Shown here: positions 1 to 64,000 of the stretch, piece after piece
How the letters are laid out: each line of letters begins with the position of its first letter
Numbering within the stretch: position 1 is the stretch's first letter
Assembly: GCF_031458235.1 (NCBI RefSeq)
Contig: NZ_JAVDYB010000001.1
Span: forward strand, 6,638,501 to 6,702,500
Length of the DNA stretch: 64,000 nucleotides
From: Catenuloplanes atrovinosus
GTDB lineage: Bacteria; Actinomycetota; Actinomycetes; Mycobacteriales; Micromonosporaceae
Reading direction: 5' to 3'
Position numbers and translations under genes: made by a program
Notes under the pieces: model-generated
The model's database searches: none
Seen by the model: only the letters and a program-made list of their open reading frames with translations
Told to the model about the DNA's origin: nothing

Positions 1-181
1 CATGGAGGCCCATCACGTGACCGGCGAGGACTGCTTCGTGCTGAAGGTGCTGGCCGGGTCGATGCGGCACCTGGAGGAGGTCACCGGGCGGATCAGCGCG
101 CTCGGCGGCGTGACCACCAGCGTGGTCTACTCCAGCCACCTGGAGGCGCGCGCGATCTCGGCGCCGTCGATGTCAGACTAG
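1..181 (+). CDS. Lrp/AsnC family transcriptional regulator, C-terminal fragment
   Basis: Only the last 59 codons are in the window (frame from base 2, stop TAG at 179-181); the N-terminal helix-turn-helix lies upstream. The visible part reads EAHHVTGEDCFVLKVL, then a stretch on ordered strands and TTSVVYSS, which is the typical AsnC/RAM ligand-binding domain of Lrp-like regulators (the VTGxDCFVLKV strand and the T-T-S-hydrophobic end strand). Such proteins are octameric feast/famine regulators that bind amino acids. The target is not visible. A BldC-like gene starts 4 bases after the stop. Confidence 0.85.
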   Translation, partial: MEAHHVTGEDCFVLKVLAGSMRHLEEVTGRISALGGVTTSVVYSSHLEARAISAPSMSD

Positions 182-185
182 GGGG

Positions 186-425
186 GTGCCGCCGGTGGAG
201 CCGAGGTTTCTGCTGCTGTCCGACGTCGCCGCCGAGCTGAACGTGTCGGACTCGCAGGTCTACCACATGGTCCGCAGCGGCGAGCTGCCCGCGATCAAGA
301 TCGGTGGCCGGGGACAGTGGCGCGTGGAGCGCGCGCGGCTGGAGGAGTACATCGCGGCGAAGTACGCCGAGACCGCGGCGTGGGTGGCGAAGAATCCGCT
401 GGTCGACCGCGAAGACGAGGCCTGA
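186..425 (+). CDS. BldC-like / excisionase-family small DNA-binding protein
   Basis: 79 residues from a GTG start preceded by a run of G (GGGGGG at 181-186 region). The first 55 residues form a MerR-type winged helix-turn-helix as in BldC and phage excisionases: LLLSDVAAELNVSDSQVYHMVRSGELPAIKIG, then WRVERARLEEYIAAKY. These proteins bind DNA, often cooperatively on direct repeats, and lack an effector domain. It sits directly behind the Lrp/AsnC gene and ahead of an Rv3235-like gene, not next to any integrase, so a chromosomal regulator is more likely than a phage excisionase. Confidence 0.8.
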   Translation: MPPVEPRFLLLSDVAAELNVSDSQVYHMVRSGELPAIKIGGRGQWRVERARLEEYIAAKYAETAAWVAKNPLVDREDEA

Positions 426-556
426 CCGGCCGGCACGAGCGGTCACGCTCGCGGATCACCCATCGAAGTCGATCGTTGACGTGGCGCTGTCGTCTGCCTT
501 TCAATGGAAGCCGTCGAAGGCAAACGAAGGTAAACGAAGGCATCGGGAGCGTCCTC

Positions 557-1204
557 ATGGTCACGCGACTCGTCGATCCCCGCGGCACCCGCCCCGCCAT
601 CCGCGTCAGCCGCATCCCCCCGGTCGATCCCCCGTTCGACGACGAGCCGCTCGCCTGGTCCGACGCCGACCAGCTGACGCTCCCCTGGCGTCCCCGCGAG
701 CCGCCGGTGCCGGACGCGCCCGCGTCCCTGGCCGGTCTCCGGTCGCTGTCCGACCTGGCCGCGCTGGCCGGGCTGGGCGCGCCCGGCCGCACGCCGCCGC
801 CGATCCCGGCCGACGCACTGGCCGGCGCCTCCGGCGAGGCGCGCGGCGCCGCGCACCGGTTCCTCACCCGGGCGCTGGAGATCCTCAACGGATACCGCCC
901 CGTCGGTCACCTGCGCGCGTCGTCCGCACTGCTGGCCACGCCCACCATCCTGCGCGGCGCGGACACCGCGCTGCGCACCATCGCCCGCCTCCGCCGCGCC
1001 GCCGGGCTGCCGCCGGTGGCGGGCCGGCGGCCGCTCGCCGCCGAGGCCCGGGTGCGGCCCCGGCGGCTGCGCGTCTGCGAGCCCCGCCCGGGCGTGGCCG
1101 AGGCGTCCGCGGTGCTCACCACGGCCGGGCGCACCTGGGCCCTGGCCTACCGGCTGGAGCTGCTGCACGGCCGGTGGCTCGCCACCGCGTTCACGGTCGT
1201 CTGA
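557..1204 (+). CDS. Rv3235 family protein
   Basis: 215 residues starting at ATG 557, chosen because GGGAG lies 7 bases upstream (545-549); the frame is open further 5' but without conserved-looking sequence. The N-terminal half is Pro-rich and probably disordered. The C-terminal half (about 95-215) has the pattern of the small Rv3235-like family found beside secA in actinobacteria: a helix around RFLTRALEILNGYRP, a basic stretch, then strands ending in WALAYRLELLHGRWLATAF. The family has no firm function. The convergent gene remnant and secA lie downstream. Confidence 0.65.
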   Translation: MVTRLVDPRGTRPAIRVSRIPPVDPPFDDEPLAWSDADQLTLPWRPREPPVPDAPASLAGLRSLSDLAALAGLGAPGRTPPPIPADALAGASGEARGAAHRFLTRALEILNGYRPVGHLRASSALLATPTILRGADTALRTIARLRRAAGLPPVAGRRPLAAEARVRPRRLRVCEPRPGVAEASAVLTTAGRTWALAYRLELLHGRWLATAFTVV

Positions 1205-1225
1205 CCCCGCCCGAGCGGAAGGCGC

Positions 1226-1490
1226 TCACAGTTGACGAAGAATCACCGGATACTTGATCTTCTCGTCCGCGGCCAGCAGCAGCGCCTTGCTGATGATCTC
1301 GGAGAGCCGGCTGTCGCCCTCGAACGGCAGGAGCAGGTCGGGTTCCGCCGACTCCGGGATGATGCACAGGCAACGGTCCTCCGGCGCGATCAGGATGTTC
1401 CCCGAGCTGTGGTGGATGCCGGTACGTGTGCGGGTCGCCGCGCACCTCCAGGAACTTCTCGGTCGGCGTGCACCGGCCGGCGATCGCCAG
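1226..1490 (-). pseudogene. frameshifted 3' remnant of an unrecognised gene
   Basis: On the minus strand a protein-like segment runs in one frame through CTPTEKFLEVRGDPHTY (about 1490-1425), then continues in another frame as GIHHSSGNILIAPEDRCLC and on to DEKIKYPVILRQL with a stop at 1226. Joining the two needs a single-base change near 1422-1426. Composition and pattern look like the C-terminus of a real enzyme, but I cannot name the family. No convincing 5' part is seen between 1490 and the secA stop at 1641. It could be a decayed gene tail or a sequence error in a partial gene. Confidence 0.45.
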
Positions 1491-1640
1491 CCGCGGCGAG
1501 CAGGCGCTCGACCACACCGGCCGGCGCCCAGCCGCACGCCACGGCCGAGTGCCTCCGGAAAGCGGAGTCCGCGGCGGGTCCCGGAACGACACCGCCGGCC
1601 CGGCCGTGCGGCCGAGCCGGCGGAGAGCGGCGGCGGACGA

Positions 1641-4556
<2,916 letters not shown>

Positions 4557-4731
4557 GGGTCAACGCTCCCTACACAGTCTGCCGAACCATCGTAGGGCGC
4601 CGAGGGCCGGAAGCGACCACCGCGGCTCCCGATAGTCGCTCGAAACGGACAAAAATCCGCTGTGAGTTCGCTGAGGGCAGATTATCGGCCGCGTCCCGTA
4701 CCCGGGAAAGGCGGTTGGGGATCTCGGACCC

Positions 4732-5901
4732 ATGGGTGAGGATGGCCGGATGGAACCCGTGGAGATCATTTCCGACGGTTTGCGCCTGCGCGTCTGGGAA
4801 CCCGGCGACGTGGACCGGCTCAACCGGGAGGTCGCGCACCCCGACGTGCAGCGGTGGACGGCGCTGCCCACCGACCCGGCCGAGACCGCCGAGTTCGCAC
4901 TGCACCGCGCGCCCGCGCTGCGCGAGGCCGGCACGGCGCTGCATCTCGGCGTCTTCGACGCGGCGGACGGCCGGCTGCTCGGTGCCACGGCCCTGCACAA
5001 GATCAACCTCTCCGACGGGTACGCCGAGCTGGGCTACTGGGTCGCGGCCGGCGCGCGCGGCGCCCGCGTGGCCGAGCGGGCCGCCCGGGCACTGCTGAAC
5101 TGGGGTTTCACCGAGCTCGGCCTCGGCCTGGTGGGCTGGCGCGCGCGGGTCGGCAACCACGCCTCCCGGATCACGGCGCTCCGCCTGGGGTTCACCATGG
5201 AGGGCACCGGCCGCGCCACCCGCACCGCCCCGGACGGCACCCGCTCCGCGCGCTGGACCGCGTCGCTGCTGCCCGCGGACCTCACCGCGGCCGGGCGGCC
5301 CGACTCCCCCGCGGTCGCGCTCGAGGCCCGCCGCGCCCGCGTCTTCGGCGGCCCGCGCCCGGTGCTGACCGCTCCGGGCGGCGTGCGGCTGCGCGCGGCG
5401 GAGGAGCGTGACCTGCCGGCGACCGTGGAGACCTGCCGCGACCCGGAGACGCTGCGCTGGACCACGGTGCCGGAGAACTACACGCTCGCGGACGCGGCCT
5501 CGTACTCGCTCGGCTACCAGCCGGCGCAGTGGACGGCCGGGACCGCCGCGATGTTCGTGTTCACCGGGCCGGACGACGAGTACGCCGGGAACATGGACCT
5601 GCGGCTGACCCGGCCCGCCGACCCACTCTTCGCGGACGTCGGGTTCTCCGCCGCGCCCCGGGCCCGCGGTCGCGGATACACCACGGCCGCGCTGCGTACC
5701 GTCTGTGCCTGGGGCTTCGAAGCGCTCGGCCTGGAGCGCATCGAGTGGCTGGCGCACGTCGGCAACGACGCGTCGCGGCGGGTGGCGGAGAAGGCCGGGT
5801 TCACCGTCGAGGGCGTGCGCCGGTCCGGGCTCGCGCACCGCGGCGAGCGCCGCGACGTGTGGGCGGCCGGCCTGGTCCCCGCGGATCTGCAAGGGAGATG
5901 A
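4732..5901 (+). CDS. tandem-domain GNAT N-acetyltransferase (first of pair)
   Basis: 389 residues containing two RimJ/RimL-type GNAT domains in one chain (about 10-185 and 200-389). Each copy shows the acyl-CoA binding turn (GARGARVAERAARALLNWGF; ARGRGYTTAALRTVCAWGF) followed by VGNxASRxxxxxxGF. In the first copy the canonical Q/R-x-x-G-x-G/A loop is degraded to ARGARV, so it may be structural rather than catalytic. An alternative start is ATG 4750 with GGTGAGG upstream. The next gene is a second two-domain GNAT, translationally close. Substrate (protein N-terminus, aminoglycoside or other amine) cannot be told. Confidence 0.82.
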   Translation: MGEDGRMEPVEIISDGLRLRVWEPGDVDRLNREVAHPDVQRWTALPTDPAETAEFALHRAPALREAGTALHLGVFDAADGRLLGATALHKINLSDGYAELGYWVAAGARGARVAERAARALLNWGFTELGLGLVGWRARVGNHASRITALRLGFTMEGTGRATRTAPDGTRSARWTASLLPADLTAAGRPDSPAVALEARRARVFGGPRPVLTAPGGVRLRAAEERDLPATVETCRDPETLRWTTVPENYTLADAASYSLGYQPAQWTAGTAAMFVFTGPDDEYAGNMDLRLTRPADPLFADVGFSAAPRARGRGYTTAALRTVCAWGFEALGLERIEWLAHVGNDASRRVAEKAGFTVEGVRRSGLAHRGERRDVWAAGLVPADLQGR

Positions 5902-5906
5902 GCCGC

Positions 5907-7040
5907 ATGGATCGGACCACCGTCGAGGACCAGGGGGTACGGCTGCGCCCGCTGCGCCGGTCCGACACGGCCGACGTGGTCGCGGCCTGCTCGGACCCGC
6001 TCACCCAGCGCTTCCTGCCGCTGTTGCCCCGGCCGTACACGGAGTCGGACGCGATCTGGTGGATCGAGGAGGGCGCGGAGGCGGAGTGGCGCCAGGGCGG
6101 CGGCGTCTGGGCGATCGCCGATCCGGCCACCGACCGGCTCGCCGGCACCATCGGGCTGCACCGGGTGGTCCGCGAGCGCGCGCAGGCCGAGGTCGGCTAC
6201 TGGGTGTCGCCGTGGGCTCGCAACCGCGGCGTCGCCAGGGCCGCGACCGTGGCGCTGAGCGCGCACGCGTTCGCGCACGGCTTCGCCCGGCTGGAGCTGC
6301 TCACCGAGCTGGAGAACATCGCCAGCCAGCGCGTGGCGCTCGCGGCCGGCTTCCAGCGCGAGGGCGTCCGCCGCGGCCTGGCACCGGACGGCGTGGGTGG
6401 CCGGACCGACCTGGTCGCGTTCGCCCGGCTCGACGGCGATCCGGCCGGCCCGGTCGCGCGGTGGCTGCCGGACCTGCCCGGCGGCGAGCTGAGCGACGGC
6501 GTGGTCACGCTGCGGCCGCTGCTCCCCGGCGACGAGGACTTCCTGTATACGCTGCTCAACCAGCCGGACGTGGTCGCCACCAGCGTGCCCGCGGTCGCGC
6601 CGGACCGGCGCGAGATCGCGCTGCGGTGCGCCCGGTCGCAGGCGCACTGGCTGGCCGGGGACCGGGCCGACCTGGTCATCGTGGACACCGCGACCGGCCG
6701 CCCGACCGGCGACATCGGGCTCTACTACCAGGAGCGGAACACCGGACAGGCCATGATCGGGTACGCGATGCTGCCGGAGTGGCGCGGGCGCGGCTTCCCC
6801 ACCCGGGCGGTGCAGCTGCTGGCGCTCTGGGCGTTCGCCGAGACCTCCATCGCGCGGCTGGTGGCCGGCACCAGCCCGCAGAACGCGGGCTCGCAGCGGG
6901 TGCTGGAGAAGGCCGGCTTCCAGCGCGAGGGCTACCACCGCTCCCGGCTGCCCGCCGCTAACGGCCGTCGCATCGACGACGTGCTCTTCGCGATGGTCGC
7001 GTCCGACCTGATCAGCCGCACCGCGCGGCCGGAGCGGTGA
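5907..7040 (+). CDS. tandem-domain GNAT N-acetyltransferase (second of pair)
   Basis: 377 residues, again two GNAT domains (about 5-180 and 195-370). ATG 5907 is preferred over ATG 5898, which overlaps the previous stop as ATGA, because AAGGGAG (5891-5897) is 9 bases from 5907 but abuts 5898. The first copy has WARNRGVARAATVALSAHAF with ENIASQRVALAAGF; the second has the better-preserved acetyl-CoA loop WRGRGFPTRAVQLLALWAF and NAGSQRVLEKAGF. Forms an operon with the preceding gene, of which it looks like an old duplicate, and ends at a strong hairpin. Substrate unknown. Confidence 0.82.
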   Translation: MDRTTVEDQGVRLRPLRRSDTADVVAACSDPLTQRFLPLLPRPYTESDAIWWIEEGAEAEWRQGGGVWAIADPATDRLAGTIGLHRVVRERAQAEVGYWVSPWARNRGVARAATVALSAHAFAHGFARLELLTELENIASQRVALAAGFQREGVRRGLAPDGVGGRTDLVAFARLDGDPAGPVARWLPDLPGGELSDGVVTLRPLLPGDEDFLYTLLNQPDVVATSVPAVAPDRREIALRCARSQAHWLAGDRADLVIVDTATGRPTGDIGLYYQERNTGQAMIGYAMLPEWRGRGFPTRAVQLLALWAFAETSIARLVAGTSPQNAGSQRVLEKAGFQREGYHRSRLPAANGRRIDDVLFAMVASDLISRTARPER

Positions 7041-7041
7041 G

Positions 7042-7074
7042 GGACGGGGTGCCCGCCGTGCGGGCACCTCGTCC
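7042..7074. terminator. bidirectional hairpin terminator between GNAT and hpf genes
   Basis: GGACGGGGTGCCCGC (7042-7056) pairs with GCGGGCACCTCGTCC (7060-7074), a 15-base stem with one G-T pair and a CGT loop. It starts 2 bases after the GNAT stop and ends 10 bases from the convergent hpf stop. No U-tract, as is common in actinobacteria. Confidence 0.75.
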
Positions 7075-7083
7075 GCGCGGACG

Positions 7084-7701
7084 TCAGGCTTCCAGGGACA
7101 GGACGCCGTAGTCGTAGCCGCGGCGCCGGTAGACGACGCTCGGGCGGCCGGTCTCCTTGTCCATGAAGAGGTAGAAGTCGTGGCCGACCAGCTCCATCTG
7201 GAAGAGCGCGTCGTCCACGGACATCGGGATGGAGGAGTGCTCCTTCTCCCGGACGATGTGCCACGGCTGGTCGTCGTGGTCCGGCTCCTGCTCCCGCTCC
7301 TGGACCATGGTGGCGGTCCCGCCACCCAGGGGGGCGAAGCCCTCGGCCGGCAGCCCCGCGGTCGCGGCCGCGACCGAGACGGGGGTCCGGCGGCCGCGGT
7401 GCACGCGGCGACGGTCGGCGGAGCGGCGGAGACGGGTGTCCAGCTTGGTGATGGCGCTGTCCAGGGCGCTGTAGAAGTCGGCGGCACATGCCTCGGCGCG
7501 GATCACCGGGCCGCGGGACACGACCGTGATCTCGACTCGCTGGCAGTGATCGGATTGGCGCGGATTGCGCTCGTGAAACAGCTCGACGTCGACGCGGATG
7601 AGCTTCTGGTCGTAGCGCTCGATCTTTTCGAGCTTCTCGGCGACGTGCACCCGGTAGTGGTCCGGCACCTCAACGTTGCGACCCTTGACGACAATGTCCA
7701 C
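7084..7701 (-). CDS. hpf: long-form ribosome hibernation promoting factor
   Basis: 205 residues from GTG 7701, chosen because GGGGAGG lies 6 bases upstream and because the product then begins MDIVVKGRNVEV as family members do; upstream ATG 7716 overlaps that ribosome binding site. N-terminal S30AE/YfiA domain (1-95) binds the 30S decoding centre; after a basic linker the C-terminal domain (about 145-205: MSVDDALFQMELVGHDFYLFMD, then VVYRRRGYDYGVLSL) mediates 100S ribosome dimerisation. Acts in stationary phase or stress. Monocistronic, convergent with the GNAT pair. Confidence 0.93.
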   Translation of the reverse strand: MDIVVKGRNVEVPDHYRVHVAEKLEKIERYDQKLIRVDVELFHERNPRQSDHCQRVEITVVSRGPVIRAEACAADFYSALDSAITKLDTRLRRSADRRRVHRGRRTPVSVAAATAGLPAEGFAPLGGGTATMVQEREQEPDHDDQPWHIVREKEHSSIPMSVDDALFQMELVGHDFYLFMDKETGRPSVVYRRRGYDYGVLSLEA

Positions 7702-8029
7702 GCGTGACCTCCCCATGATCGATTCTGAGAGACCACCGGGCACCCCGGCGGCCACAGATCTGGGCTTGAACTGGTCTGACGAGGCGGAGGACGGTCAGGC
7801 GCGGTCCGCGTGCATGCCGGCGCGCGCTGGGGAAACGATCTCGACCGACCTCCGAAAACGCGGCGTAGCCTCCTCTCGGCGGGCAGTGCTGGCCAGCGCG
7901 GCCAGCGGGGTGCGAAGCACCCACACAGCGGCGATAGATCTTGAGGGTCATACCCCCGCTATAGAAACGCTAACCCGTGTTCGGGCCCGCGTCACGCTCC
8001 GTTCCCAAGACCGTGTCGAGAAGATTCGC
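7702..8029. other. 328-base gap upstream of hpf
   Basis: Non-coding by codon pattern. It should hold the hpf promoter. A GTTT and a GGGGTAT block on the minus strand near 7945-7965 resemble stress-sigma elements but the spacing is short, so no promoter is called. It follows the comFC stop (8030), and no clear hairpin was seen. Confidence 0.4.
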
Positions 8030-8749
8030 TCACCGGGCACGTTCGGGGGACAAAGGCTGCCGTCTCAACGTTGCCGCGAGCACGGCGGCGCCGGTCACCG
8101 CCACGCCGGCGGCGCGCAGCCGGTCCGCGATGACGGCCAGCGTGGCGCCGGTGGTGACGATGTCGTCGAGCAGGATCGCCGGGCCGGGCGTGTCGCGCAG
8201 CCGGGCCGCCTCCCGCGCCCGCACCCGGAACTTGGCCGCGGCCTCGGTCATCCGCCCGGCCGCGGAGAGCTCGGTCGAGTCGGCGCGGGAGCGGGCGGTC
8301 AGCGGGCGGGCCAGCGTGGTGCGCACGCCCGCCTCGCGCAGCCGGGACGCGGCCCAGCCGGCCAGCGCGGCGAGGTGGTCGCCCTGCCGCTCCCGCACGG
8401 CCCGCGGCGTGGACGGGACCGGCACCAGCACCACGGCGGGCGCGGGCGCGGCGGCGGCCACCACGTCGCCGAGCAGCATGCCCAGCGGCCGGGCCAGCGC
8501 GCGGCGGCCACGCTCCTTGTAGTCGAGCAGCGCGCCGCGCAGCACTCCCGCGTACGGCCCGAGCGCGGCACAGGGCGGGAAGCCGGGCGGTGCCGGGTCC
8601 GGCCGGGTGGCGAACGGCGTGAGCGTGCGCAGCGCGGCCTCGCACTCGGGGCAGACCGCGCGGCGCAGCGCGCGGCCGGAGGCGCCGCAGCCCGCGCACG
8701 CGGACGGCAGGATCAGATCGGTCAGCGTCGCCCAGAGGCCCGCGCCCAT
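8030..8749 (-). CDS. ComFC-like phosphoribosyltransferase-fold protein
   Basis: 239 residues from ATG 8749, which has GGAGGGG 8 bases upstream. N-terminal double zinc-ribbon Cys pairs (PSACAGCGASG, AVCPECEAAL) and a C-terminal type I phosphoribosyltransferase fold with the PRPP loop ILLDDIVTTGAT near residue 200. These are the marks of the ComFC/GntX family, linked to DNA uptake in competent bacteria and of unclear role elsewhere. Lies downstream of lpqB on the same strand (70-base gap), as commonly seen in actinobacteria. Confidence 0.88.
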   Translation of the reverse strand: MGAGLWATLTDLILPSACAGCGASGRALRRAVCPECEAALRTLTPFATRPDPAPPGFPPCAALGPYAGVLRGALLDYKERGRRALARPLGMLLGDVVAAAAPAPAVVLVPVPSTPRAVRERQGDHLAALAGWAASRLREAGVRTTLARPLTARSRADSTELSAAGRMTEAAAKFRVRAREAARLRDTPGPAILLDDIVTTGATLAVIADRLRAAGVAVTGAAVLAATLRRQPLSPERAR

Positions 8750-8819
8750 GCTCGTACCCCTCCGGTGGTCGTGGTGTTCCGAAGGATAGACCCCCGTCAC
8801 TGCGCCGAGGGGGCGCGTC

Positions 8820-10661
8820 TCACTCCTGGAAGAACGGCGCGCTGATCGTGCCGGAGACCGCGTCCGACGGCAGCTCCCCCAGCCGCACCGCGTCGATCCG
8901 GGTGGAGCTGAACAGCAGGCTGTAGGCGATGTTGTTGGACACGTAGAGCGCCTCGCTGCCGCCGCCGCCCGGCCGGCTCGGGTTCACCGGGTACGCGGCC
9001 AGGTAGGTGACCTGCGCGGTGCCCAGCGCGGTCGCCCGGTCCTGCGCGAACACGCCGTCCACGGTGACCTCCACGATCGCGCCCTGCCGCGCCTTCTGGC
9101 CGGCCAGGATCAGCCGGTCCTCGCGGGCGAAGTCCACCGCCGAGATGCTCTGCAGCGACGTGGGCACCTCGCGGACCGAGGCGGAGATCTTCACGTTGGT
9201 GTCCGTGCGGATCAGCGCGGCCACGAACACCCGGCCGCCGGAGACCAGGGCGATCCGCTGGCCGTCGTAGGACACCGCCATGTCGGTGATCTCCGGGCCG
9301 GGAAGGTTGGGCACCGCGATCGGCGTGAGGCTGGTCGCCTGCGTGCCGAACTGCTGCAACCGGCCGTTCACCACGATCAGGCCGACCAGGCTGTCCGGCG
9401 CCTGATCCGCGGTCGCGCCGGGCGCCCAGAGCCACACCGGGCGGCCGGCCTCGGCGTCGCCGAGCGGCGTCCGCAACGGCGGCTTGCCGAGCACCTCGGG
9501 CGCCACCACCAGCTCCAGGCCCGCGCCGGTGCCCCGGTCGCGCACCCAGGCGCCGACCGTGCGCTGGCCGAACCGGGAGAACGACGCGTACCGGACGCCG
9601 GTGTTGGTCTCCGGCGTCACCAGCGGCACCGCGGCGGCCGGCGCCGGGCTGCTGCCGCCGCCCATCCGCACGATCCGGCCGTCGTAGATCGCGAACCGGC
9701 CCGGCTCCGGGACCAGTTGGGACGACGGGTTAGCGGCCAGCACCGCGGCGTCGCCGGCGAACGTGGCGCGCGCCTGGCCCTCCACCTTGACCTGAATGCC
9801 TCCGCCCGCGTACGCGCGCAGCGTCCAGTAGAGCTGGGCGCCGAGCCGCCGGATCGCGTCGTCGTCCAGCGCGCCGGCCTCCGCGCTCAGGTTGACCTCC
9901 AGCGGGTCGCCCGCCGCGGCCTTGGGCACGTTGCCCTTCTGCTTCACGTTCGCCGGGAGCCCGTCGACCGCCTGGCCGATCAGCGCGGACGGGCCGCCGA
10001 TCAGCCACTCCAGCAGCTCGGTGGGGCGGCGGTCGGAGGTGATGCTCAGCGGCAGCCAGCGCAGGTCCGGGACGAGCGCGGTCCGCTCCTTGTTCCAGAA
10101 GTAGACCGGCGTGTTCGTGTACCGGGCCTCCAGTTCCTCGTCCGGCAGCAGGAGCAGCGGCGGCGCGGTGAACACCCAGTAGCCGTCCTGGCCGGCCACC
10201 TGGCCGACGGTGAACGTGTACTCCGTCTCGTCGTTGGTCGGCGGCTCCACCGCGCCGTTCGCGGCGAGCACGCCCAGGTGCTGCACGCGCACCACGGCCG
10301 TGGAGGACGACTCCGAATCGGTGATCACGGCCGGCTCGATCAGCCGGACGATGTTGATCTCGTTCGACGGCTTCCACGCGGCGCTCTGGGTCGGCGCCAG
10401 GAACGACCGGACCCGGTCCACGGCCTGCTCCGGATCGCCGGCGGCGGCGGACAGGAACGACGCCAGCAGCGCCTCGGGCGAGCTCACGTTCGCCGTCTGC
10501 CGGTCGACCGGCAGGATCGGGTTGCCGCCGCCCGGCGCGTCCGGCGACGGCATCTCGCCGTGCACCTGCACGTCGGTCGAGCCGGGGATGCCGCAGCCGG
10601 TCAGCCCGGCCGCCAGCAGCAGCGCCGTGACGGCCGCGGCGAACCTCCACCGAGCGCTCAC
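8820..10661 (-). CDS. lpqB: lipoprotein LpqB with GerMN domain
   Basis: 613 residues. Signal peptide with lipobox LTGC (Cys about residue 23), so anchored to the outer face of the membrane. A GerMN domain follows in the middle (around LLEWLIGGPSALIGQAVDGLP) and a beta-propeller-like C-terminal half. LpqB is the accessory lipoprotein of the MtrAB two-component system and modulates MtrB sensing in mycobacteria. GTG start overlaps the mtrB stop by 4 bases (GTGA), so translation is coupled. Confidence 0.95.
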   Translation of the reverse strand: MSARWRFAAAVTALLLAAGLTGCGIPGSTDVQVHGEMPSPDAPGGGNPILPVDRQTANVSSPEALLASFLSAAAGDPEQAVDRVRSFLAPTQSAAWKPSNEINIVRLIEPAVITDSESSSTAVVRVQHLGVLAANGAVEPPTNDETEYTFTVGQVAGQDGYWVFTAPPLLLLPDEELEARYTNTPVYFWNKERTALVPDLRWLPLSITSDRRPTELLEWLIGGPSALIGQAVDGLPANVKQKGNVPKAAAGDPLEVNLSAEAGALDDDAIRRLGAQLYWTLRAYAGGGIQVKVEGQARATFAGDAAVLAANPSSQLVPEPGRFAIYDGRIVRMGGGSSPAPAAAVPLVTPETNTGVRYASFSRFGQRTVGAWVRDRGTGAGLELVVAPEVLGKPPLRTPLGDAEAGRPVWLWAPGATADQAPDSLVGLIVVNGRLQQFGTQATSLTPIAVPNLPGPEITDMAVSYDGQRIALVSGGRVFVAALIRTDTNVKISASVREVPTSLQSISAVDFAREDRLILAGQKARQGAIVEVTVDGVFAQDRATALGTAQVTYLAAYPVNPSRPGGGGSEALYVSNNIAYSLLFSSTRIDAVRLGELPSDAVSGTISAPFFQE

Positions 10662-12421
10662 GACGGCGCCTCCTCAGTGACCCGGCGCAGCTCGCTCACG
10701 GCCAGCGGCGAGTCCGACGCGCGTGGCGGCAGGTCGTCCGGGACCAGGCGCAGCGGCGCGGCGGTGAGCCGGTCACCGGCCCGGCACGGCAGCGTCAGGC
10801 GGAACTGCGCGCCCGCGCCCGGCGCGCCCCACGCCTCCAGCCAGCCGCCGTGCAGCCGCGCGTCCTCCAGGCTGATCGACAGGCCGAGCCCGGTGCCGCC
10901 GGTCTGCCGCGCCCGGGACGGGTCGGCCCGCCAGAACCGGTTGAAGACCAGCTTCTCCTCGCCCGGCTTCAGGCCCACGCCGTGGTCCCGGACCGTGATC
11001 GACACCGCGGTCTCGTCCGCGCGCATGCGTACCCGCACCGGTTTGCCCTCGCCGTGCTCGATCGCGTTGCCGACCAGGTTGCGCAGGATCCGCTCGACGC
11101 GGCGCGGGTCGACCTCCGCGACCATGGCGGCCTCCGGCAGCTCCACCTCCAGCGGTACGCCGACGCGCTCGGCCAGCCCGGCCAGCCGCTCGGTCACCCG
11201 CTCCACGATCGGCACCAGGTCGGTCGGCTCCGCGTCCAGCATCGCGAACCCGGCGTCGAACCGGCTGATCTCCAGCAGGTCGGTCAGCAGGTTCTCGAAC
11301 CGGTCCAGCTCGTTCTGCAGCAGCTCCGCGCTGCGCGCGACCGCGGGATCGAACTCGTCGCGCTCCGCGAAGATCAGGTCGGCGGCCATCCGTACCGTGG
11401 TCAGGGGTGTCCGCAGTTCGTGCGAGACGTCCGAGGTGAAGCGGCGCTGCAGCCGGGACATCTCCTCCAGCCGCACGATCTGGCGCTGCAGGTTGGCCGC
11501 CATCTGGTTGAACGAGGCGCCGAGCAGCGCGAGATCGTCCTCGCCGTTGACCGCCATCCGCTGGTCGAGCAGGCCGGCGGAGAGCCGCTGCGCGGTGCGG
11601 GCCGCGACCCGGACCGGCGTCACCACCAGGCGGGTGACCAGCGCGGTCAGGATCACCAGCAGCACCACCAGCGCGGCGCCGGTGACCAGCACGGTGGTGC
11701 GGATCTCGTTCGCCGCCTGGTCCTCCGCGGTCAGCGGCACCACGTAGTACAGCTCGAGCTGGCCGAAGCTGGTCAGCACCGGCGTGCCGTAGACCAGGTA
11801 CTTCTGCGGCTCGCCGCCGCCCAGCGACGCGGTGCGGATCTGCGAGGACGGGCCCTCGGTCGCCACGCTGGTCTCCAGGTCCCGCGTGATCACCTGGGAG
11901 ACGTCGTCGACCTGCGGCGCGGTGACCGGTTGCAGGCCGGACAGCTTGTACGCCCGCAGCGACCAGACCCGGCCGCTGACCTGGCTCGCCTCGCCGCCGA
12001 CCAGGTAGCCGACCGTGCTCGACATGGTGCTCTGCAGCTCCGGGTCGAACCACTGGTTGTGCACGCCGAGCTGCGAGTCGGCCCAGATCTCGCCGGCCCG
12101 CAGCTGCGCCTCCGCGTTCGCCGTGGCCTGGTCGAGCAGGATCGTGCTGGCCCGGTTCGCCACGACGAAGGCGAACACGCCGACCAGCACGCTCGACGCG
12201 ATCAGCGTGATGGCGACCATGCGCAGTTGCAGCGAGCGGCGCCAGGCCTGGCGGGCCACGGCCGCGACCCGGCCGGCGCGCCACGCCACCGCGTGCCACC
12301 AGCCGCCGGCCACCCGGCCGGCCGGGGAGTCGCGCAGCCGGATCAGGGCAGCGGTCAGCGCGGCGGCCGCGCGGGACGCGGCGAGCCGTCGGATCAGCGT
12401 GAGCGGAGAGGTACGGGTCAC
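10658..12421 (-). CDS. mtrB: sensor histidine kinase MtrB
   Basis: 587 residues, GTG start. Basic N-terminal tail, transmembrane helix (about 70-95, MVAITLIASSVLVGVFAFVV), a ~170-residue extracellular sensor region, second transmembrane helix (TTVLVTGAALVVLLVILTALV), HAMP domain, dimerisation/phosphoacceptor helix with SHELRTPLTTVR, and an ATPase domain with NLVGNAIEHG, DHGVGL and GGTGLGLSIS. Phosphorylates MtrA; controls cell-wall, division and osmotic genes. Middle gene of mtrA-mtrB-lpqB, 13 bases after mtrA. Confidence 0.96.
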   Translation of the reverse strand: MTRTSPLTLIRRLAASRAAAALTAALIRLRDSPAGRVAGGWWHAVAWRAGRVAAVARQAWRRSLQLRMVAITLIASSVLVGVFAFVVANRASTILLDQATANAEAQLRAGEIWADSQLGVHNQWFDPELQSTMSSTVGYLVGGEASQVSGRVWSLRAYKLSGLQPVTAPQVDDVSQVITRDLETSVATEGPSSQIRTASLGGGEPQKYLVYGTPVLTSFGQLELYYVVPLTAEDQAANEIRTTVLVTGAALVVLLVILTALVTRLVVTPVRVAARTAQRLSAGLLDQRMAVNGEDDLALLGASFNQMAANLQRQIVRLEEMSRLQRRFTSDVSHELRTPLTTVRMAADLIFAERDEFDPAVARSAELLQNELDRFENLLTDLLEISRFDAGFAMLDAEPTDLVPIVERVTERLAGLAERVGVPLEVELPEAAMVAEVDPRRVERILRNLVGNAIEHGEGKPVRVRMRADETAVSITVRDHGVGLKPGEEKLVFNRFWRADPSRARQTGGTGLGLSISLEDARLHGGWLEAWGAPGAGAQFRLTLPCRAGDRLTAAPLRLVPDDLPPRASDSPLAVSELRRVTEEAPS

Positions 12422-12434
12422 AACGCCGTACAGG

Positions 12435-13133
12435 CTAGCCGTTCCCCGCCTTGTAGCCCACGCCGCGCACGGTCAAGATGATCTCCGGCCGCTCCGGGTC
12501 CGGCTCGATCTTGGCGCGCAGGCGCTGTACGTGCACGTTGACCAGGCGTGTGTCGGCCGCGTGCCGGTAGCCCCACACCTGCTCCAGCAGCACCTCGCGG
12601 GTGAAGACCTGGCGCGGCTTGCGGGCCAGCGCCACCAGCAGGTCGAACTCCAGCGGCGTGAGCTTGACCTCCTCGCCGTCGCGGCTGACCGTGTGCGCGG
12701 GCACGTCGATCGTGATCTGGTTCGTCGGGGGGCCGATCGTCAGCAGCTCCGGCGCCGCGTCCTCGCCCCGGCGCAGCCGCGCCCGCATGCGCGCGACCAG
12801 TTCCTTCGGCTTGAACGGCTTCACCACGTAGTCGTCGGCGCCGGACTCCAGGCCGAGCACCACGTCGACGGTGTCGCTCTTCGCGGTCAGCATCACGATC
12901 GGCAGGCCGGACTCCGAGCGGATCGACCGGCACACGTCGATCCCGCTCATGCCGGGCAACATCAGGTCGAGCAGGACGATGTCCGGCCTGTTCTCACGGA
13001 ACGCGGCGAGCGCGCGCTCGCCGTCGGAGACGAATGACGGCAGAAATCCCTCGCTGCGCAGCACGATGCCGAGCATCTCCGCCAGCGCTGGATCATCGTC
13101 GACCACCAGGACCCGGGCTCTCATGGCGTCCAA
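12435..13133 (-). CDS. mtrA: response regulator MtrA
   Basis: 232 residues. The start is TTG 13133 (MDAMRARVLVVDDD) because AGGAAG lies 7 bases upstream and the MDxMR N-terminus is conserved in MtrA; an internal ATG three codons on has poor spacing. Receiver domain with DDD, the phosphoacceptor in VLLDLMLPG and the Lys of VVKPFKPKEL, then an OmpR-type winged helix ending VRGVGYKAG. First gene of the mtrA-mtrB-lpqB operon. Essential regulator of envelope and cell-cycle genes in actinobacteria. Confidence 0.96.
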   Translation of the reverse strand: MDAMRARVLVVDDDPALAEMLGIVLRSEGFLPSFVSDGERALAAFRENRPDIVLLDLMLPGMSGIDVCRSIRSESGLPIVMLTAKSDTVDVVLGLESGADDYVVKPFKPKELVARMRARLRRGEDAAPELLTIGPPTNQITIDVPAHTVSRDGEEVKLTPLEFDLLVALARKPRQVFTREVLLEQVWGYRHAADTRLVNVHVQRLRAKIEPDPERPEIILTVRGVGYKAGNG

Positions 13134-13324
13134 TATCGCACTTCCTCCCCACGAACCGCGTGACGCCCGCCGACGGTCTGTGCCGTCCGTCCGTACCGAA
13201 TCGGGTGATCTCGGGATTTTATCGGCGCGTTTCGCGAGGGGTGGTCGTGGCGTACGGGCGCTCGTCGCGGCGTGCCAGGATTGCCCGAGCGAATCCCTCG
13301 ACGTCTCATCCCTGGAGCCACCGT

Positions 13325-14176
13325 TTGGATCACGCGGGTCCCTCCGCCGCGCTTCCGCTGCGTCCGCTCACCGTCGGTGAGCTGCTCGACGCCGCGGTCG
13401 GCGTGCTGCGCGACAACGCGCGGACGCTGCTGCCGGCCGGGCTGCTGCTGGCCGCGGCGGAGCAGCTCGCGCTCGCGCCGGTGCGCGCCTGGGCGCAGGC
13501 GCCGCCGCCGACGTACGTACCGCAGTGGGAAGACCTTGATCGGTTCTGGGTCCTGCTGACCGTGGGCGCGGCCACCGAGGCGGTCGCGATCCTGCTGCTC
13601 GGCGGCGCCGCCGCGCGCGCCGCCTCGGCCGCGCTGCTCGGCACGCGACTGCCCGCCCGCCGGGTGCTCGACCCGCGCGCCACCCGCCTCGGCCCGGTCG
13701 TGCTGGTCGCGCTGCTGGTCGGCGCGCTCACGCTGGTCACCGCGTTCACCGGGCTGCTGTGGATTCCGGTGTACGGGCTGACCGGGCTGATCATCCCGGT
13801 GCTGGTGGTGGACCGGCTGCGGGTCGGGCGCGCGATCGGCCGCGGGCTGTCCATCGCCACCCGGCACGGCGCGCGCGGGCTGTGGGTGCGGCTGCTCGGC
13901 GCCACCGGCTGGCTGGCCATGCGCATCGCGCTCGCGCTCTCCGGCGTGTACACGGTCGACCTGCTCGGGCTCACCCATCCGGGCTGGGCCGCGCCGCTCG
14001 GCTTCGTCGTCTGGACGCTGGCGAACACGCTGGCCTACCCGACGCTCGCCTGCCTGGACGCGGTCGTCTACCTGGAGACGCGAATGCGCACCGAAGGGCT
14101 GGACATCCGGCTCGCCCGCGCCCGCGCGCACGGCACCGTGACCGAGACCGCGCTCGCCCAGGGGACTCCGGCATGA
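13325..14176 (+). CDS. polytopic membrane protein (first gene of MoxR-DUF58 operon)
   Basis: 283 residues if TTG 13325 is used (GGAG 7 bases upstream, product starting just before LPLRPLTVGELLDAAVGVLRDNA); the frame is open upstream but looks non-coding. About six hydrophobic segments with small residues. The PLTVGELLDAA start and membrane pattern occur in actinobacterial proteins encoded ahead of DUF4129 and MoxR genes (glycerophosphodiester phosphodiesterase membrane-domain-like). No catalytic motif seen. Overlaps the next gene by ATGA. Divergent from mtrA with about 190 bases between. Confidence 0.75.
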   Translation: MDHAGPSAALPLRPLTVGELLDAAVGVLRDNARTLLPAGLLLAAAEQLALAPVRAWAQAPPPTYVPQWEDLDRFWVLLTVGAATEAVAILLLGGAAARAASAALLGTRLPARRVLDPRATRLGPVVLVALLVGALTLVTAFTGLLWIPVYGLTGLIIPVLVVDRLRVGRAIGRGLSIATRHGARGLWVRLLGATGWLAMRIALALSGVYTVDLLGLTHPGWAAPLGFVVWTLANTLAYPTLACLDAVVYLETRMRTEGLDIRLARARAHGTVTETALAQGTPA

Positions 14177-14745
14177 CCTTCAGCCGGTGGTGGACCGAGA
14201 TGGTGGGCGTGGTCGACGACCGGGTCGGCGCCGGCATCGCCATGCTGATCGTGCTGTTCACCGCGTTCGTGGTGGCGATCGCCTGGTACGCGTACCCGGC
14301 CTGGGTGCCGCGCCGCCTGCCCCGGCTGCGGCTGCCCCGATGGCGGCTGCGACGACGGCGCCGCGCGCGCCCGGACGCGGCCGAGGCGATCGAGACCGTG
14401 GAGATCGACACGCTGCCGGAGCTGCCGTCCAACTCGCTGGTCACGCTCGCCGACCGGTACGCCGCGGACGGCCGCTACGCCGAGGCGGTCCGCGAGCGGC
14501 ACCGCGCCATGGTCCGCGAGCTGGTCGAGCACCACGTGATCGAGCACCACCCGGAGTGGACCGTCACGGAGCTGGCCGGCGCCGCCGTCCGCGCCCGGCC
14601 CGCGCTGGACGCGCCGCTGCGCACGGCCGGGACGATCTTCTCCGACATCTGGTACGGCCAGCACCCCGCCGAGCCCGGCCACGACCAGCGGATGCGGGAG
14701 CTCTCCACGGAGTTGGGCGCGGCGCTGCGGGAGGGGCGGCGATGA
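14173..14745 (+). CDS. DUF4129 domain protein
   Basis: 190 residues. One transmembrane helix (about 20-42, GIAMLIVLFTAFVVAIAWYAY), a highly basic stretch (RRLPRLRLPRWRLRRRRRAR), then the soluble DUF4129 part with YAEAVRERHRAMVRELVEHHV and the WTVTELAG helix. DUF4129 sits C-terminal to transglutaminase domains in other proteins, and as a stand-alone gene in MoxR/DUF58 operons. Overlaps both neighbours by 4 bases. Confidence 0.8.
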   Translation: MTFSRWWTEMVGVVDDRVGAGIAMLIVLFTAFVVAIAWYAYPAWVPRRLPRLRLPRWRLRRRRRARPDAAEAIETVEIDTLPELPSNSLVTLADRYAADGRYAEAVRERHRAMVRELVEHHVIEHHPEWTVTELAGAAVRARPALDAPLRTAGTIFSDIWYGQHPAEPGHDQRMRELSTELGAALREGRR

Positions 14746-16067
14746 GGCGCAGATACCGGATCATCATCCCGGTCGCGGTCGCGCTGGCGCTGCTGCTGGT
14801 CACCGGCGTCACGTACGCGATCGAGGAGCCCGATCCGTCGGAGAACACCTACCTGTCACCGGCCGTCACCGAGGGCACCGGGGGCAGCGCGCTCCGCCGG
14901 GCCCTGGCCGCGGCCGGCGTCGACGTCCAGCACCTGACCAAGACGTCGGACGCGCTGCTGGAGGCGTACCGGGGCAACGCCACGCTGTTCATCCCGGCGC
15001 CGGAGGCGATCCACCCGGAGTACCTGCGCATGCTGGAGCTGCTGCCACCCACCACCCGGATCGTGCTGGTCGCGCCGGCAGCACCGTCGCTGCGCGCGGC
15101 CGGGCTCGCGGTCAGCGCGGAGGGCCGGCGCTGGACCACCCGCGCGGTCGCGCCGGACGCGGAGCAGCCCCGGCCGTGCTGGATCGAGGAGGCGCGGGCC
15201 GCCGGGGTCGCCGCCGCGCTGCGCCAGCGCTACGACGGCGCCGGGCCGGCCTGCTACGGCCAGGGCCTGATCCGCGCGCTGGACCTGCCGGCCGAGACGT
15301 ACGTGATCGGCACCGGCGACCCGTTCCGCAACGACCGCATCCGCGAGCACGGCAACGAACGGCTCGCGGTCGGGCTGCTCGGCACCCGCGCGCGCATGAT
15401 CTGGCTGGACCGGCACCGGCTGGAGCCGCCGCCGCTCTACACCACCGCCCGGCCGAACGGGCCGGAGGCGCCGCCCTCGCTCTACCCGGACGACACCTCG
15501 GCCGACGACGGTACGCCGTACGACCGGCCCGCCCCGGACGGCAGCCCGCAGCCGGGCGGCGCCGGCGAGAACGACGGGGACGCGGGCTCCGGCGGAGACG
15601 GCGACGACGACCGCGCGGCGGCGCCCGAGCGGCCGGACAACCCGATGTTCGAGGCGTTCCCGCCGTGGTTCTGGGCGATGCTGGTACTGCTCGCGGTCGC
15701 GGCGCTGGTCACCGCGCTGTGGCGGGCCCGCCGCCTCGGCCCGCCCGTGGTGGAGCCGCTGCCGGTCCAGGTCCGCGCGCACGAGACCGTGCTCGGCCGC
15801 GGCCGCCTCTACCGCCGGGCCCGGGCCGCGGCGCACAGCGCGGAGATCCTCCGCGAGGCCGCCCGGCAGCGGCTCGCCCACCGGCTGCGCCTCCCGCCGG
15901 AAGCCGACCTGAGCGCGGCCGTGGCCGCGTACCTGCGCGCGGACGAGCGGGAGGCCCGCCAGGTGCTGTACGACTTCCCGGTGACCGACGACGGCGACCT
16001 GGTCTGGCTGGCCGGCGCGCTGCACGACTTGACCACCGCCGTGACACACGAAGGAGACGACCGGTGA
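14742..16067 (+). CDS. DUF4350 domain membrane protein
   Basis: 441 residues. N-terminal membrane anchor (RIIIPVAVALALLLVTGVTY), an extracytoplasmic DUF4350 domain (about 30-230, with GSALRRALAAAGVDV and the later GDPFRNDRIREHGN), an acidic Pro/Gly/Asp-rich linker, a second transmembrane segment near 308-325 (FWAMLVLLAVAALVTALW) and a cytoplasmic helical tail. DUF4350 resembles GATase/ABC-type extracytoplasmic domains and is encoded with MoxR ATPases. ATG overlaps the previous stop by 4 bases. Confidence 0.8.
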   Translation: MRRRYRIIIPVAVALALLLVTGVTYAIEEPDPSENTYLSPAVTEGTGGSALRRALAAAGVDVQHLTKTSDALLEAYRGNATLFIPAPEAIHPEYLRMLELLPPTTRIVLVAPAAPSLRAAGLAVSAEGRRWTTRAVAPDAEQPRPCWIEEARAAGVAAALRQRYDGAGPACYGQGLIRALDLPAETYVIGTGDPFRNDRIREHGNERLAVGLLGTRARMIWLDRHRLEPPPLYTTARPNGPEAPPSLYPDDTSADDGTPYDRPAPDGSPQPGGAGENDGDAGSGGDGDDDRAAAPERPDNPMFEAFPPWFWAMLVLLAVAALVTALWRARRLGPPVVEPLPVQVRAHETVLGRGRLYRRARAAAHSAEILREAARQRLAHRLRLPPEADLSAAVAAYLRADEREARQVLYDFPVTDDGDLVWLAGALHDLTTAVTHEGDDR

Positions 16068-17047
16068 CCCAGAACGCAGTCGGTGCGGTGGCGACCACCG
16101 ACGACGCCCGGGAGACGCTGCACCGGCTGCGCGCCGAGGTGGCGAAGGCGGTGGTGGGGCAGGACTCGGTGGTCACCGGCGTGCTCATCGCGCTGCTGTG
16201 CCGCGGCCACGTGCTGCTGGAGGGCGTGCCCGGCGTGGCGAAGACGCTGCTCGTCCGGACCGTGGCGGCGGCCCTCGCGCTGGACGCCAAGCGCCTGCAG
16301 TTCACGCCGGACCTGATGCCGGGCGACGTGACCGGCTCGCTGGTCTACGACCCGCACACCGCGAAGTTCGAGTTCCGGAACGGGCCGGTCTTCACGAACC
16401 TGCTGCTCGCCGACGAGATCAACCGGACGCCGCCGAAGACCCAGTCCGCGCTGCTCGAGGTCATGGAGGAGCGGCAGGTGTCGGTGGAGGGCGTGCCGCG
16501 CGCGCTGCCGGACGTGTTCATCGTGGCCGCCACGCAGAACCCGGTCGAGTACGAGGGGACGTACCCGCTGCCCGAGGCGCAGCTGGACCGGTTCCTGCTC
16601 AAGCTGACCGTGCCGCTGCCCACCCGCGACGAGGAGCTCGGCGTGCTGCGCGCGCACCACGCCGGCTTCGACCCGCGCGACCTCGCCGCCGCCGGCGTGC
16701 GGCAGGTCGCCACCGCGGACGACCTGAACGCCGGGCGCGCCGCCGTCGCCCGGGTCGCGGTCGCGGACCCGGTGCTGGCGTACATGGTCGACATCTGCCG
16801 GGCCACCCGCGTCTCCCCCGCGTTCGAGCTGGGCGCGTCCCCGCGCGGCGCCACCGCGCTGCTGGCCACGGCCAAGGCGTGGGGCTGGCTGGCCGGCCGC
16901 GACTACGTGACGCCGGACGACGTCAAGGCGGTCGCGCGCGCCACGCTGCGGCACCGGGTGCGGCTGCGCCCCGAGGCCGAGCTGGAGGGTGTCACCACCG
17001 ACGCGGTGCTGGACTCCGTGCTCGCGTCCGTCCCGGCGCCACGATGA
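16064..17047 (+). CDS. MoxR family AAA+ ATPase
   Basis: 327 residues, GTG start with AAGGAGA upstream. Walker A GVPGVAKT (54-61), Walker B LLLADEINR (113-121), sensor 1 ATQNPVEYEG, and the MoxR lid helices with SPRGATALL near the C-terminus. MoxR ATPases act as chaperones that mature partner complexes, usually with VWA-type (DUF58) proteins; the DUF58 gene follows with an ATGA overlap. Target complex unknown here. Confidence 0.93.
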   Translation: MTQNAVGAVATTDDARETLHRLRAEVAKAVVGQDSVVTGVLIALLCRGHVLLEGVPGVAKTLLVRTVAAALALDAKRLQFTPDLMPGDVTGSLVYDPHTAKFEFRNGPVFTNLLLADEINRTPPKTQSALLEVMEERQVSVEGVPRALPDVFIVAATQNPVEYEGTYPLPEAQLDRFLLKLTVPLPTRDEELGVLRAHHAGFDPRDLAAAGVRQVATADDLNAGRAAVARVAVADPVLAYMVDICRATRVSPAFELGASPRGATALLATAKAWGWLAGRDYVTPDDVKAVARATLRHRVRLRPEAELEGVTTDAVLDSVLASVPAPR

Positions 17048-18435
17048 TCACCTGGCGCGCCGCGCTGCTGCTGGTCGCCGGCGCCGCCACGATGCCGCTG
17101 TGGCCGTGGCCGTGGATCGGCCTGACCGTGGTGCTGGCGGTGGTGGCGGCGCTGACCGCGCTCGACTTCCGCGCCGCGGCGGCGCTGCGGCACGTCACGC
17201 TCGGCCGGGACGGTCAGCGGGCGGTCCGGCTCGGCGACCCGGCCACGGTGCGTCTGACCATTCACAACCGGGGGGTACGGACGCTGCGCGCCGACCTGCG
17301 CGACGACTGGGTCCCCTCGGCCGGCGCGGAGCGGACCACGCACCGGCTGGAGATCGAGCCGGGCGGCACCGCGGTCGTGGAGACCCGGCTGCGGCCCACC
17401 CGCCGCGGCGACCGGGCCGCGGTCCGCGTCACGCTGCGCTCGCACGGCCCGTTCCGGCTCGCGTTCCGGCAGCTCGCGGGCCGTCCGGAGACGCCCGGAT
17501 GGACGCTGCGCACGCTGCCCCGGTTCGAGTCCCGCCGATTCCTGGCGGAGAAGGTGTCCCGGCTGCGGGTGCTGGACGGCTCCACGGTGGCGCGCGGGCG
17601 CGGTCAGGGCACCGAGTTCGACGCGCTCCGCGAGTACGTGGTCGGCGACGACGTACGCTCGATCGACTGGCGGGCCAGCGCGCGGCGGTCGGACGTGCTG
17701 GTGCGTACCTGGCGGCCGGAACGCGACCGGCGGGTGCTGTGCGTGCTGGACACCGGCCGCACCTCGGCGGTCCGGGTGGACCGCGCCGCCGATCCCGGGC
17801 GCCGCCCGTCCTGGCTGGCGTCCCCGCCGCCCGAGGACGCGCCGGTCGCGGCCGGGCCGCCCCGGCACGGTGAGCCGCGCCTGGACGCCGCGATCGACGC
17901 CGCGCTGCTGCTGGCCGCGCTCGCCGCCCGCGCCGGCGACCGGGTGGACCTGCTGGCCGTCGACACCGCGGTCCGGGCCGCCGTCTCCGGCGCCGGCCGC
18001 GAGGCGCTGCTCCCCCGCCTGGTCGACGCGCTGGCCCCGCTGCAACCCGCGCTGGTCGAGACGGACTTCGAGCTGGTCGTCAGCGAGATCCTGCGCCGCG
18101 AGCGGAAACGGGCGCTGGTCGTACTGTTCACCACGCTGGAGCCCGGCCCGCTCGGCGAGGGCCTGCTGCCGGTGCTGCCCCGCCTCGCCGCCCGGCACAA
18201 GGTCCTGCTCGCCTCCGTCCACGATCCGGCGCTGGCCGCGCTGACCACCCGCGTCCCGGAGAACGCCGACCAGGCTTACGCGGCGGCGGCCGCCCACCAG
18301 GCGTACGCCGACCGGGACCGGGTCCGTACGGCCCTCACCCGCCATGGTGTCGAGGTCGTGGACGCGCCACTGGACGACTTCGCCTCCCGCGTCAGCGACG
18401 CCTATCTCACCCTGAAGGCGGCGGGCCGCCTCTGA
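17044..18435 (+). CDS. DUF58 domain protein
   Basis: 463 residues. Two N-terminal hydrophobic helices, a beta-rich segment, then the DUF58 core with REYVVGDDVRSIDWRASARR (near 208) followed by a von Willebrand A-like fold (RRVLCVLDTGR). A Pro-rich insertion breaks the VWA-like region around 250-280. Standard partner of the MoxR ATPase encoded upstream; last gene of the operon. Confidence 0.9.
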   Translation: MITWRAALLLVAGAATMPLWPWPWIGLTVVLAVVAALTALDFRAAAALRHVTLGRDGQRAVRLGDPATVRLTIHNRGVRTLRADLRDDWVPSAGAERTTHRLEIEPGGTAVVETRLRPTRRGDRAAVRVTLRSHGPFRLAFRQLAGRPETPGWTLRTLPRFESRRFLAEKVSRLRVLDGSTVARGRGQGTEFDALREYVVGDDVRSIDWRASARRSDVLVRTWRPERDRRVLCVLDTGRTSAVRVDRAADPGRRPSWLASPPPEDAPVAAGPPRHGEPRLDAAIDAALLLAALAARAGDRVDLLAVDTAVRAAVSGAGREALLPRLVDALAPLQPALVETDFELVVSEILRRERKRALVVLFTTLEPGPLGEGLLPVLPRLAARHKVLLASVHDPALAALTTRVPENADQAYAAAAAHQAYADRDRVRTALTRHGVEVVDAPLDDFASRVSDAYLTLKAAGRL

Positions 18436-18704
18436 GGCCTCGACCGGCCGCGCGGCCGAGGCCGGCTTCGCGCATGGCCGGTGACCGGCGCTCGCCGTCC
18501 GGTCGCTTGGGCGAACGGCATGGGTGACCAGGCACTCCGCGCCTGAAATATCGCCATATAGCGTTCAAGGCTTTGCTCTGGTACGACGCGCGGCTATTGA
18601 GGCAGGCGGCGCATGGCTCAGCGGTCAAGACAGCACCGGTCGCGACACCCGGCCGAGGGAATCCCACCGAGCGCCGGGTCTCCCTTCCAGCCGCTCGGCA
18701 CGCG

Positions 18705-19060
18705 GCATCCGTCCCGGCGATCTCACGCAGCCAGCCACGGCCCTGGCACCACGCCACGCGGCCTGAGCGGGTGGTCTCCCCGGCCGGCGGCCTGACCGGT
18801 CAACCCCACACCGCATCCACCCCGGGGATCTCGCACAACCGGCCACAGCCTGGCACGACGCCGCGCAGCCTGAGCGTGTGGTCCCCCCGGCCGGCGGCCT
18901 GACCGCTCCACCGCAGCGGCACCAGGCACCGCATCCACCCCGGCGATCTCGCACAACCGGCCACAGCCTGGCACGACACCGCGCAGCCTGAGCGGGTGGT
19001 CTCCCCGCACCAGGCCGCGCGGCCCGAGCGTGTGGTTTTCCCGGCCGGCGGCGGGACCGG
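18705..19060. repeat. imperfect ~110-base tandem repeat in non-coding gap
   Basis: Between the DUF58 stop (18435) and spoIIM stop (19181) there is a 745-base gap. In it a unit recurs: GCATCC...GGCGATCTC.CAC.. then CC.GGCACGACGCC and CTGAGCGGGTGGTCTCCCC, followed by GGCCGGCGGCCTGACC. Copies start near 18705, 18813 and 18931 (steps of 108 and 118 bases), with a partial fourth unit (CCCGAGCGTGTGG...CCGGCCGGCGG) near 19021-19060. No gene with convincing codon pattern covers it. The rest of the gap (18436-18700, 19061-19180) shows nothing I can name. Confidence 0.65.
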
Positions 19061-19180
19061 CTCCGACCGGCGGACCGGAGCGGAGCGCCAGCGGAGTCGG
19101 AGGGGAGCCGGAGGTTGGCCCGCGGGAGCATGCGGGCCGCACCGCGCTGGGAGCGGGAAAATCCGCTTTTGAAGGGTTTT

Positions 19181-20137
19181 CTAGCGGCTCGACGCGTCGG
19201 CGCCGGCCGCGCGGGAGCCGAGGAGGAGGACGTAGCCGAGGAAGGCGAGCCAGGCGGCGGCGCCGATGCCGATGCGGAGGGCGGTGGGCATGAGGGAGGG
19301 CGTGACCAGGGATTCGATGAGCGCGGCGACCGCGAAGAGGCCGATCAGTCCGACCGCGGCGATCATGCCTTCGCGGGCGGTGTCGGCGAGCGCGCGGCCG
19401 CGGGTGCGGTCCGGGCCCGGGGCGATCCAGGCCCAGCCGATGCGGAGGCCGGCGCCGGCCGCGACGAAGATGCCGGTCAGTTCGAGCAGGCCGTGCGGGA
19501 TCATCAGGCCGAAGTACTGCTCGGCGCTGCCGTAGTCGATCATGACGCCGCCGACCACGCCGATGTTCAGCGCGTTCTGCCAGAGGAGCCAGAAGACCGG
19601 GAGAATCAGTACGCCGGAGGCCAGGCACTGGGCGGCCAGCCAGGCGTTGTGCGTCCACAGGTGGAAGGCGAACGAGGCGGGCAGGAACTCGGTGTAGTAG
19701 CCGGCGAACTCGCTCTCCACCAGTTCCCGCGCCCGCTCCTCGCCGATGAACAGCGCGGCGCTGTCCGGGTGGGTGGCCACCCAGTACGTCAGGAACGCGG
19801 TCAGCGCGCAGAACGCGACCGCGACGCCGGACCACCACGGCCAGGCGCGGTAGACCGCGAGCGGGAAGTGGTGGGTGAGGAACCGGGCCGCGTCGGCCGG
19901 GCGCAGGCGGCGGCCGCCGGTGATCGCTGCGCGGGCGGTCAGCACCAGCCGGGACAGGCGCGCGACCAGGATCGGGTCGGGTGAGCGGCTGCGGACCACG
20001 GACAGGTGCGTGGTGGCGCGCTGGTAGAGCGCGAGCAGCTCGTCGACCTCGGCCGGGGACAGGCGGCGACCGCGGGAGAGCTGCTCCAGCCGGCGCCACT
20101 CGCCGTCGTGCTCCGCCACGTACGCATCAAGATCCAC
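19181..20137 (-). CDS. stage II sporulation protein M-like (SpoIIM/DUF95) membrane protein
   Basis: 318 residues from GTG 20137, with AGGGGG 5-6 bases upstream; the reading frame is open further 5' but crosses into the divergent gene. N-terminal cytoplasmic helices (MDLDAYVAEHDGEWRRLEQL), then about six transmembrane segments with the DUF95 signature NALNIGVVGGVMIDYG and GLMIPHGLLELTGIFVAAGAGLRIGWAWI. In Bacillus the family joins in septal peptidoglycan hydrolysis; in actinobacteria it travels with MoxR-DUF58 and RDD genes, as here. Divergent from the RDD gene with 40 bases between starts. Confidence 0.9.
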   Translation of the reverse strand: MDLDAYVAEHDGEWRRLEQLSRGRRLSPAEVDELLALYQRATTHLSVVRSRSPDPILVARLSRLVLTARAAITGGRRLRPADAARFLTHHFPLAVYRAWPWWSGVAVAFCALTAFLTYWVATHPDSAALFIGEERARELVESEFAGYYTEFLPASFAFHLWTHNAWLAAQCLASGVLILPVFWLLWQNALNIGVVGGVMIDYGSAEQYFGLMIPHGLLELTGIFVAAGAGLRIGWAWIAPGPDRTRGRALADTAREGMIAAVGLIGLFAVAALIESLVTPSLMPTALRIGIGAAAWLAFLGYVLLLGSRAAGADASSR

Positions 20138-20177
20138 TAATCCCCCTGCCCGCGCCGTTCCGGCATAGTGTTTCACT

Positions 20178-21197
20178 GTGCGCGTGGCGGACGGGAATGC
20201 GGCAGGTGGCGGCCTGGTCTCGGGCGAGGCGGTGGAGGTCGAGATCCGGGTGGCGCGGCCGGGCTCGCGCGTGCTCGCGCTCGCGGTCGACATCGTGGTC
20301 CAGTGCGGGCTGGCGCTGACCGTCACCATGGCACTGGTGCTCGGGCTGGGCATCGCCGGCGTGCTGAACCGGCTGGACGAGGCCGTGATGGGCGCGCTCA
20401 CCGTGATCGTCACCGCGCTGGTCCTGGTGGGCTATCCCACCGTGGCGGAGACGCTGTCCGGCGGCCGGACCGCCGGGAAGGCGCTGGTCGGCATCCGGGT
20501 GGTGCGCGACGACGGCGGCCCGATCCAACTGCGGCACGCGTTCACCCGGGCGCTGGTCGGGGTGGCGCTGGAGTGGCCGGGCCTGGTGCTGCCGCTGGTC
20601 ACCTGGATCGCCAGCCTGTTCACCATGCTCACCAACCCGCTCGGCAAGCGCCTCGGCGACCTCGCGGCCGGCACGATGGTCATCCACGACCGCGCCGCCA
20701 CCAGCTGGGGTTGGGTCCCCGGCATGCCGCCCGCGCTGGCCGGCTGGGCGCTCACGCTGGACCTGACCGGCCTCGGCGACGACCTGGCGCTCGCGGTCCG
20801 CCACTTCCTGTCCCGCGGCACCACGCTGGTGGAGCCGGACCGCAGCCGCCTCGGCCGCGCGCTCGCCTCCGAGGTCGCGTCCGTCACCGCGCCACCACCG
20901 CCACCCGGCGTCCCGGACTGGGCCTACCTGGCCGCGGTGCTGGCCGAACGGCACCGCCGCGCCACCCACCGCCTGGCCCGCAACCGGGCCGTATCCGCCG
21001 CACTCTGGCCCAGCCTGCCCCAGCCCGGCTTCCGCCCCCTGCCCGCCATCCCGCCGGACGCGCGCATCGAGTGGCCCAGCCAATCCTGGCCACGCCCACC
21101 CTGGCAGGCCGACCGCCAACTCCCCGACTGGACCGGCATGACCCCACCGGCGATGGCCAGCACGCTGCGCGCGTCCTCCCCGCCGGAGGAGACGTAG
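20178..21197 (+). CDS. RDD family membrane protein
   Basis: 339 residues, GTG start (an in-frame GTG two codons on is possible). The N-terminal half is an RDD domain: VARPGSRVLALAVDIVVQ (R..A...D), hydrophobic helices, and GGRTAGKALVGIRVV, a third helix, then LGDLAAGTMVI. The C-terminal ~150 residues are cytoplasmic, Pro-rich and without recognised domain. Function of RDD proteins is mostly unclear (some are transport-linked). Divergently paired with spoIIM, and followed by a hairpin. Confidence 0.88.
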   Translation: MRVADGNAAGGGLVSGEAVEVEIRVARPGSRVLALAVDIVVQCGLALTVTMALVLGLGIAGVLNRLDEAVMGALTVIVTALVLVGYPTVAETLSGGRTAGKALVGIRVVRDDGGPIQLRHAFTRALVGVALEWPGLVLPLVTWIASLFTMLTNPLGKRLGDLAAGTMVIHDRAATSWGWVPGMPPALAGWALTLDLTGLGDDLALAVRHFLSRGTTLVEPDRSRLGRALASEVASVTAPPPPPGVPDWAYLAAVLAERHRRATHRLARNRAVSAALWPSLPQPGFRPLPAIPPDARIEWPSQSWPRPPWQADRQLPDWTGMTPPAMASTLRASSPPEET

Positions 21198-21200
21198 GGA

Positions 21201-21224
21201 CCCCGGCGGGTACGTCCGCCGGGG
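21201..21224. terminator. hairpin terminator after RDD gene
   Basis: CCCCGGCGG (21201-21209), loop GTACGT, CCGCCGGGG (21216-21224), followed by GTGTTT. It lies just past the RDD stop and before the convergent DUF397 gene stop at 21243, so it can serve both. Confidence 0.7.
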
Positions 21225-21242
21225 GTGTTTCCGCGAGTACCG

Positions 21243-21449
21243 CTATCGGGCGATACGACCGTCGGAGACGACACCGATCAGGTGCGTCCAGGCATCGTGG
21301 CCGACCGTGAGCATCGGGCCGTCCGGGTCCTTGGAGTCCCGCACGTGCACCGCCGCGGGCATCGCGGCGACCTCGACGCAGGCGCCGTTGGAGGAGCTTC
21401 TGCTGCTCTTCCGCCATGGCAGGGCATGGCTGTGGGACGCGGCAGACAT
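21243..21449 (-). CDS. DUF397 domain protein
   Basis: 68 residues from ATG 21449 (AGAGG 10 bases upstream; ATG 21461 is an alternative but sits against that site). DUF397 signature: WRKSSRSSSNGACVEVA, then VRDSKDPDGPMLTV, then W..LI. The family is small, actinobacterial, and almost always encoded beside an XRE regulator with a DUF5753 tail; the pair resembles the BldB/AbaA-like and WhiJ developmental systems. The XRE gene is 30 bases upstream on the same strand. Confidence 0.9.
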   Translation of the reverse strand: MSAASHSHALPWRKSSRSSSNGACVEVAAMPAAVHVRDSKDPDGPMLTVGHDAWTHLIGVVSDGRIAR

Positions 21450-21479
21450 CCGCGCCACCATCCTCTCTGTGGGATTCGG

Positions 21480-22343
21480 TTACATTTCGCGCGCCGCCGC
21501 CCGAATGAACTCGATCGACTTCTCCGCCGGCAGCGCGACGTCGCGCAGGCCCTCGAAACTGGTCGCGTAGCCGTCCACTTCCTCGGGCCTGTCCCGGAAG
21601 GCTCCGCCGGTGCGTGAATCGGCGTAGACGAGTCGTTCTCCACCGGCGAAGTCCATGATGCAGAACGATCCGGCCAGCCCGGAGTGTGCGCCGGCGTCGA
21701 AGGGAACCACCAGAATGGTGACGTTCGGCCGGTCGGAGACCTCGACCAGGCGACCCAACTGGCGGCGCTGCACCTCCCGGCCACCGACCCGGCGGCGCAG
21801 CACGGCCTCGTCGAGCACCCAGAGGAGGTCGGGCGCGGGCTGCCGGCCGATCACGGCCTGGCGGGCCAGCCGGACCGCGGCGCGCTGCTCTATCTCGTCG
21901 TCCCGCAGCGGGCGGCCGTCCGGGCGCAGGTCATCGGTGCGGAAGATCTCGCGCGCGTACTCATCGGTCTGGAGCAGGCCGGGCACGAGCAGCGCCTCGT
22001 ACGCCCGCAGCCGCACCACCTCGGCCTCGAAGCCGATGTACGTCTCGTACGCGTCCGGGAGGACGTCGCCGTACGCCTCCCACCAGGCGCGCTGGCGGGA
22101 CTGGACGGCGACGGCGCGGATGCGGCGGCGGTCGTCCTCGGGGACGTCGTAGGTGTCGAGGAGCGCGTCGAGGTCGCGGTTGCGGATGCCGGTGTGTGCG
22201 GTCTCGATGCGGCTGAGTTTGCTCTCCGACCAGCCCAGCGATCGCGCCACGTCGGCCACGGTGCGGCCGGCGGCGTCGCGAAGGCGTCGTAGCTCAGCGC
22301 CGAGCTGCCGTCGTAGGGTGGTGGGGCTGGGCTTAACGGCCAT
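21480..22343 (-). CDS. XRE family regulator with DUF5753 domain
   Basis: 287 residues from ATG 22343. N-terminal helix-turn-helix (about 10-65: LGAELRRLRDAAGRTVADVARSLGWSESKLSRIETAHTGI), then the DUF5753 region (about 95-280) with YIGFEAEVVRLRAYEALLVPGLLQTDEYAREIF and VTILVVPFDAGAHSGLAGSF. WhiJ-like proteins of this type act with a small DUF397 partner, encoded next downstream here. A palindrome (22530-22544) upstream could be its operator, but this is only a guess. Confidence 0.93.
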   Translation of the reverse strand: MAVKPSPTTLRRQLGAELRRLRDAAGRTVADVARSLGWSESKLSRIETAHTGIRNRDLDALLDTYDVPEDDRRRIRAVAVQSRQRAWWEAYGDVLPDAYETYIGFEAEVVRLRAYEALLVPGLLQTDEYAREIFRTDDLRPDGRPLRDDEIEQRAAVRLARQAVIGRQPAPDLLWVLDEAVLRRRVGGREVQRRQLGRLVEVSDRPNVTILVVPFDAGAHSGLAGSFCIMDFAGGERLVYADSRTGGAFRDRPEEVDGYATSFEGLRDVALPAEKSIEFIRAAAREM

Positions 22344-22529
22344 CGGCAATACGGTACTGCAAGATCCGATTAGGACAGTGCAGGCCACGGCGGTGTCGGC
22401 TGCACGAAACCGCATCGATCTGCACTTGCATCCTGGGACTGCAAGTGGCCTAATGAGCACTAAGCCAGCAGGGATCGGGGCAACCGCCGGCGGCAAACGG
22501 CGGTCTCGGACCCGCTACCGATGGGGTGC

Positions 22530-22544
22530 GCCGGTGACACCGGC
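22530..22544. promoter_or_regulatory. 15-base perfect palindrome, candidate operator
   Basis: GCCGGTGACACCGGC is a 7+1+7 dyad in the 380-base gap (22344-22723) between the XRE gene start and the ahcY end. It is about 190 bases upstream of the XRE start. Without a real loop it suits a dimeric protein better than an RNA hairpin. Confidence 0.3.
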
Positions 22545-22558
22545 TCCGCTCCGACGCA

Positions 22559-22609
22559 CAGGAGGGGCGGGTTCCGGCGGCGGCAAACGCCGGTGCTTCG
22601 CCCCTCCTG
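22559..22609. terminator. two-stage hairpin between ahcY and the XRE gene
   Basis: Outer stem CAGGAGGGGCG (22559-22569) pairs perfectly with CGCCCCTCCTG (22599-22609); an inner stem CCGGCG (22574-22579) pairs with CGCCGG (22588-22593) with a GCGGCAAA loop. It stands 57 bases beyond the likely ahcY terminator and could be a second terminator or a structured leader. Confidence 0.5.
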
Positions 22610-22665
22610 CCGCGCACCCGCGTGAGAACACCGCTGCGACCTGAGACATGGGCGCGGTCCATAGG

Positions 22666-22704
22666 GATCAGGGGCGCCCCAACCGTGGCTGGGCGCCCCT
22701 GATC
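22666..22704 (-). terminator. strong hairpin terminator downstream of ahcY
   Basis: GATCAGGGGCGCCC (22666-22679) pairs perfectly over 14 bases with GGGCGCCCCTGATC (22691-22704) with an 11-base loop. It starts 20 bases past the ahcY stop in the direction of transcription. Confidence 0.8.
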
Positions 22705-22723
22705 TCGTTACCGCACCGGTGGA

Positions 22724-24196
<1,473 letters not shown>

Positions 24197-24306
24197 GAAA
24201 GCTCCTGTCGATACGTCACCGATGACCGACCCACTACCTTACGCGTCGCCGATGGTGACCGTGGAATCGCGCTGGCCACCCCGGGGCGGGGAACCCGCCG
24301 GAATGC

Positions 24307-24347
24307 GCACGGGGCGGTCGGTGACGTGAGTCCCGACCGCCCCGTGC
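24307..24347. terminator. perfect 15-bp hairpin between manA and ahcY
   Basis: GCACGGGGCGGTCGG (24307-24321) pairs with CCGACCGCCCCGTGC (24333-24347) around an 11-base loop. It lies in the 324-base gap (24197-24520) 174 bases past the manA stop and 110 bases before the ahcY start, so it most likely ends the manB-manA transcript; an attenuator role for ahcY is possible. The remainder of the gap should hold the ahcY promoter; no box is clear. Confidence 0.65.
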
Positions 24348-24520
24348 ATCCCCCCGGTTTGGCATGTCCGCGCGGCCACCCCGTGACCTTGCGTAGTTAT
24401 AGACTCACACTCGGCAACCACCATGTCAAGCGAAAACCCTAAAAATCGGGATTGGTACGGAGCCGCAAATGGCGAAACCGGGCCGGCCCGTGCGGGCGAC
24501 CCGGTTTCGGCGGAGCCTGG

Positions 24521-25633
24521 TCAGACGCCGGTGGCCGCCACGAAGGCCGCGCCCGGGCCGGACAGCCGCAGCGGGCCGGCGTCCGCACCGGCGAACGCGG
24601 CCGTGCCCGGCGCGATCTCCACCACACCCTGCCCGTCGTCCGCCCGGACCGCGCCGCCCACCGCCAGCACGATGCGCGGCCCCGGCACGTCCAGCGTGAC
24701 CGTGCGCGCCCCCGGCACCACCTGATGCAGCAGGAAGTCGGGCACCGGCACCGGCCAGGCCCGTACGCCCTCGGCCAGTTCCGCGGCCGGGTGCAGCGGC
24801 TCGTCCAGCGGCTCGAAGCGCAGTACCTCCAGCAGCTCGTCCACGTCGACCCGCTTCGGCGTCATGCCGCCGCGCAGCACGTTGTCGCTGGCCGCCATGA
24901 TCTCGATGCCGGTGCCGCGCAGGTACGCGTGCAGGTTCCCGGCCGGCATCCAGATCGCCTGGCCCGGCTCCAGCCGCACGTGGTTGAGCAGCAGTGCCAC
25001 CAGCACGCCGGTGTCCTCCGGGTAGAACCGGGCGAGCTCGGCCACCAGCGGCGCCGTCCCGGCCGCCACCGCGGCCTTCACCAGCCCGGCCCGGCCCTCG
25101 ACCGGCCAGGTGAGCAGCGTGCGCACGGCCTCGCGCGGCCCGCCCGGCCCGGTGCGCAGGGCGGCCGTCACGCCCGCCAGCTCCGCGATGCCCAGCCCGT
25201 CCAGCCGGTCCGCCGCGACGGCCGGGTCGGCGAAGCCGCACAGCGCGTCGAACGGCGTCAGCGCCACCAGCAGCTCCGGCTTGTGGTTCGCGTCGACGTA
25301 GCCGCCGTGGCCGGCCGCGAAGCGCGCCCGCGCGTGCTCCAGCGTCGGATGCGCCTGCAGCGACAGCGGCGCGTCGGCGGCCAGGATCTTCATCAGGTAC
25401 GGCAGGCGTGGGCCGAACCGCTCCACCACGGCCGGGCCGAGCAGCCGGTCCGGCTCCGCGGCCAGCAGCTCGTCCAGGCCGGTCCCGGCCACCCGCGACG
25501 GGTCGGCCGGGTGCGCGCCGATCCACAGCTCCGCCTCCGGCCCGTCGGCGGGCGCGGTACGGCCCTGTATCTCGGCGATCGCGGACCGCGATCCCCACGC
25601 GTACGGACGGATGACGCTGGTCAGAGGCTTCAT
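24521..25633 (-). CDS. manA: mannose-6-phosphate isomerase, type I
   Basis: 370 residues from ATG 25633. Zinc enzyme interconverting mannose-6-phosphate and fructose-6-phosphate, feeding GDP-mannose. Motifs: PYAWGS near the N-terminus, ELWIGAHP, LMKILAADAPLSLQAHPT (metal His/Gln), NHKPELLVALTPFDALCGF, the cupin segment AIWMPAGNLHAYLRGTGIEIMAASDNVLRGGMTPKRVD. Two bases downstream of the CDF transporter gene; last gene of the manB-Trm112-SIS-CDF-manA run. Confidence 0.95.
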   Translation of the reverse strand: MKPLTSVIRPYAWGSRSAIAEIQGRTAPADGPEAELWIGAHPADPSRVAGTGLDELLAAEPDRLLGPAVVERFGPRLPYLMKILAADAPLSLQAHPTLEHARARFAAGHGGYVDANHKPELLVALTPFDALCGFADPAVAADRLDGLGIAELAGVTAALRTGPGGPREAVRTLLTWPVEGRAGLVKAAVAAGTAPLVAELARFYPEDTGVLVALLLNHVRLEPGQAIWMPAGNLHAYLRGTGIEIMAASDNVLRGGMTPKRVDVDELLEVLRFEPLDEPLHPAAELAEGVRAWPVPVPDFLLHQVVPGARTVTLDVPGPRIVLAVGGAVRADDGQGVVEIAPGTAAFAGADAGPLRLSGPGAAFVAATGV

Positions 25634-25635
25634 GT

Positions 25636-26637
25636 CTACTTTCCGGTCGGTGCTTCGGAGGCGAGCTGGGTGCCGTCGAATCCGGACTTCGGCGTGGCCG
25701 CGGCCTCGGGCCTGAACACGTCCGGCTCCAGGTAGATGACGCGCGCGATCGGCACGGCGGCCCGGATCCGCGCCTCCGCCTCGTCGATGTGCCGGACGAC
25801 GTCGGCCGCGGTTTCGTCGGTACGGACCGCGAACTTCGCGGCGACCAGCAGTTCCTCCGGGCCGAGGTGCATCGTGCGCATGTGGATGATCCGGTCGACG
25901 GCCTCGCCGTCCAGCAGCGCCCGCTCGATCGCGGCCTGGTCCTGCGGCGACGCACCCTCGCCGAGCAGCAGGCTCTTGGTCTCCACGGCCAGGATGACCG
26001 CGATCGAGACCAGCAGCAGGCCGATCGCGCCGGTGCCGAGCGCGTCCCACAGACCGTGCCCGGTGATCAGCGTGAGGCCGACGCCGAACAGCGCCAGCAC
26101 CAGGCCGATCAGCGCGCCGAAGTCCTCCAGCAGCACCACCGGAAGCTCCGGCGCCTTGGCCCGGCGGATGAACTGCCTCCACGAGGCGTCGCCGCGGGTG
26201 TGGTTGGACTCCTTGATCGCGGTACGGAACGAGAAGCTCTCCATCAGGATCGCCGCCACCAGCACCGCGACCGGCACCCAGTGCCAGGACGTGATCGCGC
26301 CGTGGTTCGGGTCGGTGTGCGCCTCGTGCCACTTGTGGTACGCCTCGTAGAGCGCGAACAGGCCACCGAGCGAGAACAGCACGATCGACACGATGAACGC
26401 GTAGATGTAGCGCTCCCGGCCGTACCCGAACGGGTGGTCCGGCGTCGCGGCCCGGCGGGACCGTCGCCCGCCGAGCAGCAGCAACGCCTGGTTTCCGGAG
26501 TCGGCCACCGAGTGGATCGACTCCGCCAGCATCGACGAGGACTGGGTCAGCAGGAACGCGACGAACTTCGTCGCCGCGATGCCGAGGTTCGCGGCCAGCG
26601 CCGCGATGATCGCTTTACCGCCCTCGCCGGTGCTCAT
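25636..26637 (-). CDS. cation diffusion facilitator family transporter
   Basis: 333 residues. Membrane metal(II)/proton antiporter type. Transmembrane helices with the metal-site pattern SMLAESIHSVADSGNQALLLL (S..A.S..D variant: H-x3-D), the HPFGYGRERY motif, LLEDFGALIGLVLALFGV, and a cytoplasmic ferredoxin-like tail (about 215-310). Metal not predictable. Its place between manA and the SIS gene is a conserved actinobacterial arrangement, with 2-3 base gaps, so it is in the operon though its link with mannose metabolism is unclear. Confidence 0.92.
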   Translation of the reverse strand: MSTGEGGKAIIAALAANLGIAATKFVAFLLTQSSSMLAESIHSVADSGNQALLLLGGRRSRRAATPDHPFGYGRERYIYAFIVSIVLFSLGGLFALYEAYHKWHEAHTDPNHGAITSWHWVPVAVLVAAILMESFSFRTAIKESNHTRGDASWRQFIRRAKAPELPVVLLEDFGALIGLVLALFGVGLTLITGHGLWDALGTGAIGLLLVSIAVILAVETKSLLLGEGASPQDQAAIERALLDGEAVDRIIHMRTMHLGPEELLVAAKFAVRTDETAADVVRHIDEAEARIRAAVPIARVIYLEPDVFRPEAAATPKSGFDGTQLASEAPTGK

Positions 26638-26640
26638 CGG

Positions 26641-27864
26641 TCAGGAGATCCCTTCGGCGCGGATCGGGTTGGCCAGTTCCTTCATCTCCGAGATCGCCGG
26701 AACCGCCATCGGGTCGAGGCCGTGCGCGAGCGCCAGGTAGATCGAGGCGAAGTCGGGCACCGCGATCAGTGACGCCAGCCGCTCCAGCGCGGAACCGCCC
26801 TCCGCGGTGACCACGTCGCAGCGCACGCCGCGCCGCTCCGCCAGCGTCTGCACCGCGTCCGCGCGCCGCTCCTCGACCGCGACCGGCTCGTCGTTGGCCT
26901 CCTGCGGGTCGAGGCCGCCGTCCCGCAGCAGCACGATGCGCAGCCGGGTCGGCTCCGCGTCGACCTCCGGGTCGGCGAAGATGTCCCGCTCGGACTCGAC
27001 CAGGCCGCCGAAGACGCCGTCCAGCAGACCGACGCGGCCACGGCCGGCCTCGCCGAGCGCGCCGGAGACCACGGGGTACCGCGCGTTGGCCGACAGCGTG
27101 TCGGCGAACCGGCGTGCGGCCACGGTGGCCAGCGGCGACGAGCCCCAGACGATCGGCACGGAGCCGGCCAGGCCCAGCGCCAGCGACTTCGCCGGGTTGA
27201 CGAACGACTCCAGGCCGGGGCGGCAGCGGTCCGCGTCCGAGTCCAGCCGGGTCGCGGTCTCCGCCAGGTCCGCCTCGTTGATCTTCACCAGGTCGAGGTG
27301 GCGCGCGGCCAGCAGCACCGGCACGGCCAGCGACCACAGGCTGGCGCGGGCCGGCGCGCGGCGCGGCACGCCGATGAACGGCGCGCGGGCCGACTCGGCC
27401 ACGGACTGCAACCGCGAGTCGGGCGCGCCGATCGCGACCAGCCGGGCACCGCGCCGGGCGGCGGCCTCGGCCGCGGCCAGCGCCTCCGGGCTGCGGCCGG
27501 ACGCGGAGACCGCGACCACCACGTCCGCGGCGCCGACCCAGCCGGGCACGCCCGGGCTGCGGTGCGCGATGACCGGCGCCGGGCAGCGGGGGCCGGCGAC
27601 CGTGCGCAGGATGTCCGCGGTGAGCACCGCGGTGCCGGCGCCCGCGATCACGACCGCGCGCGGGCGGCCCTCGCCGGAGATCGCGCTGAGGTTGGCCTCG
27701 GCCGCGAGCTGCGCGGACTCCCGGACCTGGGCGCCCGCGGACGCGGTGGCGCGGAGCATGCCACCCGGGTCCTGCGCGGCCATCAGCTTCTCGTCGTCGA
27801 GGATGCGCTCGTCCACGACGCGCCGGCCCTGAATCCCCGCGGTGCCGTCCACCGGGTTGCCCAT
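26641..27864 (-). CDS. SIS domain phosphosugar isomerase-like protein
   Basis: 407 residues from ATG 27864, whose first base is the last base of the preceding stop. A SIS domain (about 60-190, VVIAGAGTAVLTADILR, VVVAVSASGRSPEALAAAEAAARRGARLVAI) and a C-terminal bifunctional phosphoglucose/phosphomannose isomerase-like region (about 200-400, VPIVWGSSPLATVAARRFADTLSANARYPV). This is the actinobacterial paralogue found between manA and manB. Whether it isomerises mannose-6-P, glucose-6-P or another sugar phosphate is not decided by sequence. Confidence 0.85.
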   Translation of the reverse strand: MGNPVDGTAGIQGRRVVDERILDDEKLMAAQDPGGMLRATASAGAQVRESAQLAAEANLSAISGEGRPRAVVIAGAGTAVLTADILRTVAGPRCPAPVIAHRSPGVPGWVGAADVVVAVSASGRSPEALAAAEAAARRGARLVAIGAPDSRLQSVAESARAPFIGVPRRAPARASLWSLAVPVLLAARHLDLVKINEADLAETATRLDSDADRCRPGLESFVNPAKSLALGLAGSVPIVWGSSPLATVAARRFADTLSANARYPVVSGALGEAGRGRVGLLDGVFGGLVESERDIFADPEVDAEPTRLRIVLLRDGGLDPQEANDEPVAVEERRADAVQTLAERRGVRCDVVTAEGGSALERLASLIAVPDFASIYLALAHGLDPMAVPAISEMKELANPIRAEGIS

Positions 27865-28073
27865 CAGCGGTCTTCCTCCTGGTCCGTGCGGTGCGGACCC
27901 GACGGAGCCGTTCGCGCCTCGTCCAGCAGCATCACCGGGATGTCGTCCTCCACCCGGAACTCGCGCCCGCACTCGGTGCAGGTCAGCGTGCCCGCGCCGG
28001 CGTCGTAGGACAGCGGCGCGCGGTGCGTGTCCGGACAGGTGATGATCTCCAGCAACTGCGGATCCAGGGCCAC
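27864..28073 (-). CDS. Trm112/YcaR-like small zinc protein
   Basis: 69 residues: LDPQLLEIITCPDTHRAPLSYDAG, then LTCTECGREFRVEDDIPVMLLDEAR. This is the Trm112/UPF0434 fold, with the C-P-D and C-x-x-C metal pair and the IPVML end. In eukaryotes it activates methyltransferases; in bacteria its role is little known. Lies between manB and the SIS gene, overlapping the latter by 1 base. Confidence 0.9.
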   Translation of the reverse strand: MALDPQLLEIITCPDTHRAPLSYDAGAGTLTCTECGREFRVEDDIPVMLLDEARTAPSGPHRTDQEEDR

Positions 28074-28125
28074 GAACGGCTCCCTTCCAGGGTCCTGCGG
28101 GTGTGTTCCCCGCGACCCCAGAATG

Positions 28126-29502
28126 CTAACCGCGAACGATCGCCAGAACGTCGTCGCGCAGCCGCGCCATGCGCTCCGCGGTCGGCGCCTCCACGTTCAG
28201 CCGGAGCAGCGGCTCCGTGTTGGACGGGCGCAGGTTGATCCAGGCGCCGTCCTCGAAGCTGATGGTCAGGCCGTCCAGGTCGTCCGTGGGGTTGCCGGCG
28301 AACGCGGCGCGCACCTCCGCGGTCTTCGCCGCCGCGTCCGACACCGTGGAATTGATCTCACCGGAGGCGACGTACCGCTCGTAGGCGGCGCCCAGCTCGG
28401 ACAGCGGCCGGTCCTGCTCGCCGAGCGCGGCCAGCACGTGCATCGCGGCGAGCATGCCGGTGTCCGCACCCCAGAAGTCGCGGAAGTAGTAGTGCGCGGA
28501 GTGCTCGCCGCCGAAGATTGCGTCGGTCTTCGCCATCTCCGCCTTGATGAACGAGTGCCCCACCCGGGTACGCACCGGCTTGCCGCCGTGCTCGGACACG
28601 ATCTCCGGCACCGCGGTCGAGGTGATCAGGTTGTGGATGATCGTGCCGCCCGGGTGCTTGGCCAGCTCCCGCACGGCCACCAGCGCGGTGATCGCGGACG
28701 GGGAGACCGGGTCGCCGTTCTGATCGATGACGAAGCAGCGGTCCGCGTCGCCGTCGAACGCCAGGCCGAGGTCCGCGCCGTGCTCGACCACCGCGGCCTG
28801 CAGGTCCACCAGGTTCGCCGGCTCCAGCGGGTTCGCCTCGTGGTTGGGGAACGAGCCGTCCAGCTCGAAGTAGAGCGGCACGATCGAAAGCGGCAGGCCG
28901 GGCAGCACCGCGTCGCCGAGCACGGCCGGGACCGTGTGGCCGCCCATGCCGTTGCCCGCGTCAACGACCACCTTGAGCCGGCGGATGCCGGACAGGTCGA
29001 CCAGCGACCGCAGGTGCGCCGCGTAGTCGGCCAGCAGGTCGCGGCGCTCCACCGGCACGCCGTCGACCGGCGTGAGGCCGTCGTCGAGCAGCTGCTGCGC
29101 GCGGTCGCGGATCTGCGCCAGGCCGCTGTCCTGCCCGATCGGCTTCGCACCGGCCTTGCACATCTTGATGCCGTTGTACTGCGCCGGGTTGTGGCTGGCG
29201 GTGAACATCGCGCCGGGCAGGCCGAGCACGCCGGAGGCGTAGTAGAGCAGGTCGGTGGAGCCGAGGCCGGCGTGCACCACCCGGGCGCCGGCCGCGATCG
29301 CGCCGGCCGCGAACGACTCGGCCAGCGCCGGGCCGGACTCGCGCATGTCGTGCGCGATCACGATGCGGTCGGCGTCGTCACCGAGCGCGCGGAGCGTCTC
29401 CACGAAGGCCTGGCCCAGCGCGCAGGCCGCCGCGGTGTCGAACTGATCCGGGACCGTACCCCGTACGTCGTACGCCTTCACGATCCGTGACAGCTCAGCC
29501 AA
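28126..29502 (-). CDS. manB: phosphomannomutase / phosphoglucomutase
   Basis: 458 residues from TTG 29502 (AGGAG 8 bases upstream; product then starts like family members, M-A-E-L-S-R-I-V-K-A-Y-D-V-R-G). Interconverts hexose 1- and 6-phosphates. Catalytic phosphoserine loop TASHNP (101-106), metal loop DGDADR near 240, sugar loop GGEHSAHYYF near 320, phosphate loop RPSNTEPLLRLNVEA near the C-terminus. First gene of the manB-to-manA run supplying GDP-mannose precursors. Confidence 0.95.
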   Translation of the reverse strand: MAELSRIVKAYDVRGTVPDQFDTAAACALGQAFVETLRALGDDADRIVIAHDMRESGPALAESFAAGAIAAGARVVHAGLGSTDLLYYASGVLGLPGAMFTASHNPAQYNGIKMCKAGAKPIGQDSGLAQIRDRAQQLLDDGLTPVDGVPVERRDLLADYAAHLRSLVDLSGIRRLKVVVDAGNGMGGHTVPAVLGDAVLPGLPLSIVPLYFELDGSFPNHEANPLEPANLVDLQAAVVEHGADLGLAFDGDADRCFVIDQNGDPVSPSAITALVAVRELAKHPGGTIIHNLITSTAVPEIVSEHGGKPVRTRVGHSFIKAEMAKTDAIFGGEHSAHYYFRDFWGADTGMLAAMHVLAALGEQDRPLSELGAAYERYVASGEINSTVSDAAAKTAEVRAAFAGNPTDDLDGLTISFEDGAWINLRPSNTEPLLRLNVEAPTAERMARLRDDVLAIVRG

Positions 29503-29589
29503 CTCAACGCTCCTCACGCCTCGTCCTACGCCTGTGTAGCCGACCGGGGAAGCGTATCGGAGCCGTGTTCACCGGACGTGACGAGGCGG

Positions 29590-29616
29590 GTGACCGGCAC
29601 ACTGCCGATCGGTCAC
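29590..29616. promoter_or_regulatory. dyad upstream of manB
   Basis: GTGACCG (29590-29596) and CGGTCAC (29610-29616) form an inverted repeat separated by 13 bases, lying 88-114 bases upstream of the manB start and just past the end of the 29648 gene. Could be an operator for the man operon or a weak terminator. Confidence 0.35.
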
Positions 29617-29647
29617 GCGCACGTGACGAGCAGGAGGGCCGATGCTG

Positions 29648-30673
29648 TCACTCGGTCACTCTGGGCAACCTCGTGGTCGGGTCCGGCGGGGTGGTGCGGT
29701 TCCGGTGGGCGTTCGGCCCGGACGGTACGCCCGGGAAGCGCTGCGTGGGCGGGTCGACCGGCGGCTGCGCGGGCAGCACCTGGGTGGCCGAGCCGCCGCC
29801 GGTCCAGCCGCCGCCCGGCGCGCCGGGACGCGGACCCGCGCCGTAGACGCCGCCACCGCCGCCGGGCGGCCACGAACCGCCGGGGTCGGCCGCGAGCGCG
29901 CCGTCCTCCTCGCCCCGGTTGCGGCGGATCAGCAGCACGATCAGCGCCACGCCGACGCCGACCATGACCACGCCGATGGCGATCGGCACGCCGAGGCCGT
30001 TGAACGGGCCGTCGTTCGCGGACAGGGAGACGGGACCCTGGTCGTCCGGCGGCAGCGAGGCGAACGAGGTCTCCGCGGCCGCGGGTTCCTCGGTCTTCTC
30101 CTCCTCCGGCGTGGGGCTCGGCGACGGCGACTTCGACGGGGTCCGGCTCGGCGTGGGGCTGGGCTCGTCGGCACCGCCCCGGATGCGCGCCTCGTCGTCC
30201 CCGTCGGCCAGCCGCTCGCCCTGCTCGTCGAGCATGAAGCCCTCGAAGCGCACCTCGCCGTTCGGCGCGTTCGGCCCGAACGCGACCTGGAACCGCACGG
30301 TCTGCTGCCGGTTCTGCCGCTCGCACATCTGGGCCTCGGCCGGCTGCACCAGCTGCGTGACGAAGTCGCCGTCGCCCTGCGCGCTCAGCTGCACCTGGAT
30401 GAGCTGGCCGCCGGAGCTGACGCCGACCGCGACCTGGTCCGCGCTCAGGTCGTCGGCGCGGATCCGCAGCTGGGCGCGGGCGCGCACGCAGCCGTCGTCC
30501 TCGCGGCGCATGCGGATGTCGACGTTCTGCGGGCCGCTGCCCGCGTTGAACGAGCTGGGCGCGCTGACCGCCACCTCGTCCGCGTACGCCGGAGCAGCAC
30601 CCAGCACGACGGCGCCGAGCAGCCCGACCGTCACCGTCATGAGGGCGCGCGCCACCCATCGCCGTACAAGCAT
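29648..30673 (-). CDS. secreted, membrane-anchored protein with Pro-rich tail
   Basis: 341 residues from ATG 30673. Signal peptide (VARALMTVTVGLLGAVVLGAAPAYA), an exported beta-rich domain to about residue 160 (DEVAVSAPSSFNAGSGPQNVDIRM and two Cys, at DDGCVRARAQ and AQMCERQ, likely a disulfide), a Ser/Pro/Thr linker, one transmembrane helix near 235-258 (VPIAIGVVMVGVGVALIVLLI) and a Gly/Pro-rich cytoplasmic tail. No known domain. Type I membrane topology with the beta domain outside. Function unknown; transcribed toward manB, 145 bases away. Confidence 0.7.
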   Translation of the reverse strand: MLVRRWVARALMTVTVGLLGAVVLGAAPAYADEVAVSAPSSFNAGSGPQNVDIRMRREDDGCVRARAQLRIRADDLSADQVAVGVSSGGQLIQVQLSAQGDGDFVTQLVQPAEAQMCERQNRQQTVRFQVAFGPNAPNGEVRFEGFMLDEQGERLADGDDEARIRGGADEPSPTPSRTPSKSPSPSPTPEEEKTEEPAAAETSFASLPPDDQGPVSLSANDGPFNGLGVPIAIGVVMVGVGVALIVLLIRRNRGEEDGALAADPGGSWPPGGGGGVYGAGPRPGAPGGGWTGGGSATQVLPAQPPVDPPTQRFPGVPSGPNAHRNRTTPPDPTTRLPRVTE

Positions 30674-30750
30674 GTCTGGGAGGCTACATCGGCGGCACGA
30701 CAACACCGAAGTCGTCGAACGGTCGATGACCACACCCTTTTACGGGCTTT

Positions 30751-31416
30751 TCATCTGGTACGTTCCGCGAGCGCGGCACGGCAGGCGTGATCCGCGGCCC
30801 GCGTCGTCTCCGGCAGCCGGAACCGCGGCGCGAGCGCCAGGACCTGCGCGGTCGCGCCCGCCACCGAGCAGCGGTGGCCGGGCGAGACGAACACCGGCCG
30901 CACCCGGTCCTGGGTGCGCAGCACGGCGCCGACCGTCACCCCATCGAGCGTGATCGGGCTCGCATCGCCGCGCCGCTCCCCCGGCATCGTCCAGTCGCCG
31001 GTCAGGTGCGTCTTGCCGACGCCCAGCGCGGGCAGGCCGGTGAGCACGCCGAGGTGGCAGGCGAGCCCGAAGCGGCGCGGGTGCGCGAGGCCGTGCCCGT
31101 CGCAGACCAGCAGGTCGGGGCGGACGGTCAGCCGGTCCAGCGCGTCGAGCAGCGCGGGGATCTCGCGGAACGCGAACAGGCCCGGGACGTACGGGAACGC
31201 GGGCCGGCCGATGGTGATCGCCTGGTCCACCGGGGCGAGCGTGCCGGCGTCCAGCACCACCACGGCCGCGACCAGCCGCTCGTCGCCGTCCGCGTAGGCG
31301 ACGTCCAGGCCGGCCACGGTCCTCGGCGGCGGGCCCGCGTCGGTGAGGTCGACCAGGGGGCGCAGCCGGTCCTGCTCGGCCTCGGCCTCGGCGACGGTGG
31401 TGGGCCAGGCGGTCAA
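30751..31416 (-). CDS. nfi: endonuclease V
   Basis: 221 residues from TTG 31416, chosen because GGAGG lies 7 bases upstream. Cleaves next to deaminated bases (inosine) in DNA or RNA. Motifs: GLDVAYADG (first catalytic Asp), the strand PAFPYVPGLFAFREIPALLDAL, LLVCDGHGLAHPRRFGLACHLG (catalytic Asp and His-Pro-Arg), and GVGKTHL. Length fits the family. Downstream of the aldehyde dehydrogenase on the same strand with a 100-base gap; probably independent. Confidence 0.93.
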   Translation of the reverse strand: MTAWPTTVAEAEAEQDRLRPLVDLTDAGPPPRTVAGLDVAYADGDERLVAAVVVLDAGTLAPVDQAITIGRPAFPYVPGLFAFREIPALLDALDRLTVRPDLLVCDGHGLAHPRRFGLACHLGVLTGLPALGVGKTHLTGDWTMPGERRGDASPITLDGVTVGAVLRTQDRVRPVFVSPGHRCSVAGATAQVLALAPRFRLPETTRAADHACRAALAERTR

Positions 31417-31517
31417 CCGGATGCCTCCGCTGCTCGGGGTGGAAACGGTGCGGTCACGCCGGAGACCGGGTGCCGCCGGCCGGGCGGGCGTCCGTACCGC
31501 CGATGGATTTTGATCTT

Positions 31518-32942
31518 CTAGAGCGCGAGGCCGGTGAGCACCATGACCCTGGGCTCGGTGTAGTCCTCCATCGCGGAGCGGAGGCCCTCGCGGCCCACCC
31601 CGCTGCCCTTCACGCCGCCGTAGGGCATCTGGTCCGCGCGGTAGGACGGGACGTCGCCGATGATCACGCCGCCGACCTGGAGCGTCTGGTGCGCCGCGAA
31701 CGCGGTGCGCAGGCTGTGGGTGAAGACGCCGGCCTGCAGGCCGTAGGCGGAGTCGTTGACCGCGGCGAACGCCTCCTCGTCGCCGGACACCCGCTGCACC
31801 GCCAGCACCGGGCCGAAGACCTCCTCGACCAGCACCTTCGCGCCGGGCGGCACGTTCGTCAGGATCGTCGGCGCGTACGAGCAGCCGTCCCGCTTCCCGC
31901 CGGCCAGCACCTCGGCGCCGGCCGCGACCGCCTCGTCCACCCAGGCCTCGACCCGCTTCGCCGCGTCCTCGCTGATCAGCGGGCCGACGTCGGTCGCCTC
32001 GTCCGCCGGGTCGCCGGTCCGCAGCTCGCGCACCCGCTCGACCAGGCTCGCCACGAACCGGTCGTGCACGTCCGCGTGCACGTAGACGCGCTGCACCGCG
32101 ATGCAGCTCTGCCCGGCCTGGTAGTTGGAGAAGACCGCGACGCGCGACGCCGCGTGCGCGACGTCCTCGTCCGAGGACCAGTCCGCGCAGATCACCACCG
32201 CGGCGTTGCCGCCCAGCTCCAGCGTCACGTGCTTGCGCGGCACCGAGTCCTGGATCAGGCCGCCGACCGGGCCGGACCCGGTGAACGACACCACCGGCAG
32301 CCGCGGGTCCCTGACCAGCTCGGCCGTGCGGTCGTTCGGCAGTGGCAGGACGGAGAACGCGCCCTCCGGCAGGTCCGTCTCGGCCAGCAGCTCGCCCAGC
32401 AGCAGCGCGGACAGCGGCGTGGCCGGCGCCGGCTTCAGCACGATCGGCGCGCCGACCGCGATCGCCGGGGCGACCTTGTGCGCGACCAGGTTGAGCGGGA
32501 AGTTGAACGGGGAGATGCCCAGCACCGCCCCGCGCGGCACGCGCCGCACCAGCGCCATCCGGCCCTCGCCGGCCGGGTCCGTGTCCAGCCGCTGCATCTC
32601 GCCGGCGAACCGGCGTGACTCCTCGGCGGCCCAGCGGAACACGGAGACCGCGCGGGCGGCCTCGGCGCGCGCCCACTTCAGCGGCTTGCCGTTCTCCGCG
32701 GTGATCAGCCGGGCGACCTCGTCCGCGCGCTCCCGCAGCCGCTGCGAGACGTGGTCCAGCGCGGTGGCCCGCACGTGCGCGGGCGCCGGCGCGAGCACGG
32801 CCTTGTTCAGCGCCTCGTCCACCTGCTCGGGAGTGGCGAAGGTGGTGCGGCCGACCACGGCACCGTCGTAGGGATGCCGCACGACCACCTCGTCGCGGCC
32901 GTGCGCGGGCTGTCCGGCGAGGTAGAACGGGGTGATGTCCAT
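31518..32942 (-). CDS. NAD(P)-dependent aldehyde dehydrogenase
   Basis: 474 residues. Motifs: ISPFNFPLNLVAHKVAPAIAVG (coenzyme fold), SFTGSGPVGG, catalytic Glu in TLELGGNAAV, catalytic Cys in NYQAGQSCIAVQRVYV, and EEVFGPVLAV. The SPFNFPLNL variant and GQSC context group it with lactaldehyde / non-phosphorylating glyceraldehyde-3-phosphate / phosphonoacetaldehyde-type enzymes rather than the betaine aldehyde type. Substrate undecided. Divergent from the aminobutyraldehyde dehydrogenase gene across a 127-base gap with an inverted repeat. Confidence 0.88.
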   Translation of the reverse strand: MDITPFYLAGQPAHGRDEVVVRHPYDGAVVGRTTFATPEQVDEALNKAVLAPAPAHVRATALDHVSQRLRERADEVARLITAENGKPLKWARAEAARAVSVFRWAAEESRRFAGEMQRLDTDPAGEGRMALVRRVPRGAVLGISPFNFPLNLVAHKVAPAIAVGAPIVLKPAPATPLSALLLGELLAETDLPEGAFSVLPLPNDRTAELVRDPRLPVVSFTGSGPVGGLIQDSVPRKHVTLELGGNAAVVICADWSSDEDVAHAASRVAVFSNYQAGQSCIAVQRVYVHADVHDRFVASLVERVRELRTGDPADEATDVGPLISEDAAKRVEAWVDEAVAAGAEVLAGGKRDGCSYAPTILTNVPPGAKVLVEEVFGPVLAVQRVSGDEEAFAAVNDSAYGLQAGVFTHSLRTAFAAHQTLQVGGVIIGDVPSYRADQMPYGGVKGSGVGREGLRSAMEDYTEPRVMVLTGLAL

Positions 32943-32980
32943 GGGCGCGGATCCTTTCCCTCTCCACCGAGCCTAGTCCT

Positions 32981-33024
32981 TATGGAAACAGTCGCCAGAA
33001 CCCTTGCCTGCCACGGTTTCCGTA
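32981..33024. promoter_or_regulatory. inverted repeat in divergent aldehyde dehydrogenase promoter region
   Basis: TATGGAAAC (32981-32989) and GTTTCCGTA (33016-33024) are inverted with one mismatch, 26 bases apart, in the gap between the two divergent dehydrogenase genes. Possible operator or promoter element shared by both. Confidence 0.35.
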
Positions 33025-33069
33025 GCGAGGATGGCGGAGGAGTGACGGATACGGCCTTACGGAGACGAC

Positions 33070-34506
33070 ATGAGTGACAGCACGGTCCTCCGCAACTTCA
33101 TCAGCGGTGAGTACACCGACCCGGTCGACGGCCGCTACTCCGACCTGATCGATCCGACCACCGGCGAGGTCTTCGCCCAGGCCCCGATCTCCGGCGAGCG
33201 CGACGTGGACGCGGCCATGCGCGCGGCCGCCACCGCGTTCGAGACCTGGCGCGACACCACGCCGGCCGAGCGGCAGCGCGCGCTGCTCAAGCTCGCCGAC
33301 GCGGTCGAGTCCCGCGCGGCCGAGCTGGTCGACGCGGAGGTCCGCAACACCGGCAAGCCGCGGCGGCTGACCACCGAGGAGGAGCTGCCGCCGTGCGTGG
33401 ACGAGCTGCGCTTCTTCGCCGGCGCCGCCCGCATGCTGGAGGGCAAGTCGGCCGGCAACTACCTGGCCGGGCACGAGTCGTACGTGCGGCGCGAGCCGAT
33501 CGGCGTCTGCGCGCAGGTCACGCCGTGGAACTACCCGCTGATGATGGCCATCTGGAAGATCGCGCCCGCGCTCGCGGCCGGCAACACCGTGGTGCTCAAG
33601 CCGTCCGACACCACGCCGGTCTCCACCCTGCTGCTCGCCGAGATCGCGGCCGAGTTCCTGCCGCCCGGCGTGTTCAACGTGGTCGCCGGCGACCGGGACA
33701 CCGGGCGTGCGCTGGTCGCCCACCCCACGCCGCAGTTCGTCTCCATCACCGGCTCCACCCGCGCCGGCCGCGAGGTCGCCGCGGCCGCCGCGCCCGACCT
33801 CAAGCGCACCCACCTGGAGCTGGGCGGCAAGGCGCCGGTCGTGCTGTTCGACGACGCCGACGTGGCGGCCGCGGCCGAGGCGATCGCCGGCGGCGGCTAC
33901 TTCAACGCCGGCCAGGACTGCACGGCGGCCACCCGGGTCATCGCCGGCCCCGGCATCTACGCCGACCTGGTCGCGGCGCTGGCCGAGCAGGCGCGGGCCA
34001 CCCGCACCGGGCTGCCGGACGACCCGGACGTGGCGTACGGGCCGCTCAACAACGCCAACCAGCTCGCCCGCGTCACCGGCTTCCTGGAGCGGCTGCCCGC
34101 GCACGCCTCGGTCGAGGCCGGTGGCGGCCGGGTCGGCGACCGCGGCTACTTCCACGCCCCCACCGTGATCTCCGGCGTGCGCCAGGACGACGAGCTGATC
34201 CAGGACGAGGTCTTCGGGCCGGTGATCACCGTGCAGCGGTTCACCGACGAGGACGAGGCGGTGCGCTGGGCCAACGGCGTGGAGTACGGGCTGGCCGCCT
34301 CGGTCTGGACCCGCGACCACGGCCGCGCCATGCGGATGACCCGCCGGCTCGACTTCGGATGCGTCTGGGTCAACACGCACATCCCGTTCGTGTCGGAGAT
34401 GCCGCACGGCGGCTTCAAACACAGCGGGTACGGCAAGGACCTGTCGATGTACTCCCTGGAGGACTACACGCGGGTCAAGCACGTCATGCACAACATCGAG
34501 GTCTGA
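33070..34506 (+). CDS. gamma-aminobutyraldehyde dehydrogenase-like
   Basis: 478 residues. Betaine/aminoaldehyde dehydrogenase class: [46 protein letters not shown], Glu in HLELGGKAPVVLFDDAD, Cys in YFNAGQDCTAATRV, and EVFGPVITVQRF. The GQDCTA signature and gene context (an aminotransferase overlapping by 1 base) favour oxidation of 4-aminobutanal to 4-aminobutyrate in putrescine breakdown. Substrate is inferred, not shown. Confidence 0.88.
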   Translation: MSDSTVLRNFISGEYTDPVDGRYSDLIDPTTGEVFAQAPISGERDVDAAMRAAATAFETWRDTTPAERQRALLKLADAVESRAAELVDAEVRNTGKPRRLTTEEELPPCVDELRFFAGAARMLEGKSAGNYLAGHESYVRREPIGVCAQVTPWNYPLMMAIWKIAPALAAGNTVVLKPSDTTPVSTLLLAEIAAEFLPPGVFNVVAGDRDTGRALVAHPTPQFVSITGSTRAGREVAAAAAPDLKRTHLELGGKAPVVLFDDADVAAAAEAIAGGGYFNAGQDCTAATRVIAGPGIYADLVAALAEQARATRTGLPDDPDVAYGPLNNANQLARVTGFLERLPAHASVEAGGGRVGDRGYFHAPTVISGVRQDDELIQDEVFGPVITVQRFTDEDEAVRWANGVEYGLAASVWTRDHGRAMRMTRRLDFGCVWVNTHIPFVSEMPHGGFKHSGYGKDLSMYSLEDYTRVKHVMHNIEV

Positions 34507-35822
34507 TGTCCGCCTCCTCGGAGCTGTCCGCGCGGCGCGCCTCGGCCGTGGCGCGCGGCGTGACCAGCGTGATCAACTCCTATGTGGCGCACGCGTCCGG
34601 CGGCACGCTGACCGACGTCGACGGGCGCGAGTGGATCGACTTCGCGGCCGGGATCGCGGTCACCAACGTCGGCAACGCGGCGCCACGCGTGGTCGCGGCC
34701 GTGCGCGAGCAGGTCGAGCGGTTCACCCACACCTGCTTCATGGTCGCGCCGTACGCGCTCTACGTCGACGTGTGCGAGCGGCTCAACGCGCTCACCCCGG
34801 GCGACTTCGAGAAGCGGTCGATGCTGGTCAACTCCGGCGCCGAGGCGGTGGAGAACGCCGTCAAGATCGCACGACACGCGACCGGGCGGCCGGCCGTCGT
34901 GGTGCTGGAGCACGCCTACCACGGGCGGACCAACCTGACCATGGCGCTGACCGCGAAGAACATGCCGTACAAGCACCGGTTCGGGCCGTTCGCCGGCGAG
35001 ATATACCGGGTGCCGGCGTCGTACCCGCTGCGCGACGGCGGACTCTCCGGCGAGACGGCCGCGGCCCGCGCCATCGACCTGATCGAGAAGCAGATCGGCG
35101 CGGAGAACGTGGCCGCCGTACTGATCGAGCCGATCCAGGGCGAGGGCGGCTTCGTGGTGCCCGCGCCCGGCTTCGTACCCGCACTGCACGCCTGGTCCGC
35201 CTCGGCCGGCGCCGTGTTCATCGCCGACGAGATCCAGACCGGCTTCTGCCGCACCGGCGACTGGTTCGCGTCCACCTTCGAGGGCGTCGAACCCGACCTG
35301 ATCACCACGGCCAAGGGCATCGCCGGCGGCCTGCCGCTCGCCGCCGTCACCGGCCGCGCCCCGATCATGGACGCGGTGCACGCCGGCGGCCTGGGCGGCA
35401 CCTACGGCGGCAACCCGATCGCCTGCGCGGCGGCGCTGGCCAGCATCGAGACCATGCGCGAGCTGTCGCTCGCCGACGCCGCGGCATCCATCGAGGCCAC
35501 CATGGTCCCGCGCCTGCGGTCCATCGCGGCCCGGGATCCCCGGATCGCGGAGGTACGCGGAAGGGGCGCGATGCTGGCCGTGGAACTCGTGTCGCCGGGC
35601 ACGCTCACGCCCGATCCGGCGGCCGCGGCCGCGGTGTCCGCCGCCTGCCACGCGGCCGGCCTACTGACGCTGACCTGCGGCACGTACGGGAACGTGCTCC
35701 GCTTCCTGCCGCCACTGGTCATCTCGGAGCCGGAGTTGGAACGCGGGCTGGACATCGTGGACGCGGCGTTCGCGTCAACCGGCGAGGGTAGGGTCGGCGG
35801 CGGGGTCACCCTGCGCCAGTAG
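34506..35822 (+). CDS. gabT: class III aminotransferase, 4-aminobutyrate type
   Basis: 438 residues. ATG shares one base with the previous stop. Pyridoxal phosphate enzyme: GTLTDVDGREWIDFAAGIAVTNVG, VNSGAEAVENAVKIARHATGRP, HAYHGRTNLTMALTAK, VLIEPIQGEGGFVVPAPGFVPAL, FIADEIQTGFCRTGDWFA and the PLP lysine in LITTAKGIAGGLPLAAVTG. Most like GabT; converts 4-aminobutyrate and 2-oxoglutarate to succinate semialdehyde and glutamate. Its last 48 bases overlap, tail to tail, the end of the immunity gene. Confidence 0.88.
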   Translation: MSASSELSARRASAVARGVTSVINSYVAHASGGTLTDVDGREWIDFAAGIAVTNVGNAAPRVVAAVREQVERFTHTCFMVAPYALYVDVCERLNALTPGDFEKRSMLVNSGAEAVENAVKIARHATGRPAVVVLEHAYHGRTNLTMALTAKNMPYKHRFGPFAGEIYRVPASYPLRDGGLSGETAAARAIDLIEKQIGAENVAAVLIEPIQGEGGFVVPAPGFVPALHAWSASAGAVFIADEIQTGFCRTGDWFASTFEGVEPDLITTAKGIAGGLPLAAVTGRAPIMDAVHAGGLGGTYGGNPIACAAALASIETMRELSLADAAASIEATMVPRLRSIAARDPRIAEVRGRGAMLAVELVSPGTLTPDPAAAAAVSAACHAAGLLTLTCGTYGNVLRFLPPLVISEPELERGLDIVDAAFASTGEGRVGGGVTLRQ

Positions 35823-36218
35823 TTCGGTCTCGAACATGACGTAGGTACGACGCCGGAGTCCCTCGACGAGAAGGCGCTCGCGGTCACTGAGCCGGCGGTT
35901 CTCCGCCTCCGCCACCTCCTCGATCCCACGAATGGTGTCGTAGAGGGCGAAAACCGGCCCTTCCCCCCGCAGGTAGCGCCCCCGCACAGCTTCGGTCTTC
36001 TGGACAAACTCCTCGCGGGTCAGCACATTGACCTCCTGCGTCGTGCCATACAGGATGTCGTCCGCGATGTCGTTGCGCGGCTCCCAGCCACCGGCCTCTC
36101 CGGAAAGACGCCAGATCGCGGCACCTCCCTCTGAGGTCGCCACCATCTTTCCGGGGACCTTGTAATACAAGAAATAGTAGGGAAGCGCCAAACCGGGCGG
36201 GCTGTAAGACTCAGTCAT
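35775..36218 (-). CDS. putative immunity protein for the RelA/SpoT-like toxin
   Basis: 147 residues from ATG 36218. I do not recognise a family. It is acidic and soluble, with aromatic N-terminus (LALPYYFLYYKVPGKMVATSEGGAAIWRL), then helices rich in Glu/Arg (EEFVQKTEAVRGRYLRGEG, REERLLVEGL-like). Its ATG overlaps the toxin stop by 8 bases (ATGACTGA), so it is translated from the toxin mRNA. Position, size and lower GC than the surroundings are typical of immunity genes. Role is inferred from context. The 3' end overlaps gabT by 48 bases in the convergent sense. Confidence 0.6.
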   Translation of the reverse strand: MTESYSPPGLALPYYFLYYKVPGKMVATSEGGAAIWRLSGEAGGWEPRNDIADDILYGTTQEVNVLTREEFVQKTEAVRGRYLRGEGPVFALYDTIRGIEEVAEAENRRLSDRERLLVEGLRRRTYVMFETELLAQGDPAADPTLAG

Positions 36219-39200
36219 GGGCCCCCCTCGTCGACTGCAGGGCATCCCAGAAATATCGCTGTTGTGCCCGAATCAGTCCATCATGTATCGCCTGCTCGCC
36301 GGGCGTCATCCTACGGCCCGCCTCGTTCGCAACACTCTGCAGGTCGCGCCGCACCTCGAATAGCGAGTGTTCCCATATCGCCACATCATCCACAGCCTTC
36401 AAGTGCAGCCGCAGCTCGGCAATGTGCCCGCCCGAGAGGCGGACGTTCACGCGCAGATCCCGATAGCCACTCCTCGCGGGATTCTTGATACGATCGTCGA
36501 ACTCCACGATATCCAACGAATCCTCGCTATCAATCATCCGCAGCGCCCTATACGCATCATCAATCGCGTTGAACTGTATATAGGCACCAGTAAGATCCGT
36601 CAATAGCGATGCATCGTTCAGATACCCAGCAACCTTGTCCATAGCGCGCTGCCGACTCTTCGGCTTCGAGCGCGCGTGCAGCTCACCGCCACACCGTTCG
36701 GCAATCTCGCCCGATATCCGATTCAGTTCCGGCTGAGCCTCTGCCGACCGGGCATACAGGAGATCAACGTATGCGGTGAGGTAAGCCTCATCCCGACTGC
36801 GGCCAATGTCGAAATCTGGCTGGCGGGCCTGGGCACTTCGAGCCGCTAAGGAGGAGCTAATTTCGGCGTGTTCCCCAGTGAGTTCGAACTGCGGCGGTCC
36901 GCCAGGGCGCTGCGGCGACAATCCGCTCGAAGCCTGCGCTTCTGTTTCGGCTACTACCTCGCCGAGGACGGTGATTGCCTGTTGGTGGGTGGCGAGGTTG
37001 TGGAGGGTGAGGGGGCGGGACAGCAGGCTGTGGCGCAGTTCCGGCGAGGACTGCATGATCCGGACCAGGTCGGGGTGGGCGATCAGCTGTCCCACCAGGT
37101 GTTCGGCCAGCAGCGGGCGGCCGGGCTCCGGTGCGTTCCAGGCCTTTTCCAATGCTGCCCGCACGTCCGCGCCGGCCAGGAGTGCGGAGACGTCGCGTAC
37201 CTCGGCCGGTGACAGCTGCGGGGCGAGGCGGGTCAGGGCGGCCGGGTCCAGGTGCGCGGCGAGCTGTGCCGGGGTGACGCCGGCGGCCAGCACCGACTCC
37301 AGGTCGGGGGCCGCGTCGATGACGGCTCGGGGCGTACCCGAGAAAGATCTTTGCGCCGCCAGGTGCCGCTCCCGCACCGACTCCTCCGGCTCCGGCGTGG
37401 CACGGATTACCGGGATGTCGGAGGTCGGCATCCCGAACTCGCCCGGCCCGAGCAGACCCGGCGGGCTCGGCTGGGCGGTCGCGGTCCCGGCACGATCGGT
37501 CTTGTCCGGCGAGGCTCCTGCGGCCGAGTTCGGTCTCGGCGCGACGCCGGTCTCCTTCGGGCGCTCCACCGATGGCGGGAGCACTACCGATTCGTCGATG
37601 CCGAAGGACTCGGAGGCGAGTACGCCCGGGGACGGCACGCCCGGTTGCCCGACCGGGTCCTTGGCGGGACGGAACGCCGGTTTCCCGCCGCGCTTGGCAC
37701 CACCCGGGCTTCCACCGCGCGGACCGGCGCCGACGATCGGCGGCGCGACGACGATGCCCGGTCCGGCGGCGGCTCCCTCCGATCCGGGTGCGGCGCCCGA
37801 GGTGGCCTGCGCCGGGCCGCTGGACGCCGCGAGTTCCGGTCCCTCCTGGCCGGCGGGTGCCGTGTCCGCGCTCAGCCCGCTCGGGGCGCCGCCCGTCGTC
37901 GCCACGTCACCGAGGCCACCCGCGAGTGGGCCGGGACCCGGCGTGGGGCGTTCGTCATCGGTGCCACCGTGATCGGCCGACCAGTTCTCCACGGCGTCGC
38001 CCGGGTCGAAGCCGGCGCCCCCCGCGACCGGGCCGGCTTTCGGGTCGGAGCCTTGCGACCGACTGGAGTTCAGCGCCTCCTCGGCCGACGTCACCGCCCG
38101 GGCGAGGCCACCGGCCACCGGGGAACGGTCGGCGCTGGCGGGCCGGTCCACGGTTCCCCGGGAGGCGGGCGCGTCGCCGGCCGGCCCCGGTGTGACGCCG
38201 CCGGTGAGTGGGCCGGGCGTCGTCGCGGTGGTGGGTGGGCGGTCGGGGCCGTTCGCCCAGTCGTCGGCGATCCGCGAGGCGGCAGCGGCCTGACCCGCGG
38301 GCGGTACCCCGGTACCCAGACCGGCCGTGAGGGGGCCGGCCGCCCCCTGATCCGCCGGTCGGCCGAGGCCGTCCGTCCAGCCGTCGACGGCCCGGCCCGC
38401 GGCTGCGACCTCGCCTGCCAGAGCGGGGCCGACTCCGCTCCCGCCGGCGACCGGCCCGGCAGCGGGCGAACCGGCAGCGGGCGAACCGGCAGCGGGCGAA
38501 CCGGCAGCGGGCGAACCGGCAGCGGGCGGATCGGCCGCGCCCGCGGCTGCGACCTCGTCCGCCGGAGCAGGGCCGACTCCGCTCCCGCCGGCGACCGGCC
38601 CGGCAATGCGCGAATCGCCCGCGCCCGCGGCTGCGATTTCGCCCGTCGGAGCAGGGCCGACTCCGCTCCCGCCGGCGAGCGGCCCGGCAGCGGGCGGATC
38701 GGCCGCGAGCGCACCGGGAAGTCCACCGGCTCGCCCGACGGTGGCCCCGGTGCCGGCCGGCGGCTGCGCGACCGGGCCGCCGAGCGGAGTACCGGCGGTG
38801 GAATCAGCGCCCGCCGACGCTTCGGCGGACACCGGCGTCGCGCCGCCCGGGTCGCTCGACGCCACCTCACCGGATCGGTCCGGATGTGCGGGCGCCGGTT
38901 CGCCGGGGGCGTCGTCGGCGACCGATGCCAGCCCGGTCCCCGAGGAGGCCGCCACCTCGGAGCCTGACCACTCGGTCGCCGGACCCGCGACCGACGGCAC
39001 CGGATCGGACCCGACCGACGGCACCGGATCGGACCCGACCGACGGCACCGGATCGGACCCGACCGACGGCACCGGATCGGACCCGACCGACGGCGCCGAA
39101 TCGGACCGGACCGGTGCACCGGCGGTCTGCGGCATCGAGTCCGCGACCCCGCCCGACGCGCCACCACGCTCCGGCACCGAGCTGACACCGACAGCGGAAT

Positions 39201-40377
39201 CGCCACTCACGTCCGCGGCGGGCACCGCATCACCGGAGTCCACCGACCGGACGTCATGCGAGCCCGCACCGAAGACCGCCGCCGCCGCCTCCGGGTGCAG
39301 CGCGTCCTGGATCGCACCGGAAACGACGGGGTCCGGCGTACCCTCGGCCGGTTGTGCGGCGGCAGCCGCCGAGTCCGGTGAGAGCGCCGCTTCGATCGTG
39401 GCCGCGACCGGCCCACCGTCATCGGAGGGATCGGACGGACCCGCCGCGGCGGTCAGGCCGTCCAGCCGGGTGGCCAGATCGGGGTTCAGCGCCGCATCAC
39501 GGGCACCGGACGTGACCGCCATGGCGAGATCGGTGAAGGTCAGGTCGCCTCCGGTGGAAACGGCGGCGGCGGCCTCGCCCAGCACCTCCCCGGCGGCCGA
39601 GCGCGCCAGACCGTCGGCGAAGCCCCCCGTCGCGCGGAACCCCGCGGTGGACGCGGCCGCTCCCCCGGCGAACCCGGCCGTGGCCGACCTACGGAGCGAG
39701 TCGACGTCCACCCCGTCGCGATGACCGGCGGACACCTGGTGGGCCTGAATCCCGCCGTCCAGCGCGACTTCCCGCGCCGCCTCGGAAACCCCGTCCCGCA
39801 GCGACCGGCGGGCGAGCGACGGCGCCGAGCGGGCACCCTTGGACGCCATGGCGGCCACCAGCCGCTGGAAGATCCGCTGTACGGCCAGGCGGCTGACCGT
39901 GAGCGCGGCGGCCGCCGCCGGGGTCGCGGCGCCCAGCGTGAGCGCCACCGCGACGGTGAGCGAGATCAGCTCGATGACGAGCAGCGTGACCTCGATCCAC
40001 ACCTCGAGCTTGGCGGCCTCGATGTCGCACCCGCACTCCTCGACCATCCTGCCGACCTCGTCGGTGGCGGTCAGCAGCTCGCCGAGCGCGGCCTGGTCGC
40101 CGGCGGCGATCGCGGCCCAGGCGGCGCGGAAGGCCTCGGACGCGGGTCCGGCGTACGAGTTCTGGAAGGCGGTGGCGGCCACGGCGGCGTCGTCGGCGGG
40201 GGCGGCGAGCAGGGCGGCGACGCCGTACCACTCCTCGGCCAGGTCCCAGACGGCCTTCTCGTCGCCCTCGGGCCACTCGACGCCGACGACCCATTCGAGG
40301 CCCTCGCGGATCCAGCCGGGGGCGTCGAGCCAGAGCAGGTCGAGCGGGTGCGGGATCGGGCTGGGCAACACCGTCAC
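36211..40377 (-). CDS. polymorphic toxin: WXG100/CpnT-like N-terminus, repeat stalk, RelA/SpoT-like C-terminal domain
   Basis: 1388 residues from GTG 40377 (GGGAGGA upstream; GTG 40371 also possible). Residues 1-120 are a CpnT-like/WXG100-related helical region ([29 protein letters not shown]), followed by hydrophobic helices 125-165. Residues about 300-900 are low-complexity Ala/Gly/Pro/Ser with tandem repeats. Residues 1176-1388 resemble the RelA/SpoT nucleotidyltransferase fold: [13 protein letters not shown] (1237-1249), LTDLTGAY (Asp 1261), [16 protein letters not shown] (Gly-Tyr 1304-1305), AELRLHL (Glu 1321), and helices [10 protein letters not shown] and [10 protein letters not shown]. 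Family knowledge: such domains in toxins make (p)ppGpp/(p)ppApp or pyrophosphorylate tRNA. Export by a type VII-like system is inferred; no core secretion genes are in the window. The domain call rests on motif pattern only. Confidence 0.75.
38461..38520. repeat. 15-base tandem repeat inside toxin stalk
   Basis: Four exact copies of AGCGGGCGAACCGGC plus a partial fifth; on the coding (minus) strand it encodes repeated P-A-A-G-S. In-frame length polymorphism is likely. Confidence 0.9.
38989..39108. repeat. 24-base tandem repeat inside toxin stalk
   Basis: Five consecutive 24-base units (38989, 39013, 39037, 39061, 39085), the first four essentially identical and the last degenerate. On the minus strand each encodes S-D-P-V-P-S-V-G. 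A flexible stalk between membrane-proximal and toxin parts is the natural reading. Confidence 0.9.
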
Positions 40378-40513
40378 GAGTCCTCCCGATCGTCCCGCGG
40401 CCACGAGCCACCCATTCAAGCAGGTGGGTGCCAGCCTCCGTAGGTCACGCAACGTTCGTGCAACGTCACGGAAACTAACCTGCGCGCGACAGCCCACGGC
40501 GAGGAGGCCGCAC

Positions 40514-42036
<1,523 letters not shown>

Positions 42037-42037
<1 letters not shown>

Positions 42038-42411
42038 TGGCATCCCGGGTCGACGTCACGCCGGCCGCCGCGGACCTGATCAGGTCGTTGCGCGGCACGC
42101 ACGGGCCGCTGATGTTCCACCAGTCCGGCGGGTGCTGCGACGGCAGCGCGCCGATGTGCTATCCGGCGGGCGAGTTCCGTACCGGCAGCGCCGACGTGCT
42201 GCTGGAGGAGATCGTGGTGGACGGCGTGGACGAGCCGGTCACGTTCTGGATGTCGGCCGCGCAGTTCGCGCTTTGGCGACACACGCACCTGACGGTCGAC
42301 GTGGTGCCGGGCCGTGGCAGCGGCTTCTCGCTGGAGGCACCGGAAGGAGTGCGCTTCCTGATCCGTTCCCGCCTGCTCACCTCGGACGAGCTCGCCGAGC
42401 TGGGAGATTGA
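42037..42411 (+). CDS. DUF779 protein
   Basis: 124 residues: FHQSGGCCDGSAPMCYPAGEF, then VTFWMSAAQFALWRHTHLTVDVVPGRGSGFSLE and VRFLIRSRL. DUF779 proteins are encoded directly behind ExaC/AldB-type aldehyde dehydrogenases in many bacteria, as here with a 1-base overlap. The conserved GGCC-D-G and Cys suggest metal or redox chemistry, but the role is not established. Confidence 0.92.
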
Positions 42412-42439
42412 GAATTCCATTTTCCCGCTTCCGGCGTGG

Positions 42440-42469
42440 CCGGTGTCCGCATGCTCCCGCGGGCACCGG
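42440..42469. terminator. hairpin between convergent DUF779 and WXG100-like genes
   Basis: CCGGTGTCCGC (42440-42450) pairs with GCGGGCACCGG (42459-42469) with one G-T pair and an 8-base loop, in the 109-base convergent gap. Confidence 0.6.
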
Positions 42470-42520
42470 TCGTCGCTGGCGCTCCTCCCTGCCGGTCCCG
42501 CGGTGGCCGGCCGCGGGCGC

Positions 42521-42844
42521 TCAGACCGGCCAGGCGCCCTGGATCAGCGCGTCGTTCGCGTCGTCGGTGGCGGTGACGCGCCGGACCGCGACGGTGGCCG
42601 ACACGCCCAGATCCTCCACCTGCGCGCCCAGGTCCTCCGTGGCCGCCAGCACGCGGGCCTCGACGGCGCGGTACCGCGCCTCGAAGGCCGCACCGATCTC
42701 GTCGGCCCCCCAGGGCGGCGCCGCGGAGAGCGCCTGGATCCGGGTGCCCGCCGCACGCGCCCGCCCCAGCAACTCGGCACCCGCGTCGGCCAGGTCGTGC
42801 GCGGCCCGCCCCGCCCGCGCCACCTCAACACGCACGTCACTCAT
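42521..42844 (-). CDS. WXG100-superfamily-like small protein
   Basis: 107 residues from ATG 42844. Almost wholly helical and Ala-rich: VEVARAGRAAHDLADAGAELLGRARAAGTRIQAL, a W-G turn (APPWGADEIGAAFEARYRAVEARV), then a second helix (ATEDLGAQVEDLGVSATVAVRRVTATDDAN). A helix-W-x-G-helix hairpin of about 100 residues suits the WXG100/ESAT-6 type secreted by type VII systems, though the motif here is WGA. Its ATG overlaps the stop of the last 74-base micro-ORF, whose GGAGGA serves as ribosome binding site. Confidence 0.65.
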   Translation of the reverse strand: MSDVRVEVARAGRAAHDLADAGAELLGRARAAGTRIQALSAAPPWGADEIGAAFEARYRAVEARVLAATEDLGAQVEDLGVSATVAVRRVTATDDANDALIQGAWPV

Positions 42845-42918
42845 GCCGCGCCGTCCTCCATGCTGCGGAATCCGTGTGGTCGGCGCTGAGCCGATGACTC
42901 GCTCGCACGCTCGCTCAT
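42841..42918 (-). CDS. 25-residue micro-ORF, copy 4 of array 1
   Basis: Starts MSERASESSAQRRPHGF and ends MEDGAA; most diverged copy (Leu4 to Arg, Val to Met, Pro to Ala). Its TGA overlaps the WXG100-like ATG (ATGA), and its codons contain the GGAGGA that precedes that start. Whether the peptide itself is functional is unknown. Confidence 0.55.
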   Translation of the reverse strand: MSERASESSAQRRPHGFRSMEDGAA

Positions 42919-42992
42919 GCCGGACCGTCCTCCACGCTGCGGTATCCGTGTGGTCGGCGCTGAGCCGATGACTCACTCGCAAGCTCGCTCAT
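42915..42992 (-). CDS. 25-residue micro-ORF, copy 3 of array 1
   Basis: Starts MSELASESSAQRRPHGY, ends VEDGPA. Start and stop each overlap the neighbouring copy by 4 bases; GGAGGA lies 9 bases before its start in the preceding copy. Confidence 0.55.
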   Translation of the reverse strand: MSELASESSAQRRPHGYRSVEDGPA

Positions 42993-43066
42993 GCCGGACC
43001 GTCCTCCACGCTGCGGAATCCGTGTGGTCGGCGCTGAGCCGATGACTCACTCGCAAGCTCGCTCAT
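42989..43066 (-). CDS. 25-residue micro-ORF, copy 2 of array 1
   Basis: Starts MSELASESSAQRRPHGF, ends VEDGPA. Differs from copy 3 at one codon (Phe for Tyr at residue 17). Coupled on both sides by ATGA. Confidence 0.55.
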   Translation of the reverse strand: MSELASESSAQRRPHGFRSVEDGPA

Positions 43067-43140
43067 GCCGGACCGTCCTCCACGCTGCGGTATCCGTGTG
43101 GTCGGCGCTGAGCCGATGACTCGCTCGCAAGCTCGCTCAT
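43063..43140 (-). CDS. 25-residue micro-ORF, copy 1 of array 1
   Basis: Starts MSELASESSAQRRPHGY, ends VEDGPA. Its ATG overlaps the stop of the YbaB-like gene, whose own C-terminus is S-E-D-G-P-A, so the unit's end copies the host gene's end. Confidence 0.55.
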   Translation of the reverse strand: MSELASESSAQRRPHGYRSVEDGPA

Positions 43141-43541
43141 GCCGGGCCGTCCTCAGATGCCGGGCCGAACCGGGGAAACGCGCCGGTGGTCAGGAAGGAC
43201 ATGGCGGCGCTGTGCGGCGGGAGGTGGTCGGCGAGCAGGTGCTGGACCGCGTCGGCCGCGTCCGCGGTGGCCAGGCCCACCAGGCGGGTGATCTCGTCGG
43301 CCAGTTCGTGCGGCGCGTACGCCCGGTAGGCCCGCGCCTCGATCTCCAGCGAGGTGAGCTGGCCGCGCGGCCCCACGGTGACCCGGATCAGCTCGTGCGT
43401 GTCGGTCGCGGAGGCGGACAGCTCGGCGAGGCTCGCCTGCAACTCCGCCATGCCGTCGCGGAGGCGCTCGTACTGCCCGTAGACGTCCGCGAAGCGGGCC
43501 TTGAGCGCGGCGTTCGCGTCGCGGTCGACGTGCTGGGCCAC
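43137..43541 (-). CDS. YbaB/EbfC family nucleoid-associated-like protein
   Basis: 134 residues from GTG 43541, with GGGGGAGGGG about 8 bases upstream. A coiled-coil helix (NAALKARFADVYGQYERLRDGMAELQASLAEL) then THELIRVTVGPRGQLTSLEIEARAYRAYAPHELADEITRLVGLATADA, the beta-strand and helix plan of YbaB DNA-binding proteins. Actinobacterial relatives are often encoded with WXG100-like proteins, as in this operon. DNA binding is inferred. Confidence 0.8.
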   Translation of the reverse strand: MAQHVDRDANAALKARFADVYGQYERLRDGMAELQASLAELSASATDTHELIRVTVGPRGQLTSLEIEARAYRAYAPHELADEITRLVGLATADAADAVQHLLADHLPPHSAAMSFLTTGAFPRFGPASEDGPA

Positions 43542-43622
43542 CGGCCATCCCCTCCCCCTGGTGCGGCGTGCCGACCATACCGGGCCGTGTCGAACGGCGA
43601 GGTCCACGGTTGGCACCGCGGG

Positions 43623-43636
43623 GTGACCTGGGTCAC
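43623..43636. promoter_or_regulatory. palindrome between YbaB-like and GAF regulator genes
   Basis: GTGACCTGGGTCAC is a 6+2+6 perfect dyad 42 bases upstream of the GAF regulator start and 82 bases upstream of the YbaB-like start. Candidate operator for autoregulation, or for the divergent pair. Confidence 0.45.
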
Positions 43637-43677
43637 GATAGCGATAGTCCGCTGCCAGACACAGGGGAAGGACGTCG

Positions 43678-44964
43678 ATGTCCAACCCGTGGCTCGCCCT
43701 GCACCTCGGTGCCGATCCGGCCGAACGCATCGGCCAGATCCGCCGTGCGCACGACGCGTTCATCAACGGCGGCACGACGTCGCAGGTCAGAAGCGTCGTC
43801 GTGGACTCCTGGCGGCGGTCCGCGGTCGCCTCGGTCGATCCGGACACGACCGCGCCCACCGACCTGACCGACGACGAGCTCGCCGGCTACCGCGCCGCCC
43901 ACCCGCTGGCCCGTGTGCTGCCGCTCTTCCGCGATCTGCTCGGCGGCATCGCGGACGACGGCGAGCACCTGATGGCCGTCTGCGACGCGCGCGGCCGGCT
44001 GCTCTGGGTGGAGGGCCACGCCGCGGTGCTGCGCAGCGCCGCCGCGATGAACTTCGTGCCCGGCGCCCGCTGGGACGAGCGCCACGCCGGCACGAACGCG
44101 CCCGGCACCGCGCTCGCGGTCGACCACTCCGTGCAGATCTTCGCCACCGAGCACTTCAGCCGCCCTGTCCAGCGCTGGACGTGCGCCGCCGCCCCGATCC
44201 ACGACCCCGCCTCCGGCCGCCTGCTCGGTGCCGTCGACCTCACCGGCGGCGACCACCTCGCCACCCCGCACAGCCTCGCGCTGGTCACCGCCACCGCCCG
44301 CGCCGCCGAGGCGCTGCTGGCCACGCCGGCCGGGGACCACGCTCCCGCCGTGACCGCGCTCGGCCGCGACGAGGCGGTGCTGACCGTGGCCGGCCGCCGT
44401 ACCCGCCTGGGCCGGCGGCACAGCGAGTTGCTGGCGCTGCTGCTGTGCCACCCCGAGGGCCGTACCGGCGAGCAGTTGGCGCTCGACCTCTACGGCGAGG
44501 ACCTCCAGGCCCCGGTCACGCTCCGCGCCGAACTCTCCCGGCTGCGCCGCACGCTCGGCCCCGCGCTGGTCGGCTCCCGCCCGTACCGGATAGAACCCGG
44601 CGTCACCGCCGACTTCCTCACCCTCCCCCGCCTGCTGGACGCCGGCCTGATCGGCGAGGCCCTCGACGCGTACGCCGGCCCGCTCCTGCCCGCCTCCGAC
44701 GCCCCCGGCGTCGTCCGGCTGCGCCGTTCCCTCGACGACCGCCTCCGCACCGCTGTGCTCGAGTCCGGCGATCCGGCCCTGCTCGACACCTGGGTACGCA
44801 CCGAATGGGCCACCGACGACCTCCAAGCCTGGGAGGCCCTCGCCCACGTCCTCCCCCCGCACTCCCCCCGCCACACCCTCGCCCTCGCCCACATCCACAC
44901 CCTCACCCGCGAATACGGCCTCCGGAGCAACACGGCGCGGCGGCGGTCAGGAAAGCAGGAGTGA
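43678..44964 (+). CDS. GAF-domain transcriptional regulator with winged-helix C-terminus
   Basis: 428 residues. N-terminal segment [28 protein letters not shown] and [10 protein letters not shown] as in AcoR-like activators, a GAF domain (about 80-225, [44 protein letters not shown] and [31 protein letters not shown]), then a winged-helix (about 235-310, [34 protein letters not shown]) and a helical tail. It lacks the sigma-54 ATPase of true AcoR. The same architecture accompanies ExaC aldehyde dehydrogenases in actinobacteria, so control of the 40514-42411 pair is likely. Convergent with lysE, overlapping it by 18 bases. Confidence 0.85.
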
Positions 44965-45540
44965 GAGGGCGAGAGCGGTCATGACCGCGGCGATGAGGGC
45001 GTCGACGACGCGCCAGGCGGAGGGGCGGGCGAGCAGGGGGGCGAGGCGGGTGGCCCCGAAGCCGAGGGCGGTGAACCAGGTGGCGCTGGCCGCCGCGGCA
45101 CCGGCGCCGAAGAGCCACTGCTGCGGGTCCTGGTTGGCGATGGCGCCGAGGAGCACGACCGTGTCCAGGTAGACGTGCGGGTTGAGGAACGTGAAGGCGA
45201 GGCAGGCGAGCAGCGTGGTGCGGAGCGTCGCGGGCGGGCGGTCGAGCGGGCTGAGCGTGCCGGGGCGCAGCGCCCGGCGGGCGGCCAGCACCGCGTAGCC
45301 GAGCAGGAACGCGGCGCCGCCCCACCGGACGGCCGTGAGCGCGGCGGGCGCCTGGGTGAGGAGCGCGCCGAGGCCGGCGATGCCCGCGGTGATCAGCACC
45401 GCGTCGGAGACCGCGCACACCGCGACGACCGCGAGCACGTGTTCCCGGCGCAGGCCCTGGCGCAGCACGAACGCGTTCTGCGCGCCGATCGCGACGATCA
45501 GCGTGAGCGAGAAGCCGAAGCCGGCGAGGACGGATGCCAT
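44947..45540 (-). CDS. lysE: LysE/ArgO family basic amino acid exporter
   Basis: 197 residues with about six transmembrane helices. LysE signature: [44 protein letters not shown] near the N-terminus and [21 protein letters not shown] in the middle. Exports lysine and arginine. Divergent from its usual LysR-type activator across 69 bases, the classic lysE-lysG arrangement. Confidence 0.94.
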
Positions 45541-45609
45541 GACCCGACGCTAGGCGCGACCCCGCATGCACTCCAGCTAAAGATTGTGAAGGACCATTAG
45601 GATCGCTTA

Positions 45610-46485
45610 ATGGCGCTGGATCCGGTGCAGCTCGCGACGTTCCACGCGGTGGTCGCGCACGGCAGCTTCGACGCGGCCGCGCGCGCTCTGCACGTCACGC
45701 CGTCCGCGGTGAGCCAGCGGATCAAGGCGCTGGAACGGGTGGTCGGCCAGGTGCTGGTGCGCCGGGCCCGGCCGTGCGAGCCGACCGCGGCCGGGCAGTC
45801 GCTGGTCCGGCTCGGCGGCCAGATCGCACTGCTGGAGCGGGAGGCGCTGGACGCGGCGCGGGGCGCGCTGACCGGCCGGGCGCGGGTGGCCGTGGTGGTC
45901 AACGCGGACTCGCTCGCCTCCTGGTTCGTGCCCGCGCTCACGGCCGTACCCGATGCGGTCTTCGATCTGCACACGGACGACGAGGGCCACACGGCGGACC
46001 TGTTGCGCGCCGGGACCGTGATGGCGGCGGTGACCACGGAGCGGGTCGCGGTGCAGGGCTGCCGGGTCCGGCGGCTCGGCGCGATGCGCTATCTCGCGGT
46101 CGCGGCGCCGGCCGTGCACGAGGCCTGGTTCGCCGGCCGCGACCTGGCGGAGGCGCTGGCCGAGGCGCCGATGGTGCGGTTCAACCGCAAGGACCTGCTC
46201 CAGCACCGGTTCGCCCGGGAGGTGTCCGGCCGCGACCTGGATCCGCCGGCGCACTGCGTGCCGGCGTCGTCCGCGTTCGACACGGCGGTCCGGCTCGGGC
46301 TCGGCTGGGGCCTGCTGCAGGAGCGGTCCGCGGCCGAGGACGTGGCGGCGGGGCGCCTGATCGACCTCGCCCCCGGGCGGTACGTGGACGTCCCGCTCTA
46401 CTGGCAGTGCTGGCGCCTGGAGTCCGCGGTGCTGGACGCGCTGACCACGGCGGTCCACGACGCGGCCGCGACCGCCCTGCGCTGA
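45610..46485 (+). CDS. argP: LysR family activator ArgP/LysG
   Basis: 291 residues. N-terminal winged helix MALDPVQLATFHAVVAHGSFDAAARALHVTPSAVSQRIKALERVVGQVLVRR, then an effector domain with VVVNADSLASWFVPAL, FDLHTDDEGHTADLLRAGTVMAAVTTE. This is the ArgP/LysG/IciA group, which senses lysine or arginine and activates the exporter gene; the adjacent divergent lysE supports it. Confidence 0.93.
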   Translation: MALDPVQLATFHAVVAHGSFDAAARALHVTPSAVSQRIKALERVVGQVLVRRARPCEPTAAGQSLVRLGGQIALLEREALDAARGALTGRARVAVVVNADSLASWFVPALTAVPDAVFDLHTDDEGHTADLLRAGTVMAAVTTERVAVQGCRVRRLGAMRYLAVAAPAVHEAWFAGRDLAEALAEAPMVRFNRKDLLQHRFAREVSGRDLDPPAHCVPASSAFDTAVRLGLGWGLLQERSAAEDVAAGRLIDLAPGRYVDVPLYWQCWRLESAVLDALTTAVHDAAATALR

Positions 46486-46599
46486 CCGGCGGCCCCGGGA
46501 TGATCAGGAAATCTCCGGGTCAACCCGGATGAAATCTTCGCTCACCGTCTGAGACGGTCGGGGTGCACATCAGTGACTCCGCCCTGATGCGACGGGGCG

Positions 46600-47787
46600 A
46601 TGAGCGGACGGAGGCACAACCCGGTGCGACATCTCAGAACTTCGATCGGTGCCACCCTGGCCGTGCTGCTGCTCACGGCCGCGTGCGCCACCTCGGCCGG
46701 CGACGAGCCGGACTCGGCCGCGGCACCGGCCACGAGCGGCGCGCACGGCCACGAGTACCAGGAGCCGCCGCCCGCGGCGCCGCTGCGCGAGGGTGAGCGG
46801 TTCCAGGAGTTGACCATGGAGCGGGCGTACTCGCCGCGGGCACCGGAGGGCGCCACCGACGAGTACCGCTGCTTCATGATCGACCCGGCGCTGACCGAGC
46901 CCGCGTTCCTCACCGGCAGCCAGTTCCTGCCGCAGAACCACCAGTTGGTGCACCACGCGATCTTCTTCCGGCTGGAGCCGGACCAGGTGGTGGACGCGGA
47001 GAAGCTGGACGCGGCCGAGGAGGGTGACGGCTGGCGCTGCTTCGGCAACGCCGGGGTCGGCGACGCGGCCTGGGTGGCGCACTGGGCGCCGGGCGCGGAC
47101 GAGGTGCTGCTGGACCAGAAGGTCGGCTACCCGATGACGCCGGGCAGCCGGCTGGTCATGCAGATCCACTACAACCTGCTGGCCACCGGCGGGGACGCGG
47201 CGGCGAGCGACCGATCCAGCATCCGGCTGCGACTGTCCACGGACGACCTCACGCCGCTGCGGACCGGGCTGCTGACCGCGCCGGTCGAGCTGCCGTGCGC
47301 GCCCGGCGAGTCCGGGCCGCTGTGCGACCGGGCCGCGGCCGTCGCGGACGTGACCAAGCGGTTCGGCGCCGAGGCCGGGCAGACGGTCGAGCAGCTGAAC
47401 AAGTGGTGCAACGACGGCAATACGCCGCGGCAGGGCCCGTCGCAGAGCTGCGTGCAGCCGGTCGAGGAGCCGATGACCGTCTACGCGGTGGCCGGTCACA
47501 TGCACCTGCTGGGCCGCGCGATCTCGGTGGAGCTGAACCCGGGCACGCCGCAGGCGCGGAAGCTGCTGGACATCCCCGCGTACGACTTCGACGACCAGGC
47601 GATCCGCCCGCTGGACGCGCCGGTCCAGCTGAAGGCGGGCGACACGCTGAAGGTCAGCTGCACGCACGACGCCACGCTCCGGCAGCAGCTGCCGGCGCTG
47701 CAGGACCTGCCGCCGCGGTACGTGGTCTGGGGCGAGGGCACCAGCGACGAGATGTGCCTCGGCATCCTGGTGGCGGGCGCGGCCTAG
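46600..47787 (+). CDS. copper type II monooxygenase-like lipoprotein
   Basis: 395 residues. Signal peptide with lipobox TAAC (Cys 29), so surface-anchored. Motifs match the peptidylglycine/dopamine monooxygenase fold: QLVHHAIFF (His118-His119), VMQIHYN (His190), GHMHLLG (His300, His302) and DEMCLG (Met385), i.e. CuH and CuM ligand sets in the right order, with several Cys for disulfides. In animals these enzymes hydroxylate C-H bonds with ascorbate and O2; the bacterial substrate is unknown. The stop overlaps the convergent tetR stop. Confidence 0.75.
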   Translation: MSGRRHNPVRHLRTSIGATLAVLLLTAACATSAGDEPDSAAAPATSGAHGHEYQEPPPAAPLREGERFQELTMERAYSPRAPEGATDEYRCFMIDPALTEPAFLTGSQFLPQNHQLVHHAIFFRLEPDQVVDAEKLDAAEEGDGWRCFGNAGVGDAAWVAHWAPGADEVLLDQKVGYPMTPGSRLVMQIHYNLLATGGDAAASDRSSIRLRLSTDDLTPLRTGLLTAPVELPCAPGESGPLCDRAAAVADVTKRFGAEAGQTVEQLNKWCNDGNTPRQGPSQSCVQPVEEPMTVYAVAGHMHLLGRAISVELNPGTPQARKLLDIPAYDFDDQAIRPLDAPVQLKAGDTLKVSCTHDATLRQQLPALQDLPPRYVVWGEGTSDEMCLGILVAGAA

Positions 47788-48383
47788 CGGGGACGCAGCC
47801 GGGCGAGGAAGGCCTCCAGAACCGCGGGCATGTCGACCGTGTCTCGGTCGAGCAGCCACTGGATCTGGAGGCCGTCCATCAGCGCGACCAGGGACACCGC
47901 GGTCGCGTCCACGTCGACGTCGGCCGCGAGCCGGCCGTCCGCCTTCGCCTCGCGCAGCGCGTCGGCCATCAGCTCGCGGATCCGGCGGTACCGGCCGACG
48001 AAGAACCCGTGCGCCGGGTGCTCCTCGGCGACCGCCTCGCCGGACAGCGTGGCGTAGAGCTGGACCAGGCCCGGCACGGTGGCGTTGTGCCGGACCAGCT
48101 CGGTCACCGCCTCCAGGAACGCCCAGCCGCGCTCGCCGTCGAGCCGGCGCTGGTCCGCGTCGTCCCGCTGGTCGAGCACCTCGGCGAGCAGCTGCTCCTT
48201 GGACGAGAAGTGGTGCAGCAGTCCGGCCTGGGTGAGCCCGACGCCGTCCGCGATCTCCTTCAGCGAGCCGCCGCGGTAACCGGACTCGGCGAACACCACG
48301 ACGGCGTGCCGCAGGATCTCCGCGCGCTTGGCGCGGCCCTTGGTGTAGCTGCCGCGGACCCGCCGGGCGTTCCCCTCAGTCAC
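47784..48383 (-). CDS. TetR family regulator
   Basis: 199 residues from GTG 48383 (no clear ribosome binding site; GTG 48389 and 48425 are alternatives). Helix-turn-helix GRAKRAEILRHAVVVFAESGYRGGSLKEIADGVGLTQAGLLHHFSSKEQLLAEVL, then a ligand domain. Divergent from the first GH16-like gene across 139 bases, so it may control it. Ligand unknown. Confidence 0.9.
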   Translation of the reverse strand: MTEGNARRVRGSYTKGRAKRAEILRHAVVVFAESGYRGGSLKEIADGVGLTQAGLLHHFSSKEQLLAEVLDQRDDADQRRLDGERGWAFLEAVTELVRHNATVPGLVQLYATLSGEAVAEEHPAHGFFVGRYRRIRELMADALREAKADGRLAADVDVDATAVSLVALMDGLQIQWLLDRDTVDMPAVLEAFLARLRPR

Positions 48384-48522
48384 GAACACCGAGCGTAGTC
48401 GGGCGCGCAACGAAGCGACCGGCACGCTAAACCATTCTTAGGAGACTCTGAAGGATCTTGACTCCGGTGGATCCCTCGACCAGCCTTCGGCGAGGCGAGA
48501 TCCCCTCGAGTCAGGAGCACAG

Positions 48523-49482
48523 GTGCATTCACGATCTTCACGGGTACGGATGGGCGTGCTCACGGCCGCGGCCGTGGTCACCGCCGCCGGCGGTCTGGTC
48601 GTGACGGGCAACGCGTTGGCCGGGACCGACGCCACGACGACGGCGGCGGCGTGCGGCGCGTTCTTCGACGACTTCATCTACTCGTCCACCGCGGACGCCG
48701 CGTTCACCGCGCACCGCTGGCGCACCCGCGGATACGCGGGCGGGCCGGGCGTGCCGGGCGCGACCTGGTCCGCCGCGAACGTCTCGTTCACCGATGTGGA
48801 CGGTCAGCGCGTCGCGCAGCTGCGGGGTTCCACGGACGGCACCGCGGCCGGGACCACGCAGGCGGAGTTCTACCAGACCGAACGGCGGTTCTTCGAGGGC
48901 ACGTACGCGGCGCGGATCAAGCTCTCCGACACGCCGGTCAGCGGCCCGGACGGCGACCACGTCAACCAGACGTTCTTCGCGATGGGGCCGGTCCAGCGCT
49001 TCGACTACGACCCGCTCTATTCGGAGCTGGACTTCACCGAGTACCTGCCGAACGGCGGCTGGGGCACCGCCGGCCCGACCAACTACCAGACCAGCTACAA
49101 CGGGTTCCGGGCCGACCCGTGGGACCCGTACAACGCCAGCGACGCGCAGGACGGCAGCCTGGCCGGCTGGCACACGATCGTCGGTCAGGCCGTGGACGGC
49201 CGGGTGACGTACTTCGTGGACGGCGTGCGGGTCGCCGAGCACACGGTGGACTACAAGGACGGTTCCCGCTCGGTCTTCCCGCGGGTGGAGATGGGCCTGA
49301 ACTTCAACCTGTGGTTCATCGACCTGGCCGGGCACTCCGGCGGCCGGGCGACGTACCAGGAGCACGTGGACTGGGTCTACTACGCCGACGAGGAGGCCGT
49401 CTCCCCGGCCGAGTTGGAGGCGCGCACCGCCGCCTACCGCAGCGCCGGCACCGCGCGTGCGGACACGCTCGGCTCCTGCTGA
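48523..49482 (+). CDS. secreted GH16-like glycoside hydrolase (copy A, no binding module)
   Basis: 319 residues, GTG start with AGGAG 5 bases upstream. Signal peptide to about residue 34. A concanavalin-like beta-sandwich with the GH16-type catalytic pattern E-L-D-F-T-E (168-173) in YSELDFTEYLPNGGW, and WHTIVGQAVDGRVTYFVDG, NLWFIDL. Very similar to the GH16-like gene at 53435 but without linker and binding domain. GH16 enzymes cut beta-glycans; the substrate here is unknown, though the linked chitin-binding module and GH20 suggest an amino-sugar polymer. Confidence 0.78.
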   Translation: MHSRSSRVRMGVLTAAAVVTAAGGLVVTGNALAGTDATTTAAACGAFFDDFIYSSTADAAFTAHRWRTRGYAGGPGVPGATWSAANVSFTDVDGQRVAQLRGSTDGTAAGTTQAEFYQTERRFFEGTYAARIKLSDTPVSGPDGDHVNQTFFAMGPVQRFDYDPLYSELDFTEYLPNGGWGTAGPTNYQTSYNGFRADPWDPYNASDAQDGSLAGWHTIVGQAVDGRVTYFVDGVRVAEHTVDYKDGSRSVFPRVEMGLNFNLWFIDLAGHSGGRATYQEHVDWVYYADEEAVSPAELEARTAAYRSAGTARADTLGSC

Positions 49483-49513
49483 CCCGGCGACCCGACGGGA
49501 GCGGCGCCGTGAC

Positions 49514-50254
49514 CTATCCGGCGTCGTTCCCGAAGGCCAGGTGCGTGGTGATCCGGTACCGGTCGCCGCGGTAGATGGACCGGGCGAACTCCACCACCCG
49601 GCCGGACGTGTCCCGGGTGGTGCGCTCGAAGAGCAGAGCCGGGGCATGCAGCGGTACGCCGAGCAGCCGCGACTCCTCCGCGTCGGTCACCGTGGGCTCC
49701 GTGGTCTGCACGGCGTCGGCCACCACCACCTCGTACCGCATGCGCAGCAGTTGATAGAGCGACCCGGACTCGACGTCGGCCGGCACCAGCCCGGGAACCA
49801 GTTCGGCCGGAATCCGGATGCGCTCGATCGCCATCGGCGCGCCGTCGACCACCCGCACCCGCTGGATGTAGCGCAGCGACGAGCTGGGTGACAGCTCCAT
49901 CCGGCGGCCGAGCCGGGCGCCGGCCGGCTCGATGGTGAAGTCGATGACCTCGCTGCGCCAGTCGCCCTCCGCGGGCGGCACGGTGAAGTTGCCGGCGCTC
50001 GCCGGCGCGAGTTCCTGCGAGATCTTGCGCGGCGTGGTGAACGTGCCCCGGCCGTGGCTGCGGACGAGCAGGCCGTCGCGGGTCAGGTCCTCGATCGCGG
50101 CGCGCAGCGTGGGCCGGGAGACGCCGAACCGCTCGCTGAGGTGCCGCTCGGACGGCATCATCTCACCGGGCTGGCGGCCGTCGATCAACTCGCGGAGCAG
50201 TTCCCGGATCTCGGCCCGCTTCATGATCGGGACTATACCAACCCGCCACGCCAT
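49514..50254 (-). CDS. GntR/HutC family regulator
   Basis: 246 residues from ATG 50254 (GGGAAA upstream; ATG 50224, which begins MKRAEIRELL, is possible). Winged helix MKRAEIRELLRELIDGRQPGEMMPSERHLSERFGVSRPTLRAAIEDLTRDGLLVRSHGRGTF, then a UTRA ligand domain (about 90-240) with LFERTTRDTSGRVVEFARSIYRGDRYR. DasR/NagR-like regulators bind phosphosugars. It is divergent from the sugar ABC operon; inverted repeats lie in the shared gap. Confidence 0.9.
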   Translation of the reverse strand: MAWRVGIVPIMKRAEIRELLRELIDGRQPGEMMPSERHLSERFGVSRPTLRAAIEDLTRDGLLVRSHGRGTFTTPRKISQELAPASAGNFTVPPAEGDWRSEVIDFTIEPAGARLGRRMELSPSSSLRYIQRVRVVDGAPMAIERIRIPAELVPGLVPADVESGSLYQLLRMRYEVVVADAVQTTEPTVTDAEESRLLGVPLHAPALLFERTTRDTSGRVVEFARSIYRGDRYRITTHLAFGNDAG

Positions 50255-50260
50255 AATTTC

Positions 50261-50342
50261 CCACTGGTAAAGCAAAAACCGGTGAAAGTCGACCCTATGT
50301 GAACCCTATAGATCTGTAAGGAGTCTTGACTTTTACCAGTGG
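50261..50342. promoter_or_regulatory. inverted-repeat operator pair for GntR
   Basis: CCACTGGTAAA (50261-50271) and TTTACCAGTGG (50332-50342) are exact inverted copies flanking the divergent promoter region of the GntR and ABC genes. The ACTGGT..ACCAGT half-sites resemble the DasR-type consensus (ACTGGTCTAGACCAGT). A related ACCGGTGAAAG lies at 50279-50289. TTGAC (50326-50330) may be a -35 box. Confidence 0.55.
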
Positions 50343-50394
50343 TTGGACCACCGTTCTCCCAACGCGAGACACCCTCACCCCTGGGGAGAACATC

Positions 50395-51648
50395 GTGACA
50401 CCGACCCTGACCCGCCGCCGCGCGCTCGGTGCCGCGCTCGCGGCCGTCGCGCTCGGCACCACCGCGGCCTGCGGCGGACCCGCCGCCGAGGACGGCCCGG
50501 TCACGCTGGACGTCTGGCTGATGAAGGACTCCGCGCCGGACGCGGTGCTCCAGCAGGTCAACGCCGAATTCCAGGCGGCGCACCCGGGCGTCACCGTCGA
50601 CGTCGAGATCCTGGAGTGGGACGGCCGCGACGTGAAGTGGAAGACCGCGCTGGCCAGCGACACCCCGCCGGACGTGCTGGAGATGGGCAACACGGACGTG
50701 CTCGCGTACGCGGCCTCCGGCGGCCTGACCGACCTGACCGGGCGCGAGTTCGAGAACCAGGCGACGTGGCTGCAGGGGCTGCGCGAGGCGGGCAGCTATG
50801 AGGACCGGCTGTACGGCGTGCCGTACTACGGCGGCGACCGCGTGGTGATCTACCGCAAGGATCTCTGGGCGAAGGCCGGGCTGACCACGCCGCCGGCCAC
50901 GCTCGCGGAGCTGCGCACGGCCGGCGAGAAGCTGCAGGCGGCGCACGGTGGCGACTTCTCCGGCCTCTACTTCCCCGGCCGTTACCAGTACGCGGCGCTG
51001 CCGTTCCTCTACGACACCGGCGGCGCGATCGCGGTGCGCGACGGCGACACCTGGACCGCCACGCTCTCCACCCCGCAGGCACAGGCCGGGCTCACCAACT
51101 GGGCCGAGCTGATCCGCGCGGTGTCCAGGGCGCCGGCCGACGCGGACGAGACGAACCTGTCGGACGTGCTGGCCGAGGGCCGTACCGGCATGATCATCGG
51201 CCAGGCCTGGATGGTCGGCTCGATCGGCAAGGAGAACCCGGAGCTGGCCGATCAGCTGGCCGCGTTCCCGGTGCCGGGCACGGCCGGGCCGATGCCGGTC
51301 TTCCTCGGCGGTTCCAACCTCACGGTGGCGGCCGCGAGCCCGCACCAGGACCTGGCGTACGACTGGATCAAGCTGATGACCGGCACCAGGTATCAGACGC
51401 TGCTGGCCCAGGGCGGCCTGCTGCCCAACTCGACGAGCCTGTCCGGCGTGGTCACCGGCATCACGAAGATCCAGATGGACGCGGCCGCCCGGAGCTGGTT
51501 CACGCCCACCTCCACCAAGTGGTCCGACGTGGACAACGCGCAGGTGCTGATGGACATGCTCCAGTCGATCGCCGCCGGCGACGCCACCGTGGCCGAGGCT
51601 ACCCGCAGGGCCGACGACCAGATCAACCAGCTGCTCAACGCGGCCTGA
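50395..51648 (+). CDS. sugar ABC transporter substrate-binding lipoprotein
   Basis: 417 residues from GTG 50395 (GGGGAGAA 4 bases upstream). N-terminal RRR and lipobox TTAAC, then a family 1 extracellular solute-binding fold: LDVWLMKDSAPDAVLQQVNAEFQAAHPGVTVDVEIL, YGVPYYGGDRVVIYRKDLWAKAGL, IIGQAWMVGSIGKENPEL. First gene of the importer operon; two permeases follow, no ATPase (a shared MsiK-type ATPase is common in actinobacteria). Substrate probably an amino-sugar oligomer by context. Confidence 0.92.
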   Translation: MTPTLTRRRALGAALAAVALGTTAACGGPAAEDGPVTLDVWLMKDSAPDAVLQQVNAEFQAAHPGVTVDVEILEWDGRDVKWKTALASDTPPDVLEMGNTDVLAYAASGGLTDLTGREFENQATWLQGLREAGSYEDRLYGVPYYGGDRVVIYRKDLWAKAGLTTPPATLAELRTAGEKLQAAHGGDFSGLYFPGRYQYAALPFLYDTGGAIAVRDGDTWTATLSTPQAQAGLTNWAELIRAVSRAPADADETNLSDVLAEGRTGMIIGQAWMVGSIGKENPELADQLAAFPVPGTAGPMPVFLGGSNLTVAAASPHQDLAYDWIKLMTGTRYQTLLAQGGLLPNSTSLSGVVTGITKIQMDAAARSWFTPTSTKWSDVDNAQVLMDMLQSIAAGDATVAEATRRADDQINQLLNAA

Positions 51649-51653
51649 CCGGC

Positions 51654-52595
51654 ATGACCGCCACGATCGCCCCGCCGGTCACCCCGTCGTCGCCGCCGGT
51701 CGCGCCGGTGCGGCGGCGGCCGGGTGCGCTGCCGTACCTGCTGCTGATCCCCGCCACGATCGCGGTGTTCGCAACGCTGATCTACCCGGTCGGGCGGATG
51801 GTCGCGCTCAGCTTCCAGCGCGGCAACCTCGGCGACCTGATCACCCGCCGCACCGTGTGGGTCGGGCTCGACAACTACCGGGCCGTGCTGACCGACGGGG
51901 TCTTCTGGACCGTGCTGCCGCGCACGATCGGATTCGCCGCGGTCTGCGTGTCGCTGACGCTGCTCATCGCCACCGGCTGCGCGCTGCTGCTCCAGCACGC
52001 CGACCGGTGGGCGCGGGTCACGCTCTCGGTCGGCATGGTGGTCGCCTGGGCCACGCCGGTGCTGATCGGCGCCGTGGTCTTCAAGTGGCTGTTCGACGCG
52101 GAGTTCGGCGTGGTCAACTGGCTGCTCACCGAGTCCGGGCTGTGTGAGTGCCGGCACCGGTCCTGGCTCGGCGACCAGTGGTCCGCGTTCGCGGTGCTGG
52201 TGTCCATCGTGGTGTGGGGCGCGGTGCCGTTCGCGGCGCTGTCGATCTACGCGGGGCTGCTCACCGTGCCGCCGGAACTGGCCGAGGCCGCGCGGATGGA
52301 CGGCGCGGGCGCGCACCGGATCTTCTGGAGCATCACCTTCCCGCTGCTGCGCCCGATCTACGCGATCCTCACCGTGCTGTCGGTCATCTGGGACACGAAG
52401 GTCTTCCCGCAGGTCTGGCTCACCACCAAGGGTGGCCCGTACCAGGGCACCGTGATGCTGGGCGTCTACATCTACCAGAAGGGCATCGTCAGCTCGCAGT
52501 TCGGCGTCGCGTCCACCATCGCGGTGCTGATGACGGTCATGCTGCTCGGGCTCTCCTGGATCTACGTCCGGGCGATGCGGCAGGAGGCCCGATGA
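51654..52595 (+). CDS. sugar ABC transporter permease (MalF type)
   Basis: 313 residues. Six transmembrane helices; N-terminal ALPYLLLIPATIAVFATLIYPVG and the EAA loop LTVPPELAEAARMDGAGAHRIFWSITFPLLRPI (near 205-240). A CECRH segment (about residue 163) is unusual for the family. Overlaps the next gene by ATGA. Partners with the lipoprotein at 50395. Confidence 0.93.
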   Translation: MTATIAPPVTPSSPPVAPVRRRPGALPYLLLIPATIAVFATLIYPVGRMVALSFQRGNLGDLITRRTVWVGLDNYRAVLTDGVFWTVLPRTIGFAAVCVSLTLLIATGCALLLQHADRWARVTLSVGMVVAWATPVLIGAVVFKWLFDAEFGVVNWLLTESGLCECRHRSWLGDQWSAFAVLVSIVVWGAVPFAALSIYAGLLTVPPELAEAARMDGAGAHRIFWSITFPLLRPIYAILTVLSVIWDTKVFPQVWLTTKGGPYQGTVMLGVYIYQKGIVSSQFGVASTIAVLMTVMLLGLSWIYVRAMRQEAR

Positions 52596-53410
52596 CCCGC
52601 CGCGCGCTGGTCAACACCGCCTGCCTGCTGGTCGCGGCGCTGTTCGTCTTCCCGGTCTACTGGATGGCGTCGACCGCGTTCAAGCCGGACGCGGACATCG
52701 TCAGCCACCCGCCCCGGTTCGTGCCCTGGCCGATCGAGCTGGACCACTTCGGCCGGGTGCTCGGCGACGCCGGGTTCTGGGCAGCGCTGCGCAGCTCGCT
52801 CACCGTCACCGTGACCGTGGTGACGGCCGGGACACTCGTCGCGCTGATGGCCGCGGTAGCGCTGGCCCGCTTCACGTTCCGCGGCCGGACCGGCTTCGTG
52901 CTCGCGCTGATCATCGTGCAGATGATCCCGGGCGAGGCGCTGTTCATCCCGTTCTACCTGATGCTGCGCGAGACGCACCTGCTCGGGCAGTTGGCCGGGC
53001 TGATGCTGGTCTACCTGTCGATCACCGTGCCGTTCACCGCGTGGATGCTGCGCGGGTTCGTCGCCTCGATCCCGGTGGACCTGGAGGAGGCCGCGGCCGT
53101 GGACGGCGCGAGCCGCTGGCAAGCGTTCTGGCGGGTGCTGTTCCCGCTGGTCGCGCCGGGCCTGCTGGCCACCTCGATCTTCTCGTTCATCACGGTCTGG
53201 ACCGAGTTCACCTACGCGTACGTCCTGATCAACGATCCGCGGAACTACCCGCTCCCGATCTACATCCAGTCGTTCATCGGGCGCGACGACGTCGACTACG
53301 GGCCGCAGATGGCGGTCGCCTTCCTGTTCACGCTCCCGGTCGTCGTCTTCTTCCTCCTGGTCCAGCGGCGGGCCGTTGCCGGCATGAGCGCCGGCGCCGT
53401 CAAGGGCTGA
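52592..53410 (+). CDS. sugar ABC transporter permease (MalG type)
   Basis: 272 residues, six transmembrane helices. N-terminal LVAALFVFPVYWMASTAFKPDADI, EAA loop ASIPVDLEEAAAVDGASRWQAFWRVLFPLVAPGLLATSIFSFI (near 155-195). ATG overlaps the previous stop by 4 bases. Confidence 0.93.
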   Translation: MTRRALVNTACLLVAALFVFPVYWMASTAFKPDADIVSHPPRFVPWPIELDHFGRVLGDAGFWAALRSSLTVTVTVVTAGTLVALMAAVALARFTFRGRTGFVLALIIVQMIPGEALFIPFYLMLRETHLLGQLAGLMLVYLSITVPFTAWMLRGFVASIPVDLEEAAAVDGASRWQAFWRVLFPLVAPGLLATSIFSFITVWTEFTYAYVLINDPRNYPLPIYIQSFIGRDDVDYGPQMAVAFLFTLPVVVFFLLVQRRAVAGMSAGAVKG

Positions 53411-53434
53411 CCTCCTCACCCCCAAAGGAGAGCC

Positions 53435-54607
53435 ATGAATTCGGCACGAACCGCAGCGCTCGCCGCTGCCGCCCTGGTCACCGCCGCCGGTGGGCTGATA
53501 GCCACCGGAAACGCGTCCGCCTCGACCGCGGCCGCCGCCTGCGGCGTGCTGTTCGACGACTTCAACTACACGTCGCCGTCGGACAGCGCGTTCACCGGGC
53601 ACGGCTGGACCGCGCGCAACAACCCGGGCGGCCCCGGCGTGCCCGGCGCCACCTGGTCCGCGGCGAACATCTCGTTCCCGACCGTGGACGGGCAGAAGGT
53701 GGCGCAGTTGCAGGCGTCCACGGACGGCACCGCCGCCGGCACCACGCACGCGGAGTTCCTGCAGACCGAGCGACGCTTCTTCGAGGGCACGTACGCGGCG
53801 CGGATCAAGTTCTCCGACGCGCCGGTCAGCGGCCCGGACGGCGACCACATCAACGAGACGTTCTTCGCGATCGGGCCGGCCCAGCGGTACGACTACGACC
53901 CGCTCTACTCCGAGCTGGACTTCTCCGAATACCTGCCGAACGGCGGGTGGGGCGTCGAGGGGTCGATCAACTATCAGACCAGCTGGAACGGGTACCGGGA
54001 GAACCCGTGGGACCCGTACAACGCGCACTCCCAGCAGCCGGGCAGCCTGGCCGGGTGGCACACCGTGATGGGCCAGGTCGCGAACGGGCACGTGAAGTAC
54101 TTCATCGACGGCGTGCAGGTGGGCGACCACACGGTGTCGGAGAAGGACCCGGCCTGGACGGTCTACCCGCGCGCGGCCATGTCCATCAACTTCAACCTGT
54201 GGTTCATCGACCTGGCCGCGCACACCGGCGGGCGGGCCACGTACCAGGAGCACGTGGACTGGGTCTACTACGCGAAGAACGAGTCCGTCTCGCCGGCCGA
54301 CCTGACCGCGCGCACCTCCGCGTACCGCAGCGCCGGCACCGTGCACCAGGACACGCTCGCCACCGGCGGCTGCCCGACCGGCCCGACCGCCACGCCCGGC
54401 TCGCCCACGCCGCCGCCCACCGCCACCTCGTCCCCGACGCCTCCGCCGCCCACCTCGTGCGCCGGCGCGAACCCGTGGGCGTGGGGCACGGTCTACCAGG
54501 CCGGTGACCGGGTCACCCACGCCGGCCGCCTGTGGCAGGCCAACTGGTGGACGCAGGGCTCCGAGCCCGGCCTCACCGCCCAGTGGCGCGACCTCGGTAC
54601 CTGCTAG
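53435..54607 (+). CDS. secreted GH16-like glycoside hydrolase with CBM5/12-type module (copy B)
   Basis: 390 residues. AAAGGAGAG 7 bases upstream. Signal peptide to about residue 30, GH16-like catalytic region with E-L-D-F-S-E (160-165), a Pro/Thr linker (about 308-340) and a C-terminal CBM5/12-type chitin-binding module: NPWAWGTVYQAGDRVTHAGRLWQANWWTQGSEPG..WRDLG (aromatic triplet). Paralogue of the gene at 48523. In an operon with the importer (25-base gap), so its products are likely taken up by it. Activity on chitin-like or other glycans is inference. Confidence 0.85.
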   Translation: MNSARTAALAAAALVTAAGGLIATGNASASTAAAACGVLFDDFNYTSPSDSAFTGHGWTARNNPGGPGVPGATWSAANISFPTVDGQKVAQLQASTDGTAAGTTHAEFLQTERRFFEGTYAARIKFSDAPVSGPDGDHINETFFAIGPAQRYDYDPLYSELDFSEYLPNGGWGVEGSINYQTSWNGYRENPWDPYNAHSQQPGSLAGWHTVMGQVANGHVKYFIDGVQVGDHTVSEKDPAWTVYPRAAMSINFNLWFIDLAAHTGGRATYQEHVDWVYYAKNESVSPADLTARTSAYRSAGTVHQDTLATGGCPTGPTATPGSPTPPPTATSSPTPPPPTSCAGANPWAWGTVYQAGDRVTHAGRLWQANWWTQGSEPGLTAQWRDLGTC

Positions 54608-54620
54608 AGCTCTTCCACCG

Positions 54621-54653
54621 CGCCGCCCCTTCCCTACTCTGGAAGGGGCGGCG
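54621..54653 (+). terminator. 13-bp hairpin between GH16-like and GH20 genes
   Basis: CGCCGCCCCTTCC (54621-54633) pairs perfectly with GGAAGGGGCGGCG (54641-54653) around CTACTCT. It lies 14 bases past the GH16-like stop and 20 bases before the GH20 start; either terminator or partial attenuator inside the operon. Confidence 0.7.
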
Positions 54654-54673
54654 TCACCCACCCAGGAGACCTC

Positions 54674-56230
54674 ATGCTGATCCCACGTCCCGTCTCGATC
54701 TCGGACAGCGCGGGCTCGTTCGCGCTCACCCCCGCGACCGCGATCCACGCGCCGGACGCGCCCGAGGTCGCCGCGCTGCTGCGCGAGCTGCTCACCCCGG
54801 TCACCGGCCTGCCGCTGCCGGACACCGGCACGCCTGGGCCGGACACCATCGCGCTGCGCGTCACGCCGGACGCCACCGACCTCGGCACCGAGGGCTACCG
54901 GCTGGAGGTCTCCCGGTCCGGCGTGACCGCCGCCGCGCCGGGAGCCGCCGGGCTGCGCTGGGCCGTGCAGACCCTCCGCCAGCTGCTGCCGGTCGAGGCG
55001 TACGCGCCGGACCGCCGGGACGTGCCGTGGACCGTCACCGGCGTGTCCATCGTCGACACGCCGCGCTATCCCTGGCGCGGGCTGCTGGTCGACGTGGGCC
55101 GCTGGCACAAGCCGGTCTCCTGGCTGCGCCGCGTCGTGGACCTGCTCGCCATGCACCGGATGAACGTGCTGCACCTGCACCTCACCGAGGACCAGGGCTG
55201 GCGGTTCGAGGTGCGTAAGCACCCGCGGCTGACCGAGGTGGGGGCGTTCCGCCGCGCGTCGCCGCGCGGCCACGAGACCGAGAACCGCTCCGACGACACG
55301 CCGCACGGCGGCTTCTACACCCAGGACGAACTGCGCGACCTGGTCGCCTACGCCGCCCGGCGCGGCGTCACGATCGTGCCCGAGATCGACCTACCCGGTC
55401 ACATGCAGGCCGCCATCGCCGCGTACCCCCACCTCGGCAACGCTCCGGACGACCCGCCCGAGGTCTGGACCCGGTTCGGCGTCAGCGACCGCGTGCTCAA
55501 CGTCGAGGACGGCACGGTCGCGTTCGTCCGGGACGTGCTGGACGAGCTGATGGACGTCTTCCCCGGCCCGTGGATCCACCTCGGCGGCGACGAGGTCCCG
55601 CTCACCGAGTGGGAGTCCTCGCCCGCCGCCGCGCGCCGGATCGCCGCCGAGGGGCTCACCGGCCCGGCCGACCTGCTCGGCTGGTGGATCCGGCAGGCCG
55701 CCGCGCACGTCACCCGGGCCGGCCGCCGCCCGGTGCTCTGGGACGAGTTGGTCGGGCAGCACGCGCCCGCGGACGCCGTCGTGATGGCCTGGCGGGGCCA
55801 CGACCGGATCGCCGAGGGCCTGCTCGACGGGCACGACGTGATCGCCACCCCGCACGAGCACCTCTACCTCAACTACCCGGCCTCGGACGCCGCGTCCGAG
55901 CCGCTGTCGATCCGGGACGGCTACGCCGCCGCGCACGGCCCCACCACGCTCGACCACGTGTACGCGTACCGCCCGCAGCCCGCCGGCCTGCCGTCCGACC
56001 TGCCGACCCGGGTGGTCGGCGTCCAGGCCAACATGTGGTGCGAGTACGCGCCCACGCCGGACCGGGCCGAGTACGACCTGCTGCCCCGGCTGTCCGCGGT
56101 CGCCGAGGTCGCCTGGGGCACCCCGGACTCCCTACCCGCGTTCCACACCCGCCTCTCCACCCACCTCCGCCGCCTGGACGCGGCCGGCTACCGCTACCGG
56201 CCGCTGGACGGGCCCGGGCTCACTCCGTGA
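54674..56230 (+). CDS. beta-N-acetylhexosaminidase, GH20
   Basis: 518 residues, AGGAG 5-6 bases before ATG. N-terminal domain (GH20b, to about 130), then a TIM barrel with RYPWRGLLVDVGRWHKPVSWLRRVVDLLAMHRMNVLHLHLTEDQGWR and the catalytic Asp-Glu in IHLGGDEVP (Asp306-Glu307). Cleaves terminal GlcNAc or GalNAc from oligomers. No signal peptide seen, so a cytosolic role on imported oligosaccharides is likely. Ends overlapping the DUF1963 gene by 11 bases, tail to tail. Confidence 0.95.
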   Translation: MLIPRPVSISDSAGSFALTPATAIHAPDAPEVAALLRELLTPVTGLPLPDTGTPGPDTIALRVTPDATDLGTEGYRLEVSRSGVTAAAPGAAGLRWAVQTLRQLLPVEAYAPDRRDVPWTVTGVSIVDTPRYPWRGLLVDVGRWHKPVSWLRRVVDLLAMHRMNVLHLHLTEDQGWRFEVRKHPRLTEVGAFRRASPRGHETENRSDDTPHGGFYTQDELRDLVAYAARRGVTIVPEIDLPGHMQAAIAAYPHLGNAPDDPPEVWTRFGVSDRVLNVEDGTVAFVRDVLDELMDVFPGPWIHLGGDEVPLTEWESSPAAARRIAAEGLTGPADLLGWWIRQAAAHVTRAGRRPVLWDELVGQHAPADAVVMAWRGHDRIAEGLLDGHDVIATPHEHLYLNYPASDAASEPLSIRDGYAAAHGPTTLDHVYAYRPQPAGLPSDLPTRVVGVQANMWCEYAPTPDRAEYDLLPRLSAVAEVAWGTPDSLPAFHTRLSTHLRRLDAAGYRYRPLDGPGLTP

Positions 56231-57143
56231 ACGCGGTGTAGGAGAGCGCCCGGTCGAACCGCCCGGCGGCCAGATCCTCGTGGCGGATGATGAATCGTCC
56301 GATGTAGACGTCCTCGGGATAGAACTGCATCAGCGGCACCCACTCGCGCATCACCCGGACCGTCTCCCGCTCCAGCCACAGGGCGCTCTCCCCCGGCGGG
56401 ATACTCACCTCGCCGGCCTTCTCCCGGGCCGCGATCGCCTCCTCGGCGATCCTGGTCTCCGGCGTGGTGTACATGACGTCGGTGGCCAGCTCGCCGATGA
56501 CCCAGGAGTGGCCGCCGAGCGAGATCTCGGGGTCGCGGCGGTCCGGCCACAGCTCGTCGGCCAGCGCCACCAGCTCGGCCAGGTGCGGCAGGTCGCGCGC
56601 CAGGTGCGCCTGGTCGCCGTCGCGCGTGCTCTCCACGTCGTCGCCGTCCCCCAGCCACTCGGGCAGCTCCGCGGCGACCACGGCGCGCAGCTCGCGCCTC
56701 GGGGCCACGAAGTCGAGCGTCATGTTGTTGAACACGATCTCCGCGTGCTCGGGCTCCTCCGCGATGACCGTGTCGGTGCCGGCCGGCACGTGAACGACCC
56801 GCGCGTGCTTCTGCTCACCGGCGACCGAGTACTCCTCGTAGGCGTCCTCGTGGTGCAGGAAGAACAGCAGCGAGCCGTCCGCCGGCAGCGCCAGGCCGTC
56901 GACCCGGGGCAGCGCCGCGCAGTCGATGGACGCGACGAACGGCAGCGGCCCGTACTCGCCGGACGGCCACTCCATGCCGACCGGCAGCCGGGGCAGCCCG
57001 CCGCGCTGCCCGGCCGGGACGCCGTCGTCGTAGTGCGCGCCGGTCCAGATCGCGAACCGGAGGAACTCGGCGAACCTGTCGACCTCACCGTCCGGGATGC
57101 CCCGGTCGGTCGCGGCACGACGGAATTGTCGTTGATAGTCCAT
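56220..57143 (-). CDS. DUF1963 (YwqG-like) protein
   Basis: 307 residues. DUF1963 pattern: GVPAGQRGGLPRLPVGMEWP near 42-62, LPFVASIDCAALPRVDGLALPADGSLLFFLHHED, then LGGHSWVIGELATD. Soluble, acidic. Function of the family unknown. 36 bases downstream of the polyamine operon's last gene and on the same strand; it may be read from it. Confidence 0.85.
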   Translation of the reverse strand: MDYQRQFRRAATDRGIPDGEVDRFAEFLRFAIWTGAHYDDGVPAGQRGGLPRLPVGMEWPSGEYGPLPFVASIDCAALPRVDGLALPADGSLLFFLHHEDAYEEYSVAGEQKHARVVHVPAGTDTVIAEEPEHAEIVFNNMTLDFVAPRRELRAVVAAELPEWLGDGDDVESTRDGDQAHLARDLPHLAELVALADELWPDRRDPEISLGGHSWVIGELATDVMYTTPETRIAEEAIAAREKAGEVSIPPGESALWLERETVRVMREWVPLMQFYPEDVYIGRFIIRHEDLAAGRFDRALSYTAFTE

Positions 57144-57179
57144 GGCGCGGCATGGTGCCAGATCGATGCGAACGCCGCC

Positions 57180-58565
57180 TTACCGCCGGATGCCCATCCC
57201 CAGTCGGCGCACGGTGCGCAGCCACAGGTCCGGCCGCCCCTCGTGGTCGTCCGCGCGGGCCAGCGACCGGCGGGTGAGCGTGATCGCCAGCGTCCGCGCC
57301 GGCTCCGGCGGGAACGGCACCGGCTTCCGGCGCACCGTGGCCAGCTCGGTCAGCTCGGTGCGCCGGCCGCTGAGCAGGTCGAGACTGACCCGCGCGGCGA
57401 ACCGGGTGGCGGAGACGCCGAGCCCGGTGAAGCCCGCGGCGTAGGCCACCTTGCCGCCGTACGCGGTGCCGTGGAACGCGAAGAAGCGGGTGCAGGTGTC
57501 GACCGCACCACCCCACCGGTGGCTGAACCGCACGTCCGCGAGCTGCGGGAACGTGACGGCGAAGCGCCGGGCGAGCGTCTCGAACGAGGCCCGGCGCTGG
57601 GCCAGCACGGGCGCCGTCCGGCCGCCGGCGTGGAAGATCGGGTCGTACCCGCCGAACAGGATTCGGTGGTCCCGCGTGATCCGGTAGTAGTGGAACCGGT
57701 TACCCAGGCCGGAGACGCCCTGCCGCCGCCGCCAGCCGATCGAGGCGAGCTGCGGCGCGGTGAGCGGCTCGGTCATCAGCGCGTAGTCGTAGACCGGGGC
57801 GACGAAGTGCCGCAGGCGGCGCAGCAGCGGCGGGAACGCGTTGGTGGCGAGGATCGCCCGGCCGGCCCGGACCGCGCCGTGCGGGGTGGTCAGCCGGACC
57901 GCCGCGCCCTCGTCGGACAGGCCGGTGACCCGGGTGTGCTCGTGGATGCGGACGCCCTGCTCCAGGCAGACGCGGCGCAGGCCCCAGGCCAGCCGGGCCG
58001 GGTCCACCAGCGCGGTGCCGCGCCGGTCCCAGGCGGCGTAGAGATAGGTCGGCGAGTCCAGCTCGGCGCGGACCGCGGCGGAGTCGAGCAGGCGGACAGT
58101 GCGGCCGTACGCCATGGCCAGCACCGCGCTCTCGGCGAGCTGCGTCACCTGGTACGCCTCGGTCGCGACCTTCAGCTCCCCGGAGCGCACGAAGTCGCAG
58201 TCGATGCCGTGCCGCGCCACCGTCGCCTCGATCGCGTCCAGGTTCTCGGTGCCGAGCCGTTCCAGCGTGACCAGGTCGTCCGGGAACCGGGCGCGCCCGT
58301 TGGCCAGGCCGCCGGTGAGGCTGGTGGCGCAGAACCCGCCGTTGCGCCCGGACGCGGCCCAGCCGCAGGTGCCCGCCTCCAGCACCACCACGTCGCGCGC
58401 CGGGTCGTCCTGCTTGGCCAGCAGCGCGGCCCACAGTCCGGCGTACCCGCCGCCGACGATCGCCAGGTCCGCGGTCCGGACGCCGGACAGCGGCGGCAGC
58501 GGGTCCGGGCGTTCCGGCCGGTCCAGCCAGTACGGGATCGGCGCCGCGTCGCGCAGCGTCCTCAT
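57180..58565 (-). CDS. FAD-dependent amine oxidase (PuuB/DAO type)
   Basis: 461 residues from ATG 58565, overlapping the potC stop by ATGA. FAD Rossmann motif TADLAIVGGGYAGLWAALLA and VVVLEAGTCGWAASGRNGGFC (ASGRNGG is typical for gamma-glutamylputrescine oxidase-like enzymes), and C-terminal YAAGFTGLGVSATRFAARV. Being the last gene of the polyamine importer operon supports oxidation of a polyamine or glutamyl-polyamine to an aldehyde. Exact substrate not shown. Confidence 0.88.
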   Translation of the reverse strand: MRTLRDAAPIPYWLDRPERPDPLPPLSGVRTADLAIVGGGYAGLWAALLAKQDDPARDVVVLEAGTCGWAASGRNGGFCATSLTGGLANGRARFPDDLVTLERLGTENLDAIEATVARHGIDCDFVRSGELKVATEAYQVTQLAESAVLAMAYGRTVRLLDSAAVRAELDSPTYLYAAWDRRGTALVDPARLAWGLRRVCLEQGVRIHEHTRVTGLSDEGAAVRLTTPHGAVRAGRAILATNAFPPLLRRLRHFVAPVYDYALMTEPLTAPQLASIGWRRRQGVSGLGNRFHYYRITRDHRILFGGYDPIFHAGGRTAPVLAQRRASFETLARRFAVTFPQLADVRFSHRWGGAVDTCTRFFAFHGTAYGGKVAYAAGFTGLGVSATRFAARVSLDLLSGRRTELTELATVRRKPVPFPPEPARTLAITLTRRSLARADDHEGRPDLWLRTVRRLGMGIRR

Positions 58566-59335
58566 GACCGCCGGCGCCGGTTGATGATCTCCCCGGCCAC
58601 CACGACGATCACCGCGATCAGGAACATCGCCGTCCCGATCACGTTGACCTGCGGCGGGATGCCGCGCTGCGCGGCGCCCCACACGTACATCGGGAACGTG
58701 ACCGTGGTGCCGGAGTTGAAGTTCGTGATGATGAAGTCGTCGAAGGAGAGCGAGAACGACAGCAGCGCGGCGGCCACGATACCGGGCGCGACCAGCGGCA
58801 GCGTGATCCGGCGGAACGTCTGCCACTCGCCGGCGTAGAGGTCCATCGCGGCCTCCTCCAGCGCCGGGTCCAATCCGGCCAGCCGCGCCTTCACCGTCAC
58901 CACGACGAACGACACGCAGAACATCACGTGCGCGATCACCACGGTCCAGAAGCCGAGCGGGACGCCACCGGCCACGAACAGCGCCAGCAGCGACGAGCCC
59001 ATCACCACCTCGGGCGTGGCCATCGGCATGAAGATCAGCAGGTTGGTCGCGGACCGGCCGCGGAACCGGTGCCGGGCCAGCGCGAACGCCATCAGCGTGC
59101 CGAGCACCGTGGCGATCAGCGTGGCCAGCAGCGCGATCTGGACGCTGCGGCCGACCGCGTCGCACATGTCGCCCGGGCCGCACGGGTTGGCCCAGTTGTC
59201 CAGCGTGAACCGGTGGAAGTCGTAGGACAGCCGGCTGCTCGGCTCGTTGAACGACAGCGCGGCCACCACGAAGATCGGCAGGAACAGGTAGAGCAGGACC
59301 AGCAGGCCGACGGCGAGGACCCAGTTGCGCCTCAC
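58562..59335 (-). CDS. potC: polyamine ABC transporter permease PotC
   Basis: 257 residues from GTG 59335, overlapping the potB stop by GTGA. Six transmembrane helices; LFLPIFVVAALSFN near the start, RHRFRGRSATNLLIFMPMATPEVVMGSSLLALF, EAA loop LDPALEEAAMDLYAGEWQTFRRITLPLVAPGI, and DDFIITNFNSGTTVTFPMYVW, characteristic of PotC. Confidence 0.93.
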   Translation of the reverse strand: MRRNWVLAVGLLVLLYLFLPIFVVAALSFNEPSSRLSYDFHRFTLDNWANPCGPGDMCDAVGRSVQIALLATLIATVLGTLMAFALARHRFRGRSATNLLIFMPMATPEVVMGSSLLALFVAGGVPLGFWTVVIAHVMFCVSFVVVTVKARLAGLDPALEEAAMDLYAGEWQTFRRITLPLVAPGIVAAALLSFSLSFDDFIITNFNSGTTVTFPMYVWGAAQRGIPPQVNVIGTAMFLIAVIVVVAGEIINRRRRS

Positions 59336-60243
59336 AGCACCTCCTCCGTGCCGGATCGGCGCACGTAGACGAGCACGATCGCCAGGATCGCGGCCATCAG
59401 GATGAACGACAGCGCGGCGGCCTGCGGGTAGTCCAGCCGCACCAGGAACGCCGAGTCGATCACGTTGCCGATCATGTACTGCCGGGGCGTGCCGAGCAGT
59501 TCCGCGTTGATGTAGTCGCCGGTCGCCGGGATGAACGTCAGCAGCGTGCCGGCCACCACGCCGGGCATGCTGAGCGGCAGCGTGACCCGGAAGAACGTGC
59601 TGACCGGGCCGGCGTAGAGATCGCTCGCGGCCTCCAGCACGCGACGGTCCAGCCGCTCCAGGTTCGCGTAGAGCGGCAGCACCATGAACGGCAGGAAGTT
59701 GTAGACCAACCCCATGATCACCGCGGTCGGCGTGGCCAGCAGCCGGCCGTCCGCACCGAGCAGGTGCACCGCGCGCAGCACCTCGACCACCGCGCCGTTG
59801 TCCGACAGGATCGTCTTCCAGGCCAGCGTGCGGACCAGGAAGCTGGTGAAGAACGGCGCGATCACCCCGACCAGCATCAGGTTCCGCCAGCGACCGGCGC
59901 GGTGCGCGATCGCGTACGCCAGCGGGTAGCCGAGCAGCAGGCAGATCGCGGTGGCCGCGGCCGCGTAGCCGATCGACCGCAGGAAATGCCACCGGTACGC
60001 CTCCAGCGCGGCCGGGTAGTTGCCGAACGACCAGGTCATCGCGTACCCGGTGGTCAGCGACCCGCTCGGGTCGTAGAGGCTGGTCGCGCCGAGCTGCACC
60101 AGCGGGATCACGAAGAAGACCAGCAGCCACAGCCCGGCCGGAAGCATCAGCAGGTACGGCAGCCACCGCCGGCGCCGCCCCGAGCGCGGCGGGGCCGGCG
60201 GCGTGTTCGCCCCCACCCCGGCCCCGATCGCCGCGACGCTCAT
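59332..60243 (-). CDS. potB: polyamine ABC transporter permease PotB
   Basis: 303 residues. ATG 60243 overlaps the stop of the second micro-ORF (ATGA). Six transmembrane helices; LPYLLMLPAGLWLLVFFVIPLVQLGATSLYDPSG, FFTSFLVRTLAWKTIL (PotB hallmark), EAA loop DRRVLEAASDLYAGPVSTFFRVTLPLSMPGV and TGDYINAELLG. Confidence 0.93.
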   Translation of the reverse strand: MSVAAIGAGVGANTPPAPPRSGRRRRWLPYLLMLPAGLWLLVFFVIPLVQLGATSLYDPSGSLTTGYAMTWSFGNYPAALEAYRWHFLRSIGYAAAATAICLLLGYPLAYAIAHRAGRWRNLMLVGVIAPFFTSFLVRTLAWKTILSDNGAVVEVLRAVHLLGADGRLLATPTAVIMGLVYNFLPFMVLPLYANLERLDRRVLEAASDLYAGPVSTFFRVTLPLSMPGVVAGTLLTFIPATGDYINAELLGTPRQYMIGNVIDSAFLVRLDYPQAAALSFILMAAILAIVLVYVRRSGTEEVL

Positions 60244-60317
60244 GCTGACTCACCCTCTTCGCTGCGGTTTCGCGGTGGGACGCACTGAGCCGATGATTCG
60301 CTCGCAAGCTCGCTCAT
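60240..60317 (-). CDS. 25-residue micro-ORF, copy 2 of array 2
   Basis: Starts MSELASESSAQCVPPRN, ends EEGESA. Stop overlaps the potB ATG; GAGGGTGAG inside it is the likely potB ribosome binding site. Confidence 0.55.
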   Translation of the reverse strand: MSELASESSAQCVPPRNRSEEGESA

Positions 60318-60391
60318 GCTGACTCACCCTCTCCGCTGCGGTTTCGCGGTGGGACGCACTGAGCCGATGATTCGCTCGCAAGCTCGCTCAT
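60314..60391 (-). CDS. 25-residue micro-ORF, copy 1 of array 2
   Basis: Starts MSELASESSAQCVPPRN, ends GEGESA. ATG overlaps the potA stop. One codon (Gly for Glu at residue 20) separates it from copy 2. Confidence 0.55.
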   Translation of the reverse strand: MSELASESSAQCVPPRNRSGEGESA

Positions 60392-61515
60392 GCCGCCACC
60401 AGCGCCTGCGTCGCGTCGCCCGCGCCGTGTGCGCGGTCGAGCAGGAACGCGTGCGCCGGGTTCCAGGCGACCGTGACGTCGGTACCCGGCCGCAGCGGCC
60501 CGTCGACGCCGATGTTCGGCGCGAACACCGACAGCTCCGTGTCCCAGGCGGTCCGCACCAGGTACTGCGTGCTGACGCCCACGTAGGAGGAGTCGGTGAC
60601 CGTGCCGGTGACGTGCTGCAGGCCGCCCGGCACCTGGTCCGCGGTGGCGAAGAGGTGCATCTTCTCCGGCCGTACCCCCAGGTAGACCTCGTCGCCGGTG
60701 GCACGCGACCGCGCGGCCGGGACGGTGAACCGCGCGCCGTGCGCGGTGACCAGCAGGTCGTCCCCGCTGCGCCCGCCGCCGGTCGCGGCCAGCAGGTTGG
60801 ACTGGCCGAGGAAGTTGGCCACGAACGGCGTGGCCGGGAACTCGTAGATCTCGGTCGGCGCGCCGAGCTGCTCGATCCGCCCCGCGTTCATCACCGCGAC
60901 CGTGTCGGCCATCGTCATGGCCTCCTCCTGGTCGTGCGTGACGTGCACGAACGTGATGCCGACCTCGGTCTGGATGCGCTTGAGCTCGATCTGCATCTGG
61001 CGGCGCAGCTTCAGGTCCAGCGCGCCGAGCGGCTCGTCGAGCAGCAGCACCTGCGGGTGGTTGATCAGTGCGCGGGCCAGCGCGACCCGCTGCTGCTGCC
61101 CGCCGGAGAGCTGAGCCGGGCGGCGGGCGCCGAAGCCGGCCAGCTCGACCAGCGACAGCATCTGCTCGACCTGCGGCCTGACGTTCCGCACGCCCTTGCG
61201 CCGCAGGCCGAACGCGACGTTCTCGGCGATGGTCAGGTGCGGGAACAGCGCATAGCTCTGGAACACGGTGTTGACGGGCCGCTGGTACGGCCGGAGCCGG
61301 GTGATGTCCTTGCCGCCGAGCGTGACCTGTCCGCCGGTGGGCTCCTCCAGGCCGGCCACCATCCGCAGCGTGGTGGTCTTGCCGCAGCCGGACGCGCCGA
61401 GCAGCGCGAAGAACGCGCCCTGCGGGATGGTCAGCGTCAGGTCGTCCACCGCGGTGAACATCCCGAACCGCTTGGTCACGCTCGTCAGGCGCAGACCCTC
61501 GCCGTCAACACTCAT
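60388..61515 (-). CDS. potA: polyamine ABC transporter ATPase PotA
   Basis: 375 residues. Walker A GASGCGKTTT (near 36-45), Q-loop FQSYALFPHLTI, signature LSGGQQQRVALARAL, Walker B VLLLDEPLGALD, switch His in VTHDQEEAM, and a C-terminal TOBE regulatory domain. 10 bases after potD1. The last codon is followed by the first micro-ORF through ATGA. Confidence 0.95.
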   Translation of the reverse strand: MSVDGEGLRLTSVTKRFGMFTAVDDLTLTIPQGAFFALLGASGCGKTTTLRMVAGLEEPTGGQVTLGGKDITRLRPYQRPVNTVFQSYALFPHLTIAENVAFGLRRKGVRNVRPQVEQMLSLVELAGFGARRPAQLSGGQQQRVALARALINHPQVLLLDEPLGALDLKLRRQMQIELKRIQTEVGITFVHVTHDQEEAMTMADTVAVMNAGRIEQLGAPTEIYEFPATPFVANFLGQSNLLAATGGGRSGDDLLVTAHGARFTVPAARSRATGDEVYLGVRPEKMHLFATADQVPGGLQHVTGTVTDSSYVGVSTQYLVRTAWDTELSVFAPNIGVDGPLRPGTDVTVAWNPAHAFLLDRAHGAGDATQALVAA

Positions 61516-61525
61516 TCTCGCTCCG

Positions 61526-62785
61526 TCACTTGTCGCTGACCTTCGCCACGACCTGGTCCCAGCGCGCGCGGTACCGCGCCTCCTCGTCCGGTTCCAGCGC
61601 CATGAAGATACGGGTGGTCGCCAGCGTGTCCGGGTCCGGGAAGATCAGCGGGTTCGCGGCCAGGTCCGGGTCGATCTTCTCCATCTCCGCCTGCGCGCCG
61701 GCGACCGGGCAGATGTAGTTCACGTAGGCGGCCACCTCGGCCGCGACCGCGGGTTCGTAGTAGTAGTTCATCAGGTTCAACGCGTTGTCGAGGTGCGCCG
61801 ACGTGACCGGGACCTGCATGTTGTCGGAGAACAGCATCGAGCCGGTCTCCGGCGCCACGAACTGGATCGCGTCGTTGTCGAACTGGAGCTGCACCACGTC
61901 GCCGGACCACGCCATGCAGGCCGCCACGTCGCCGTTGCCCAGGTCCTCCGCGTACTCGTTGCCGGTGAACGCGACGATCTGGCCGGCCTCGACCGCGCTG
62001 TCCAGCACCTCGATCGCCTCCTCGAAGTGGCTCTCGGAGAAGTCGCTCGCGTTGTAGCCGAGCGACTGCATGATCAGGCCGATCGTGTCCCGCATGTCCG
62101 ACAGCAGCGTCACGCGGCCCTTGAGGTCGGAGCGGGTGAGCAGTTCCTCGACGGTACGGACCGGGCGGACCTCGCCGCCGTGGTAGGCGATCCCGGAGAG
62201 GCCGGACTGCCACGGCACGGCGTACCGGCGGTCGCGGTCCCAGGAGCGGATGCGCAGGTTCGGCAGCAGGTTCGCCTCCACGTTCTTCAGCCGGGCCAGG
62301 TCCAGCCGCTGCGCGTACCCGTCGCGGATGAGCTGCGCGGAGGCCCAGTCGGTGAGCACCACGATGTCGTCGGACGGCGCGCAGGCGGCCAGCTTCGGCG
62401 TCAGCCCGGCCATGAACTCGACGTTGTCGTTGATCTCCTCCTTGTACGTGACCGCGATGCCGGAGCGCTCCTGGAACGCCTCCAGCGTCGGCCGGCTCCG
62501 CTCGTCCTCGGTCAGGTCGATGTAGAGCGGCCAGTTGTTGAAGACGAGCGTCTTCTCGGTCTCCGACACGTCCCGGGCCAGGCAGGTGAACGTGGGTGCG
62601 GCGGTATCGCGGGACCGCAGCGCCGCGATCGTGCCGCCGCCGGCCGCCAGGACGCCGAGTCCGGCGGCGCCGAGCAGCAGTCCGCGCCGGGACGCGGTGC
62701 GGGGCGCGCGATGGGTGCGCACCCCGCCCCCGCCGTTCACGGTCCGCAGTACCTCGCGGGCCTCTGGGGTCAGGGACCGTCTCAT
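61526..62785 (-). CDS. PotD-type polyamine-binding protein (copy 1, Tat-like signal)
   Basis: 419 residues from ATG 62785 (GGAGG 5 bases upstream). N-terminus has SRRGLLLGAAGLGVLAAGGG, a twin-arginine-like signal without lipobox Cys. PotD fold: LVFNNWPLYIDL, LTDWASAQLIRDGYAQRLD, YAVPWQSGLSGIAYHG, MAWSGDVVQLQ, YYYEPAVAAEVAAYVNYICPV. Tandem paralogue of the upstream binding protein; 10 bases before potA. Confidence 0.92.
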   Translation of the reverse strand: MRRSLTPEAREVLRTVNGGGGVRTHRAPRTASRRGLLLGAAGLGVLAAGGGTIAALRSRDTAAPTFTCLARDVSETEKTLVFNNWPLYIDLTEDERSRPTLEAFQERSGIAVTYKEEINDNVEFMAGLTPKLAACAPSDDIVVLTDWASAQLIRDGYAQRLDLARLKNVEANLLPNLRIRSWDRDRRYAVPWQSGLSGIAYHGGEVRPVRTVEELLTRSDLKGRVTLLSDMRDTIGLIMQSLGYNASDFSESHFEEAIEVLDSAVEAGQIVAFTGNEYAEDLGNGDVAACMAWSGDVVQLQFDNDAIQFVAPETGSMLFSDNMQVPVTSAHLDNALNLMNYYYEPAVAAEVAAYVNYICPVAGAQAEMEKIDPDLAANPLIFPDPDTLATTRIFMALEPDEEARYRARWDQVVAKVSDK

Positions 62786-62873
62786 TGCGCCTCCGCGGGT
62801 GTTGCATGTGGACGGGATTCCCACTGATGGGGCATGGCCGCGTCACCCTAGCCCGCGGGAGGCGGATCGGTTG

Positions 62874-64000
62874 TTACGCCCCGATAACGGCTTGAAACTT
62901 CTGCTCGTACGTCTTCTCCGTCGCCTCGTCGAGCGCCATGAAGACCTTCGCCTTCGACGTGACGGTCTCGTCCGGGAAGATGAGCGGATTCGACGCCAGC
63001 TCCGGATCGAGCTTCTCCGCCTCCGCGCTCGCGCCCTCGACCGGGCAGATGTAATTCACGTACGCCGCGACCTCGGCCGCCACCACCGGGTCGTAGTAGT
63101 AGTCGATCAGCGCCTCGGCGTTCGCCTTGTGCGCCGCCTTGTTCGGCACGTGCATGTTGTCCGCGTAGAGGATGCAGCCCGACTCCGGAATGACGAACCG
63201 CACCTTCTCGTCCTCGAAGGCGAGCTGGATGACGTCGCCGGACCAGCCGATGGCCGCCGCGATGTCGCCCTTGGCGAGCTCGGTGGCGTAGTCGTTGCCG
63301 GTGAACCGGCGGATCTGGCCGGAGTCCACCGCCTTCTGCAGCTTGGCGAGCGCGTCGTCGAACTGCGCCGCGGTGAAGTTCGCCGGGTCGTGCCCGTTGG
63401 ACTGCAGCAGCAGGCCCATCGTGTCGCGCATCTCGGCGAGCGCGGTCACCCGGCCCTTCAGGTCCGCGCGGGTCAGCAGCTCGTCGACGGTACGCACCTC
63501 GCCGGTGACGTTGCCGTTGTAGGCCAGGCCGGTGAGGCCGGCCTGCCACGGGATCGCGTACTCGTTCGCCGGGTCGAACGACCGGTTCCGCAGCGAGGAG
63601 AGCAGGTTCTTCTCCACCGCCGGGATCTTCGCCCTGTCCAGCTTCTGCACCCAGCCGAGCCGGATCAGCCGCGCCGACATCCAGTCGGTGAGCACGATGA
63701 TGTCGCGGTCGGTCGGCTGGCATCCGGCGAGCTGATTCTGCACCTTGCCGAAGAACTCGTTGTTGTCGTTGATGTCCTCGTTGTACGTGACCGCGATGCC
63801 GCTCCTGGCGGTGAACGCCTCCAGCGTCGGGCGCTTCGACTCGTCGTCGGCATCCACGTCGACGTAGAGCGGCCAGTTCGAGAAGACCAGCGTCTTCTCG
63901 GTGCCGGACCGGTCCTCGCTGACGCAGGTCTCCGCGGTCTGCGTCTGCCCCTTCGTGCCGCACGCGGCCAGCGCGCCACCGGTGGCCGCGAGCGCGGACG
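62874..64000 (-). CDS. PotD-type polyamine-binding lipoprotein (copy 2), 5' end outside window
   Basis: 375 codons visible in frame from 63998; the start lies beyond the window. The visible N-terminus S-A-L-A-A-T-G-G-A-L-A-A-C-G is the end of a lipoprotein signal (lipobox LAAC). Strongly similar to copy 1: LVFSNWPLYVDVD, LTDWMSARLIRLGWVQKLD, YAIPWQAGLTGLAYNG, GWSGDVIQLAFED, YYYDPVVAAEVAAYVNYICPV. Probably the first gene of the operon potD2-potD1-potA-potB-potC-FAD oxidase. Confidence 0.92.
   Translation of the reverse strand, partial: SALAATGGALAACGTKGQTQTAETCVSEDRSGTEKTLVFSNWPLYVDVDADDESKRPTLEAFTARSGIAVTYNEDINDNNEFFGKVQNQLAGCQPTDRDIIVLTDWMSARLIRLGWVQKLDRAKIPAVEKNLLSSLRNRSFDPANEYAIPWQAGLTGLAYNGNVTGEVRTVDELLTRADLKGRVTALAEMRDTMGLLLQSNGHDPANFTAAQFDDALAKLQKAVDSGQIRRFTGNDYATELAKGDIAAAIGWSGDVIQLAFEDEKVRFVIPESGCILYADNMHVPNKAAHKANAEALIDYYYDPVVAAEVAAYVNYICPVEGASAEAEKLDPELASNPLIFPDETVTSKAKVFMALDEATEKTYEQKFQAVIGA

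What the first reader, a model, noticed from the sequence alone, without database searches (positions are those of the whole stretch)
42841..60391. A dispersed family of translational-coupling cassettes
Comparing the arrays: about 33 bases at the 5' end (ATGAGCGAGCTTGCGAGC through GGCTCAG) are conserved, the remaining ~41 bases are locus-specific but keep total length 74 (3n+2, exactly what an ATGA relay needs). In array 1 the variable end resembles the end of the host gene (S-E-D-G-P-A). The conserved core contains partly palindromic GAGC...GCTC and GCGAGCTTGC blocks, like REP elements. I propose a REP-like element that spreads into stop-start junctions, captures local sequence and is amplified in tandem. 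I know of no described system matching this, but cannot search.
Basis: partly seen in the sequence, partly recalled or inferred. Interest (0 to 1): 0.9.

Follow-up and report, generated by a model that had tools for sequence, protein, structure and literature searches.

The report
Mobile stop-start junction repeats, MIRU-like
A soil actinomycete carries many copies of a short DNA element that sits where one gene's stop codon meets the next gene's start codon and carries its own tiny reading frame, so that translation could pass through it into the next gene; tuberculosis bacteria have a known element of this kind (MIRU), and this looks like a separate, larger family of the same sort.

Summary
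The repeats are real. In the host genome (a Catenuloplanes, inferred) I recovered 154 units in 68 arrays, a lower bound. A typical 74-bp unit starts with ATGA, encodes 25 aa (MSELASESSAQRRP...) and ends at the next ATGA. Period and unit head agree with the reading frame: 42 of 42 steps of 74 bp begin DTGA; 32 of 37 steps of 75 bp have lost DTGA and read on in frame. 65 of 68 arrays run unbroken into a GC3-supported downstream ORF (control frame 23 of 68); 48 of 68 start on the stop codon of a gene-like upstream ORF. In four same-genus genomes, 15 of 29 orthologous junctions lack the element and show DTGA; 13 are filled, 1 is a possible remnant. Near-identical tails at distant loci show dispersal. 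Relatives read the same nucleotide core in three different frames, so DNA rather than peptide is mainly conserved. The genome has no Y1_Tnp (TnpA-REP), so REP/RAYT is not supported. The architecture matches the mycobacterial interspersed repetitive unit (MIRU; passage in PMC12548453). I file it as a non-mycobacterial MIRU-type element. Sequence homology to MIRU, actual translation and the transposition machinery were not tested.

The parts
43067..43140 (-). Array 1, unit 1 (74 bp); mini-ORF 43063-43140, MSELASESSAQRRPHGYRSVEDGPA
42993..43066 (-). Array 1, unit 2 (74 bp); mini-ORF 42989-43066
42919..42992 (-). Array 1, unit 3 (74 bp); mini-ORF 42915-42992
42845..42918 (-). Array 1, unit 4 (74 bp); mini-ORF 42841-42918, its stop overlaps the start of the downstream gene
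43137..43550 (-). Upstream host gene of array 1, YbaB/EbfC family (PF02575); its TGA lies in the ATGA of unit 1; the 5' end of the gene is not settled
42521..42844 (-). Downstream host gene of array 1, 107 aa, no Pfam match; element-free orthologous junction seen in G003 (L130)
60318..60391 (-). Array 2, unit 1 (74 bp); mini-ORF 60314-60391, MSELASESSAQCVPPRNRSGEGESA
60244..60317 (-). Array 2, unit 2 (74 bp); mini-ORF 60240-60317, its stop overlaps the start of the permease gene
60388..61515 (-). Upstream host gene of array 2, ABC transporter ATPase with TOBE_2 (375 aa)
59332..60243 (-). Downstream host gene of array 2, ABC transporter permease (BPD_transp_1, 303 aa); the junction is empty in G002, G003 and G004 and filled by another tail type in G001

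Best explanation
The repeats are a MIRU-type mobile element family. A unit inserts at a DTGA stop-start (or start) site, giving ATGA-unit-ATGA, so the upstream gene keeps its stop codon, the unit's own 25-codon frame can be translated, and its TGA overlaps the original start codon of the downstream gene. Unit ends carry Shine-Dalgarno-like stretches before the terminal ATGA. Translation can therefore pass through any number of units by -4 coupling (74-bp units) or, where a unit has become 75 bp and usually lost DTGA, by reading on in frame. Units multiply or shrink in tandem at a site. Location at DTGA, frame preservation, dispersal and local amplification are shown from sequence; translation of the mini-ORFs, the act of transposition (rather than recurrent loss) and its enzyme are inferred.
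For: 154 units in 68 arrays, 29 of them single units; 74-bp steps with DTGA 42 of 42, 75-bp steps without it 32 of 37 (Fisher 3e-17); 82 of 86 steps are 3n+2 or 3n. 48 of 68 first units overlap the stop of an upstream ORF with strong GC3 signal. 65 of 68 arrays run unbroken into a downstream ORF with GC3 of at least 0.85, control frame 23 of 68. Of 29 orthologous junctions in G001-G004, 15 are empty, all at DTGA, 13 filled, 1 a possible remnant; alignment-based insert lengths of shortened units (56, 59, 62, 65 bp) are all 3n+2. Presence patterns of nuoJ and rnc (also pit and nuoJ, argD and rnc) cannot fit one tree without repeated gain or loss. Tails 92-100% identical at different loci, mean 67%. 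Same core in frames 0, 1 and 2. Published MIRU behaviour.
Against: No transposase, terminal inverted repeat or circular intermediate was found; only Y1_Tnp was searched for. 20 of 68 arrays do not overlap a clear upstream stop. Four of 86 steps (73 bp three times, 64 bp once) are 3n+1, and array L036 is scrambled. Recurrent precise loss instead of gain is not excluded. Target duplication cannot be separated from the element's own leading ATGA. A mild excess of synonymous change (142 against 109 expected) leaves room for some peptide constraint. Upstream flank and own tail are slightly alike, which this model does not need.
Confidence: 0.84

Rival explanations
1. REP-like element moved by a REP-associated tyrosine (Y1) transposase.
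For: Relatives with another tail type (C. japonicus, Micromonospora, G019) have an inverted repeat around the terminal start codon (sequences; single folds of two of them, no shuffles run). On the reverse strand only 1 of 100 column shuffles folded as well as the observed alignment, though the fold is three base pairs.
Against: No Y1_Tnp (PF01797) in the genome, which has the most copies of those searched, while 5 of 14 control genomes ring; no significant consensus fold on the coding strand of 57 array representatives (30 of 200 column shuffles as good; 16 of 200 with the junction included, none at all for 88 distinct units).
Confidence: 0.05
2. The mini-ORF peptide is the conserved functional product (a small protein family), and DNA conservation follows from it.
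For: Synonymous changes exceed expectation (142 against 109.4; non-synonymous 212 against 244.6); the peptide is read through in 75-bp arrays.
Against: The same nucleotide core is read as RANHRLS in most of the Micromonospora loci, ERIMGA in G019, SESSAQ in Catenuloplanes (and M. noduli), and one own copy (L058) reads ERIIGS; changes at third positions (140) exceed those at first (96) and second (94) only modestly.
Confidence: 0.06
3. A host-beneficial translation-tuning cassette: copy number sets re-initiation efficiency and thereby the ratio of the two proteins of an operon.
For: Unit ends pair with the anti-Shine-Dalgarno sequence slightly better than native ones (mean -7.4 against -6.6 kcal/mol, 38 of 58 arrays, p = 0.07, not significant); in M. 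tuberculosis longer repeats upstream of fpg went with higher fpg mRNA (PMC2734929, abstract and passages).
Against: Copy number and presence differ erratically between species at the same junction, as expected of a tolerated passenger. Not exclusive of the best explanation.
Confidence: 0.2
4. No mobility: tandem duplication of gene starts plus gene conversion among ATGAGC gene starts.
For: Downstream genes often begin ATGAGC; array units are locally homogenised.
Against: One 34-base core (up to 10 mismatches) at 68 places; orthologous junctions without it; tails nearly identical at loci megabases apart. 29 of 68 arrays are single units.
Confidence: 0.05

Closest known systems
MIRU (mycobacterial interspersed repetitive unit; Supply et al. 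1997, not read, known here through a passage in PMC12548453)
   Same: Short dispersed and tandem repeat; apparently mobile; inserts at start codons; internal ORF coupled to the gene at -4 nt; published unit lengths of 77 and 53 bp (PMC4213456 passage) are 3n+2, like the relay units here; C. japonicus units are 77 bp.
   Different: Another family of actinomycetes; 74/75-bp unit; a second, in-frame 75-bp mode; interchangeable tails. Sequence homology to MIRU not tested. The 55- and 79-bp units of one M. [quoted passage not shown]
REP elements with TnpA-REP (RAYT)
   Same: Short, dispersed, sometimes clustered (recalled).
   Different: No Y1 transposase in the genome, no significant coding-strand fold, lies in gene junctions with open frames.
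52-nt and 20-21-nt bacterial tandem repeats of constant size (Subirana and Messeguer, PMC8161180, passages)
   Same: Constant period with variable sequence.
   Different: [quoted passage not shown] here the period is tied to reading frame and gene junctions.
Rickettsia palindromic elements (recalled, no call)
   Same: Short element tolerated in translated sequence because frame is kept.
   Different: Recalled as insertions inside genes; here at stop-start junctions with own start and stop.

Membership tests
MIRU | dispersed short repeat, single or tandem | tested here: met
   68 arrays of 1-7 units (29 single) in 60 of 63 loci examined
MIRU | internal ORF whose ends overlap the flanking genes by 4 nt | tested here: met
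   downstream 55 of 68 relay into a GC3-supported ORF, 13 scored as fused, of which L021 and L036 in fact relay; upstream 48 of 68; so typical, not universal
MIRU | insertion at start codons (DTGA), with element-free orthologous sites | tested here: met
   15 of 29 orthologous junctions empty, all DTGA; direction of change (gain or loss) not established
MIRU | nucleotide homology to mycobacterial MIRU | not tested
   no MIRU sequence was at hand; the core with up to 2 mismatches is found in 19 of 171 genomes of other families of the order, 16 of them with a single hit (families unnamed)
MIRU | mycobacterial host | tested here: not met
REP/RAYT | Y1 transposase of the TnpA-REP kind in the genome | tested here: not met
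REP/RAYT | palindromic unit with conserved hairpin | tested here: inconclusive
   no significant coding-strand consensus fold in this genome, a three-pair fold on the reverse strand that 1 of 100 shuffles equals; inverted repeats in tails of relatives

The most novel reading that the evidence does not exclude
MIRUs are one branch of a wider actinomycete class of 'translation-transparent' mobile elements whose nucleotide core is kept in whatever reading frame, the only rule being that ribosomes can pass from the upstream to the downstream gene, by -4 relay or in-frame fusion; they home to DTGA sites by an undescribed enzyme and exchange tails.
Probability: 0.35. Interest if true: 0.75.

Novelty: new variant of a known kind. 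Interest (0 to 1): 0.62.

Why it matters
Junction-targeting elements that keep translation going were described for mycobacteria; the passages I saw disagree whether only in M. leprae and the tuberculosis complex (PMC4213456) or in many mycobacteria (PMC12548453). A large family in soil actinomycetes, with species-to-species empty and filled sites, would make the open MIRU questions (how they move, whether copy number tunes operons) testable in harmless organisms. It also accounts for runs of short 'MSELASESSAQ' ORFs and N-terminal extensions that could otherwise be taken for genes.

Tried and rejected
REP/RAYT origin: no Y1_Tnp. Conserved RNA fold: not significant on the coding strand; the explicit pair table used indices off by one and is not relied on. 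Rfam: no match in the window at gathering scores. Carriage on plasmids or phages: no match for a two-unit query. Peptide as the main conserved entity: three frames (one search chose the wrong start for some Micromonospora units and is superseded). Capture of host sequence: weak, see the observation check. In one search control frame +1 is uninformative, since it falls back onto the same ATG, and only frame +2 is used; 'downstream ORF' there means an open frame reaching at least 150 nt beyond 60 nt after the start of the last core, so a few are short (53 aa in L048). Relay lengths printed are 3n+2 by construction; the independent evidence is the alignment-based lengths. The strict gapped pattern in the family (12 of 300 genomes) misses the main Micromonospora form and is a lower bound.

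Not a census: searches list only about the first 100 of 126 and 148 places; 3 of 63 loci (L014, L033, L055) held degenerate copies below my threshold and are not counted. Loci G001-G004 were compared at nine junctions only, of 68 arrays. Papers: eight searches; I saw listings only, for example 15 of 247 papers and 12 of 235, and noticed none on this family in Micromonosporaceae; the library lacks most subscription papers, so this is no proof of absence.

Full report
What is there. Both window arrays exist as described, on the minus strand: four 74-bp units at 42845-43140 between a YbaB-family gene and a 107-aa gene, and two 74-bp units at 60244-60391 between an ABC ATPase and its permease. The core is found genome-wide: 126 hits for the 18-mer at up to 2 mismatches against 1 for the reversed control, 148 against 6 for a second core piece. 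From the listed places I fetched 62 stretches; with the window these gave 154 units in 68 arrays (29 single units, the rest 2 to 7) in 60 of 63 loci. This is a lower bound, because the hit lists were cut and degenerate copies in three loci fell below the threshold.

Host. G001, placed in the same genus by the tool, has contigs of the same lengths as Catenuloplanes japonicus NRRL B-16061, so the window is inferred to be a Catenuloplanes. With a 19-base core piece at up to 2 mismatches the five genomes of the genus have 133 (own), 26, 14, 15 and 9 hits, controls 0.

Frame logic. Among 86 steps between neighbouring units, 42 are 74 bp, and all of these begin with DTGA; 37 are 75 bp, of which 32 have lost DTGA. 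A 74-bp unit therefore ends in a stop that overlaps the next start by 4 nt, whereas a 75-bp unit is read on in frame. By residue, 44 steps are 3n+2, 38 are 3n and 4 are 3n+1; array L036 is scrambled. 65 of 68 arrays run through into a downstream ORF with third-position GC of at least 0.85, the other three into ORFs below that value; the frame +2 control does so in 23 of 68. The first ATGA of 48 of 68 arrays overlaps the stop of a gene-like upstream ORF; the other 20 do not meet that test. In the window I counted roughly 13 DTGA gene-gene junctions, two of them occupied (crude gene calling).

Anatomy. In 94 units of 74 bp from 57 arrays, positions 1-43 (except 11 and 39), a block ACCGC at 50-54 and the closing CGGC are conserved. 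Unit ends carry Shine-Dalgarno-like stretches, about as strong as those before the first unit. No significant consensus fold was found on the coding strand; the reverse strand gave a three-pair fold that 1 of 100 shuffles equalled. Changes in the core are mildly biased to synonymous ones (142 seen, 109 expected).

Mobility. I searched nine joined flank pairs in four same-genus genomes, fetched the places and aligned them. Seven junctions were found in all four genomes, window array 1 in one, and one (L047) in none: 29 orthologous junctions. Downstream genes of the first six are nuoJ, rnc, argD, galK, thymidine phosphorylase (deoA) and a phosphate transporter related to PitA (below its cut-off). 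Fifteen junctions lack the element and show a DTGA junction, including window array 2 in G002, G003 and G004 (with small differences in the tail of the upstream gene) and window array 1 in G003; thirteen are filled, some by degenerate units; one (deoA in G001) may be a remnant. Filled sites differ in copy number and tail type between species and include shortened units of 56, 59, 62 and 65 bp by alignment, 71 bp in G002 and 41 bp in the host genome, all 3n+2; the last two lengths are read from the position of ATGA and are not independent of the rule. At argD in G003 one extra base appears to fuse the unit in frame to the upstream gene; at galK in G002 the core has become the N-terminus of the gene. 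Presence patterns conflict between loci (for example nuoJ and rnc), so gain or precise loss recurs.

Copying. Tails are 93% identical within arrays (98 pairs) and 67% between arrays (4976 pairs), yet some tails are 92-100% identical at different loci: window array 1 and L024, L011 and L070, and two junctions of one Wadjet-like region in L056. This argues for dispersal followed by local amplification, and against capture from the host gene as the general source of the variable end. A small excess of similarity between upstream flank and own tail remains.

Beyond the genus. Exact 19-mer matches occur in Micromonospora, another Micromonosporaceae and Sciscionella marina (the planctomycete and Chitinophaga hits show no such context). 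Micromonospora relay units and the G019 unit are 80 bp, those of C. japonicus 77 bp (one pair reads on in frame), all with a different tail; the core is read in frame 1 in most Micromonospora loci, frame 0 in G019, and frame 2 in C. japonicus and in M. noduli, where the unit is fused to the gene. In the order, the core with up to 2 mismatches occurs in 30 of 200 genomes (control in 1): 11 of 29 in the family, own included, and 19 of 171 outside it, 16 of these with a single hit and three with 3 or 4 (contexts of these not examined).

What it works like and what it is. A 2025 review describes MIRUs as apparently mobile repeats that insert at start codons so that an internal ORF is coupled at -4 nt, which likely limits harm to the gene (PMC12548453, passages). 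Published MIRU lengths of 77 and 53 bp (PMC4213456, passages) are also 3n+2; a repeat of 55 and 79 bp upstream of fpg (PMC2734929, passages) is not. The original 1997 paper is not held; that it named DTGA as target is my recollection. Site choice and architecture match MIRU; homology of sequence was not tested, and the host is not a mycobacterium. I therefore file it as a new variant of a known kind. The enzyme that moves it is unknown; no Y1 transposase is present.

Noticed in passing
L056 1231-5794 (minus), host genome near 5.97 Mb: Two arrays that share an unusual tail lie 3.3 kb apart, one of them between JetA and JetB homologues (PADLOC; TIGR02677/TIGR02678) of a Wadjet-like defence region.
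   Followed up: partly
L091 (Sciscionella marina), minus strand near 5887-6040: The same core forms four 30-bp in-frame repeats at the N-terminus of a gene, without the tail.
   Followed up: partly
window 18705-19007: A 118-bp tandem repeat of 2.7 copies, unrelated to the finding.
   Followed up: no
window 38456-39113: Several short tandem repeats with periods of 15, 24, 42 and 84 bp, overlapped by a long minus-strand ORF.
   Followed up: no
L094, L100, L101 (Micromonospora), L080 (G019): Tails with an inverted repeat that would pair the terminal start codon region with an upstream TCATG, a possible start-codon hairpin (sequences; L100 folded).
   Followed up: partly
G428, G349, G462 (other families of the order): Three or four near matches of the core each, outside the family; contexts not looked at.
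   Followed up: no
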